Shown: positions 1 through 64,000 of the stretch, one piece after another | Layout of the letters: each line of letters starts with the position of its first letter | How positions within the stretch are numbered: the first letter of the stretch is position 1 | Position numbers and translations under genes: made by a program | Assembly (NCBI GenBank): GCA_020740775.1 | Contig: JAHEWK010000009.1 | Span: 1,612,001 to 1,676,000, forward strand | Direction of reading: 5' to 3' | Source: Ilyonectria destructans | Taxonomy: Eukaryota > Ascomycota > Sordariomycetes > Hypocreales > Nectriaceae | Length of the DNA stretch: 64,000 nucleotides | Notes under the pieces: generated by a model | Databases searched by the model: none | The model's input: the letters and a program-made list of their open reading frames with translations, nothing else | What the model was told of the DNA's origin: nothing

Positions 1-1489
1 AGATCCGTATTCCCCTTCACCATTCTCAGTGGCATAAAACCTTCTAGCTCGACGAGGACGAACTGCAACGGCTTGTCGGCGGGCGAAATCATCCGCTCGG
101 CTCTTTCGCTGGTCGATGCGCAACTGCTGGGCGAACTGTCTAGCCTTGGCCTGGCAACTGGCTTCCATCTTGTTTGCCGTCTCACGCATCAGAGTAGCGA
201 GACCGAGGCGAGGTTCGTCGGAATTGAACTTGGAGGAGGTCGGATTCGTGGTGAGCCAGTCGCGGGTGAAGACATGGCCGAGCCCTTCTTTGGCGAGACG
301 CTGGGCTGGGACGTTTGGAAAGGGTGACAGCGCCACTTTGGCTCGGATGATTTGGCTGTCCAGACGATCTCGCTCTTGGTTCGCAGCGACGATCTTGCGG
401 CTGAGTTCGTCGATCTCCTTCCACTTAGAGACCTTGTGAGTGATGTCTTGGAGCTCTTCTTGCTTCCTAATGACCTCGGCTTCCGCCAACCACACATCAG
501 TCTCAGCCTGCTCCGCGGCGATCTCTAGTCTCCGATATCCGGGTGTTCTGGGAGATTTCCTCACCGGTTGATTGAAAGCTCTCTTGTCGATATCCCTTTG
601 GTCGGCGGTTTTCAGTTGGGCAGCTCGCTCGTAGCAGGCACCTTGCTCAGCAACGATTTGCCCAGCAAGTCTCAGGTCTGCAACCTTCTGCTTAGCAGAC
701 TTGTACTCGTCTGTTTCGTCCTCGGCTGTCCCACTTTCGAACACCTGCTTCCTGGAAGCTCTCTGACTCTTGGCCACGTACTTCAAAGGTCTCGGGGTGG
801 CCCTTTGACGAGAAAAGGCGTCTTCGAATCGATCGGAAAGTCTGTTTCGACCGACATGAATGCCCCTGACCTCGGCGTCGACTCGTCTCATAACTTCATG
901 GCGAGCCCTCATAACGACTGGATCAACTTTTCCACCCGACGCAGAGGACCAGGACTTGTTGTCGGTAACATTTGAATGCTCATGAGGTAGAACCTTGCCA
1001 TCGTCCCTGTGAGTAGCCGGGGGTATTTCGACAGCAGGCATGGTGATGTCGCCGTTCCAGTCAGGACGAGCCCAAGCATGGACCCAATATGGGTAAACAC
1101 CAACGGCCTCGCCACCATCAACACGTGTGCAGATGAGAATCTTTTGGTCCTTGAGTGATCGGGTCTTGTCTTTGAGGCTCTTTAGGAGAAATCCTACCGC
1201 CACCGCCTTGGCTCGGGCGCCGAGAGCATCGAGATTCAACGCGCTGCTGAGTTCTGCAAAGTGACTCTTGTGAGTTTCCACGACGAGGCCATGACGGGCA
1301 ATGTGCGCCCACATCTCGCGATGGTGTTCGTCGGTAAATTCGAAAGGCAAGGCGAGAGGGCCCCGTCGGATTAAGACGGCTCCTAGGTACTACTTCGGGA
1401 TTAGTATCATGGCCAAAACGGGGGCATCGTGGGTGCGAGAAGAATCTTACCTTGAGCTTGCGCGGTATGCGGTATAGTTTGCATCTCAT
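1..1489 (-). CDS. Large coiled-coil-rich protein of unknown function, 5' part
   Basis: The first exon (1451-1489, 13 codons) starts at the ATG read on the minus strand at 1489. A 61-nt intron (1390-1450, GTAAGA donor, GTAG acceptor) follows. The second exon then stays open for 463 codons to the left window edge, so the C-terminus is missing. The first ~150 residues look globular (hydrophobic residues mixed with PFEFTDEHHREMW-like segments). The remainder is rich in Glu, Lys, Gln, Arg and Ala, with long stretches lacking Pro or Gly (roughly residues 290-400), which suggests coiled coil. Frequent C/G in third positions supports real coding. No signal peptide and no family that I recognise. The exon junction is inferred: only this acceptor keeps the long frame with phase 0. 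Confidence 0.75.
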
Positions 1490-3790
1490 GGTGGGCAATG
1501 AAGTGGTTGAATGTGAGGTGACAAGAGTGCCGATTGACTAATTCGAGGGATGGAAAAAGGAAACCAGTTCGTTGAAAGGGAGCAGATGAATGATCCAGGA
1601 GATGGAAAGGTGTAAGTGGTCATGGCTGAAGGCAAGCCGTGTTTAGGGGTCACTTCATTCCATGTGAAACTCGTACCAATGTAAACGGGAATTTCTCATA
1701 GACCCAAGAAAGCTAGCATCGTGACACAAATCCCCGCCTTCAGTGGGTCATGCGTGTCCGGGTGTCCTAGGCCAACTAAGGTACCAACGAGTGAAGGATG
1801 TTTACCCCAGTCAACTGTGAGAGCCGGTACGCGAGGGAAGGTTTGAAGACTTGCGAGAGGTGCAGTTGGAGATGAGAAATCACGGCCGCGAGATTTGGGA
1901 GATTCTCTGAGATGATGGAGGCAAGACTGCGAGCTGCCAATACGTATCCAATTTGTCAAAGAGTCGGTGAGAATTTCTCGATCGGTTTGGTTGGATGGAT
2001 CACATGGGTAGCAAACAGTTGCAGCTCACCGATCGTGGTTACACGAGCCAGGAAGCGAGCCGACCAACCCGGGAGCGGGTGTATCTGTTATGTCAAATCT
2101 CCTGCCACATCAATTGCCGCCGGACGGATAACCCGGATTTTTTGAAGTGACGGCAGAAAGCACCCAAATGACTTTCTTCATGGTTGTTCATCTCGGGCGA
2201 GCCGGAGCCACGCAGGTCAAAGCCACATGTTGCGAATAGCACTTTGCTGAATATCACAGGTCAGCATATCTGAGTTATAAAGTCAAGCCACATATAGGGA
2301 AGTTTCAGTCATAATCCATAATCATGTGAAAACCCTTGGACTAGGCCTTGCTGATGCTCGGCGCGTTTAGTCGTGGCTGAACCGCTCAGATGCAGCACCA
2401 GATGTTTGCCATGGGCTAGCCTATCTAGAATACTCCGCGTAATGCGGGAACTGTAAAGCCAGCTGTCTTGGTCTAAAACGGGGTGCCAAGATTCGTTGTC
2501 ATGGCATGGAGCCAATCCTCTGACACGAAAGGTTTGTTGGGGACATTATGATGCGCCCCTCCCCCACGATAGCCTCCTGCATGGGGTAAGGGCTTGTTAC
2601 ACATGCATAAAGGACCACGTAATTCAATAGACACAGTACTTCCTATTCATTCTGAAAGATGACGGAGCGTGCGCTGTGTACATACGGCCTCTTTGTACGG
2701 CCGACTGCTCGGCCATCCGTGTTATCTGCCCCAAAGACACAACCAACTTACACGACAAATGAACCTCCACTTGTTCCGGTTGCACATATTTCTCCCAAAT
2801 AGTGAATAAATACAGACTGATTAAACCCAACCAGCAAGCAGAGGGTAATAATAACAGTACCTCGGCCAGGTGGAGTTGTGCTACATGAACTGCGGCTAAA
2901 ACGAGCAGTCATTTTCCCGCTTCAGCACCGTCCACACATTTCCCGAGACGGCGCGCCGTCAATTTCCTCGCATATTAGGATGCGGAGCTCTATTTTCTTG
3001 TGCGTTGCTCCCAGAGACCCGACTGTAGAGCTTCTGGTGTAGTGCGCAATACCCATCCAGTTGTTGCTCGGCGGAGACGACCGATGACATCGGATGCGTA
3101 ATTGCATTACAAACGCTCGAGCTAACTGGTGAGGTATTTCGCAATCGCCGTGGCTGCTGTGCGTACGTGGCCCTGAAAGAATCTCACCGCTTGACTAGCA
3201 CACGGCACTCCTTGTCCAGGGCTGGCGCCTCTTCAAGTTTGAATGCCCCGTGGCTGCAAGCCTCAAACATCAGCCTAGAGCTACTTCAAACGCAATTACG
3301 TTACCCAGCTTCAACCAGTTTGATCCTTCTAGTCGACTGTGCAGTCATGCTAAGATGGTCGGTGGCAACATCTTCACAGTCCCATGCGTTGCCTGTTACC
3401 CATGTTTGTCCCGAACGCGGCCTCACGCACCCTACAAACGTCACATATGCTATCCAGAACAAACACGATCACCAGGCAAGTCTCTCAACAAAAGATCGTA
3501 AATGAGATAGGTCGTAAATGGGAAAAGCCATTCAGTCTCACCTTTGGTCATCGTTAGGTCGTCCTCGCTTCTTATACCAGTGCCAGCGCCCCTGAATCTT
3601 ATCACTTCCTTTCCTCATCAACCACTGCTTCTTCAGTACCACGCTCTCCTCAGCCTCAACTTCCACCCCGTGGGAGCTCCTAGGTCTGCTTCAACTCCTT
3701 GATTGGCTCAGTCTCTTGGTATTAACCACTACTAGACTCTAGTCTATTGTTGTATTTCCAACCTCGCACCGCTGAATTCGCTGGAACAGC
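1490..3790. other. Intergenic, no gene supported
   Basis: About 2.3 kb between a minus-strand and a plus-strand gene, so it contains the promoters of both. The open frames here are short, overlap in several frames and lack family-like composition. The last 250 bases before 3791 are pyrimidine-rich with a TTATA-like stretch near 3570, typical of a fungal promoter and leader. Nothing else stands out. Confidence 0.5.
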
Positions 3791-4309
3791 ATGCCTTCGA
3801 ACAACAAGCGTGATCCTTCTGTCGAGCGCCATTGGCTACCTGACCCCTTTTATGATGGCCCCAGCCAATATTTCCCGAACTACCCTCCGGTCGAGAACAG
3901 CACAACAAATAGCCCGACAGCCATCGACCGCGACAGTGCTGCCAATCGAAATACCTCCGGCGACAACGAGTATAACGAATATTCCATTCCTGACCCCTTC
4001 GCGGCCGTCCTCATCGCAACCACCGACGAGCACATTCGCGTGTATTCCTCTGACTACCCTCGTCGACCCATCTACGTAATTCCTACGTCTCGGTATGGTT
4101 CAGAGTTTTGAGAACCCCCAGGATACCGCGTACGATTGATAAGCTGGCCCGCAGCACCAGGGGATTCTCCCCCCGAGCCCGAGACTACTGAAGTTGGCGT
4201 TCCTCAGGACGACCCCATTCTCAACACGCGGGTTCAACCTCCGGATACTCGAGAGGTGATACTCGGCGCCATTATACTGTTGGTCATTATCGCTCTTGCG
4301 CATCCCTGA
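3791..4309 (+). pseudogene. Possible small C-terminally anchored membrane protein, interrupted by one stop
   Basis: From the ATG at 3791 the frame encodes a 106-residue hydrophilic segment rich in Pro, Asn, Tyr and Asp, ending at TGA (4109-4111). The same frame then stays open to 4309. It continues with an acidic Pro-rich stretch and a 15-16 residue hydrophobic helix (VILGAIILLVIIALA) two residues before the final stop. If the TGA is read through, spliced out or is a mutation (CGA to TGA is one transition), the product would be about 172 residues with a tail anchor. I found no good intron removing the stop: the only in-phase option uses a poor GTTCAG donor. I do not recognise the family. It may be an intact 106-residue protein, a pseudogene, or not a gene at all. 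Confidence 0.35.
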
Positions 4310-4889
4310 GCCCCCTACCTTTGCAAAAAGTATATCTTGGCGATCTCGGAATAGGTGCTGGAAGGCCATGATCAATCTAAGGGGCTTTGATGTTTTCATG
4401 TGATGGTTTTCATTTACTTCATATTGGTGTGATTAAATACATTTGCTCGTTTGGCATACTTGTCCGTATGCTTCAAATGTCCCTGTGATTATTGCGTGGT
4501 TGCGGCTACCGAAGTGCCTAGTGTTTGAGTAGCATTAGAGACAGCGATATTCCACCGAAGGAAGGGGAAGAGCAAATCTGATTCTGCGTGGCTCGCGGAG
4601 CCTGATCGAATCGGTGCTTCTCACGTCAACAGGCAATTCCATCCGGGCCGCTAGCGACGGTGTCGTTCCTCGGAGTCGGGGCAAAAGACTTGAAGAGCCA
4701 GAGCATGCGGTTATGTCAGCTCTGCATGGTTTATATCACACTAGTCAGTGTAGTTCCTGCAGCCTAACAGCGTGCGCGGCCCGAGGAGCTTTGGCGCGTG
4801 GTATTTGGCTGATGGCCGGGCTGATGCGCTTGCATCAGCATAGGTCGGTCGCATTGATCTTACACTAGATCAGAGACAGGCTGGTTGTC

Positions 4890-4916
4890 GTGTTGACGTG
4901 TTGACGTGTTGACGTG
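4890..4916. repeat. GTGTTGAC minisatellite, ~3 copies
   Basis: Three perfect consecutive 8-bp units followed by a partial unit. Short and intergenic. Confidence 0.8.
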
Positions 4917-5790
4917 CCATTGATTCGATGTTGCTATTGCTGCCTTGCATTTCCTTGAGGCCCTTCCCGCCGCTAGAGTCGCAGTTTGCAAATGACAGTT
5001 TTCTTACCGTGGCTTCGGCGAGCAGCGACCCCGGAACGAACGGTTCTTGTTTCTCAGAGCTGATGGCGATGACTGTCGAGGTGTATAAGGTACATTGTCA
5101 GCTCTGTATTGTAAATCGGTCCCTTTTGCTTTTGCTGGTTGGCCTACCTTGACAATTGCCGAGATTGTCTACCAATTGCCGGTATTGTCTACCAATTGTC
5201 TTCCCCTCAGGGAAAAAAAAGCCACACCCCCTAGTCCCCGGCGCCCTTCACCCTCTCTCACAAGCCACAAGCTCACAAGCTCACAGGCTCACGTTCAACA
5301 ACCCCACTCTAAGCCCAACTGCCGTGGGACGGTCACACTGGCGACACGGTCACCTTGCGGCTGAGGTCCTGAGGTTATTGGCTGGCTCCGCTGAGGGTTG
5401 GTCCACCTTCATTGCAGCTCGCCCCTGGTTCTGCAGCTAGACTACGTCACAAGCTGGTTACTTCCTTAGCTCCTTTACGGGAGGGATTTTTTCTGACAAG
5501 AGCGTAGGGCGAACCACCAATTCAGAGGCAGAGGGTGACACCGTCGTGCCAGTGTTGAAGCGTCGGGACCCTGCCATAGCGCGATACATGATTTCCTCTC
5601 GCAAAGCACTCTACATTCCACGTCTCCCATACTTCATGTACTAACTCAAGTACAGCCCCCCCTCGACACTTGGGCCGTTCTTGGTGTGTGTGTCACCACC
5701 TGATCTTATGCATTTCCTGTTCCGCTTCTCCCTCTCCATCTGCACTTCGCAGGTGTGCGGGAACCGTCTTTGCTTCCTGCCGTGCTTATC

Positions 5791-5797
5791 TATAAAG
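5791..5797 (+). promoter_or_regulatory. TATA box of the RMQNP-family gene at 6100
   Basis: TATAAAG lies 309 bp upstream of the ATG, followed by a pyrimidine-rich stretch. Related boxes lie about 200-360 bp upstream of most other family members, so the genes seem to share a promoter layout with a long leader. Confidence 0.55.
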
Positions 5798-6099
5798 GCT
5801 TCATGACCCTCCCACGTTCAGAATGCGTCCACTTCATCCTCGCCAACCTACTGCAGCATTCAGTTTTTCATTCTCCCTTTTATTTGTATCTCTTGGTTTA
5901 CTACCGTCTCGCCAGTGCCTACCATTGCCTCCTTTATATCCATCATATCCATTCTCACTTCTTCCTTCTATCCACCACCTACCCGCAAGTTTCCTCTCGC
6001 GCCTTCCCCCTCGACCCTTACCTTGGAGTCCATCTCCCCATCAGACAGCAGGCTAATCATGTCAAGCACTAGGGCTCTGCATCTATCTCTACCATCATT

Positions 6100-6443
6100 A
6101 TGTCGCCATCTTCCAACGCTATTGCCCAAGGCTCCGTGTCAAGGTAAGATTACTCAGTCAATCCCGCTGTCTCATTTTGATTGCCCAAACCCACAGTAGA
6201 ATCTTTGCTGACATGAGCTCGCGAACTAGCCACCGCTCGGGCAACCCTGCCGCGCAACAAGGAATCCATGTCCCCCAATTCGCCTATAGCCCGGACGATC
6301 CTGTTAATAGACGGATGCAGAACCCAGACCACGTCGCTGGGACTCCACTGTTCGCTCGCGACCCCGATGCGAAGCGCATACTTGCTGCTGTTACGGAGCT
6401 TATTAACACGAGCCCGACACCGACCCCGAAGACATCTACATGA
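6100..6443 (+). CDS. RMQNP-family small protein, copy 1 (85 aa)
   Basis: Two exons, 6100-6143 and 6230-6443, with an 86-nt intron (GTAAGA donor, CTGAC branch point at 6208-6212, CTAG acceptor). The 44-nt first exon encodes an MSPSSN...QGSVS leader and ends in phase 2. The second carries the family core DDPVNRRMQNP, then AGTPLFARDPDAKRILAAVTEL, split here for length. No signal peptide, no cysteines and no membrane segment, so probably an intracellular small protein. The exon 1 length, intron phase and core are shared with nine other loci in this window, which is the main evidence that it is a real gene. An ATG at 6213, inside the intron's 3' end, is in frame with exon 2 and could provide an alternative start. 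Function unknown. Confidence 0.75.
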
Positions 6444-7101
6444 TAGGATCTTGGAAGCATCTCTGGACTTGTATGTTGGTTCCAGATCGACTTCAAACCA
6501 AACGATATTCATTTGGCGGTGGTTGACCTGATTTTCGGTGGTTGGGTTGTCTCTCTGGTGTCAGAATCCTCGGTACTGGTGTTGAAGGACCATGGCATTG
6601 TGTCTTATCAATGACATGCTGCCATTTGGACTATTCGGTTTTGTATCCCACGTCGGATATTATGTCTGCATGTAAGTATATTATATTACTGATTTGCTCT
6701 CAGTACTGTAAGAAAAAGTTGCACAAGCCTAGAAATCGGATTACTACGCATTATGTGTCTTCTCATTTGTCATCAGTGTTCTCTGTGTAGTTGAGGATCA
6801 GTAGAGTGTACCCTAACATGAGCTTTGAAGGTCATCTGGTCTATTTCCAGTCAGGTTCACCGGATCTTGCGGACCGCCTCAAGTGGTGTAATCTAATGCC
6901 ATGCGACAGACATTCCAGTGACTCAGCACAGTTAGAGGCGGCGTGGGTGAATGGGCTTGGCGAAAAGCGGTCCTACCCCCTCGCCGTTACAGTCAGATGC
7001 TGTATGACATTGCCTAATCAGGTGGCCCACGGGAAAAAGTGAAAGCCGGGGGAAAATGAAGGCACGGGAATACTGAGAGTACAGGAATAATAAAAGTTAG
7101 C

Positions 7102-7220
7102 GGTTGATCAAAATTAGCAACTGATCAAAATGAGCGATTGCCGAAAATCACCAATTGATCAAAATTAGCAAATTCTGAAATAAGCAAGTGCTCGAGATTA
7201 TTGATTGCTCAAAATTAGTA
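7102..7220. repeat. Imperfect short tandem repeat (TTGATCAAAATTAGC-like)
   Basis: The motif TGATCAAAATTAGCAA, or one- to four-base variants of it, recurs about five times at irregular spacing of roughly 18-45 bp. The units are too degenerate for a fixed period. Confidence 0.6.
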
Positions 7221-8915
7221 AGTGTGCAAATCGACAAGTACCCAAATCGATCGAATACGAAACCGATTGTACGTTGGAACCATGCTCAAGGTGCAACAGT
7301 TGCACACATGTTAGACTAGTCAATTCCAATTGCACGTGTGTTCTGTATTAATATGTTGGTCTAACGATTATTCTCGGATTTAAAACAAACCATCCAGGAC
7401 TGCGAAGCTTCAAATCTGAACCGGCCGTTGGTGCATGATTAAAATTGGTTCAAGGTGTGTTCCTCAGCAGTGGCCGCATTCACAGCGTGAAACGGCGATG
7501 GTAAGCAGATGAAGCAGGTGTGGGAGCCTACCACTTGGATATTCGCATTCCTTCGAACACAACGGCAGAAGTAAAGCGAACGGGTATGCTGACTCGTCTC
7601 ATCAGCATATTTAACAGCCACCCTTGACCACCCAAGTTTATACCGTAAATAGATAGTCGAGTAAGTCCAACATGTTAATTGCAAGCTCTTGAGTTACCCT
7701 GACACGATGGCCTTGTCAACCAGCGCTTCCTGCCAATTTCTGCAGAAATCTTGTCTCAGATTACCTAATTTCTATTTTCTGAAGTCGGCTAGTTCTCTGT
7801 CTTGTGTTGATGGGAGCTTACAATTAGTTGGTATTCTTTGTGCACCCTGACCGATGCTCCAGTCCTAGACGCCTCGGATGTGCCTTGCCGGGAATTTGTT
7901 CTCGTTGGTCGAGTTTTGTGCAGGCGGGCTTCATTCCGCAACGCCGGCACATTGGTGGGCGCTATGTAAGAACGCCAGAGGCTAAGCAGCCGAATGTCTG
8001 AACCAGCCACACCAACAGTTATTTCTTCTGAGTCTGTCATGCAGCTCTTGGCAGAGGGGCTCTTCCCCACCAAAACTCATGATACTTGGTTTTAATTGGA
8101 AAACTTGCCCAAATCCTTGTGGCTGTACCGAGCGAAGAATTTCGGACGCCCGAGATATCGCGGTGATTGACAACATGCAGTGCACAGGACCACAAAAGGG
8201 AACCTGAAACAGACTAGGCACCAGGTAATCACAGACGGAATTACAGCGCACTAGACACCACACGGCAAACACGGTGGTTTAGGATGCACTAGACACAAAG
8301 TTGGGAGTTGGTGGGGGGCTCCCATTACTTCGCCCCCATTCACATCTGTCTCCCACCACTTCACCCGCTGTCAACATCTGTCATGGTGCCTCTCTCCCGT
8401 GATACTGCGCCCGCCTCACGATTGACATCTTGATGGGCCACCAGTCTGATCCTCACGAACCTGCAGCTACTCCCCCTTGCACGCACGTCTTAAAACGAGC
8501 CTGGTCAATGGCTAAATGCAGGTGACATGTCAGATGTTACGTCAGTTCCAGCGGGAAACCACCAGCCCAGATCGTCGAGGCAGGCTCACTCGCCAAGCGC
8601 CCAGGCCCTGGAGTGGTAACACCTCAGCGCCACGATTTGTTAGTGAGCGGCGGCAGGCCGCATCCCTGTCTCTTATTTACTAGCCCAGGTACTATCCATC
8701 CTTCAGCGGCCTGGCAGGACTACTCCTATAGGGCAGTCTAATTCTTCCCCGAGACACAGGTCTCCAGTTTTCAGCCGGTCTGGAGAGACAATGAGTAGCC
8801 ACGCACTTTCCACTCTGCACTTTGCTGATACGCTTACTTCACCTGAAGGCTCTCTGGTGTCTTATTTAAACAGTTCTCCTTCTCTCTCTTACGGTCTCTC
8901 ATCTTACTCTCCATT

Positions 8916-8922
8916 TATAAAT
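8916..8922 (+). promoter_or_regulatory. TATA box of RMQNP-family copy 2
   Basis: TATAAAT lies about 195-200 bp upstream of the two candidate ATGs (9111 and 9117), in pyrimidine-rich sequence. Confidence 0.5.
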
Positions 8923-9110
8923 CCACTACGTCTTTATATCAGACACCAATCATTACCGTCACCCACATACCCGCAAATCTGCTTCCACATCCTTCGGTGA
9001 TCTTCACCTAAGCTAGTTCACTCTGCGCCTGCCTCATATACATCCCTCTCTTCATCACACATTAGCTCGACAGCATCAATCAGTTGGACTGCCGTGTGCG
9101 CATCACGACC

Positions 9111-9482
9111 ATGGCCATGTCGGTGTCTTCAACCATCGCTGCCAAAGGCTCTATACTAAGGTAAGACGACTCTGTCCATATTACCTCCTCACTCCCACTG
9201 TCAAGCTCTCAGGGCTAGGAAGCTGGTTGGGCCACAGTGTGAAACCCCTCTACTAACATGTACCCGCAAACTAGCAACCCATCGGGCAACCCTACCGTAC
9301 GGAGAACGACCCATATCCATCAAGTCGGCTACAGCTTGGAGGACCCCGTCAACAAACGAATGCAAAACCCATCCTACCTTGTTGGGACTCCATTATTTAC
9401 TCGGAACCCTAATGTCGAGAAGATGATCGCTGCAGTCGAGAGCCTTACACCTAAGCACGGCGGACTCTCCGTCAGTTCCTAA
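9111..9482 (+). CDS. RMQNP-family small protein, copy 2 (85 aa)
   Basis: Exons 9111-9160 and 9275-9482; the 114-nt intron has a GTAAGA donor, a CTAAC branch point (9253-9257) and a CTAG acceptor. A second in-frame ATG at 9117 would make exon 1 exactly 44 nt, as in most copies, so 9117 may be the true start. Exon 2 encodes SNPSGNP, then the core EDPVNKRMQNPSY and GTPLFTRNPNVEKMIAAVESL. It is the closest relative of copy 1, sharing SGNP and an in-frame ATG between branch point and acceptor (9258). No targeting signal. Function unknown. Confidence 0.78.
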
Positions 9483-11056
9483 AGCATCCATTTGCAGGGT
9501 GTCAGACCACATGAGCGGCCTTCAGGGTCGTGAATACAGCCATCTTTAAACCATTCAATCCTGCAATGAAGGCTTTACGATTTATGATTTCCTACGATTT
9601 GGTGTTGGTGTTCGTGGAAGATGGCATTTGACTTGTCAACAGCTCTGGCTCTCCCCTGGACCCTTGGGTCTTTTCCATGTTACATCAATTTTATATCTTT
9701 CATTTGGTTCCTTGTCTGTTCTTCATGTGACCGAATGTCATTAAAGAGACCCACGAAACGTCAAGATAAGGTTAGCTCCTCCATAGCGTTCAACACATCC
9801 GTGTGGAGAGAACCACTTTTATCCGCCGGCGTCCTCAGTGGTGTGGGAAGCAGACTAGTTTAATTAACATCAAGGAAGCGTAAGGTATATTGGTAGCGAC
9901 ATGTGTCAGGCTCTGAAAACCATCGAGGAAGAATGACCGAGGGACAAAGAGCGGGCGGAAGCGTCAATGGCAAGTCGCGCTGAAAATAAGCAGGCTATCG
10001 CCCTGAACTTAAGCTTCAGCTAGAGCATGGTAAGACAATTTCTCCTCATGTATGGCTACCATGTTTGCGCACCTGGGACTTCACCTGCCACCGTATACAA
10101 GATCCAAGACAAAACAAAGTCCGAGTCTGCAATGCGGCAATGCGGTTTGCGGATCTGGCGGGCGCCGGCGCGGCTCAGCGAACAGGTGGGTATTGGTTGA
10201 GCAGGGATTGATGGCGATCACCTCATAGTGCGCTGAGATCTGCGACTCCAAGCGGGGGTCTAGCGGAACGCAACACTGCTATTGGCTCTAATGCTGCGGA
10301 TGTGAAGCCAACGCAGAGCTGGGAATGTATCGGGTACCTCAGCCGAAACATTCTGAAGGCCGCTTGAGGTTAAAGCACGCATGAGGCTGGGATAGGACAT
10401 GGATACATGGATGGAGAAATACAATGAGAGAACGAATGGGCGAGTTGAGTCGTGCGTGCTGCGGCTGGGAGAGCGGATGGGAGGTCGCCAAGCATAATTA
10501 AGTCAAACATGGATAATCCTTGATATTTTATGAATGGCTGTATGCGGCTGCAACGCAAATGTCACCACGATCGAGGAATGGGGGAACACCAGATGATGAC
10601 GGAACGGGACAATTCACACCGCTATACTTTCCTGGATCCTTTGATTCACATCAATTGACACCCGGAATTTGTTTCGTATGCACTGCGAGAGAGCGAACCT
10701 CGCCCTGTGGCTCGTGCAGTGCAATTACAGCATAATAAACGGCAAGCCCTATTACATGCAACTAACTTAACATTTCGGTGATTTAGTCTGTCGTGTCTGG
10801 TAATCTTTGCCCTTGTCCGGAAGAACCATAGACTGGAAACCAAATATTTTATAAAAATCAATCCATTAAAAGAAACAGAAACACGAGCCCAACACAGGGG
10901 AGACGGAATGACATCACCCACCAACACCAACGCCAACACTAAGGCCAAAAGGAAACCATACATCACTGAGTTAGTTACCACCCACAACAATATTGAAGCT
11001 CTCAAGGTAGAACCGCATTGACAACGTAGAGGACTCTTAGCGACCCAAGCGCCTAG
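9483..11056. other. Intergenic, convergent 3' regions
   Basis: This lies between the 3' ends of copies 2 and 3. Only short overlapping frames without recognisable content. Nothing supported. Confidence 0.5.
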
Positions 11057-11431
11057 TCACCTTGGTGTCTTAGATGTCTTTGGCGTCTTTGTAAAAGTAC
11101 TCGCAGTAGTCGTAATGATTCGCCATACTTCAGGGTCGCGAGTAGCCAGCGGAGTCCCAAAAACGTAGAACGAATTTTGCATCCGTGCATTCACAGGCTC
11201 ACCGGGGTCGTAGGTGAGTCTTGGAATACGCATTGTTCTATATGGCGTGACAGGTTTATCTATGGCGTTGCTGTTTTGACGGGTGCTTATTAGCGAAAGG
11301 GATTCACCTCGTGGTACGGCAAGCAGGCTAGGCCAAGAGCTTGGCAACTGCGGTGAAGGGGTCAGATCGAACGAAAATTTGTCTCACCTCGTGACTGAGC
11401 CTTGGACAACGACTGTAGAAGATAACGACAT
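11057..11431 (-). CDS. RMQNP-family small protein, copy 3 (about 90 aa)
   Basis: Minus strand. Exon 1 is 11388-11431 (44 nt, ATG at 11431, MSLSSTVVVQGSVT) and ends in phase 2 before a GTGAGA donor. Exon 2 contains GEPVNARMQNSFY and GTPLATRDPEV, ending at 11057. Two acceptors fit the phase. One ending at 11286 gives 90 residues and a spacer comparable with copy 5, so I prefer it. One ending at 11328 gives 104 residues and has a better-placed CTGAC branch point. The C-terminus is Thr/Lys-rich (TKTPKTSKTPR). No signal peptide; function unknown. Confidence 0.72.
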
Positions 11432-11700
11432 GACAGTCGCATAGACGGATGAAGGCCACGATGTTTGACACCACTGGCTCGTCGTTCGACAAGAGGTGGA
11501 TCAGGTGGACAAATGCAAAGAAAAAAGTCGTGGTCTTGAGACAAGATTCCTTCTAGGATCGGAAAATATTTTCTGCTTAGTGGTGAGCAACGGAGAGCGT
11601 GGTCGTCCGAGTCAACGCAGCAAGAGGCCAAGAGAAGTAAAAATATGTTGATGAGAACACATGTGCTATGCCTCCCTCTAAGTAAGGGCGAACAGGAAGA

Positions 11701-11708
11701 CTTTATAG
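11701..11708 (-). promoter_or_regulatory. TATA box of RMQNP-family copy 3
   Basis: Read on the minus strand this is CTATAAAG, about 270 bp upstream of the ATG. The same octamer precedes copy 4. Confidence 0.55.
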
Positions 11709-12554
11709 AGAAATGCAGGGCATTGAAATCGAATGAAGCGTGCGCATGTTCGAAGTGTGCAACAGTCCTGTACCGGCATGAACCCTGACTCGAGCCACGG
11801 ATGCCCCTCCCCGTGCTCAAGGCTAGAGCTCGCCCGGTCTGAGCCGGATAAAACATTACATGAGATTCGAATGTATGATAGGTGAATAAACGGAATAAGC
11901 GGAATCAGCTGAAGTGTGCACGAAGTACATCGTTTCCCGGGGCCTCGACGCTGCTTAGCCATGTCTGTTTGTGACAACTGATCAAATCTCCCGACAGAAA
12001 GTTTATGAAGCGGGGGATTTTCGTCTGTATTTCCAGCATCACGCATAAAGTCAGAGAAGGGGAAAGTTGGAGATTGCATATGCGGGTTCTGGTTGGCCAA
12101 GTGTGCTGACACCAAGAGGATCCGATGTGAGGAAAGTCTGTGTGTCGTGAGGTGTCGGTGTAAGACGCTAATAACAAAACAGAGGGAACGATTATTCGGG
12201 TTCTGACCCTTTCGCCTCAGATATTGATTGGTGACTGCGCGTTTGCTGGGAAGGGGAATCCCTGCCGCTAAGTGTCACCCCACTCTCTAGCCAGGGAGAC
12301 AACAACTCGGGAACGTATGGCATTGGGTCCATCTCACCTGAATGACAATTGACCCCGCATTGGGGCCGGGGCTTTCCAGACAGGGACCGCCCTGCATCTC
12401 TCGTGGCTTGAGATGTGACCGATGACAATCCTCGGCCGCGTTCGTTTTTGGCATGCCGGCATCCGGATCCGCTCTGCACCACATCTTAAGCTAAGGGGGT
12501 GACACAGTAAGGGGTTGGGTCCGTAGCTTGCAGCTGAATGCCGCGTGTCACCGT

Positions 12555-12632
12555 CTCATCATCGGTGGTTTCCTTGTCAACGTTACAAGACGCCTCATCA
12601 TCGGTGATTTCCTTGTTAACGCTGCAAGATCA
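12555..12632. repeat. 39-bp tandem duplication
   Basis: Two copies beginning CTCATCATCGGTG, 39 bp apart. Most of the differences between them are transitions. Confidence 0.75.
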
Positions 12633-15444
12633 GGACGAACCCGAAAACTGGCATACGGAAACATTAGTTCGGTCAAGACGTCGAGCTTTGGGCTTCGGAC
12701 GGCGCCGTCAAGGTTTGGAGGAGCCTGCCACACAACGCTAGGTATGTCCCAGCGCGCTCTCGACAAGTCTGTTTTCAGAAATGGTGCTCAAGTAATCCCA
12801 CTACCGGTACATCCAAGCTCGAGTACTGCAATTGACCTGATATGAGAGCAAATGCCCGAGTAAGAGAGTAGGGCGGCGTTGACGGGCAAGCCATAAGCAA
12901 GCTAACGGCAACTCTATTTGCCCGAATGCGACTCCGGCTAAATTAGTCGATATTGTGAGCCTCAACTCAAAGCTGCCTGCCCGCAATCGCCCGCGTACGC
13001 ATGCGTCGTCTGCCTGCTTGTCCGCCTGCTTGCCTACAACTTTGCGCGTGTGCGCGTGTGCGCTTATGCGCGTGTCTTGAGTGCACTACGTCAGTGGCTG
13101 GACGCCCGAGTCAACATGACACGACTCACACGAGTTCTCAACGCGTCCTCCGAGGCTCCGAGGGCCAACTCAGTCGGCAGCTCGCCCTGTTTTGGCACAC
13201 CGCTGCTTCCACCTTGGCGCTTCCGACTCCTAGGTGCTCGCCGTTGAAGTCTAACCGCTCCAGGTGCCTGGATGCGATTGGCCATCGCCGGGGCGGAGGA
13301 AATTCTCAGCTGGCTTGGTCGCGGGATGTGGCGGTTAACATTACAATTCAAGTATGCACCGTCGATCTCCCCCCAATGCAACGGCATCTCGGGTGCCACA
13401 ACGTTGTCGAAACCGCATTCTTCTCCCCTCAAACTCAATATTTGCCCGTCCCTAGTTTGTAATGGACATTACCAACTGTCGGTCGCTTGGGCTGCACTCG
13501 ATCCCGGGCTGCTGAACGTTCTCGGCGTATCTCAGCATGAACACAAACAGGCCCGATAGTGACAGCTAGCTCGCCTCGATTAGGACAAAGACGGACAAAA
13601 GGTGCAGCGCTGTAAAAGGGAATATCACAGCTCGGCCCGTGAGTACGAATACCAGTCCCACGGACCTTACAGGGCTTTACAGGGGCGCGGGGTTCTGTCA
13701 GGCAGTGTCCAGGTCTGAGGCTGGCGTATGCGCTCGCCCCGGGAACGCGGTCTCGGCCATGGCAACACGTGTTGATCTATTTCCCTGAGTCTCGGACGAA
13801 GGGGAGATGATAAGTATCGGTCAGACAGCTGTCACCTCTTCCGAAAAGGCGGAACGTCCTCCGTTGGCCGGGTCTATGTCGGCCGTAGTTGGCGGCGTCG
13901 CGTCCCCCTACTGTCTCTGTTCTCCAACAATGACGTCAACTGATAAAACGGCCATTCGAATTTTAGTGATATTCCCCGAGGGATTGGGTTATATCGTACA
14001 CGTTTCTTACCATTTTTTAATCGCAATTCCGATGTCAGAATCTGACTTCAGCCCCACGACAGAGGGTTCAGTCCGCGCGCCCGGTAGCTACTCGTTAGAT
14101 GCCCGCTAGATGCCCGTCAGATGCTGCCCCCACCTTGCCCCAGACCTTGCGTCTGAAGAAACCTCCGGGCAGACTCAGGTTAGCTCTCAAACGCGTAGCC
14201 TATTCGGAGCGGCCACACGCTAAGGGCCAATGCCCAACTGGAGCAGTCCAAGGAGCACCTACTGTAATCCAGCTAGGAGGCAAAGTACAGACAGTTTAAC
14301 ACCGTCACGTGGGCCGCCAATCGCCCGATTAACGAACGATGATCGCCCCGGATCTAGACCTCAATCGATTCCCGACGTCAGTGCGAGCGTGACGTGGAGA
14401 TCCACAGGGCGTGTTCGCGCCAGCTAAGCCCCAGTTACAGGGATCGTCGTCAGTTGTCATCGTACGCGGTACGAAGTACACACCGGCTCTCCCAGTTTGA
14501 GGCTCTTAAAGTCACATTCCTTACGACGCAGGTACTGTGCTACCCTCGAGGCCTCAGGATCAATCTGCCCTAGAGATACTCAGTCAAACGCGGAAAAGCA
14601 TATGTCCGTCGGCGAAATGACACTTCCGAGAAGCACCCATCCTTCACCTTCACCTGAGATCCTCAGTCTTTGATCGCGTGCAAAATTTTGGGTTTCCGTT
14701 GCGCAGCCCATTGATTTAGATATCCCACGTATTTGTAGCAACTAAAACATCGAGTTTGTGTTTTTCAGTTGCACTTCCATTTACATGTTCTGTACTTCGT
14801 GCCGATTAGTATCAGCTATCGCATCGCCCCGCGAAGCAGGTTGGCTCTAGGGTAGGCCTCAAACTAACGGGCCAACTGTCGCACAAGTTATTCCGACGAT
14901 GGCCCGGACAGCCAACTGAGGCTACGGTGTATTTGGCATCTCTGTGTAGATTTTATCCTGCAATTATCCCGCCCATTCCCTAGGGCCTCTAAAACTGCAG
15001 ATTCTCAGCAACTTTTACCATTATTGAGACGGGGTTTCCCCCATCGCATACCAAACACCCCGTCGTTAATATCGGACGTGTATCCCTAATTATTAGTCGT
15101 CTTGAAACGACGTCCTCACTCATGCAAACCATTGCTGTTGGTGATAGTTTGTTTGAAATGGGACTCTGCATCATTCCTATATCACGCAGGTCTTGCGTCG
15201 TCAAAGAAATCAGACTCAATACCTTTCGAACTAGAGTCTGAACCACTTCATCTGGACCCGACTCATACTGCGGCCCAGCCTCTTTAATCTGCCATACTTG
15301 CTTTATCCACGGAGTAATTTGGGCTCATGAGGGCCCAATTACGCCGGATAGTCGGGTCAACTATCATCTCCCTCAAGAATTCCTCTTACCTATTCCAGTT
15401 AATTGTACCCCATGATCTGGACAACCCCTTGCCTCATCCTTGCA

Positions 15445-15452
15445 TATAAAAT
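15445..15452 (+). promoter_or_regulatory. TATA box of the sugar transporter
   Basis: ATATAAAA lies about 80 bp before the ATG at 15527, the usual spacing for a fungal gene with a short leader. Confidence 0.55.
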
Positions 15453-15526
15453 CCCCAAGCAGCCGGTATTCCTAAAACTCACTTGAATGAAACCACCCAT
15501 CCAAATCCTCCAATTATTCCGACAGT

Positions 15527-17325
15527 ATGGGACTCTTGTCTCAAAATGGTTCGTCAGGTGCTCCTGCGAAGGACCACACGCAACTGAAGGTCAAGACGAC
15601 TCGCACTAATATTATCGTAAGTCGCCTTGAAGGCCGTAGTCTGGCTGGAAACTGCTTACCAACGCGTTGTAGACAATCTTGGTGGCTGGTATGGGGAGTT
15701 TTGTGTTTGGATATGCCAATAACGCTATCGCCGGAAGCTTTGTACAAACCTCATTTGTGGAGAAATTTCTGAGTGATGGAAATGCCGATTCTGTCATTGG
15801 AGGTATCCTGGGAGCGTATGTATCGCGTTGCAGCAACTCTTGTAAAGAACTTTCGCTAATGGACTTTGCAGGTTCATGGGTGGAGGCCTTCTCGGCGCGA
15901 TCATCCAGGCCCCAATCTCGAACCGCTTCGGACGTCGCATTGCTACGGGCTCTGCAGCCATCCTTACGATTGTGTCTGGTGCACTCCAAGCAGGAAGTGT
16001 TCACATTGCCATGTTTATCGTCGCACGACTTCTCTGCGGAATCGGCGCCGGCATCGTCATCACCAACTGCCCAGTGTACATGAGCGAGATTTCGCCGCCA
16101 CACATCCGCGGCATGCTGGTGGGCAACCACGCTATCTCAATCGTGTATGCCTACATTTTCTCATCTCTGATGGCACTGGCCTTTAACTATGTGGACGCTC
16201 CATACCAGTGGCGTCTGCAGTTCGTCCTGCTCACTTTCTTTGGACTTGTGCTCTTGGCTTCGTTGGTCGCCCTCCCAGAATCTCCCCGATGGCTCTGCGA
16301 AGTGGGCCGTCACGACGAGGCGTGGCAAGTCCTTCAGCACCTCCACCAATCGAAAGACGACCCAGAATCTCACATAGCCAGCGCGGAAATGGCACAGATT
16401 CGAGCTCAGATTGAGACGGAGCGTAGCATGCCTCGAGGATATATGCATATTCTTCGCGCACCTCATCTCCGCCATCGAGCCATCTGCTCCATTCTGACGT
16501 GGATAATGGGACAATCTACTGGAATTCTAGTCATTGCCAATTTGACCCCGGTCTTCTTTGGCCAGCTTGGGTACGGTGTTGTTCTACAGCTTGGTTTGTC
16601 TGTTGTGTGGACGGTTTGCGCTCTGCTTGGATGCTACGTGAATGCGATATTGATGGATCGCGTTGGCCGAGTAAAACTTTTAGGTTTGTGTCTTCAAATC
16701 CCGTTCAGATTAATGCTGTTATCGGGAGATAGACTGACAAAATGTGCTGTTTAGTTGCCGGCGGTTATCTTTGCAGCATTGTACTGATTTTGGAAGCCGT
16801 CCTCCAAAAGTACTATCTCGGCAGCGAAAACAAGGCAGCCACCAACGCAGCAGTCGCTCTCTATTTTATCTTCATCTTCGCCTACGGTTCCACAGTGGAC
16901 TGTGCAGCATACGTCTACGTCTCTGAGATCTGGCCGACTCATCTCCGCAGTTACGGCAACACAATCGGGCTGGTGACATTTTTCGCCTGCGCGATAGGAT
17001 ACACGAGTCCGGCGTCACTGGCATTCGAACAAATCGGGTGGAAATATTACATGGTAATGATATGTGTCTGTATCGCATCGGCCACGGCGATCTTATTTTA
17101 CTGTCCCGAGGTAAGGTCCTCCGTGGCTCTGGTCTCTCCCAAACCCCGTCATGGCCATTTCTAATGCTCCCCCAGACTGCAAAACTCACCCTGGAAGAGA
17201 TTAATACCATGTTTGGTGACGAAGTGGCGTTGCAGGTACCGGAAGAGTTGGGGTTAAGTGAGAAAGAAAACAGCCGGTCGGAGGATGTAAAGGAGATTCG
17301 AGTCGAGAATGCCAGAGAAGCGTAA
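15527..17325 (+). CDS. MFS sugar transporter, five exons (516 aa)
   Basis: Exons 15527-15616, 15673-15815, 15872-16683, 16755-17110 and 17176-17325 join in consistent phases to a 516-residue protein, the usual length for fungal sugar-porter MFS transporters. Family signatures are present in order: an N-terminal G-rich first helix (AGMGSFVFGYANNAIAG), NRFGRR in the loop after helix 2, LLCGIGAG, PESPRWL at the end of helix 6, DRVGR in the second half, a conserved SEIWPTHLRSYG segment near helix 10, and CPETAKLTLEEI after the last helix, matching the family's PETKGLTLEEI. The hydrophobic pattern fits 12 helices in the plasma membrane with proton-coupled uptake of a hexose or disaccharide. The substrate cannot be read from sequence. 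It appears intact. Neighbouring genes are unrelated. Confidence 0.92.
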
Positions 17326-18492
17326 TAACAGTGGGATGTGGGGGCTGATGCAGATTAAAACTGTCTAGCTCCTATAGAAAAAAATGCACGGCATGGTCAG
17401 CATACTTGGATTTGGTCAAATACGACTTTACGGTGCCGCCAGTCAGGAGTGTAGCCCGTCCAGGGAGGCCAAAGAGCCTATCATGTTGCAGAAGTCTCTC
17501 ACAAGGTTGTGATTTAGATACTAGCCCATTTCTCGATACTCCATGAAGAGCTACGGCACCACAAACTCAATGGCCACAAGCTCAAGTGGTGATAAATATC
17601 TGGGAGGGCGCTATTGCTATTATCTAGACGAACTCTTGCAGATGATCAGCGCCGACTCTGTGCTGCATAATTACACGATCGACATGTGTGTGTTTTGCAG
17701 TAACCATTCTCGAATATCATCCAGTGGAGCCTAGAGCAGTGGAAGAGCCAAGATCGCGACCAGACTTGCATCATTTTTACCCGCCCGGTTGGATCCCTGA
17801 CCTTGATGACGTGTGTTGTCGGTGGAAAATTGAGTGGAGTTGTGCGCAGTCAGAATTTCCGACCTGATATGGACTGTTTTTATTTTTATTTTTTTATTTA
17901 TTTTTTTACAAGCGATAAGTCTGAATTTCACGGGGTCTCATTCGTGACGAGTGAATATGTTGTCATGCTATTGTGGCACGCAAACATAGTTTCGAGGTCG
18001 GTAGAACTCTTCAGGAGAACGTTGGGATACTGAGCCAAGTCCACTTTCAAAATGTGCACACATTTCGCACACAAGTCCAGTGTGTAGTAGTGTACCAGGT
18101 CCGTGCGTTGGGCTTGAAGTAACTTATCTCGTTAAGACCAAATACCAGTCTTTGCCTTGATATTAACCCATAAATTTAAAATAAGCGTAACTCCCCCTCT
18201 TACTGTCTTGACGGACTATAACTCAACTGCCAGCGTAGATTGCACGGGGTCCGCTCTCGTGGCTGACAGTCCACGGCATTCTAGCCAGTTCGCCAAGCAG
18301 ACACGTCACGCAGCTCATTGTGTGCGTGGCGCACCTGTACGGCGTAGCCCTCTACTACCTGACCAACTGGATGGAGAGACACCACCATCCTCACACCGAA
18401 GCGATCTCCGCCACCACTATTCAAACCTACAAGTCACAAAGCCTCCGCCGGACAAATTTGGTAGAGTCACCTTGTCGTACCCTGTACCAACA
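17326..18492. other. Intergenic, T-rich tract
   Basis: No gene supported. A T-rich tract (about 17877-17908) lies in the middle. A 153-codon open frame at 18157-18618 overlaps the better supported minus-strand copy 4 and has no coding-like features. Confidence 0.5.
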
Positions 18493-18904
18493 TTAGTTTC
18501 TTCTGCCGTTGTGTGTCGAACCCTTAGGTGTTATTGGTATCGGACTACCTGGGCTATCCATAAGGCTTGTAACAACAGCGAATACACCCCGCACACTTGG
18601 GTCGCGGTCGAAAAGTAGCGTGCCAGGAGTGTATGTTGGGTTCTGCATTCGGGCGCCCACGGGCTGTTGCGTATCGTGAACGAGGAATCGAGGGGTGGGA
18701 GTTGTTGTGTCATGAGCGCCTGGGTGGTCACTGTCGGCCGCGAAGTATTGTCAGCCGAGTGGTTCGACGGTCACGAGATGAGAGCATATTACTCCAGGTA
18801 GACGGAAATTGGCCTGAATTGGCGGAAGGAAACGAAAAACAAAGAAAAAAGGCATCCTACCTTGGCACGGAGCCTTGGACAGCGTTGGTAGAGGATGTCG
18901 ACAT
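18493..18904 (-). CDS. RMQNP-family small protein, copy 4 (93 aa)
   Basis: Minus strand, exons 18861-18904 and 18493-18730 with a 130-nt intron (GTAGGA donor, CTGAC branch point, ACAG acceptor). Exon 1 is again 44 nt (MSTSSTNAVQGSVP) and phase 2. Exon 2 lacks a useful internal ATG and becomes obvious only when the family splice pattern is applied. It reads FLVHDTQQPVGARMQNP, then TYTPGTLLFDRDPSVRGVF, ending with SPIPITPKGSTHNGRRN. Relative to the family core, Asn of PVN is Gly and Pro of GTPLF is Leu. Total coding length is divisible by three with no internal stop, and a CTATAAAG box lies 313 bp upstream. Function unknown. Confidence 0.75.
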
Positions 18905-19216
18905 CACGATGGTGTGGATCGTGTCGATGGATTGCAGTGGCTTGGCGGGAGGTAGGTGTGGTGTATGATATTACTATACTGTTGTTGAGGGAGGGATCTG
19001 TTAATCGAGGAGACAGAGAGTAATTAACGAGAACTTTGCGTGGGGATGTTGGAATAAGCTACAGGGCTGTAGTAAGAATCCAAGACGACGGTACTGAAGA
19101 CACGCAATAGTCAGATTGCAGAAGAGAAGGAGGATAAGAGGTGGTATGCCACTGGCAGAGTTGTGTCTGATGCGGTGCGGTCATTTTCGAGGAGAGTAGG
19201 GAGCACGACACGAGGT

Positions 19217-19224
19217 CTTTATAG
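19217..19224 (-). promoter_or_regulatory. TATA box of RMQNP-family copy 4
   Basis: CTATAAAG on the minus strand, 313 bp upstream of the ATG. Confidence 0.55.
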
Positions 19225-19644
19225 AGGACTAGAACCCAACTTCGTAGTCCTTTTAATGCTGGCCGCAGAGCGAAAATGCCCATGACCAAGGCCATACCGA
19301 CGCACGCGACGGGAGAACTGCCGCCCAACCAGCGCTGCCGGGTAGGGGGTGCGAGGTCAGTTTCGCAGCCTCCAATAGGAGCTGCATGGTCACATCGCGG
19401 ACGAATGAGAGACCCACCTAGACGAGGTGTCATTGGATGCCTCACTTTACCATTTTGCACGCATCCTCAAGTGGGTGTACGGCTTTTCTGGGGATCTTGG
19501 CTTGTTGGGACGCTCGGTAGCTGCATGGCCGCCTCCGGAGGGCTCTTTCAAAAGTCATGTCTTGGCGCTAGTTCAAAATAGGAAATCTGGCGGCTGTGGC
19601 TGAGCCAAATACGTCAAGTACTTCCTCTGAGATCTTATCCACTA

Positions 19645-19669
19645 AAGGCTGCTAATTTTATAGCAGCCT
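19645..19669. repeat. Short perfect hairpin
   Basis: AGGCTGCTA and TAGCAGCCT flank a short AT loop. It may belong to a small foldback element, but no flanking duplication is evident. Confidence 0.45.
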
Positions 19670-20640
19670 GCACTCACTGTGTGACATGGTGGTCCCCCTA
19701 AAGCCCCTAAAGCTGTAGGGGATATAGCAGCTAACCTACTGTGGCTGGGTTCTACGCCTTGTACCTCAGGTAGCCGACAAGGATTGAGGGATGTGGCGCA
19801 TTTAGCGTTGGACAAGACTTTTGAAAGGGCCCTCCGTACATCGACGCCAGTCTCCACTCTCACCGAGTCCCTAAAGCCAGACGGCAGGGTTCCACGGCCC
19901 GCGGCGTTGGTCCCAGTATCCGGCGACAGACAGTGTACGCGGGGGATAGAACAGTGTGTGCTCACACACCTGGAGGGAACCGGCATAGTCAGGATGTCCT
20001 TTGAACGAGCCCACACGCCATGAAGCCAGCCACGTGCGACTGTAAATAAAGACGAAGAAACCGAACATTTTACTACATAGGTAGGTTGCAAGGCCAACTA
20101 TAAAGACTTTCCTGTTTGGGGTGATAATGGTGTGGCCACGTCCTGGAGTGCCTTGCCAATTTAGAGCGCTCCATGATGCAGAGCTGGCCTCGCGTCATTG
20201 CTCATTGCGTCGCGATCCGAACTTGGCGACAAGGCCAACGCCATTGCCGGAGACATTCCAGGGGGTAGTACCAAGTACTTCGTCCGTGCCGACCTGTGTG
20301 GGAGGAAACCCCCGACATCTAGACGCCAAGTTCGTATGTACCGGTACTACTGCCCACTCCTAAATTGGTATGAAGATGCGGACAGAAAATAGGGGAGCGC
20401 GAAGTTCGCATGTACCGACACTCTCCATCGGCTCCCGGTTGGCATTACACGGCCCTGCATGACTGAGCATGATTACCGGTTTTGGAAACTACGACACTGA
20501 TAAGCGCACCAGAAGGCAGCGAGGGTCCCCTGCTAGGCCCCGGGATGTGGAATATGTCGCCCAGTCGTCGCGCCTCGCCAGGTCGTCGCGACTTCGCCGG
20601 TCAACCCCCAGTACCTATGCGTGAGGGGGACGACCCCGTA

Positions 20641-20930
20641 CTGGGTACCTGTCCGTGCCTCATTAGTGCGCTAAAAGTGACGCCTTGTTGCGTACTAGAG
20701 ACCGGTCCTGGGCTCATCTCCCATGTACAACGCCCAGGCGCAATTGTGCACCTTTGATAGGTACCTGTCCTTGCCCTCTTTTCAGCGTGCGGAGTTTGAG
20801 GCGTGGAGTGTATTAGAGACCTGTCATTGGCTCATCTTCCATGTACAACGACGGGGTGCCGTTGTATACTCGGCACCTGTCCCTCGTACTAACTTTAAGA
20901 GTCGGCGTGTCGTTGTGTACTGCGTAACGT
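20641..20930. repeat. Tandem repeat, ~118-bp unit, about 2.5 copies
   Basis: The marks GGTACCTGTCC, TTAGAGACC or CTAGAGACC, GGCTCATCT and CCATGTACAACG recur in order at about 118-bp spacing. A third partial unit begins near 20875. The copies differ by several substitutions and small indels. Confidence 0.65.
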
Positions 20931-21087
20931 CCCTTTGCGGTGAACATGGCCTAAATTGCAGAACGCACTGGCCATGACTAAACTTTTGGTCCACCCCTGT
21001 TCGGCCACACAGCCCTTGAAGCCCGTGAAGCCCCCGATACAAAGCAGACGTCCTTCCCATCCTCTCTCCTCCCAGTCTTAATTTCTT

Positions 21088-21093
21088 TATAAG
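21088..21093 (+). promoter_or_regulatory. TATA box of RMQNP-family copy 5
   Basis: TATAAG within TTTATAAGA, 356 bp upstream of the ATG. Confidence 0.5.
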
Positions 21094-21443
21094 ACCAATT
21101 GACTCTCCCTTCCAACTCCAGAATGCATACACTGTATCCGGGCTCATGGAAATTGGGCCATCATTCTCATTTTCTTCTCCCTGCAAACCGCTCCAATTCC
21201 CCGAACGAGGATCGTATTACTTTTGGTGACAACTGCCGCCTTCATTGCCCACCAACGAGCTGCCACTTTCTTCCCACATCTTGACATCTCAAGGTGAGGC
21301 TATCTACTCCTCCATTACCATCTGTGTCCCTGGCCAGAAAATATTTTTCATCTTCAGGATATCCCACTGATGGCGTCAAACACTAGGGGTTGCCTTCGTC
21401 CCACTCAACCATTTCATCTTCCCGCGTCATCCCTAACATCGGC

Positions 21444-21872
21444 ATGTCGACATCGTCCACCAAAGCCGCTCGAGGCTCTGTGTCGAGGTGACAACCCTTC
21501 CCTACTTTCCTTCACGTGATTCGATCCCTCACCCAACCTTTGCATTTTCCGTTCGTGAGCTTGAGCTGTGAGTTGAAGGGAACCCTCGGCTAACCAAAGC
21601 TTCCGCACGATAGCAACGTCCAAGACAACCATACCGTGCCACGTAGAACCACCAATGTTCCCCAGTTATTCGTCTATACCACCTCCTACGAACCCGTCAA
21701 TGCTCGAATGCAGAACCCCTCCTACATCACCGGCACCCCGCTGTTCTCTCGCGACCCCCACGCGGAACGAGTGGTCACCGCCCTGACGCTTACAACCCAG
21801 ATGTCTGCGCCACAAGCCGCTGGAAGCTTTAGTGATTTCGCAGGTTTGGGTGTGCAGTTTTCCACCAAGTAA
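21444..21872 (+). CDS. RMQNP-family small protein, copy 5 (100 aa)
   Basis: Exons 21444-21487 (44 nt, MSTSSTKAARGSVS) and 21614-21872; the 126-nt intron has a GTGACA donor, a CTAAC branch point and an ATAG acceptor. Exon 2 encodes TYEPVNARMQNPSY-type sequence (here SYEPVNARMQNPSYITG), then TPLFSRDPHAERVVTALTL, and finishes with SDFAGLGVQFSTK. The ending G-x-Q/D-F-x-x-K recurs in copies 7 and 9. No signal peptide or membrane helix. It is the cleanest consensus-like member. Function unknown. Confidence 0.8.
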
Positions 21873-22364
21873 CACAATACTTAGGGGACGGTTGATCTGA
21901 TAGCAATGGAGAATCAAGTGGAATGAGGGTCTCTTCGTTGCGTCAGTGGAAGACAATGGGACTTTTGAGAAATGTGATCAAGCCGTGATGAGGTAAGAAA
22001 CTACCGTGTTAATTCATGAATAAGTTAATGAGTTGGTGCCTACATCCATTTTGGGTATCGTTGAAACCCATCGATGGGAACACTTGTTTTCTCCTGGACT
22101 GCCGAGGACTTTCCTTGTGTTTTAGTATAGAGTCATACAAAATATGTCTTTCATCGCCCTATTTATTTTCGTGATTCATCATTCATCTCCGCCTTTGAGC
22201 GGTTGCAATCCCAAACAGTAGCGGAGGCTCATAACATGTGTAACCAGATCACACCTACCGCAAAACAACATCCCTCTACCAGCTGACAAACTTTTGAGAT
22301 TAACCCATTTCCGCTGAGTTTAATGTTAATCCGTGGTCAAAGTAATGCTTGGCGCTTGCCATTC

Positions 22365-22742
22365 ATGTCAACCCTGCGGACGATCTGTATCGGAGGGAGG
22401 GGTACCTGGTCCGCCTAAAGGGAGACCGGGGTACCGAAAAGACCGTTCCGGATGATTGCGGCCCTTAGGACTTGTTCCAACTTTAATCTTGACTTTAGGA
22501 TATCTCGTACAGCATTTCACATCCACCAAGTCTTCCGCGATACAGAGCGACCGGTTAGTGCACGAATAATACGCAACCCCGGCACCCAATGGTTGGCTTG
22601 CTACCCGAAGGTGCCCCGAGTATTACAATTGTTGAAGGCTTTGGTACCGGCACGTGCTCCAAAGCATCACACAGGAACTCTTCACATACGAGCAAGTGGC
22701 ATTCATGTTGGCACTCCGGCGTCAGATCTCCCCTCCAAGTAA
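22365..22742 (+). pseudogene. RMQNP-family copy 6, strongly diverged or decayed
   Basis: Exon 2 (22499-22742) enters in phase 2 after a TTTAG acceptor and encodes FHIHQVFRDTERPVSARIIRNPGT, matching the HIHQ...PVNxR...NP...GT order of copy 2, then LLKALVP and a C-terminus SDLPSK like copy 9. The core is about four residues shorter than in other copies and GTPLF is lost. A candidate 44-nt exon 1 (22365-22408, MSTLRTI) has the family length and phase, but its donor GTCCGC is poor. The frame has no internal stop. It could be a divergent functional gene or a recent relic; I lean to a relic. Confidence 0.45.
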
Positions 22743-24008
22743 TGTCTTCATTCTAGGTTGGTAGCGTATATTTGATAATGAGGGATGAGTGCTTGAGTCG
22801 CACGTGTTTGATGTTGGGTGTTGGTGTCCGCTCGTGGTTTACATGTGGGAATTCAAAGGTTATTCTTTTGGTCTGTCATATTGAATATTTGAACCCATCG
22901 CTTATTTATTTCAACTGTTTAACTTGAGCTCCTCTCGTGAGAATTCTTGGGATGACGTGTGGCGGGGTGGGTTGGAATCACTGCCCCCACACTGACCCAT
23001 GTTACACCCCTCTACCCTCACTCGCGAGAGCCAAGCGACGAATACGACAGTAAGAACTGCGTCTGCCGAACAACAACAACACCATCTGTAAATCACGATA
23101 TGGTGGACTTGGCCACGACAGGCACGGGTATCGATAGTTTGGCACTTGCGTGTCGCACATGTGATTAGGATTGCTTCTGACTGCATTGCGCAAGCCGGTG
23201 TGTGTGTAAGAAAATTAACGCCTTGTGATGACGATTTTTGTATTGGACATATTCTATCTAATTTGCGAAAACGTGAAACGGAAATGATGGGAGCCAGGTG
23301 TTACGTGGGTGTGTGGTGTGTGAGACGGGAGCGACCGGAGATAGGAACAATTGATGACAAGCCAGATAGATTCCAAGGCGAACCCAAAGACTCACTTCGA
23401 GTCATACGCCCACCTCAAAACGGTGGTTCATCCCGCTCTGCGGCTCTGTGGACTGCGTTCACTTTGCAGCGCGGGGTCAAGTCAGGCCGGTCGCTCGTTC
23501 GGGGCCGGTCGAATAAACCCCGAAAACCGCGTATTTATGTACGCGCCCCTCCACGTTTCGTATCCTCTCCACGTACGAGCAGTCACTCCATTCCTCCGAT
23601 TGGACCTTCCATGGCTTCGATGGTAAGATGGGTCAGTGGGACAGACAGTGTTGGGGGTGACAGCTAGGATTCAGCCTTCTGCCATTCTCGCCACGCACAA
23701 ACGGTAAACTTGCCATGGTGCCAGCGCGCATCCCATCACCCTCTTAAATAAGCCATCGGTCCTCTCAAAATGAGCGGCCTTAATTACTTCCAGCACCGTG
23801 TTTGGTATCCATGACTCTTTCTGTCTCTTTCGTCGTGTCTCGCCCCACCGCTTCCTGGTTCTCTAAATTTTCAGAGGTACGCCACTGTGCATCCCCCACC
23901 ATGTTATACAACTTGTCCCTGTGTGCATCCGACATCAAACTAACACTGCCAATAATCAGGATTTCACCACTAGATGCTGGATAATTAGTCTTGCCTACGT
24001 CCGTCAAC
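22743..24008. other. Intergenic, promoter of copy 7 at its right end
   Basis: No gene supported. Open frames up to 173 codons (23146-23667) overlap others and lack family-like composition. Confidence 0.5.
23744..23750 (+). promoter_or_regulatory. TATA-like box of RMQNP-family copy 7
   Basis: TTAAATA, 265 bp upstream of the proposed ATG at 24009. Confidence 0.35.
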
Positions 24009-24524
24009 ATGACAACCCATCCAACCAATTCTGGCCTTGGCTCCAGATCACTGTTAGACACCCTTTCCTTCCACCTGTTCTGTCCCAATCCTCTGTTCCG
24101 CTCGTGGCCCGAAATCCCCACTACCAGTTCAATGTGAAAGATTCTACATCCCTTGTAATTATCCTTTCCATTAGCCCCAATATTATGTTCTGCAGTATGC
24201 AATCGCTCCTGACCCTGTCGCTCTATCTCAAGGTGCACGCTACACGAACCGTTCCACTTACAAGAACTTGAGAGTTCCAGGAATGCCTCAGCCGCCTCAG
24301 CCACCTGTGGCAGGAACACCCATGATCCCGTCAACGCACGAATTCTGGACCCGTCATATAACCCCGGCACTTTCCTATTCGTCCGCAACCCGCATGTCCA
24401 GCAAGTCATCGAGGCTATTGAGAGTTTCGCGGCCGCGACGTCACCACCAAATGCATCATTGTTGATGAAGAATTCTGGGCAGGATATTAACCTTGCTAAA
24501 ATAGGGGCCCAATTTGAGGTCTAG
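24009..24524 (+). CDS. RMQNP-family small protein, copy 7, diverged (95 aa)
   Basis: The proposed exon 1, 24009-24052, is again exactly 44 nt, phase 2, with GGC-TCC (Gly-Ser) at the conserved place (MTTHPTNSGLGSRS). Its donor GTTAGA is unusual but acceptable. A 228-nt intron, the longest in the family, ends at TTCCAG (24280). Exon 2, 24281-24524, encodes HDPVNARILDPSYNPG, then TFLFVRNPHVQQVIEAIESF, ending GAQFEV. Thus Met-Gln-Asn of the core is Ile-Leu-Asp and Pro of GTPLF is Phe, while the framework is kept. No internal stops; total length is divisible by three. Function unknown. Confidence 0.6.
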
Positions 24525-25140
24525 TTGCGCAGCTTGGACATCGATCGTGATTTGATTACAAGCAATGGTGGGAGCTGGGGTGAAAACTGGTTGTGTCTAA
24601 CTGTCGATGCGAATAGGAATTCTTTGTATATATTTTGCCTCCACTCAATAGAACTTCAAGGATTTAACTTTTGCTTAGCCTCATAGTATAGACCCGCACA
24701 TGACATTTGATGTATTCAAGGATCCAAGATGGCAAGTGCAGGCGACACCTATGAACGTCGCCATGAAAGCCACCTCCGAAGTGAAGTTAAACAACGGGCC
24801 AAGATACCATTAGCTCCGGGTGGAACCTAGCGGGCTCGGGGGGGATCGCTCCTGTCCCCCGCTATTAGGTGACTCCACCATTCTTGTCCCTAATGCCGTG
24901 CTCTGCTCTGAGTTTATATACGTACCGTTCTATGCCATGTTGTGCGATTCTGCTCTGGATGCTGTGCCACGCTTGGTAACAAAGAAAGCCGATGTGTGAC
25001 CCATGATTGCTCATGCACGGCTTGCAGCAATGGGTGTTGGGGGTCTCAGGTGACAAAATGGAGGGGCGGCGATTTAGCGACTCAGCGGGGTCGTGGCTTC
25101 GAGTGAAAGCACGGCTGAGATGACTAAGCAACTTTCCCTT

Positions 25141-25360
25141 TAGGGAGGCCAGGACTACCTGCACCGCTAGGCGTGCAACCAAGATCCGTTAAGCTTCCGG
25201 CAGCTACAGCGGCTATAGCGCACTAAGCTTCTAGCAGCTACAGCGGCCACAGCACCTCAATCTTTTAAGAGCTATGGTACTGTAGCTGCTGCAAATTTGG
25301 ATGATTACATAACATATCTTAGTTGCACCCCTAGCGGTGCAGGTACTGCTGGCCTCCCTA
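25141..25360. mobile_element. Foldback MITE with TA target duplication
   Basis: Terminal inverted repeats of about 38 bp (35 of 38 identical) start GGGAGGCCAG and enclose roughly 145 bp. TA dinucleotides lie directly outside both ends (25141-25142 and 25359-25360), the target duplication typical of Tc1/mariner-type elements. Inside are two imperfect copies of a unit TAAGCTTC.GGCAGCTACAGCGGC-like (about 34 bp, 25190-25257). No coding capacity. Presumably non-autonomous. Its ends do not resemble those of the Tc1 element at 35.2 kb. Confidence 0.7.
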
Positions 25361-28136
25361 AATGCGTGGGTGAGCTGAGCGACACTTTGGCGGACCTTGC
25401 TTAGTATGAGCGTGTATGGGAACACTTGTGCAAGTTTGCTGCTTCAATGGGAAGATCCAATTACAGCTTTACTTGAATGTCCCTTCATCTGTGACGTCTG
25501 GGGTCACGAGACATGCTTTCTTCGGAGAGCCAAGGGCGAAGTCAGGATAACCTTGATCCCCGCGTAGCACTAAAATTAGCATGGAACTCAGACTCGGGCG
25601 GATATGACGACTTTGTTTCCCGGCGCCATCCCACACAGTGACCAGGCCGTCTCTACGCCATCGCCGCTCAACAGTCAATAATGCATGCGTACCTTACCGG
25701 CGCATCGCGTCACGTGAACTGCATCACGCCTTTTGCCTTGCCGCATGTCAGGAAGGGGGCGGTGGCTTTGCGCACCGATGGGCTTGCAGGGAAATCTGCT
25801 GCGTGCGCCGGCCGATTGAACGTGGGTGGTGACAAGGAGAACTGGGCGAAAAAGATGACGAACGGGACGCTGGTCGCTGAGATCTCTGCGACCGCGCGTC
25901 CGGCGCCGTTCTCGCGACGAGCAAGGACGTGCGCGTGGCTGGATGCGCGCCGGTCCCTTCGTCAGAGGGGAGGGAGCTCACTCTCCACCGTGGCCAGACG
26001 AAGTCTTGAGCCTCTCGACACACGCGCGCCGCCTCACCATGCACATGGCATCCGGTGTGTGCGGCCGCTGGCGACGGAGGGTGTGGGAAAACCGAGCGAC
26101 AAGCTCACCCACCCACCCTCCGCCGTCTGCCGTGACCGCCGTCCCGTCTGTGACCAGGGCCGTCCGCGGCGTGGGTGTGGTGCTATGACAGAGAGCGCGG
26201 ACGATATCCCGAAGATGTTGGCGGATGCACTCTCTGGCGCCGTTGCAACTTGCAGCCGTGATAGCAGCACGCCTCCACATACTCTACGGATGGCATCCGC
26301 GGAAGGGCTGGCTGCCCTGGTCTCGCCCAGGGAAATAACTGAAAGCCTGACCGGTCGGTAGATGTATGGCACGCCTCCCCGAAAAGCAAACCCAGGCACT
26401 AGCCCAGATGCCTTTCTCCAAGTCGTCGCCACAGCCGCCTTGGATCACACCCACGCCCCCTCTGCCTCCGAGCTGCTGCACATCCCGAGCGGTACTCCGG
26501 TATTTCCACGGCCGTCTTCTGGTCCAGTCTGGATCCTCTGGGGCCTGGAACACCGCACTCCCTGTCCCTCCCCCCCCTTTCTCCTTTCCCCCTTCCCTCC
26601 TCCCCCTTCGTACTCCGTACCGAGTTGGAATATCCGTCCCACCCCACGGCACTCCCGAGCCCCTCTGTCATGGGGGGGGGGTGCTCCCCTTCTTCTGGAG
26701 CAGCCCTGCTAGTGCGTATAAGGCCGGTCTCCACGCTTTCCTGTCCGGCTGCCGATCCCTGCTTTACGACCCCTCCACGCCGTCACAAGGCGCCGTCGAT
26801 ATGGCATCTCGACGCCTCCTTCGAAGCCATGGCTTAGTATACTTGGGACCGGTCATATTCGGCGTCGTCACCCTCGTAAGTCGCCCTTTGTCGTCAGTAG
26901 GCGGGAACCGGCGTCCTTGTGTGCTTGCCCTCAGCCACCAAGTTTCTCCAAGTGTGTATACCCCGACATCCATGGCTCGCTCCCACTTTTTAAAGGCTGC
27001 CCCAGATTTTCGCATCCTCAAAATTCCATCAAGAAGCCTCCCAATTGACCCAAGGCCAGGTTGGTACACGGACGGCAAAGGGGGCCGGCGCAGAGCCGTA
27101 AGCTTGAGCTTGAGTCTGGCATGGCCCAGGAGGCGCCGGCAGAGTGCAGAATTGGAACCACCGCCTGATTTTAAGTCCCCTGGATCCCTACTCCCTCATT
27201 GGCTGATAACTCTGCAAACTGCATGGCCTCAATCCGTACTCACGGAGATATTCCACTGCCGAGGTGTGCACGATACCTAACCCATTGTCCAGTAGCGACC
27301 TAGATAGTGACGCTAGTCGGACGAGTCTCGTCTGTACCTGGCCAGGAACCCCTGCCACAACTTGCGAGGCATTGTGACGTTGCTCGCCACGTTCGAGTAC
27401 AGTTCGAATCCATGCCAAGAGACAACCATGTAGTGCAATTCTGGCAGTCAGCGGCGGATACCCACACCCACACCGGCACACAGCGGAGTGCGATTCTAGG
27501 TGTGCGGGCGCTTAGCGCATCGATACCTGCCGGCGTCAGGGTGTGGTCCCAGGTCAGGTCGGTCTGCAAGCGAAGCTTCGATACTTGGATCCCTACCCAC
27601 CGCGAGTGGTTCCTACACACAGCGAGTCGTCCCTACACACAGCCAGTGTGCTTCCAGGTCCTTCGGCGCTCGAGGCATTAACATGTACCGACGTAGGACT
27701 CCGGCGTGTCCGTAAGCCAAGAACGACAAGTTGCCCGGCAGGAAAGAGGCCGGTCTCGCGTGCGGGCGTTGCGGTGTGTCCATTTGGGAAATCTTCAGAA
27801 GCCCGTCCGTCGCCATTTTCGGATCCACCCCAGTCTACCGCAACCCCATCTCCTCCTCCAACATCTGCGCCACTGGCTTGAAGCGTGACGCCAAACATGA
27901 GGCACCGTAACGAATTAAACTCCATCTAGGCTTCCGCGCACCACTGCATCTGGTCCGTGCCATCGACTGTCAACTTCACAAGGCGCACAGTTGGAGTCGG
28001 TTCTGCCATCCCGAGTGCCAAGCTCCGTCCCTCGCCCACCCCTGTGCCATCCCGATCTCAGTCACGGCACACGTCTCGATCAACTATCACCACCCCCAAG
28101 CGCATTTACGACGCGGCCCTAGATTGGTGTCTGGAC

Positions 28137-28143
28137 ATAAATA
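28137..28143 (+). promoter_or_regulatory. TATA-like box of RMQNP-family copy 8
   Basis: ATAAATA, about 270 bp upstream of the ATG. Confidence 0.4.
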
Positions 28144-28409
28144 TGAACTCCTATCCTCCCTTCGGATTCCACTGCAATACACATGAACCAGCACCAGCAC
28201 CACAGCCAAGTTTGACCCATCAGCTCTTTGTGTCTCTCCGTCTACTACTGCCTTCCGTCTTGACTCTTGTGCTCAAAGTACTCCATCCAGCTCTCTGACC
28301 GACCTCACTATTACCGTCTCTGTCCTGTCCGTACGCCCACTCTCCTTCGCAGAGAAAACCCAGTACTGACTGCCACCAGAGCTTGCGTACATTCGCGTCC
28401 ACCACCGTC

Positions 28410-29163
28410 ATGTCGATTACTTTCTATAACGCTAGCCAGGGTGCTACTCATAAGTATGTCAACCTCTCTAGATCTTTCTCATCAGTTCACACTCCCTCCT
28501 CCTCCCTCCTCCTCCCCCATCCAAATTTCCACGCTCTCGGTCGTGGAGGGCTTGCGGATCGGTGAAGACCACTTGCTAACAAGCCATCCCAACTCCAGTC
28601 ACTCTTTGGATATGAAGAATGTGACCCATGGAACCACTAATGACGACCATAATCTTGATAATACCCATGGACTTGTCCATACACATGCGTCTATCGACCC
28701 CAATATGTTCGTCGATACTCAGAGACTTGTCGATGCTTATGGGTCCGTCAACGCCGATGAATCGGACAAAAGTCATGCTTCTATCGGCGTCAATACATCT
28801 GTTCCTACTCATACACATGCCGATATTCATGAGTCCGTGGACGTCGATATGGCTGTCAATACTCATGTCCCCCTCAATACTGATAAGTCCATCGCCGCCG
28901 ATGAACCCGTCAACACGCGAATGCAGAATCCGCTCTACGATACTGGGACCCCGTTATTCGTTCGCAACCCCTCTACCCAACATTTGGTCAATGTCGCTAC
29001 TGGGCTCACTCACTCTACAAACTTTCCCCAGAGCGTTGGAGGCACGAGCAACTTTACGGACATGCAGTCTCAGTTTGAAGACATGGGGTCTCAGTTTGAA
29101 TCCGCTAATACTCTGTTTGAATCTATCGATACTCTGTTTGAATCCATCGATACAAGTATTTAG
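28410..29163 (+). CDS. RMQNP-family protein, copy 8, expanded with internal repeats (202 aa)
   Basis: Exon 1, 28410-28453, is 44 nt and phase 2 (MSITFYNASQGATH) with a GTATGT donor. The intron is 145 nt with a CTAAC branch point and CCAG acceptor. Exon 2 is 28599-29163. Between exon 1 and the core lies an extra ~100-residue region of degenerate repeats rich in Thr, His, Asn, Asp and Val (units like NTHxxVDxxxSVNxD). Then comes the core ADEPVNTRMQNPLY and GTPLFVRNPST. The C-terminus has four tandem 7-residue units (SQFEDMG, SQFESAN, TLFESID, TLFESID) extending the family's C-terminal Q-F motif. No signal peptide. The expansion is in frame, which argues that the gene is under selection to stay open. 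Confidence 0.75.
28640..28910 (+). repeat. In-frame degenerate repeat within copy 8
   Basis: Short units containing ACTCATA/GTC(A/G)AT/GATGA-type triplets repeat imperfectly. They encode the Thr/His/Asn/Asp-rich insertion. Confidence 0.55.
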
Positions 29164-29968
29164 CGGATATCATCTGGATTACAAACTCAGATGGCACTTC
29201 TCTTCTTTTCAGCCTGCACTACCTAGTTTTACCTTCTCTTTAGTACTGATCAAATGATTCACTACCTTATTTCTATCATTGAATGTCATCACACAGGACC
29301 ACCCTTGACCCGTAAAAAGAAGTCATGTGTCGATGGGAGACAATGGAAGCGCGCCATTCCCAAGACACGACGGGCGTTGTCGCGAGGTGTAGCAGAGACG
29401 CACGAAATGAGGTCGTTCATGAATGTGAGGAGGTACAATACCTTGGTGATGGCGACGAGCCTCGAGGGGGTGCATGAATGAGACTACGTAGAGCCTGGGC
29501 ATTCATGGTGGAATGCTTCACTGACGCGATGGAGACTCATCCCAGGTAGATTGCGTGCAATGGCGGCACATCGACATCACACTGGCTTCCTACCAGGAGG
29601 TGGAATCTCAAGCATGCAAGATTCTGTGTGTGCTGGGTGGGCGAGGCGCTCGGCGTTTCTGCGCTGCTCCCCGACAGAAGACGACGCCAATTCCAGCATG
29701 GCCATGGAAGGAAAAGTGCGAGTGGGCTCGAGTCCAGTCAACCTCGTAAGGAAGGCAGACAGAAGGGGGCGCGGCCGAGCCAAGGTAAAGGAGCGCTTGG
29801 CGTCACCCGCAAGCCGACCGACATTTCAGCAGCGCAGGCGAGGGTGCGAAAGGCGGCGAGGCAGCGGATGGGCAACAGCGCTGCAGGAGACGGCCAGGCG
29901 CGATGACACGGTAAAAATAGAAAGAACGGCAAGATGCCAGGGTGCGGCTGGGCTTTCGTACCGGGGAC

Positions 29969-29991
29969 AGACAGACAGACAGACAGACAGG
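29969..29991. repeat. (GACA)n microsatellite
   Basis: About six tandem GACA units in GC-rich intergenic DNA. Confidence 0.85.
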
Positions 29992-32900
29992 CTGGTAGCG
30001 TTGGCGTGAGGGACGCCTCGAGGGCGAGCGAGGTGTTTATGGTCCATGGTCCGCAGCAGCTGGTTCGCTGGCGACGAGGCCGGCTCCGGAGCCAGCGCAG
30101 TAGTCATGGTACTTGCAAAGCCCTTTCACCGGTGCGGAGACGTCGAAGGCCTCGAAAGTCTCGCTAACGCGGCATTGGTAGCGCGGCCGGGCAGGCGGGA
30201 GGCCGATTGTCCACCGTGGGCGAGCGTCATTTGGGCCTGGGAGCTGGGAGTTGAGAGTTGAGAGCTGGAAGCCGGGAGTTGGGAGCCGGGAAAGGGTCTG
30301 ATTTCCACAGGTCTCCAGCAAACTATCCTCACGTTGCAGAGTTGCGAGACGCAGTCCATATAATCCCCCAGTTGCCAGTGCCGAGGAGCTTAGGCGCCAA
30401 CGCCGATGTTGGAAGCTGCGGCATGGGCATGCATTCCTCCGTCCCACCGTTTCAACCGACGGGCGAACCGGGTGCATTAGTTCAGGCTCTCGCCAGAAAA
30501 AAATGCAACACGTCCGAGTTTCGGGGAATCCTACTCGTCGCCTGGAGTGGCATGCGCCGCGCCGTCACAGCGATGTGGAGCGGCCAAGCGGAGAGTTGCG
30601 AGCCTCACCGGAGAGGGACTCGCCAACTCGGCCAAACACAAGCCAGAAGCGACGAGCTGGAACATTCGAAATGCCGCAGACGCGCGCAAAGTCCAGGCCG
30701 GGCACGCCGAAGCGCAGTCTTCTTGTCAGCTGCGCTGGCAGGCGTGCCGCTGCCAAGTGATAGCTTGCAGTAGGAAGTGATAACTTGCAGTAGGCGGGTT
30801 GCCTTTTATGCGGCATGGATTTGGTCGACGACTTTGTTTGTGCGCGTGAAAACGGCGGGGGAGAAGTATTGATTGACCAGGCTGTGATGCGAACTGCGAA
30901 CCACGGCGCCCATTCCAATTGTGAGCCAGCCCAGGCCCCAAACAGGCGGCCATGTACGAGCCATTATTATCACACCGACATTCCGTGCATGAGCACTGCC
31001 TGGTTTTTCTCGTCTTCGGTTGAAACCCAACAGCCTCAATTTTGGGGCACATTTCCGTCCCTCCTGCTCGGCAGCAGCGGTTCTGCTGGTCCCCATCACC
31101 CACGGGTTTTTCTTCCCACATGCCCGCCGTCAACGTCCTTCACTCCCACGCTCACTTTGGCATTTATGTGACGCCAGTTTAGTCCATCTCTCCTCTTAAC
31201 CCAACGGACCCTTCGTCCAAAACCCCCGTTTTCCAACTCGCAACGGCACAACTACACCCATCTGCTTTGGGAGATTTCGGCTCTTCGGGGTTGGCCTGAA
31301 CCAACTCTCAAAATGGAGTCTCAACGTCGACATGCCGAATTTACCGCCGAAAAAAACACGCAACGAGGCACTTGGAAGCCATGGGACCTGTCTCTTCTCC
31401 CTCTGCACAGTCACGGATGAATCCAATTCATCCTCATCGACAGTACCTGTGGCATCCAGTCTCCATGATCGTTCCTCATGTGTCGCTGCCGACCTCTATC
31501 TGCCGACCTCTATCAGCCGACACGCACCCCGTTGTTCTTTTGCCCACCTGCAGAACTGTCTGCTACCTTACCAACTCTTCTTCCCAGCCCCTATGATTCC
31601 CAGACCCGATGATGACCCATTCCCTGATCTACTTTCTACGGAACTGACCTCTAGCACTCGACTACAATACCTTAACGACCGATGTATCGAACCTCCGCCG
31701 TCCTCGATCAAGAGCCCTCGAACGACAACACCACGAAATGTGGTTTCGACGCCGCAATACCTTGGCATCGGTGTGCGGAGTATGCGATGCCGTTGGCATA
31801 GCAGGAGGATTATGGGCATGCTTCTTCTTGTATTTATGCATAGCAGTACTAGGTCTATAGATTTCAATACACTTTGTAATGCTATCTGATCATTTTTCCA
31901 TGTTACCTATCCGTCCTCTGTAACTGAACAACCTCTTTACGCTCACTATAGGAACCAAAGGAAGCCGTTGAAACGCATTTGTTTAGGCCGCCCTTTTAAT
32001 ATCTCCTCAGGTACTCCCCTAGGTAACTCATGGGACACCAACGGTTTCTCACGTTCGTCGGTAGGCACCTGTACTTTATGGAGAATGTATTTGGTGGGGG
32101 AATGGCACAGTATCTGCCATGGATGGAGCTTTTCTGAATTAGCACACGAGAGAGGGTGGGTTGGCATTGGACAGCATGTGGTCATCCAAACTGTCGGTGA
32201 AAGGCCCAGGCTCACAGTATTACGCATTACTTAGGATTGTGCCGAGCCGGATAATTCAGAGTCGAATATACCGTACCTGACAGAAACAGTCTCCGCACAC
32301 TGGAGGTGCTAGCCTGCCAGTTCCAAAACCAACTAATTCCCGCTACAGACAATATCTTCTCCCACCGCGTCGCATACCTTCCTCCTTGGTTCTTTAATTA
32401 GCTTGGTGTCCCTCCCCCCCGATCGTCGATGAGGTGGTTGACACTAGCGCATCGTCCAAGTTTTAACGCGTCATGCGACCCAAGAGTAGCATTGCTGAAC
32501 ACGCTTGTACGAAGTAGGCTACGCGTCTTGTGCTCGGATGTCACGGAATACCCCGCAACCAAGTTTTCTGGACCCGAGTATTTGGTGATGGGGTTACAGA
32601 AGGAAGCTTGGATGACACCCTCGCCCCGAGTCAGTCAACGTTGTATTGACAAAGCATGAAACAAGTGTGCGGTAGCCACGGCACTTCAACCAGTCCGGGT
32701 GGAGAGGGGTAGAGCCATGTACTGGATTTGTTGAGATAAGGCAGGTGGCTAGTAAGAGTTATTGGTTTGGGATTTAATAACAATCACGACGCCAGCCAGT
32801 ATAATCAAGGATGCGGGGGTTGGGGTGGCCCAGCAAGATGAAGTGGGTGCGACCAGCAAGCGGATGCTACTCTACCACGTGGAACGTTGCGGCATGTCTA

Positions 32901-34215
32901 GGAAGAGAGTCACCCCAGGAGCGGAGCGGGTGATCGACTTGACTCGTTGAGGCGTGGTGTAGTGCCGTGGCAGAGATGCACAACTCCCCAAACGGAGGAG
33001 CTTACATGTATGCTTTGTTCTCGGTGCGTGATGGTGTATGCAGGGATCAGCTGGCACTTGTTCAATTAGTAGTTGCGGACATCAAGTGGAATCGAATTTG
33101 ATGTCATAGCATTCCATCTGCGGCCAAACGCGAGTTGTTTGCGACTCATGCGAACCCAGCCTGAGATCTTCACCGCGGATTGCCTACCTCGTTGAGAAGA
33201 GGCTGGGGAACTTGGGTCAAGAGGCGGTATGGACGGAGACATGGCACTTGATTCGTCCGTGATCCAATGTACTGTAGATATGCCCGTGCGGGAGCGGCCA
33301 ATTGATGCCATGTGTGTGTCTGGGCGCACGTATGGGTGGGCGTCTAGACGCACCCTAACACTCGGCATCATCCCCACCGACACGAATGACAGGGGGACGC
33401 AGATCGGACTGCCACGTGGAACCGGCATGTCTAGTTCGCTTACGATTTAGGGGCATCACCTCATTCACGTATGTAATAGCAAGGATAATGGCAGTCGCAT
33501 GCTTCTCGGGCGGCAGCGGGGCGCCGATCCTCAACGCTTCTCTACATGCGTACTGCTTGTGTATGTTCTTGCTATGGGCTAACCGCTACCCAAGAGCATC
33601 AGGGACGCAATTTTGCCGTACCATGCTCTTTTGAGGCCGTTGGTTATATGCCCCTGTCTCGGTAACCCAACTCCAACCCTGCATGGCTGGACCAGCCAAG
33701 TCTCGACATTTCCCCTCAATAGCTCCAGGCCCTCCTCCGCCGAACTGTCGTTACACGAACGTTACGCAAACAAGCCCTTCCCAAGCAATGGCCAAATACG
33801 ACGTCGTTAATACAAGGGGTTCAGCCACGCTGCAGTAAATCCCCAATCTAGTCGGACTCGTGTGGTATTACACCCACCATCTTCGTCTGTGGACCGGCTC
33901 AAACCATGGCTAGCTCTTCGTGTCTGGGTCTCAAATGGACACAGACCTACTCCAGGTCGTCTCCAAGCGCCGACAGACGATGAACAGACCGTCGATCCCC
34001 CCGCTAATCCGTCTCAAAGCCACTCTTCGGCGTTCATACCTAGAACGAGAAGGACCTTATACTTTGTTGGGGATGGATGGTACCTCCAGGAGCTTGACCA
34101 AGCCTCGCCTCCTTAAGCCGGAAGTGAGAAATTAGTGCTCGCCTAGAAGCATGGAAGCGCCCAGGCGCCGTACGTTCGTCACGTCCCCAACGCTCACCCT
34201 GAGATTGTTCAAGCG

Positions 34216-34222
34216 TATAAAT
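34216..34222 (+). promoter_or_regulatory. TATA box of RMQNP-family copy 9
   Basis: TATAAAT, 291 bp upstream of the ATG. Confidence 0.5.
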
Positions 34223-34506
34223 TCTGATCCGTCGACCTCGAAAACCCCAACAGCCCTCTCGGTGTATACTCCTACCTGGCCTCGATCTTCTCTTATCGTT
34301 GACTCCTTCCTTACGTCCCCGACATTGAAACATTCACGTTTTGGGTGAACCTCGTTTCCATCGTCGTACCCACACCCAAACAATTTCCCGGCCTTCTAAG
34401 TGAGCATCCCATTACATACCCTAACTCTACTTTCTAGTCAACCCCTTGTTGATGCAAGACTGGCAATGCAGCAGTATAAACTGTCGAAACCAAATCTGTG
34501 ATCCCT

Positions 34507-34900
34507 ATGCCGTCGCCCACAGTGGATGATGGCTCCCAAGGGGCTTTCACAAGGTAAACCGCCTTGCCATCTTCTGTATTATCAATTCAAGATTCCCCGC
34601 TACCCAGGCACCATACCCTCCCAAGTTTCGCGGCGGTAGGAATACTCTACTGACAAGTCTTTGTACTACAGTAACAACGTGGACTCCACTTGCACTGCCA
34701 ATGTCTCTCGCTTCGTCCAAGATACGCAAGATCCCGTTAACGCCCGAATGCAGAATTCGACATACACTCCTGGTACCCCCTTGATAATTCGTCTATTGCC
34801 AGCCGCTACAAGCACTAGTACTAGCTCAGGCGGCCTGATGAAAGTATCAAGGGACTGGTCAGAAGATGCCGTTGCCGGAAGCGACTTTGCTTCTAAATGA
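34507..34900 (+). CDS. RMQNP-family small protein, copy 9 (91 aa)
   Basis: Exons 34507-34553 (47 nt, one codon longer than usual, phase 2, GTAAAC donor) and 34672-34900 (CTGAC branch point at 34650-34654, ACAG acceptor). Exon 2 encodes SRFVQDTQDPVNARMQN, then STYTPGTPLIIRLLP, and ends SDFASK. FVQDTQDPVNARMQN closely matches copy 4. After GTPL the usual F-x-R-D-P is replaced by IIRLLP and the next helix-like segment is missing, so the C-terminal half has diverged. Function unknown. Confidence 0.7.
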
Positions 34901-35236
34901 TGTCGCCTTTGTGTTCGTGGCGGAATTTCTGATTACAATCGGCAAGTTGTTACATGGCTGCTTGGGAACTAGTTGTTTTCAGCCATCATCCCAGGAGATC
35001 ATCCTGGGCATCAGTTCTGTTGCTGCCTCTCTGACTTTTAACATCTCTGTGGTTGATCATCTGCTAAAATAGAGACGTGGGATGGAGCATTTAAAACTTA
35101 TTAATAAAGATATTTTACTTACACCTTATGGGCATTCTTGAGAGATAGTTTGTTGCAGCTAGTCATTGGCGTGCCGTATAGAATGAACCTAACGGATGCA
35201 GTTTGGTTCCATGCCAAGCTGAAAGGATAGCAGGTA
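34901..35236. other. Spacer between copy 9 and the Tc1 element
   Basis: Contains the 3' end of copy 9 and ordinary AT-rich sequence; nothing else seen. Confidence 0.5.
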
Positions 35237-36645
35237 AAGTGGGGTTCCACAAGTCTTGCAACGCTACGCGACATTCTCGCGCCCGGCGTCAAAAATCAGA
35301 ACCGCGATTTTTACTCCTTCATCTTCAATCTTCCATAAATTTTTATTATGTCGTCCAATTTGCGATCCTTTGGGACTATTATATCCGTAAATCGTCAAGG
35401 AAAGCAACGCACCAAACCAGAACTTCGTGCGGCTATTATTGCGGCCGTACAAGCTGGAGAGGTAAGGAGCACTGTTGCGACGCGTTTTGGGGTGTCGACG
35501 GCCACAATCAGCCGTCTGCTTCAACGGCTCGAGACAACTGCATCAATTGATCCGAAGCCCCAGTCCGGGCGTCCTCCAAGTCTGACGCCACGGGCAAAAA
35601 GGGCTATTATTCACGCTGTGCGACAGGACGAAGGTATCTCAAGGAAGGACCTGCTGGATGACCTGAGTCTCGAGGTGAGCGCCACGACTGTCCGTCGGGC
35701 TTTAAATAAGGCCAGCTTGCGCAAATAGAAAGCTAGAAAGAGGATCTTTTTACGAAAGGAAGATACAGCTCAGCGGCTTTAATTTTTATGTAACTGGGCG
35801 AAAAGAGAAGAAGAATTAAGTGAGGTATGGCTGAGTGTTTAAGATGCCCTCATCTGCTACTTTACGCCCTACTCACACTCTCTAGATTATCTGCTCTAAT
35901 AAGTACTCTACGCAAAATAGCAGCGCTGCACCAAATATCTGGGTCTGGAGATTCACCCACGAGGCCTATAACCTAAAATTCGTCAATACTAAGTCTTATG
36001 GTAAAGGCAATATGACGATAATAGTGTGGGGTGCGATTTATAAGGAGGGCTGGAGCAAGCTGGTTATTATAACTTGAGATTCGGCCTCTAAGCGCGGCGG
36101 CTATACCTCAAATAGCTATATTAAAGCTCTGACTTCTGGGCTTCTTCCTGATTATACGGGAGTTCGGCATTTTCAGCAGGATAATACTAGAATCCACATA
36201 TCAAAGGCGTCAATGGCATTCCTTCTAGAGCAGGGTATCTCTCTTATTGACTGGCCCCCCCACAGCCCTGATTTAAACCCCATTGAGTACGTCTGGGCTA
36301 GACTAAAGAGAGACCTCTATAAGAAGTTCCCTTGGGTCGCAAAATTGAAGAAAAACGCAGCCGATATCGCGAAATTTAAAGCATGCTTGGAAGCAACGTG
36401 GGACGCTATCCCCCAGGACTTTATTCGGGGCCTAATGGAGTCAATGCCGCGGAGGGTTGAGGCCTGCCGCAAGGCTAGGGGTTGGTATACAAAATATTAA
36501 AGCCACGCCTCTGAGGAATCCAAAAATGCAGTTACTTTTATTGTAGCTAGTCTGTAGCTTGTGGAATTGGTATCTTTATTACATGTGTTCCGGTCAGGGT
36601 GGTGGTGTAAGCGGGGGCTGTTGCAAGACTTGTGGAACCCCACTT
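35237..36645 (+). mobile_element. Inactive Tc1-type (DD34E) DNA transposon, 1409 bp
   Basis: Perfect 26-bp terminal inverted repeats (35237-35262 and 36620-36645), beginning AAGTGGGGTTCC, flanked by TA on each side (35235-35236 and 36646-36647). The size, TA duplication and transposase remnants are those of Tc1/mariner elements. The perfect termini suggest fairly recent insertion, although the transposase inside is dead. Confidence 0.93.
35348..36500 (+). pseudogene. Tc1-type transposase, broken
   Basis: The N-terminal part (35348-35728, 126 codons) has a helix-turn-helix DNA-binding region (RFGVSTATISRLLQRLE) and a second paired-type segment with the GRP motif (QSGRPPSLT). It ends at a TAG. 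Several stops and a frame change follow. The catalytic part is open again from about 35.9 kb: IWVWRFTHEAYNLKF, a stop at 36075-36077, then HFQQDNTRIH and DWPPHSPDLNPIEYVW. The last two supply Asp and Glu with exactly 34 residues between them (DD34E). The first catalytic Asp, expected in an S-D-E-Y/C-S context, reads S-N-K-Y-S here (35895-35909). Both changes are G to A, compatible with RIP. The product cannot be active. Confidence 0.92.
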
Positions 36646-36647
36646 TA

Positions 36648-38646
36648 CATTGTCAACTCTGGGCTGAGAGCGTTGCATTTGTGGTAGCTACTTGCGCGGC
36701 ATTATTCCATTAGTGGCGTATATGCTCCGTAGTGAGAAGGTCCTGTCAGACGTCATCGTACAGCGTGTAAAACGGACATCCTTCAGGCGTGGTTCAGTCA
36801 GCTTAGCGGAACATGTGAGGTGCCATGACCATGCCAGTCCGAGACACAGAACAAACCAAAAAACAATAAATCATTGCCAAGGTGTGGTCATTCTGGTATG
36901 CGGCGAGGCTAAGAAGACTCTCTCGCGTTCTCATGATTCACCAAAGACGCAAGCCGTCGACGGCTGTTGGCCCAGATTCTATGTTGACGTGGACACTGGG
37001 CTGGTCCGCACATTAATCATCGCCTGTTTAAATACGATATTTTCATCATTGAGTTGAATCGTTCATCTACGAGAATGGCCTTATCCATTATTATCGTGGT
37101 TCTGAAGATCAGGTGAATGTTGCTATCTCGGGTGCCTCCCTATCGCCAAGTCTCAGCTGGCCAATATTTGAGTTACTAACCATACCATATAGTGGGATTG
37201 GCGTTAATGTAGCCATGTGTGCATGGAATATGTTGAGGAGGGCGGGTTGGGCGGGCTGGAGACTCTCTCCCTTATGTATTCGGAGATCCTCTAACAGTGA
37301 ATCTTTCTCGCATCTTTACACCTTATTTAACGCAATTCAACAGTAGTCCCTGGATGTGCACAAAGGCCAGTGCACGAACCGTGATTGCCAGTGGGTCGCA
37401 AAAGTACGCGGCGCCAACTCAATCTCCAGCTTTTGAGGCTCTGCGGGGATCTACCGTTACGCCCGACGATCGTGAACTCTCAACCAAGGTAAAGGAATTA
37501 GAGTTTCGGTTACACTTGGGTGCATTTTCCGCCATATCGAAGGCTAAATCTCGGTGTGCGGTGATGGGATAGAGTGGGCACGCATAAATTGCCGCCATAC
37601 ACTTCTGCTCGCCTCCAAATGACTGCACAGCACCCTCTACAGCACCGCATATATCATCCACCCTCATGTTATATATATTTCTTCTCGTTTCGCTCTTAAT
37701 TATTGCAATTGAGGGAGGAAGGTTTATTTCTTCCACAACGGCCCGTGACTATGCGAGCTGATTATACCTGTGTACAATGCTCAGACTAGACCATGGCTGT
37801 AAGCTGGCAAAAGTGGAACGCTCCACTACAGAGCCAAAGTATCGTCGGATATCACTGTTCAACAATGGCCTTACCTTACCCTAGAGGAATACCAGAGTTT
37901 TTACCCTAACTTCTGCATGTATGTAGACGTCTGCATATCGATCTAGCAAACAATGGGGTCGTTATTTGACATCGATTTAACACAGGACATTAGATCTTCA
38001 GATATCCATTCGACTTAGTCACCTAGACTCTTATTAAACTGTCATCGGGTGTTCCATAAATTGTCAACACGACGTGTCTAATGTCTTGCAACACAGGTTC
38101 ATTATGCCACTCTTTACTTAGCACGGTGGGGCCAAATCGTCACAGAAGGCACGCTCTGGATTGCGTGTCATGGGTCTTACATTCACAGATACTCTCAAGA
38201 TATCTAGAACTGCCAAGTCATTAAAGTCACTTGGGAGCTTAGCCATGTAATGGAACTCTAGCATTGAGATTTGCCTTTTATTGGCGACTTGGTCGGAATA
38301 CGGTTTTTCTTAACTTTGTGACCTACATAAGCTTATAAATTGACCTCGTCAATCTTTGAGAGTCTAATTAGACTACCTTTATTTTTGGGATTATGTGGCA
38401 AAGTACAAAACGTGTCATTGTTGTACAAGGTCATCACTCTATGGGTCAGGAACTGGTGTGTGATCAATAGCAATATGTATATTGTAATAGTAGCATGTAG
38501 CCAGAAGATAAAGTAATTAAAGCCAACAGTAATAGACGTGCTTTTGAAAGTGTGCCCACTTCAAATCAAAGTGTATCTTGCCTTTCAACGTCCGCATCCA
38601 ATAAAATATCAGATATCCCACTACCGTATCCAAGCGCGGTATGCAT
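36648..38646. other. Intergenic, no gene supported
   Basis: Two kilobases of ordinary to AT-rich sequence between the transposon and the 3' end of the pectate lyase. Only short open frames, without recognisable content. Confidence 0.5.
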
Positions 38647-39411
38647 CTAGCAAGACTTGACGGTGGTGTACTTGCAGGACTTGCTGGGGCCGGAGCTGAG
38701 CTTCTTGGGCTCGTTGCCGGGAGTGGTGCCCTGGAACTCGGTGCAGATCTCCTTGACGGAGGTGGCGCAGGTGTTGGTGATGGTGGAGACATCGCCCTTG
38801 TTGGAGTTGATACCGGTGAGGAGCTTGCCGTTGTAGGCCTTGACGTTCTTCACAATGACATTGCGGGTGCCCATGGTCTTGCAGTTGCCGCAAGAGCGGT
38901 AGAGCTTGCCGAAGTCGACAGCGGTGAAGCCATCAATGGTAACCGTTCCGAGGCCGTTGTGCTGGATGATCTTGTCCTCAGCGCCAGTGGCACCTCCACC
39001 CTTGACGAGGGCGTTGCCGTTACCCTTGATGGAAAGGGCGTCCTCACAGACCTTCTTCCACCAGACATTCTCGATGGTGCAAGAACCCTTGCAGTGAACA
39101 CCCTCGATCTGGTCAGCACCGATGATGACGTTCTTGAGGGTAGCACCGTTCTCGAGAAGGAAGACGGCGTCAGCGTCGCCACCCTCAGCCTGGCCAGTGC
39201 ACTTGACACCACGGCCGTAGGTCTTCATGCCACCATCGAAGGTACCCTTGATGGTCTGGACAGACTTGTAGGTGACGGATCCCTTGGAGGCGGGGATAGG
39301 GAAGCTAGCACGCTTCTCAAGAGCTCCCATGGTGTTGGGAGTGACGTTGCCCTGGGGGACGGCAACAACGGCCGAAGCCAGGAGAGCGGTGAGAAGAGCG
39401 GAGAACTGCAT
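38647..39411 (-). CDS. Secreted pectate lyase, PL3 family (254 aa)
   Basis: Intronless minus-strand frame of 254 residues, the usual PL3 length. It starts with a clear signal peptide ([20 protein letters not shown]) and a short propeptide ending at Lys-Arg (residues 33-34). The mature part has the PL3 pattern: [25 protein letters not shown], then [34 protein letters not shown] and [30 protein letters not shown] and a Cys-rich end. These match the parallel beta-helix lyases that cleave polygalacturonate by calcium-dependent beta-elimination. Acidic loop residues around DADAVF and EDALSIKG probably bind calcium. Strong C/G bias in third positions suggests high expression. It appears intact and would act outside the cell on plant pectin. 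Confidence 0.95.
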
Positions 39412-40702
39412 GATGAATGATTGAAAAGTGGTTGGTAAGTCGGTATTGAGTTGGCTTTAGTAAGATAAAAAGTGTCTGAAGAGTGACAAAGCTGTAACCA
39501 CCAGGGCTAATGAGTGTGAAAGAAGTTGAGAGAACGAACGAGTGAGTGAGTGAAAGTTGATAGTGATGAGGAAAGCAGTTCATCTACAGACTTCGTGGTG
39601 CCTTATATATCAAGAACCTGCCTCCTTGACCCATCTCTCAATGCGACAACATTATCAGCTCCTGCTATCCCTCCCAACCATTGCAATCTTGCAGATACGA
39701 GCTCGACCCGGGATTGTGGATGCCTGTGGATTGTCTACTAGACGCCATTTGGCAAACATGTCACTCGACCGCCCCTATTGCGACGGGGTTTCAGGACCGC
39801 CCCACCGACGAGGCTAGATTACAGGGCTCGGCAACATCGCGAATGTGGCATGGTGTGACTGCTAACAGTGGGACTTGGCGGTTCTACTGCGGCGTACGGG
39901 GTTTTATTCGTGGAAATACCAAGACAAAACAAGACAGGTTCGGATGTTTGACCGAATGACATTCCCCCTGCCCTAAACAACGGTGACATGCCAGTTCGCA
40001 CCCAATTCGATCACTGCGAGCGGCGAACAAGCTCGGATCCAACCGACCGCGTCGCAGGGCGGGAATGAACGAAGCCAAGGGAAACACGCCACCGGATTTA
40101 GAAGGGCTTAATCTTTGGTAAGCTTAAATTTAACGCTGATGGCGGCCACAGTAGAGTTCGCGACGGCGCGCGGAAGACTTAAGCGGCGCATGGTTCGCGC
40201 GTCGGTCCCAAGGGTTCAACAGAGCAGCGCCCGATCAACAAGGCCACGGATTCCACGATGCATGCCAGATTTTGGCCAAGATCTGGTGACATCCATTCGA
40301 TCCCCATCGCAGCCGACAGGCCGATAACCAGTGAGAAAAGAAGGTTCGTAATAAAAATGGGCTGGGGTGTGAAACACGCCAGGATCCTCCTTGGCTAACG
40401 CCGCCTGCTTCAGCTCGGCCCTCCAGGAGGCTCCGAGTTCCGTGGAGGTGAGGGGATGGTTGCCAGTTGGCATTGAAATGCGGTGAGTGCTGTATTCCTC
40501 CGTGGAAAATCTCTCGGCTCTGAAACGCTCGATTCAAGGTGTTGAATAACGCACCAATCCCGTTCCACGTTCGGTAAACTTAATCAGATGGAGGCTGATC
40601 CACCTCAATAATGCCAAAATCACAGAGCATGAAATGTTTGTGTCATTGTCTAAGCAATATTTTCTTAGGCATCATGTTGAATATCCCACAAACCCAGCAA
40701 CG
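39412..40702. other. Intergenic, pectate lyase promoter and 3' region of the ankyrin gene
   Basis: Includes the AG-rich leader (39420-39560, read on plus as GTGAGTGAGTGAAAG) and the TATA box of the lyase. No gene supported in the remainder. Confidence 0.5.
39602..39610 (-). promoter_or_regulatory. TATA box of the pectate lyase gene
   Basis: On the minus strand the sequence is GATATATAAGG, about 190 bp upstream of the ATG. Confidence 0.5.
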
Positions 40703-43561
40703 TCAAGGCCATGAAGCTTGTGCAGTGGCGGGTGGTGCTGAGTTGCATTCACTTTCCGCCTCTTCCGTTCCCACGCGCTCCTCTTTAGAAGACGTCTTTG
40801 GGTCGTCTAGTTTCCGAGGCAAGCTTCGCATTTTCGATCTCAGCTCGTCTAGGGTATCCTCCAAGGCTGATGTGGCGGATTCCCAGCTCCCTCCACGAAC
40901 CAAACTGTTGATCCCCCGATACCAAGCTGCCAAATCTGGCTCCTTCCAATCTTCCTTTTGCCTGATGAGAGCATCAAGATTCGTGTTCGAGGTGGTCATG
41001 TCCTGTTCAGCTGCGGCCCGAAGAAGCTTCGCTAGGGCGTCAATTTCATCCTGTAGGTTTCGGCATAACATGTTGTTGTACAAAACAAGGAAGGCATCTT
41101 GGTGTTCAGGGCTCATGTGTCGTGCATCTTTAAGATTTGTTGCGTCGTCTCTGTAGTAATAAACATTATCCCACGCCGTAAGCCCACTAGAGTTACGCAT
41201 GTCGGTATTCATTCCCCGAAGCTCTAGGGAATCCAGGTAGTGCATGGCATCGACGGTGCAGTAACGAGCTACATAGTGTAACAGGTTCTGCGAGTATCCG
41301 TCGACAAAATGCAATGACGCGCCGGCGTCGACGAGGTTCCGCAAGGGTGGCATATTGCCAAAACTTAGTACAACCATTGCTGGTGTCCGTCCGTTCGTGT
41401 CTGCTACCTCGAGGTCGTCGCCCTTGACCAGTAGCAGACGCAAAACCTCGTCTGCCGTCTTTTGATCCACTATGTCTCCCATGTAGTGTAAGGGTGTTTG
41501 GCCCCATTTCTGGCGCTTCGTCGGGGATGCTCCGGCTACTAGCAACAAGGCCACCGCCGGGGCGGAGCCGGCCCATGTTGCATAGTGCAGTGCTGTCATG
41601 CCACGGTCGTCTTGCTGGTCCACACGGCAGTTGGCCCTGAGCAATACTTTCATGCATAAGATGTGGCCTTTCAAGGCGGCCAGCATAAGTGCTGTCCGTC
41701 CTCGCCAATCTTTCTCGTTGATATCGGATTTTGCCGCAATCAAGTGCTCCAGGCCCTGCACCCAGTGCTGTTGCACTGCCATGTGGAGAGGGCTGGAGCC
41801 CTGCTCGTTATACTGGCCAATTGCCCACGGTTCCTCCTCGAGAGCCCGTGGGAGACCGCACTCGAGAATCACTGCTTGGTGAACCTTTGTTGATTTTAGG
41901 TCAACCCCATCATTAGCCCATGACCGTGCTTGTTGGAGCAGGTGGACTTCTCTGTCGCTTAGTTTATCGTGCATCGCTTCATTCGCCGCCATTGCCACTG
42001 TACTACCAAGTGTCAGCTTCCCGTCCCCCACAGGACCAGGGAACTCATACCTCGGTAAGCCTTGCTTTGGTAACAAGTCCTTCCAGAGAAAGAGTAAGTA
42101 CTCAACAGAGTCATATACTCCATTGCTAATGGCATACTGCATAATACCCTGTTAACAACTACCGCATCCCGAGACCTCACTGTTATTAACACGTACCTCT
42201 AGTAATCCAAAGTTGTCCTCCCTTTGGTCATCTGGGAAGTACCTAACTCCTTGCTGAAGAAAATCATCGAATGTTCCTCCGTAGAGGATTTGCCCCCAAA
42301 CATCATGAAACGCTGGCAACACCCTAGCTGGTCTTAGCGATAGATCGAGGCTTGTTATGCTGCCGTATGAGGCTTGGATATATAGCAATCCGGCCATATC
42401 CGTTTTGGGAGCCGGTACTCCACTCTTATGTATGAATCGTCTCCTGGATTGCATTCTCTCCAATTGCAAATTCTTCTCCCGAAGTTACTGACGGAATTGT
42501 AGCTGACAAGCCAGGATCCTAACAAAGGTTGAAACCAACGTGGGGATTGGAAACATCCTTGGCAAAAGTGACATCGGCATCTGCAATCTGGCGAGCACTT
42601 GCTTTTTCCTATAGGCAGAATGTTCTGAAATTGTAAGAAGCTATTTTCTTGTTCGTAGGTAGTGGGACGACTCCTGTGTGAGATGGAAGTTAATGTCATC
42701 TCCTGTCTCTCCTGTCCTGGTCGTGGCGTTTTTCCAGTGCTCCCTCGTTGTTTGTCTTCACTTATCGACGATGAAAGGGTCGACTCAAGTTTGTGCCTAG
42801 CTGTTATATCCACGTTGTTGGCTCCCGATTCCGGCGATGACCCCGGCAATTCTTCAACTCTCGAAGCACTTTTCGGTGGGGGCGATTTCGATTCGGCAAG
42901 CATAAATAACTCGAACCGGCGCAAAAGTTCCATGTTGGGTCTGTGAATATGTCAGTAACGGAGCTGTCGGGGTGGCCTTCGGCGTGCTCGTTGTACCTTA
43001 AGCTCACCAGAGCCATATTATCTGTGATGAGCCTATTATTCATGGCCAATTGTTGATTCCCTAGATTCGTCATAGCCATATGTAGAGTTGATTTCGCCCC
43101 TTCTGCCTTTAGTCGGAGTTTTCCCATCCTGTTCTCTTTACGGAGCCATTTTCGCTTCTTGGCCTTCCACTTGTCGTCGTCAACCTTTTCTGTGCAGCCG
43201 TCGAAAACTGCCCTGAGCTCATCCACCATCTCTGCTGCTCTTTGAGCTGACCGAGCTATCAGGCCATCGTCTAGGCGCTGCTTGGAGTCTTTTTCGCGCG
43301 AAAGCGACTCGGAAGTCTTCTTGGCTCCCTCGATAAGAGCCCCAATCAAATCAATCTGGCCGTCTCTTAGCTCTCCCCTCTTAGCTCTCAGGTACAAGCA
43401 GCCCCCGCAGTATAAGAACTAACCTCGTCTCTCAAAGCATCGCATTCGCTCTGGATCTCGGGGATGCCTCGAACCAAACTCGCCACGCTCCGCCCAGCGA
43501 GCAACATCTGGGCGACAGCGATGGAGCTCGCCAAGGCTCCGAGGATCTCGAGTCCGGACAT
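40703..43561 (-). pseudogene. Ankyrin-repeat protein with fungal STAND-type N-terminus, one apparent frameshift
   Basis: Minus-strand exons 43424-43561, 42997-43379, 42197-42940 and 40703-42148. The last probably carries a further 48-nt in-frame intron (42003-42050: GTATGA donor, GCTGAC branch point, GTAG acceptor). The N-terminus (MSGLEILGALASSIAVAQML...ECDALRDE) resembles the helical fungal N-terminal domain of PigL_N/SesA type found on STAND and ankyrin proteins. The middle has a Cys-rich C-S-P-D-C-R-C-R-C-H segment and the SPRWFQPLLG motif seen in fungal ankyrin proteins. The C-terminal half has about five ankyrin repeats (GSSPLHMAVQQ, GRTALMLAALKGH, GMTALHYATWAG, GQTPLHYMGD, GRTPAMVVL) and an acidic tail. 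Exon 3 is one base short of the required phase: the frame shifts near 42370-42410, between VEYRLPKRIW and LLYIQASYGS. This is a true lesion, a sequencing error or an unusual intron. Possible role: intracellular recognition or self/non-self response. Confidence 0.75.
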
Positions 43562-44223
43562 GACGGGTTAGCTAGCCTTTCGCGGGCCCGGCGACAGATA
43601 ACTGGGAGGATTAGTAACTTATTGGGCGCGTATCGGTCGCGTACTTGAAGGAGTAAATGCCAGAGTCTGCGGGGAAAAGAAGAGGGGGCTTACGAACTCA
43701 CTGTTCCGCCGACGAGCCTCGTCTTGGCGCAGCGGGCTCCCTCGGGCGACCCAAAATCTGCCTCGTTGTCCGCTGCAAATCAATGACCAGCGATTTAGAG
43801 GCGCAGCCTGGCCAGTACATGAGTGGCTCAGTTTGGGCGAATGGGATGGAAAGGCGGCGGCAACACAGGGCTAACTCAACAAAGGGCGAATAATGGCAAC
43901 GAGAACTAATACACTATCTCTGATGCGGTGTAGCGAGCCAGATTGAGAAGTCTACTTAGGCGGGAGAGGATGTTTTTGAATCACTGCATGTTGAAGAGAC
44001 AGTAACACTCTACTATGTGTGTACTGATCTGAGGTTTATACTTTGCTAAAGAAACCTTAATAAAGGGAATTTAAAGAGTGACTTCTATATCTAAGTTGGA
44101 GAATTGTATTCTTATTATACCCAGGTGGGATTCAGATTCTCAATACCCTCTAAGCTATAATACCCCCTCTGTGATAAAATGCTGACAGTCTCCCACATAA
44201 GCTGTGATTCAAGCGTCTCTGGT
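43562..44223. other. Intergenic, no gene supported
   Basis: Promoter of the ankyrin gene on its left and the upstream flank of a 5S rRNA gene on its right. Nothing else seen. Confidence 0.5.
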
Positions 44224-44343
44224 ACATACGACCATAGCTCTTAGAAAATACGGGATCCCGTCCGCTCTCCCTTAGTCAAGCTGAGAAGCGGCGAATTAGT
44301 ACTCGGGTCGGTGACGACCGGGGAATCCTCGCTGTTGTATGTT
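44224..44343 (+). rRNA. 5S ribosomal RNA
   Basis: 120 nt from ACATACGACCATAG to GTTGTATGTT. The ends pair (ACATACGAC with GTTGTATGT, helix I). The typical GGGATCCCGTCCGCTC loop region and the hairpin GGTCG-GTGA-CGACC are present, with GCGA/UCGC pairing below it, so the fold is intact. A run of nine T follows immediately, the RNA polymerase III terminator. Dispersed single 5S genes outside the rDNA array are normal in filamentous ascomycetes. An identical copy lies at 54601-54720 in opposite orientation. Confidence 0.95.
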
Positions 44344-44350
44344 TTTTTTT
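44342..44350 (+). terminator. Pol III T-run terminator of the 5S gene
   Basis: Nine consecutive T residues overlapping the 5S 3' end. Confidence 0.8.
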
Positions 44351-45394
44351 GGCCTTTAAAACCAATTTTAAATGGGTCTATTTGTGGACGAAGATCGTGT
44401 GTCTTGGTGGGGAGGAGTATTCCTGTTGACACGCAAAAGTCACCTGGCCCCACCTCTCTGCCCCTGAGTGAGCGCACTGAACAATAGTATCGAGCCCCCT
44501 GCAGCCACCCAACCTACAGGCACTTGAGCCCACTGACGACTGCCGAGACCCTCCCCCGGGCGACAGAACTGAATGCCTTTGCAGACGATACTCCAGCACA
44601 AGTATTGCTCAACGTAGGGCCCGGAGGAGCCGGTAATTAACTTGTGCTATAAAGCACTCATTTTTGCAATACTGCTCCAAACTCCACTTGTCCTTCCCTG
44701 CCACACAACCAAGATTGTGTGGACCAGCGCTAGGATAGCAAGGCAATGCACAAATAGCCAAACCAACCTCTCGCCGCTATTGCCTACGCCGTGAACTTTG
44801 CCGCCACCCCCATCCGAGTCATATTGCCATCTGCCAATATTGCTGGCTCTAGGAAGGTTTCCTTTGGATTACCCATCGAAGCATAGTTCGGCGAGACATT
44901 TGTCATTCACAGTTCAATTCGTAGAATACTTCTAGATGAAGACGCAACACTAGCAGACACTCGTAACACAATTACTACAACAACAATCTGGAACTAACAT
45001 AGAACTGCGCTGGCTGAAGCTATGCGACTGTTTTTACATTACTCTCCGTGTAATTTAGTTGAGTGTTACAGCCAACTGTCTTGGTTCTGGTGCTGCCATC
45101 TCACGTGTTAACCTTGGTGATCTACTGGATACATTGAACTCACGAGTACATCACAATTAGTGTGAAGATATTCAAACACAGAAGATATAACAAGAAACCG
45201 GAAACATAGCATATATATGACCGTAGTGACCCTCTAACCCTCCAGCACAAAGAGATGCACATCCGCTCAAAATGAATGCGCAGGTATCAATGCGAGAATG
45301 ACATGACTAAAACCCCATTCCTAATATTGACCAGCCCACGCTACACTAGACCATGGTCTATATAAACGTTGCATTCTGCACAGACAAATGCCGC
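44351..45394. other. Intergenic, no gene supported
   Basis: About 1 kb of ordinary sequence between the 5S gene and the 3' end of family copy 10. Confidence 0.5.
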
Positions 45395-45814
45395 TCACAA
45401 ATTGTCAAAGTCGATGTTTCGTTCGGTATATTGGGGCAAGGACGGCTTCAATGTCGTTGAAGAAAGGTCCGCAACCGCGTCAACTATTTGCTGTGCGTCT
45501 GGGTCACGGATGAATAATGGAGTACCAGAAACGTAGGAAGAATCCTGCATTCGTTCGTTGACGGGTCTTTCGGTATGCACAATGGGATGTGTGGCGGTAG
45601 CGCTGTCTGCAGTATTTCTGGAGTACAGGGACTTGTTAGCAAAGTGCCTCCTTTAATTACCACGTAATGCAAGGAGTGTCTGGATGAAAAGAATCCAGGT
45701 GGGGTGATCGGGTGTCTGAGGATGGGACATAGGATTCGAGTGTCGGGAGTGGCAAAGGAAAGTTTCTTACCGTGATAAGCAACCCTGGGAAGCATTGACT
45801 GAAGGGGTGGACAT
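45395..45814 (-). CDS. RMQNP-family small protein, copy 10 (88 aa)
   Basis: Minus strand, exons 45771-45814 and 45395-45617, with a 153-nt intron (GTAAGA donor, TCCAG acceptor). Exon 1 is 44 nt and phase 2 (MSTPSVNASQGCLS). Exon 2 encodes VHTERPVNERMQDSSYVSG, then TPLFIRDPDAQQIVDAVADL, ending NIDFDNL. The core has Asp-Ser in place of Asn-Pro. It is the only copy right of the Tc1 element and lies between the two 5S genes. CTTTAAAAG on the minus strand at 46093-46101 lies 280 bp upstream. No signal peptide; function unknown. Confidence 0.77.
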
Positions 45815-46092
45815 GAATGCAGTAGAGCTGGACGCGATCGAGGTCCAAGAGCTATGGGCAGTGGCACTCTTAGTTAACTGTTGGACGAGGTGAAGGAATT
45901 GCCAGGCAATGGAGCTTCACCGAGATGGCAGTGGGAGCGTCCAGGTATCCAAGGGAAGGATTACCGCGAAGTTTAGAGATGGAAGATGAAAAGACTAGTT
46001 GGAGGGGGGAAAGAAGAGATATCGGACGACTGGAGAGCAAAAGCGGTACTGGTGAGAAGGGAGTGTATTTGTTTTCGAGCAGCAGACCCCAT

Positions 46093-46101
46093 CTTTTAAA
46101 G
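46093..46101 (-). promoter_or_regulatory. TATA-like box of RMQNP-family copy 10
   Basis: CTTTAAAAG on the minus strand, at the family's usual distance from the start codon. Confidence 0.4.
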
Positions 46102-46275
46102 GAAATCCAGACCAGGGGTCTCTGTGCCCTGCACCGGGCTATGCGCAGGTTAGCCATAAAGGTTTATGATCAATCTTCCGTTTGCACCTCTCATAAGTGT
46201 CAGGTGTTGTCTTACTCTGCGTGGTACCTCTAATTTCTATATGAGTCGTTGCCTCAATGGTTCGCAAATAATATT

Positions 46276-46473
46276 GCATCTCTGGGTTTGCATCTGTGCG
46301 GCTCTGTTTGCCCCCCGCTCTGGTCTTTTTTACCAATCATGTCGTAGATACAGCTCAGTTGCCTTATCTGGTTCGCATCTCTGGGTTTACATCTCTGCGG
46401 CTCTGTTTGCCCCCGCTCTGCTCTTTTCTACCAATTATATCGTAAATACAGCTTAGTTGCCTTGCCTGGTTTG
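46276..46473. repeat. 99-bp tandem duplication with transition differences
   Basis: Two copies starting GCATCTCTGGGTTT, 99 bp apart. Most differences are transitions (for example CAATCATGTCG versus CAATTATATCG, and GTAGATACAGCTCAG versus GTAAATACAGCTTAG), the second copy being richer in A and T. Confidence 0.75.
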
Positions 46474-46881
46474 TATTACTGAATGTATTGATACTGTCAC
46501 ACATTGGGCAAAATGTGCTAATGGCCAAAATTCCAAAGACGGCTTGAAGGAAAGCGCCAGCACAAAGGTATAAAGAAACTACATACCGACACAAGATTTT
46601 ATTTAATCCTGTAGTAATGTATATACATCACCATGGTCTCACGTTGGATAAATTACTGTTCCCAGCTGCTGTTCCAATCTGTTGCTGCTACAGCAGCAGT
46701 TTCATTCGCTACTATATCTGAAGCCGAGTCACTTTTGCTCTAATATCAAGTGTAACTGAACAATAGCCAAGGAAAGCAGAGTTGAGGTTCAGTGTTTTGG
46801 CTAATATTCTTAACTCGAAAGTCGTTGCCAACAGTGGTAATCCAGAGAGCTTCTCACATATTATCCCAGTAGGCTCCCATA

Positions 46882-48306
46882 TCACAAAGGAACCTCAGCT
46901 GTGTCATCTCCGCTGAAATATTTAACACCCTCCTCTGCTAGATGCAAGAGGTCTGAGATTGTTACAGTCTTCTTGAGAACAAAGGTTCCCCTATCTTTCG
47001 AGATATAAGACGGATAAGATTGGAGCATCTCCAGCAACGACCCAAAGCCGAATTGGCTGTTGACCTCAACCATATGTTAGCTCATCATCAATTGTTAATT
47101 GAGAGTTGAATTATGCCTACCTCATACGTCCTATTTTGCCGGAAAGTCGTTGTGTTGATACCGTGAGAGAAGTAGGTGGGACCATTATATGTCTCATTTG
47201 TAGGCGGTGGAAGCAACGCTTGAATGACACCAACGGGGTTCATAATTATTCCGCCGTCCATGCCGGCAACGACGCTCCACACTTTAGCTGTAGCACTGTA
47301 AATATGAACACCAGCCATATTGGCAGCCATGGAGCTAAAGGGGTGCGAGATCTTGTCGGGATCCTCGGGTTCGTAGGGACTCTTTATGTTGGGATACATG
47401 GCAATGTGGATGTCCTCAAGTTGTGCTTGCATAGGGAAAGTCATTTGCGCATGAAGATGTCTAAGGGTAGATGTCAGTGGGCTGTCTAGATGAATAAGAG
47501 GGGATCGCCTCCACTTACTCCCAGCATTCAAGAAGCCCAATCCGACCGTAGGGAGTGGGTACTACCTTGAATCCGTCAACATCACCATCACTCCAGAGAT
47601 TACATTCGAACTCTGATGCGCGAAGCTTTTGACGATGAATTAATTTTTCGCCCTCCGGAGACCAGAAAATTTGGGACATGTGAAGTTTGTCGCCTATACG
47701 CTCGGAGGCACCGATTGCGACATAGATCCCAGCCTTCTTGATTGCATTAACGAGAGCAATCTAATTGGAGTTATTCTCCACGAGCGAATTGTCGATGTAA
47801 CTTTGAGTGAGTTCAGGCTTGGACATCATAGTGAACGGATATCTGGTGGCAAATCTGTTAGGCCTAGTTTCTCCAAGGGGAGACCCAATTCACAAGTACT
47901 AACCCAGGAAACCACACTTCTGGGAAAGCCAAAAGACCAATTCCATTGTCTGCAGCCTTGTTGATGAATTCGATTGCCCCTCTGGGTTGTCAAAGTGATG
48001 TTACAACTGCCTTGCGGTAACGACTGGGGATGGTTGAAAAGTTCCACAGGAGAGGGCCCGTCAGTTAATTCACATTAGCACACTCTCATTCGCGTAAGAG
48101 AAATAATTATAGACTTACTAAGGGGACTTGACAACCGTTGCAACAGTGAAGTTCTCCGGATCCAGGTGATCATAGAACCCTTGAGAGTTCAAAGTGAATG
48201 TGGAGTTTATTACCTCACAGTCTCTTTTCGGAACCACGCCCTGTTGCAATGTCGCCAACGCTGTTGAGACGCTGAGCCAACGGGGGCTAAACCGACCAGC
48301 AAGCAT
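46882..48306 (-). pseudogene. Secreted nitrilase (carbon-nitrogen hydrolase), broken
   Basis: Read on the minus strand from ATG 48306, with a possible signal sequence. Nitrilase landmarks appear in order: the Glu motif in FINKAADNGIGLLAFPEVWFPG, the Lys motif in HRQKLRAS, and the Cys motif LLECWEH. These form the Glu-Lys-Cys triad of the superfamily. Good introns at 47855-47903, 47461-47518 and 47065-47120 keep phase and place the Cys motif directly at a splice junction. Breaks: no usable acceptor for the first intron (donor near 48116), one extra base in the G run at 47977-47980, and an in-frame TAG at 47761-47763. CAG to TAG would be a single C-to-T change. The C-terminus appears complete (...GDDTAEVPL). 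Substrate class (aliphatic or aryl nitrile) cannot be told. Confidence 0.8.
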
Positions 48307-50129
48307 TGTGAAAAGTATCAGCACTCTGACAAAATAGCTTTGGGAGGTTTAGGAGAAGCAAGCCAGTTATCTTGGGGAGGATTTGAGGAAAGAGCAAGTG
48401 TTTTATACATCAATATTCTGTCTCACGGGGAAACTTCAAGCGGTCAAAAATAGTCCTTATCTTTCTATGTATGTAATAGCTAGCTTGAGATAATTTTAAC
48501 ACGTTTTGATAGAAAGTTCGCTTGATAAAGGCATAAACTAGAAAGGTGGAGATCTTAGAAGATAGCACCAGAGGACCGCGTGAGCCATTGAAGGCGTAGA
48601 AGATATCAAGCGACTGCGGTAAAGTTGATCAAGATTGTCAATAGGCCAGAGTCCGAATACCGAATAGATACAAGAGTAAAGATAAGGACCGATGACATGG
48701 CTCGAGAAAGAAAAGTGTCTTGAAATTACCCCCAGATAATAACGCAAGTCATATCTTATCACGGCGGAAGCGACGTTCCGCCTCTGAGAGCATGGATATG
48801 GCCACGACAAGCGCCTTGGCAAATGCTTGTAATCCCCGTTATTGTATCCACTTTGGAAGAACTATCTGACCATGCGGTCTGGTGTAGGTGAAAATTGGAT
48901 ACTAAGATCGGCGAGATGAGCCTTCGTCGTTAGGAGTTTACCGTACAACCTGCGCAACGGATGGCGGTGAGTTGGAGATTTCTGATAGTTTTGACTGTCC
49001 CACTATCGAGTGGGATGATTTTTAGCTTGTTGCAATTACGGTTGCAAATGGCGACACAGTCTGAAAGTCGCCATTGCATCTCTGATAAGATTAGACGTCA
49101 GGCATCTCTCGCTAAACCACTGAGAAGAGGGAGCATGCCTGCTTGGTAGACCTGGCTTATAGGAACCGGCGGGGTAGTGAGACAGAGGTGGGGGACACAA
49201 TCGTATCTTCAAATGAATGTTACCATCCAAGGTTGAGGACAATAGATCATTCAAATTGACTGAATCCTGTCTATAGCACCACGTTTACTTATTAGCGGTC
49301 CCCAAATGGTCCGATGGTATGTGTGGGCACCAGCGGTGATTTCCAGGCGTGATATACCACCCCATCTTCATGGTGATGGCTGCCACGTGCGCGTAGTTCA
49401 GAGTCTTGTGGGTCTAAGAGCGGACATCACATGCTTAAATGCATGCAAGCAAGGTGAAGACGAGGCCCGCTAGACTGGGAGTCTTGAGAGACATGTTGAG
49501 GGAACAGAAAGAGTGCGGGAGATAGCGAGCCTGTGAATGAGGTTGTCTAATCGGTGATATTGAATGACTATTTTTATTCCATCTTTTGCTTAAGAGGTTA
49601 CCGGAGACGTGGTAGATGCTGAGCCATACGAGCATGGCCTCCGCACTGTTCATGATGTGTGATCGTTTAGTTTTCGGATACGATTTGGCGGAAATCCCGG
49701 GGTCTTCCGCCGCGCATCTCAATTTTAGAAGCAGGATATTAAGACTAATCCAAGCGTCCAGGCAAAATTTTGCACCAGCTTGGGGTATACATGCTTACTC
49801 TGAGGAGGGTGAGGCTACCCGAGGTGACATGCAGGTCCCATGAGCAGTCAAGCCAACCCCACCGGCATCATGTAGCTCAAAACTGAACCGCAGTATCGAG
49901 TTAAGGCTCGAATATAAACTTGCGTTCACTCCGTGGAGTCAAATACTTGGGTAATTGATAGGGGAGTAGAGCTTTTGGTTATGCTCATTGGTCCTGATCA
50001 AATTGTCGGCCCCTTCCTGTCGGATTCTGGAAACAAGTTATTCTATTCATTCTCATGCTCGCTCTCGTCTTGACCAGATTAAGGCAGGGCGATCCGGATA
50101 TATATAGACATGCCCGGACATTCCAACAC
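48307..50129. other. Intergenic with an isolated signal-peptide-like fragment
   Basis: No complete gene. On the minus strand near 49494 a short frame reads MSLKTPSLAGLVFTLLACI and stops, resembling a secretion signal without a mature protein. It may be a relic or chance. Confidence 0.45.
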
Positions 50130-53100
50130 TCAAGCCGCCCAGCTCTTCTCTAATTGCCCAACCACCTTCTTCACGTACGCCACATCCGTCACATCCGGCA
50201 CACTCCTCAAAGTGGCGCTATCCTCCTTCGTTCTGTCGGTCAAATACTCCAGCACCCCCTTCTCAGCAGACGAGGCTGCCTTGGCTCCGTACTTTCCCTC
50301 GAACCAACCCAGCAACTTGATCGGGGGGTTCTTCAGCGGGTCGCGGTCGGACTGCCTCAACCTCTCCATCCATTCGCTCGTCGGGAGAGTTTCGAACTTC
50401 AGGCCCGAGTTGGCTAATGCCACGAGCATTTCTCGTGTCCAGTGAAAGCGTGTTGGATTTAGTACGTGGTACATCAGATCGGGATCCGAGTGTCGATCAC
50501 TTGGTGTCTCGACTCCAATGTTGGCCAGGTCGAGGATGGCACTGGCAGCAAGGTCAACTGGGAGCCAACTCATTTCCTGGTACATCCCGTTAGCTCACCA
50601 TCACATCCGAGTTCGGGCGAAATGGGTCTCACCTCATTCAAAGCTGGCAAAGCACCCAAAGTGACCGCTGTTTGGATCATCAACGGTATTCCCTCCGTCG
50701 TATTCCACGCTCCCATCTTGGTATCGCCAGCCAATTGCCCAATTCGAAGGACCCTCGCCGCCGCGCCGGAATCCTTCATGGCATTACGCGTGATATGCTC
50801 GGCCACATACTTGGAACGCGCATAGCCCGTCTTCTGTGCGTGAGAAGGTGAAGGGACGTACGCCTCAAGCACTGTGCCGGGGCGAGGCGATCCTGCGGCG
50901 GACGAGACCGATGAGCAGAAGAAAAGTCGCGCCGGTTTGGGTGTTTGCACGGAAAGGGTGAGCTGGATTAGGTTATGAACGGCCTTGATGTGCTGATCCT
51001 CGAAGCTTTGAACGGGAAGGTTGAAGTTGACAGCCCACGCGCTGTGGATGGCGACGGTCAACTTGGACCGGAGTTCAATTATCCTGGATGCGTCGAGACC
51101 GAGACCTGTTTGGCCCAGATTACACGAGAGAGGTTCAACCTTGGCTTTTTGCTCCGCTGTCAAGGTCATTCCACGAGCCTCGAGCGAACTGTACAGCCTT
51201 TCGGACGCCGCCGAATCGTCAGACGCTCGCACCATGGCCCACACCGCCCCAATGCTAGGTTTCGCAGTCAGTTGGGAAAGGATGTGGGCACCTAGAGCAC
51301 CAGTAACGCCGGTAAGAAGCTACCGCAAAGTTAGGACACTCAATGTTGAAGGAGATATGGGTTCACCTACCACAATGTCCTTCTCCGGCTGCGCAGCATC
51401 TCCCGCTACATGAGGCTGGAAGGATGAATACTTGGTTACCAAGCTCTCCATGGTCTTCAGCTCGTCTTGCGCCACGTCTTCCTTGCCAGTCTTGAGTCCT
51501 TCCAAATGCCGGGCCAATAGCTTTACGTTTCCGGTCTCGTAAAGGACATTTTGTCCCAGCTGCGACTGTCGACCACCAAGATCAAGCTCTCTCTTCATCA
51601 AGCTCCACATCTTGATGCACTGCAGGCTGTCGACGCCTGCAGCAAAAAAGTCCATCTCGGGCGACGGAAGCTCAATGTCGCATTTTTCCTTCAGTTGGCG
51701 AATCAGGTAAGCCTCCAGTTTATCACCCTCGAAGGATATGGTTCCTCCTTGATTGCTCTGACCCTCAAAGGTGTTATACGCAGTCTCGATCTCTTTCGCA
51801 AAGGTTTGATACATCGGAACTCGAATAAAGGTCCCCTTGTCAGTCCGCGGATATATCGTTTCAGCCGGCAGGACCACGATCAGCTCCTTGGGGATCTGGG
51901 AGAAGGTCTCTGCTCGCCGGTTGGCATCTTCCACAGAAGGCCAGATCTTTTCGATGAACTCCTCGTCGGACATGTGAGCCGCCCGATCTGCCTTGATGAT
52001 CAGCATTCCAGGATACGTGCGTCCGTCACCAAACACAGTGGCCTCCTTGACTATCTCTTCCTGTCGAATCCGACCCTCAATGGGAAGTGGCAGGACCTTC
52101 TCGCCGTTGATGAGGGTGAATCGGTCGTCGAGGCGGCACGCGAACTTCCATAGTTTGGGTCGCGTGGGGTGTGGCACAAACAGATCCCTTGTGCGAAATG
52201 AGCCGGGAGGATCATCCGAGTTTGTCGTGCTCCTTGATGGCAGGCCCTGAAGAGCAACACACTCATACAAACCGGGTGCGACCTCGTCCATGATAAAATG
52301 CTCTTCCACTTGAGGTAGAGGACGCAGATAGTTCCACGCCGTGTCGCCGTCTGGGCGCGCCGAGTTCATGACCCGGCCAATTTCGGTGCTGTATTGCTTT
52401 AGTCCCTGTTTGTTGCGGGATTGGCGATAACTCACGTTCCATAATTCCCAGCGAGCTTAACACCATTTTGCACAAGCAAATCTCCGAGGTCATCAGGACA
52501 GCCACTCCCCGCAAACAGGACAAGCTTGAGTTTAGCAAGAGCGCGAACACCTTCGTCAGCTTCGGCAAGAAGCTTGACCACGTACGGGACGCAGTGGAAT
52601 AGCTCGGGCTTAACAGCGTCAAGCATACGCAAGAGTGATTCTCTTGTTATCGGCAGGGAATAGTTGCAGAAGTACAGGGGCTTTCCGGAGTAGATGGACC
52701 TGAAAATCTCGTAGAACCCGTGGCTGTGGAACATGGGTGACATTAGCAGCGCGCGCATGTCCAGGTTTGTAGAAGCAGCCGCAATGCAGCTTTTGTTGGT
52801 GAGATAGATGGGCTTTGGGAGACCAGTAGACCCAGACGAGTGCAGAATAACGGCAATCTTCCCAGCCTCTTTCTCTGGGTTGTAGGGCCGGACGAATCTC
52901 GGCGCATCCTTGCCGTAGTAGTCGGAGTGCATCAACAGGGGAAGAAACTCCAACGGCCGCTGCTGCTGAACCTCAGTCAAGACAGGGTGGAAATTGGGCG
53001 TCGTGAGGATGGTACTGCAGTCAGCGAGATCAAGGAGCTGCTTGATTGCTGGACTTGGCAGACGAGTGGAAATCAGGAAAGACACATATCCCAACCGGTT

Positions 53101-53475
53101 CAATGCGATGATCTGGACGGCGATGTGAAGACCGGATTGGGCCAGCATCCCAATCACGGGCGGGTTCTGGACATGGGCATCCTGAAGACGTTAGCTGTAG
53201 GGACAGACGGCAGCTCTCATTATGGCACATACGACAGGGTTCAATCCCAGCTTCCGAAGCTCCACAACTGCGGCATCGACGTATTTGTCTACCGCGCGAG
53301 CGCTGTGTTCCACGAAGTCATCTACGCCTGCAGCTGGATAGCCGAGAAGCGGTGCGTCGCCCAGCTCAGAGGCGCGGCGCTTAACTAGCTCATCGATGGT
53401 GTACAGCTTGGCCTCTGGCTCATACGCCGCGGCCCGAGACACGGCCGGCGTGGCAGTATCGTGTCTGATGGTCAT
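50130..53475 (-). CDS. NRPS-like enzyme, adenylation-thiolation-thioester reductase (1046 aa)
   Basis: Minus-strand exons 53233-53475, 52436-53181, 51371-52388, 50633-51319 and 50130-50576 join in phase to 1046 residues, the usual size for A-T-R enzymes. The A domain shows LHSSGSTGLPKPI (A3, ATP binding) and NYGTTEIG (A5, directly at a splice junction). The T domain has FFAAGVDSLQCIKMW, whose Ser carries phosphopantetheine. The R domain starts LLTGVTGALGAHIL (NADPH-binding GxxGxxG), with FFCSSVSSAAG and YARSKYVAEH supplying the short-chain-dehydrogenase type Tyr-x-x-x-Lys. There is no condensation domain, so a single carboxylic acid is probably activated, tethered and released reductively as aldehyde or alcohol. 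It resembles fungal Lys2-type and aryl-acid reductases; being shorter and lacking the Lys2 N-terminus, it is more likely secondary metabolism. No other biosynthetic gene is adjacent. A TATA-like ATATAT lies about 60 bp upstream. It appears intact. Confidence 0.92.
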
Positions 53476-54600
53476 GGTGCGAGATTTATCTTGCCATCCA
53501 CTGTATCCAACGTCGGGCCTCGCACCTGCCCGTCGATATATGTCTCGCGTCGGAAATAGATGGTTGCTGGCTCGTTTCGGACATGGCGCCGATGTCGCGT
53601 GGAGATGCCCCGACGGTTATGCACGGAATGCTAGCTACATCTGCATCGGAAAAGATGCGGGGTATCAGCCAATAAAACATCGTTCCGTTTCCATTTTCTG
53701 TCTTATCACGGCTATAGATGGAGCTCTGACCTCAGGGAACTATTTCCGATTGATCGCCGTCTTTCTGAGCTTTCTGCTGATTCCGGCGCCTGATGCGCGG
53801 TTGTCGGATATAGCCGCCATCCACCCTTTTCCGTCAATTTTCAACGGACTGTAAGTCGACTCGAGAGAAATAAAACTACGAAAGCCCAATCTCAAATCAT
53901 GGCAAATGCGAATCCTCAACCTTAATCCGTCTAGTTACTTTTTTTGTCACAAGAGCGGAAAAGGCTAACAGCCCAGTGTGCTCAAGTGGTCACGCGGGCT
54001 TATCAAGAGCATGGTTATTGTTCCTTTTAACCTGCTCGTGGAGTCATCCTTCAACGCAACACTTGGTTACAGGGAGAGTGACGCCGGATTTCGCTTCGTA
54101 CGCACTCCCGCAATACCCATAAGAAGGAGATACAATTCTGCTAGTCCTAGTTTCGGCACACCATGACGGCAAAGGTCCCAGAACAACGACGGACATCGCA
54201 TCGCCCTTGGCACATCGATGGCAATTTGCTCAATGTAGAACTGCCAACCATTCTGTCAACGTCTACCCCAAACTGCGATTGTTTACCAAGCCAATCCTCT
54301 TCGCCCTTTGGTGGCTTGTTCAAAACTACACATAGCACTTGATCTCAGCAAAGGGTCTCGCCACGCTCCTTGTTCGAGTTCCAATATGACGTCTTCCATG
54401 GACTCCTGTCAATTTGAGAGTGATGTTATTGTGAGAATGAGGATTCTATTATTCAATAAGAGGGATAAGTCGCCGAGTTGGGATGAAGCTCTCACAGACC
54501 GCTTTCATCAGACAAACCTGTGTCGGATCTTATCGGATAACCTCTCAGGTCAACCATAAAGGCAAGAGGAGTTAGAGGGAGCAAAAATGTCAAAAAAGAA
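53476..54600. other. Intergenic, no gene supported
   Basis: Promoter of the NRPS-like gene, then ordinary sequence up to the terminator of the second 5S gene. Confidence 0.5.
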
Positions 54601-54720
54601 AACATACAACAGCGAGGATTCCCCGGTCGTCACCGACCCGAGTACTAATTCGCCGCTTCTCAGCTTGACTAAGGGAGAGCGGACGGGATCCCGTATTTTC
54701 TAAGAGCTATGGTCGTATGT
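54601..54720 (-). rRNA. 5S ribosomal RNA, second copy
   Basis: Exact 120-nt match, on the minus strand, to the 5S gene at 44224-44343. The flanks are unrelated apart from a T-rich terminator just downstream (54589-54600 on the plus strand is A-rich). The fold is intact, so probably functional. Confidence 0.95.
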
Positions 54721-55964
54721 GCTTTGTGATGTCGCAAACTTGGGATATTACTTTATCTCTCGTCTGACTGTTAACCTTTACATAGACTGGGGTACATGCT
54801 CTGTATTGTTGATACTACCTATTATTGGTGTTTTTATTAAACTGTTAAGCTTCTAGTTTTTCCTCTGAGTATGTATGTACTAAGACACTCTAACCTCTTG
54901 ATAGGTTCGTATGCAGCTCATCCAAGAGCGGCGTGTACAAATTCATCGGTGAGATGCGCGTAGATTTTGTCCTGGATAAGAGAGACGGCTGGGTAACCGG
55001 GGAGATAGTGGATGTGATCAGGCTCTTGATCGGAGTGCGACTGAGAGGGAATGCTGGAAGGGAGGTAGAAGCGGTCTCTATTGAGGGCACAAGATGGTGG
55101 AAACGGCACCTAGAGACTCGTAGAGGACATGGTGTACATACAGAGGTAGAGTGCTGGAAGTTGGAGAGCTGGTCGCGGCCAAGTCGGGCGAGTCTTACGT
55201 TTGGCACTTGATCACGCTACCGCTTGCCTCGGGCTATTGCATTTTAGCTCCCAGCCGAAGCGATACCTACAGCCTTGTCCTGTGATTTATACTCCGACGT
55301 TCATCGAGACATTCGCCCATTCCTCTACAACTATGACGCCTATGGGAAGCGAGACACGCTGCCCGAGAGACTCTTAACTCTTGGAGCCGCTCTTGTTGGT
55401 CGGATAACGAGCGGTATTCGTACGACTGATGCGGTGGGTAGATTGATTTAGTTGGCTTTGCGGACATCAGCGTGGGAATCCAGATGATTGTGCCGAAGGG
55501 GGAATGTGGGAGCGTGCTTAACACCAGCAGAGTGACCCGGCAACAGTTCATATGCAGTCGGCTCTATGGTAGGCTAGTTTGTCAACTTGAGCTTCCTTGA
55601 CTCGCTGTCCGCTCAGATAGAATACCGAGGTAAGCCCCGCACCGACCAATGCCACAAAACACGGCTGTTCCTCTAGTCTCTGAGCTTGGAGCGAATTTGC
55701 CGTACGCTCTTCAACAGTAATTAATTGGGTATCCTGTCGCCTGTACTGATGTATAGAGATTACGCAGATTCTAGGAAGCATCGTCGAGGGTTTGGAATGT
55801 GGATGAATTTGATGCTACAACTATTAAATATATCATCTCTTTCCTGTATACTTCAAATCTAACCGTCGAGGGTAGCAAGGCACCTGTCCGATATTTATAC
55901 AAGTAGTCAGTGTTCAAAGTCCACCGCCTCCTCTAAATCTACGTAACCTCATCTCCATATTTCA
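54721..55964. other. Intergenic, no gene supported
   Basis: Upstream flank of the second 5S gene and 3' flank of the chitinase pseudogene. Open frames under 106 codons, none convincing. Confidence 0.5.
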
Positions 55965-58900
55965 CTAAATCTTGCAAGCGCCCCCACGCAAATCTTCAAT
56001 CCGCTGCAAGTCGGTCTTTATCGATCCCAGCTTGTCAACGTCGCTGCTTTTCATTGACCGTCTCGCATTTGCAGCCTTTGTGAAGCCGCTTCGCCCGACT
56101 CCAGCGCCAGCCAGGTAGCTGAAGACGGTCAGAAAAGCGTTGGCCGGGTCGTCGATGACCCCATATACCATCAGACCCGCCTCGCCAGTCGCGCCCGCAA
56201 GGAGGAGCAGCGAGCGTAACGACGCCAGGCCGATGCTCCCCAGAGCCTGACCTGCGAAGGGGACAATGAAGAGCAGACCTGTGATGAAGCTGACAATAAA
56301 CTCCTCGCGCATCTTCTTCTGGATCTCCTTGACAGTCTCAACAATCTTGTCCATGCTATCGACGGCCACCTGGATCGTCAGCGCCGGCAGAGGGCCAGCG
56401 TCGAGCACGTCGGCCCAATCCGTGAGCTCGTCGTAATCGACATCATCCCTGACCATTTTGAGGCGCCTTAGAAGGTCTTTCGAGTCATCGTACGACTCAC
56501 CAACCAGTTTCTTGGGGTTTACCACCTCGACCTTGTCCCTCATCGGGTAGTTGTGGTAGAAAATGTCCATCTTGTCAATGCAGTCCCGTATTTCCTCGCC
56601 GGCGAACTGGCACCCGTTAGTGGTCTTCATGTGCTGCCTGTCGAACTTGATCCATGACTCGTCGATGCCGTACTCCTCGCCGATGTCTTTCCAGAAGCCC
56701 TTTGGGTCTTGCAGCGTGAACGTGACGTTGGGGACATTTCTGGTCGTTCCTGCGTTGCTCCTATAAATCTGCGGACACTTGATGTCGACCTGACCTTTGC
56801 CATCCTTGCAGCCCTTGGACGAGTCGCAGTCCTCGTGGCAGGTGGCAAAGTTGCAGCTGCTGCAACAGACCACTTTCTTGGTCTCGGTGCACTTGAAGTA
56901 GTCATCCGCCTTGCCGCTGATCATGAACGCCTCGATTTGGTCAGGCACTTGGTCACTGACGTAGCCCTCGTAGTAGTCGAACTTCTTGTCGTAGCCGCCG
57001 TCAACAAGAGCCTTGTACTTCTTCAAGGCTGCTTCCATGATAACGACCTCGACGTCGACAATATACTTCTCGACGCAATGAGCGGCCATACCCTTACTGT
57101 TCTCCATCTCCTTAAACGAGGTATACTTGCCCTGGCATTCTGGGTAAAGGTCAACGTCGATGTCGGGTTCGTAATCGTCAGGGTAGTCTTGAGCTTTGCC
57201 GCTGCCGCTGTAGAGTTGGTCAGCATCGCAGGGACGTCATCTTGGAATCTTTGGGTGGCTTCATACTCCACAAAGTCTTGTAGGTCCACAGCCCAGTCAA
57301 TACTCCCGGCGAAGTTCAGGTTGGTCCAGACATCTCGCCTCGACTTCTTTATCTCTGGAGTCATATAGCTCACATAGTCTCCTTCACCTGGGTGTTAGTG
57401 CACAGCTTTTCTAAGGCTAGTTAGACAGAAGGAGGCCTGCCCGGCAAGTCTCGGATCTAGGGTGACAAACTATCGTAGAGAAGAATGCTTGACTGCGAGT
57501 CCTTGTTATAGAAAGTCTTATAGTTGCCGTCATTTAAGAAAATCTCGTCAATCTCAGTATTGGCAAGGTAGCCTGCCGTCTTAGTGCATCTTCCAGGCTT
57601 CGCGTTTGACTTGAGTCGGGAGCCAGTGAATTTGCATATGGCGGTATAGCATCCGTCCTTGGCTATCCGAAATGATCGTCCGTAGCTGGCTTCGCCAACA
57701 AAGATCTTGTTGTTGGCCACACCGGCTTTGGTTACTGTGATTCGAATCAGCATCACTCCGCATGGTATGGCTAGGGCTTGGCTGTGTCATACTCATGGAG
57801 AGAGAGGTTTTGGTCTCGGTCATATTGCCTATAGGTTTGGCCCCGGGGTTAGCGACTTGCCCTTATAATGGCTTTATCCGGGTTTTGCGATGATGCTCAC
57901 CATGGCTCCGAATGCATTTTCCCGAAGGGCACTCGTCGTAAGCATTTGTATTGCTGTAGTCCCATTGTCCATGAAGATCGTACGTCATAAAGATAATGTA
58001 GTCGATGACTTCGGCGATGCGATCGATGGGGAATTGCTTGAGGTACCAGTAGGACGCTGGTGCTGCAATCGATACTGTCTTACCCGAGGGCATCTTGTCT
58101 TTTAGGACTGTGAGGAATTGCAAGTAATTGAGCCCGTCGCTCTTCTCACCGATCGGCTTGCCGTCAACCAGGATGTCTGGTGCCTAATTGATCGACCAGA
58201 ATTGGCATAAGGCACATTGGGTGAATAAGGTGAATCGTCGAGGGAGAAATCAGCTTATCTGTTGAAGGAACGTCGGAACTTACTCCTGGATATTCCCAGT
58301 CAATATCAATGCCATCAATGCCCTCGTCTTTTGCAAACTGGGCGAGGTTGTTGGCAAATGTCTTGCGGTTCTGCAGAATGGCCGAGCGAATGATGTTGAA
58401 CTTGCCAGGCTCCGTAGAGTCGGCCCAACCGCCAATAGACAGAATACGCTTCTCTTTAAGCTTTTTAAAGTCTGCCCACTGGTCCTTACCTTGCTTGATG
58501 ACGGGCTTCTAAGTTTGTGGGTTAATGGAGGCAAATGCCCAGTGAATATGGGTGTAGGAGCCGTCTGTATTGGCGTCTTTGACCCCTATCTGAAGGCAAT
58601 TACGCTCTATATCGAATGTCTCGTAGTAACTAATTCTTCCAAACTGTTAAGGTGGACCAGAATTTTCCTTAATTGTGTGGTTACAGTTAGAAACATAAGT
58701 GTTCTGGAAGCCCGGATTCCGGGTGCCTGGGGCGCCGTCTAGGGGCGCGTTGATCTTGCGGTGATCTGGGAATACGCCACAGAAGCCCCAGTTACTGCAG
58801 CAAGCCTTGAGAGGGCATGGATTGAGGTCTGCCAGTGATGTCGAGTTGTCCTTGGGTGGCTTCGTGCCTGGGACAAGGGGACCGCACTCGGCGCCTTATT

Positions 58901-60317
58901 GAGGCGGTGGCAGAGGCGGGAGGCCTGGACCGACACACATGTTGTAGCCAACAAGGATGCTCTTGCAATTAGTCCAGACCCATGTAGTCTTTGCGTTCCA
59001 CTTCTCAATGTCCTTCACAGTGACTCCGTGCTTCTTGGCCAGGGCATCGCAAGAGTCTCCGTTCTCGATGAGATGGGACTTGCATGTACCATCGGCGTTC
59101 GGCTCTGGTGCCGCGGGCTTGTAGGGGTCACCAGCTGAGCAGCAAACATAGTCACCTGCCTTGAGAGTGGCGCACACGTTGCTTTTCGTGTTTTATTTGA
59201 GGAAGTCGGCGCCACGAATGCCGCACCGGACAGAAAGGGTTGTGCAGCTGTCACCATCCTCGACCTGAGCGTATTTACAGACAGCGCGTTTCTCCAACTC
59301 GCTTCGCTTCCAAGGCCCCAGAAGCCTTACCGCTAGTCCTCGCGGCGCCGAGGTTGGAGCCGGAGTTGGACTGGGAGTCGAGGGAGTTGTATGAGCGTCG
59401 ACGAGATCGGCATCCTCTGCGGCAAGGTCAAACACTCGGACGTCTAGGAACTGCCCAGCAGCTTGTACGGCTCCCTAGATAGCGCAAGTGCCTTTGCTCC
59501 AATCTAGAGCGGCTTTCTGCACTGCCGCGAGATCTCCCGTCGTGTCGATTACCGCTCCAAAGACTTGTTGTGGTTTGCGTCCGTTACCACAGAGCTCTGC
59601 GACTGTTTGGTTGGATGCAGAGCCACCGGCGCTGATGTGTTCACCCAGAGCGTCCAGAGCCGATTTGACGGTTGGTTTTCCCAGTCCGGGGCCGATGTAG
59701 ACACTTGCAACAGTCTGTTGGTAGTACGCAAATACGAACTTCTCATCGCAGTTATCTTTGGTGCTGAAGAAATTTTTGATGCCCCCCAGGAGACTGGCAA
59801 TATGCTCTTTGTTTCCATTGCCAGGGTCGCCTTTGCCAATACTAAGCTTGGTGGAGACGGGTGTGCCGCTAATAATGCAGGCTGGAGCAACATTGAGACT
59901 ACCGTCTTGCACAAGGGTGTCTTCCTTCTTAGGATTGTCAACCGGAGTCTCATCAATAATCTTGGCAGCGGTTGAATGCGAGCCAAGGGTGCAGCTGCGG
60001 ATGAGGATGGTAGAGTCTTCGACGTCGAGGGGTTGAGAGACGGAGAGTTGCAGGAGCATTGGGGCTTTGCAACGGCTCAGGCGTTGGACAGATAGGTAGG
60101 GAATCCAGCTGTGGATGTTGGCGTAGTCCACGCAAGGAGGGGGGCAGTCATGCTGATCAGGCTGGTAGGTGTTGATGTCACCGATAGGTCATGGGTCATC
60201 GGGATTATCCTCACTCGCAGGCTCTACTGCCTGTGAGCCGTCCAGGTTGATGGCACATCGCACCAAATCGGCCCCCAAAGCAAGGGAGACCAAAACGAAT
60301 CTTATGGACGGCCTCAT
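55965..60317 (-). pseudogene. Large LysM/chitin-binding GH18 chitinase (subgroup C type), decayed
   Basis: Minus strand. Exons 58284-60317, 58184/58183-57901, 57828-57793, 57734-57471 and 57387-55965, with good splice sites throughout. It starts with a signal peptide (MRPSIRFVLVSLALGADLVRC). In order follow two LysM modules (KYAQVEDGDSCTTLS and SHLIENGDSCDALAKKHGV), a Cys-rich chitin-binding segment (CPLKACCSNWGFCG), the GH18 core with the catalytic DGIDIDWEYPG (DxxDxDxE), MTYDLHGQWDY and VGEASYGRSF, and a long C-terminal region with a Cys-rich patch and hydrophobic helices. Exon 1 has six in-frame stops (60189, 59475, 59193, 58896, 58647, 58509) but no frameshift. The last exon lacks one base near 57230. 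Subgroup C chitinases resemble killer-toxin alpha subunits and act on chitin. This copy cannot make the full enzyme. Confidence 0.88.
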
Positions 60318-61452
60318 GATGACATGCTTGAAAGTAGATCAAAGAGTGTAAAACAAAATAGTGCGAGATCACAAGGAATGAGCGTAAGTTGAGAAGGAAA
60401 GACAACAAAGAATGACGATGTGTCAAATGGGAAATCAAGCCAAAGGGAAGTTTTGAGTCTTTCGCACAATTGAGAACAACATCAGTTCTTGATAGATATA
60501 TGGAGTGTCCAACTTGCGTAAATGGTGAGAGACTGGAAAGGCGTGCTGAAGACGAGAGCCAGATGTGAATGACCGAAGTTACATGGCGAGCCAACGGGCC
60601 AGTTTGAGCAAGCACCGAGGTCCCGCATCAATTCCCTCCCCCCTGTAGGCCACGGGTTAATCATCCAAGCGATCAAGGCTGGCCTTCGGATTAGCGTAGG
60701 ATCGGAAGACCCGGGCTCGCATTTGCCACCTGCTGTGGTAAGCCAAGGACTTGATACGATTTCACAAGGTGTGGCACGATCATGACCAGGGGAGGGTACA
60801 TTGTAAGTTGGTTGCCCCACTATGCCTACCAAATAGACGGGCTCAATAACGCAGCGGGCCGCACTTTCGACTCCTGCTGTGTCCGTACCCCGGTGAGGGA
60901 CTTTTATTCGGTGAGGCTGGAGATCTGCGCCTTAGATGCTTGGCGGTTCCAGGTACAGTAAGTTTGGTAGGTAATTAAAAGAGCGCAGGGGTAAAGCTTT
61001 TAGTGCTGAATATTGGCTGTTGGTTGTTGGTTGTTGGCTGTTCGATACGGTGTATTAAGTAAACGTTACATTGAGCAAGTGGAGCTTCAGCCCGGCCAGA
61101 TCCGCGCCGAGGTCTAAGGCTATTGAGTGGAACGTTTAGCTAAAGTAACTAGGTATAAGCTTAAGCTGTTATCGGCCCGCTCCGGTACAGGGCTGCCCTT
61201 GTTCTTGGCCCTGGTGAAATACCACATGGTGTTGGTTGATGGCCTGTATCAACTTGCAAGGTTCGGCATGTCGCCCGAGAAGGGGAAAGGTTATCATTAC
61301 GAGATTCGGAGAGAGCATTGAGATTTCTACTCGCTAGAGAGCTGAAGAGCTCACATCCTCTCCCGCATCTTTCTATTCTTCTCATACATTTCCAACTCTG
61401 CATCTTTGGTACCTTCATCCTCAATTTACTGTATCCTACACTTTTCTTCATT
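60318..61452. promoter_or_regulatory. Shared divergent promoter region, chitinase and LysM-WSC gene
   Basis: About 1.1 kb between two divergent genes with chitin-binding modules. It has a short TTGGTTGTTGG-type tandem repeat at 61013-61040 (GGCTGTTGGTTGTTGGTTGTTGG). The right end is pyrimidine-rich. No gene supported inside. Confidence 0.5.
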
Positions 61453-62217
61453 ATGGAATCTTACTTGTTCTCACTTCTGGTACTCAGCACCAGCAGGCGA
61501 TTCTATTCCGCCGCCACCAGTACCCCCGAGTGGCAATGGGACCCTGAGACAATCGACTCCTGCATCGAGTGGTACAACCACGAGCTCGGCGACAAGCCAT
61601 GCGAATACGTCAGAGACTACTTCAACATCAGTCCCGAGGACTTTACCAAGTGGAATCCTTCTGTCCGTCTTGATTGCAAACCTTGGAGGTACAACCAATC
61701 CTATTGTATCGTGACCAAGGAGAGACTGGCTTCTCTAACATCGACAAAAACAACTGCGCCACCCAGTACTACCACTTTCACCTCCTCAACCAGCACTTTA
61801 GGACCCTCTCCTACCGCTTGGAGTGCACTGGGCTGCTATGTCGACAACACCACAGCGCCAATCCTCGAGAAGCGCGTGAGCAAGGAGGGCGGCGACGCAG
61901 CTTTGACAATCCCCAAGTGTCAGGATGCCTGCTTCCTCGCTCAGTTCCTGTTTGCAGGCGTCAAGGCGGGTAACGAGTGCTGGTGCAGCAACTACGTGGC
62001 TGGCGAGTGGGCTCGCAATCAGACCGATTGCAATGTGCCCTGTGCCGGTAACAAGACCGAGATCTGTGGTGGAAAGACTCTGGTCAATGTCTTTGAGCCT
62101 GAGACGGATGACGAGTGGTTGAAGGATGACAACGAGACGAAGACGAAGGATGAGAACAAGGTTGTCAGTGCTCAAACTTCTACTTCCGGGGCTATTAGGA
62201 ACCTCGCACTCTTCTAG
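61453..62217 (+). CDS. Secreted LysM and WSC domain protein (254 aa)
   Basis: I take the ATG at 61453, which gives an N-terminal hydrophobic signal (MESYLFSLLVLSTS). An upstream in-frame ATG at 61318 would add 45 residues ahead of it. Residues ~28-80 form one LysM-like module (CIEWYNHELGDKPCEYVRDYFNISPEDFTKWNPSV, split by natural spacing, then DCKPW...YCI), with cysteines typical of fungal secreted LysM. A Thr/Ser-rich linker leads to a WSC domain (about 115-205: ALGCYVDNTT, CQDACFLAQFLFAGVKAGNECWCSN, NKTEICGG). The tail is acidic. LysM binds chitin oligomers and WSC binds beta-glucans, so the protein probably coats or shields fungal wall, or sequesters chitin fragments. Divergent from the chitinase, the known partner arrangement. 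It appears intact. Confidence 0.85.
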   Translation: MESYLFSLLVLSTSRRFYSAATSTPEWQWDPETIDSCIEWYNHELGDKPCEYVRDYFNISPEDFTKWNPSVRLDCKPWRYNQSYCIVTKERLASLTSTKTTAPPSTTTFTSSTSTLGPSPTAWSALGCYVDNTTAPILEKRVSKEGGDAALTIPKCQDACFLAQFLFAGVKAGNECWCSNYVAGEWARNQTDCNVPCAGNKTEICGGKTLVNVFEPETDDEWLKDDNETKTKDENKVVSAQTSTSGAIRNLALF

Positions 62218-64000
62218 TCTGTCTCGTGGTGGTGTTTACAATTCCTAGGGCGGGAGTCGGCAGTAGAGTTATAGGGTAAGATTAAATATTAATTGAGTGC
62301 GAAGAGATTGATCAGGTTGTTTTCTTTGAATATTTTCCCTAGTAATTTTCTCTCCCCCGGCTGACTTTATGGATTATTCCGCGTCCCTACTATCCATTGT
62401 AAATTTTAGCTTTACTACGCAAGATAAATCTTATCTATAATTACTCTATTAATTAATTCTACTTAATTCCATCACTCTTAGCGTCTTGCAACCTAGCCTT
62501 TTATCGTCCGTTTGTATACTCTATTATCAATAATATCCCTCCGATGAACCGACGGATAATCCCCAGGCTACCCAAGTCCTCATACTCTAATTGTTTTTCT
62601 GGTAAAGATACACCCTAGCGACCATATAAGCCAGTCCAGATTGAGTTCTTACCACCGAAGGATCAGCGATCCGATGCTCCCGTAGACCCCTGCGTCCAGC
62701 CACATTGGAGCAGGCAGCGTTGTTGAATACCCCGGAACCAACACATTACGGTGACTCTTGTTGAACCCCACTGACGGTTCTTTTGTCGCCAGCGCAGTGA
62801 CATGCGTTAGACATCCCACCCGCTGCCAAGATACAAGAACTTTTTCCGCCAAACTGATTAAATCACTCATGCAGGGGAAAACAGGCGATATATTCGGCGG
62901 AACCCCTCGATGAGGGAACCTAATGTTTGAATTTACTGTATTTTCGTTGTGCACGCCACAGTTGCCAAGGCCTAAGTTTGAGTTTCAAGCTGCTTTTTTC
63001 TTCTTCTGCCGGAATCCTGTCTAACTTTTTCGACCTCCAGCCATTCTAACCTTGATGTCTACCCGACCTAACGACCCAAGATCTCGCCCTAGGTGGCTAG
63101 CATCCGTACCAGCTCCACGCAACCTAATAGCTCCTGGAACCAGGGCTCGTATACCTTACTGCTAATTTTCTTGATGAACTTTTAGTATCTTTTATTATTG
63201 CTATTTTTAATATTTTTAATACCTTCAGCTAAATTATATAGTATAGCCTTCTCTCTCCAGATATAGTTAATATTAATACTGATAATTAGATTTCCTTATA
63301 AATTAATTTTATTTCTATTATTAAGAAATAAACTATATTTAAAAATAGTTAAAATAATCTATTAGCTTATATTTAGATATTTTAAATAGTATAGTAAGAG
63401 ACTAAATAAGCTATTTTTCTCAAAGAACTTTTAATAGATATTTAATTTATTTCTTTTTATTTTATTTTATAAATTTTAAGAAGATTTAATATTATATTAA
63501 AATCTAATTTTATATTTTTAATATATAAAGTTATTCTTAATAAAAGCTTTATAAATAATAGTAATTAATATAATAAAAATTATTAAAATAGAATAATTAT
63601 TAAAAGAAAAATTAGTTTTTTAATAATAGAAAATATTAATCTCTTTTATCTTTTATTATTTAGAATAAGATTTCTATCTTAAAGTTATTAACTGATTCTA
63701 TTATCTATAGATAGTAAGATTAAAATTAGAAGGATTAAATTAAAACTTAAAATAAAAACTAATATATAATAACCTTATTATTTAGCTACTATATCTACTG
63801 ATACTTTAGCAGCAGAAAGAGACAAAAATAACACCCAACTTATTAACTTACCCTAGGGGAGATACACAGAAGATCGTCGCACAGGCATCTTGGATAGTCA
63901 GCCCGAAGCTGCACCAGACTACACATATATAGTCGGATGGATCTGAGGCTTATATCTCCTGATAGGGAAGCATCTTATTAGGTAGGATCTTGGGTCGGTC
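62218..64000. other. Gene-free right flank
   Basis: No gene supported. 62.2-63.2 kb is of ordinary composition, 63.2-63.84 kb is extremely AT-rich, and normal composition returns in the last ~160 bp. Confidence 0.6.
63180..63835. repeat. Extreme AT-rich block, probably RIP-mutated repeat relic
   Basis: About 650 bp almost entirely of A and T, dense in TATT, TTTA, TAAT and AATA, with sharp borders and no open frame. Such islands usually derive from transposons mutated by RIP. No element can be identified. Confidence 0.6.

Follow-up and report, generated by a model that had tools for sequence, protein, structure and literature searches.

What are the small genes that recur on both strands over 40 kb of the genome of Ilyonectria destructans (Nectriaceae), and what role could their products play? 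We considered a window of 64 000 nucleotides, G000:C74:1612001-1676000 of a 71.7-Mb assembly, in which the original prediction had placed ten copies of an unrecognised family of small proteins. The observation was confirmed: the RMQNP family is real in the window, and it consists of nine two-exon genes and one decayed relative (c10) within 40 kb, together with a copy on another contig (c11).

Copies and gene structure

The copies are given below; core positions are those of a six-frame search, in which c4 and c6 matched part of the pattern.

c1: 6100..6443, plus strand, core at 6300; exon 1 6100-6143, 86-nt intron, exon 2 6230-6443; 85 aa
c2: 9117..9482, plus strand, core at 9345; exon 1 9117-9160, 114-nt intron, exon 2 9275-9482; 83 aa
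c3: 11057..11431, minus strand, core at 11197; exon 1 11431-11388, 117-nt intron, exon 2 11270-11057; 85 aa
c4: 18493..18904, minus strand, core at 18651; exon 1 18904-18861, 130-nt intron, exon 2 18730-18493; 93 aa
c5: 21444..21872, plus strand, core at 21693; exon 1 21444-21487, 126-nt intron, exon 2 21614-21872; 100 aa
c6 (diverged): 24009..24524, plus strand, core at 24327; exon 1 24009-24052, 228-nt intron, exon 2 24281-24524; 95 aa
c7: 28410..29163, plus strand, core at 28906; exon 1 28410-28453, 145-nt intron, exon 2 28599-29163; 202 aa
c8: 34507..34900, plus strand, core at 34733; exon 1 34507-34553 (47 nt), 118-nt intron, exon 2 34672-34900; 91 aa
c9: 45395..45814, minus strand, core at 45565; exon 1 45814-45771, 153-nt intron, exon 2 45617-45395; 88 aa
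c10 (decayed relative): 22515..22742, plus strand; open frame with the core gapped and altered
c11: outside the window, G000:C6:448013 down to ~447537; GC-AG intron of 117 nt, intact frame of 119 aa

The core pattern, composed after the copies had been seen, occurred nine times in the window and not once in 40 equally long first-order Markov sequences. A family profile made without c10 gave scores of 79-107 bits for nine open frames in the window, with the c10 frame next at 18.3 bits; the top score in 20 Markov windows was 10.2 bits. Database protein P0001, annotated as hypothetical in I. destructans, is identical to the c1 model letter for letter, and P0002 is c2 with a start two codons earlier (alternative start 9111). 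The core of c6 reads PVNARILDP, and c7 carries a long insert in which His, Asp and Val are abundant.

Of the ten copies predicted, nine are thus intact and have two-exon models; the tenth, said to start at 22365, proved to be the decayed relative, and an eleventh lies elsewhere. There was no support for the 22365 start, no matching first exon was backed, and the core is gapped and changed (PVSARIIRNPGTQW), so that c10 is not an ordinary copy. Its frame stays open to 22742, and the open frame 22419-22739 matched the family profile at E 1.3e-4; all six genome queries (see below) and BLASTP at 1e-4 missed it.

The nine copies share one plan: a phase-2 intron separates a short first exon from a second exon that holds the core PVNxRMQNPxYxxGTPLFxR. 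The first exon has 44 nt in eight of the nine copies and 47 nt in c8, hence the intron phase of 2 in all nine. CTRAC, the expected form of a branch site, stands shortly upstream of the acceptor in seven of eight models (c6 apart); c3 has CTAAT, as judged by eye. In c6 a weak donor, GTTAGA, goes with CTTAC before the acceptor. Core, splice position and first-exon length being common to the nine copies, the claim of a conserved protein and splice pattern holds. The element R(D/N)P, described as following the core throughout, is carried by eight copies and is missing from c8 and c11.

Two relatives, P0006 and P0009, are continuous over the intron position; P0006, a relative of c5, reads across the junction that c5 has and runs on upstream into sequence matching, by eye, the 5′ untranslated part of c5. 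Both bear the source mark ‘lgn’, which we take to denote assembled sequencing runs. Such continuity would fit spliced transcripts and suggests that these genes are transcribed.

Constraint, spread and descent

A comparison of substitutions among copies had been proposed as a check, and its result was favourable: in the core (10 copies, 21 codons) pN was 0.24 and pS 0.69, the comparison being among paralogs alone, with pS near saturation and pN lowered because the core was picked for being conserved. Core differences at codon positions 1, 2 and 3 were 0.31, 0.20 and 0.56. We observed pN 0.33 and pS 0.59 in exon 1 (7 copies), and 0.39 and 0.70 in the helix part that follows the core (8 copies). 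These ratios point clearly to constraint on the core at the protein level, and to weaker constraint on exon 1 and the helix.

The flanks, thought to be unrelated, are mostly so, with weak similarity remaining in some pairs. Eight copies, c6 and c10 being excluded, form 28 pairs; of these, 8 upstream, 10 in the intron and 5 downstream lay above the 95th percentile of random segments, some of which overlapped copies, against 18 pairs in exon 1 and 27 in exon 2. No shared promoter word was seen, as no 7- to 10-mer rose above the highest count of 100 random sets. TATAWA, looked for post hoc, is present in the 450 bp upstream of 6 of 10 copies (c1-c4, c8 and c11; c10 was not among the ten) versus 16% of random segments. 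A protein-coding, multi-copy family that had gone unrecognised is supported.

Six queries (c1, c5, c9, P0010, P0009 and P0006) run against the 71.7-Mb assembly recovered the nine window copies and c11, counts that are lower bounds; they gave no further convincing copy, other matches being at E 0.23 or worse. A match at E 0.035 (C74:1657710-1657814) corresponds to exon 1 of c9, and one to P0010 at E 0.015 (C74:1640594-1640710) falls within the c7 frame. In three profile searches over 5.8 billion proteins, 8 of 799 candidates passed in one (E up to 1), and 9 of 2104 and 4 of 6377 in the other two (both E up to 10), together 11 distinct proteins, of which eight carry a species label, always Ilyonectria or Cylindrodendrum, and three carry none. 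The only I. destructans proteins that these searches returned were c1 and c2, and there was no Fusarium protein among the matches. Scans with single proteins, which can reach close relatives only, confirmed none of 15 viral and none of 135 prokaryote stretches. To look for the core inside longer proteins, up to ~520 aa, we used an alignment with a 299-aa open frame as its first row, and it added no new protein. The proposed search of proteins and genome thus gained c11 and found kin limited to these two genera and the three unlabelled proteins; by these matches the family appears lineage-restricted (an orphan family).

That the motif belongs to no known family agrees with Pfam, where seven members had no match and 18 members gave three unrelated ones at E 0.18-0.2, none credible. 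The PDB sequence search returned a single chance-level match (E 1.6). No paper describing the family was found in the literature searched, and the string RMQNP occurs in two papers, neither of which concerns fungi to judge by its title and the opening of its abstract.

The core places several hypothetical proteins in the same family: EDB80DRAFT_880778 and 880779, BKA56DRAFT_675581, 733799 and 619071, and AUP68_00029 of Ilyonectria, and G7Z17_g984 and g9523 of Cylindrodendrum hubeiense. Where annotated, their first exon is alike, and several pair with one window copy; unlike here, where they are treated as a family, they are annotated singly as hypothetical.

In a tree of 19 rows six pairs had starred support: c1-P0003, c2-P0004, c3-P0005, c5-P0006, c8-P0008 and c11-P0009, the last joined with full support by P0011 of Cylindrodendrum. 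The tree did not resolve c7 and its likely relative P0010, and c4, c6 and c9 had no supported partner. Since six paralogs pair with relatives of their own, three of them in a sister species, those copies predate the split. P0003, P0004 and P0005 are each assigned to a 1,556,962-base contig in Ilyonectria sp. MPI-CAGE-AT-0026; part of the cluster is therefore probably common to both species. Summed over the six pairs, 113 of 126 core positions are identical and 312 of 419 in the aligned rest. In the c1-P0003 pair the core (17/21) shows no higher conservation than the rest (54/64); three more distant pairs have 13/21 versus 44/83, 16/21 versus 41/90 and 12/21 versus 31/62. Local duplication and inversion probably enlarged the family, which diverged thereafter.

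Protein properties and possible roles

An AlphaFold2 model of c1 (18 sequences) had mean pLDDT 61.3 and pTM 0.32: residues 2-28 fell below 50, the ten-residue blocks covering 31-80 reached 67-79, and residues 60-75, which follow the core, formed a helix. The structure prediction that had been proposed for the core thus places a helix after it; the model is poor, and a fold search with this low-confidence model gave no match among solved folds. The hydrophobic moment of the helix was reached by at most 3.1% of own shuffles in c1, c3, c4, c6, c7 and c9, six of the eight copies with R(D/N)P; c2 and c5 fell short. Among P0003, P0005, P0006, P0007 and P0010, only P0003 was at or below 0.05. The helix is not universal, since R(D/N)P is missing from c8 and c11 and only one of the five relatives has the helix moment.

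Hydropathy peaked in c1-c9 at a 19-residue mean of 1.04 and an N-terminal 12-residue mean of 1.12, so neither the signal peptide nor the membrane helix said to be absent is apparent by this measure. The proteins had also been called free of cysteines, which is incorrect: c6, c8, c9, c10 and c11 have one each.

We tentatively read the products as short, mostly unfolded intracellular proteins that would dock onto one partner via PVNxRMQNPxYxxGTPLF, with a probability of about 0.4; this reading was chosen because a helix is predicted behind the core and hydropathy shows no leader or membrane segment. The copies would be transcribed and translated; the core, with the predicted helix in most copies, would form one contact surface for the partner protein, and the remainder would act as a variable tether. 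The lack of a leader or membrane segment by hydropathy would agree with an intracellular place, and the low model confidence with disorder outside the core. After duplication the contact surface would have been retained in every copy, with middle and tail free to vary. One could speculate further, with quite low expectation, that ten intact paralogs with one motif and varied tails serve as interchangeable docking subunits of a single fungal complex; in this view they would be a recently born analogue of the expanded adaptor families and would have diversified within the Ilyonectria-Cylindrodendrum lineage. The TLO family of Candida albicans, paralogs of Med2, has also expanded and consists of small intracellular proteins in which a single contact region is conserved; the putative RMQNP products would be alike in this. 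TLO genes differ in being subtelomeric and in their relationship to a conserved subunit of Mediator, a link not seen here for the RMQNP genes.

Other readings depend partly on the neighbourhood, for which 20 of 471 open frames of at least 60 aa were chosen for a scan:

15846-17161: sugar transporter, two open frames, between c3 and c4
~35339-36497: Tc1/mariner-like pieces (relic), between c8 and c9
38650-39456: pectate lyase, between c8 and c9
40706-42151: ankyrin protein, between c8 and c9

Small size, restriction to one lineage and lower conservation beyond the core would also suit non-classical effectors, exported through an unconventional pathway and acting on the plant, and the pectate lyase gene is nearby. 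The database relative nearest c7 in I. robusta is AUP68_00029, and the next tag is AUP68_00030; we infer that the latter is the adjoining pectate lyase, taking PF03211 to be linked to PL3. According to the available part of PMC6994667, AUP68_00030 and PL3-family genes are up-regulated in I. robusta at each of the three stages of infection. In its main text, tags beginning with AUP68_0002 have zero occurrences, and infection regulation of the family itself is therefore not demonstrated there. Neither is a leader present by hydropathy: the signal peptide of a classical secreted effector is missing on this measure alone, and c1-c9 and c11 have 0 or 1 cysteine where several would be expected. We consider an effector role unlikely. 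A selfish or sex-related family working like SKC1 (70 aa) of Fusarium verticillioides seems very unlikely: SKC1, in the part of PMC4978907 available, is a spore-killer candidate that is a small orphan with no known domain and few relatives, as the RMQNP proteins are, but it is a single gene whose presence varies by genotype, while RMQNP genes are multi-copy. The three profile searches matched no Fusarium protein, and six copies persist as separate lines in other sources rather than being present or absent.

Short, multi-copy genes with a conserved first exon could encode precursors of ribosomally made, modified peptides (RiPPs), yet conservation peaks in the core and not in a leader, hydropathy indicates no secretion leader, and the sole UstYa match on the contig is at 1185150, ~427 kb from the window start; this is extremely unlikely, and a UstYa-type cluster was rejected, no UstYa-family gene adjoining the copies. 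To transposable-element fragments or gene-like non-coding repeats we give next to no credence. The copies are scattered on both strands and a Tc1/mariner-like relic is nearby, but they occupy ten places in 71.7 Mb besides c10 (lower bounds), their similarity peaks in exons, codon positions are biased, and separate lines are kept in other sources; neither shared ends nor further copies turned up in the genome queries and window repeats. Low copy number and exon-centred similarity thus answer the concern that the copies are pieces of a transposon. A long-repeat search of the window found family repeats confined to exon parts, with some running over by a few bases into intron or 5′ sequence. An all-versus-all BLASTP of 1137 open frames returned mainly the family and its antisense or shifted-frame echoes. 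Outside the family, repeats were limited to an inverted pair of 127 bp (44224-44350, 54594-54720) and a short one near 46.3 kb. In each 4-kb block as far as 60000, RIP indices remained in the unaffected range by the usual cut-offs. An amyloid or NLR-linked motif, considered in view of the ankyrin gene, was rejected, as the genome queries gave no other convincing open frame (E 0.23 or worse).

The RMQNP family is new to the literature searched, and the docking function is one that we infer. Annotation can overlook such genes, as only c1 and c2 came up for I. destructans in the protein database searches. Orphan genes are common; here a clustered orphan family has retained its intron along with a core that is sharply conserved, and six of its paralog lines are found also in other sources. 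The question of what role a new protein takes on, and why many versions of it are retained, thus becomes directly testable by deletion and pull-down.

Variation among the gene copies

The intron of c11, the eleventh copy of the RMQNP family, which lies outside the window on contig C6 of the same assembly, is of the GC-AG type, whereas family introns within the window are GT-AG. Its coordinates are:

L036 5214 (G000:C6 448013), minus strand: start codon of c11
L036 5167 (G000:C6 447966), minus strand: start of the c11 GC-AG intron

In the window copy c7, a long His/Asp/Val-rich insert of imperfect repeats is located N-terminal to the core (exon 2, 28599-29163); the remaining window copies have no insert of this type.

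Repeats and transposon-like sequences in the window

Other features of the window were:

35339-36497: Tc1/mariner-like transposase fragments that match HTH and DDE_3
44224-44350 and 54594-54720: two 127-nt arms in inverted orientation, 10 kb apart

With 99% complementarity between its arms, the inverted pair looks like a short mobile element. At the window edge, GC content falling to 0.36 (62001-64000), together with a TpA/ApT ratio of 1.01 (60001-64000), suggests a repeat affected by RIP.
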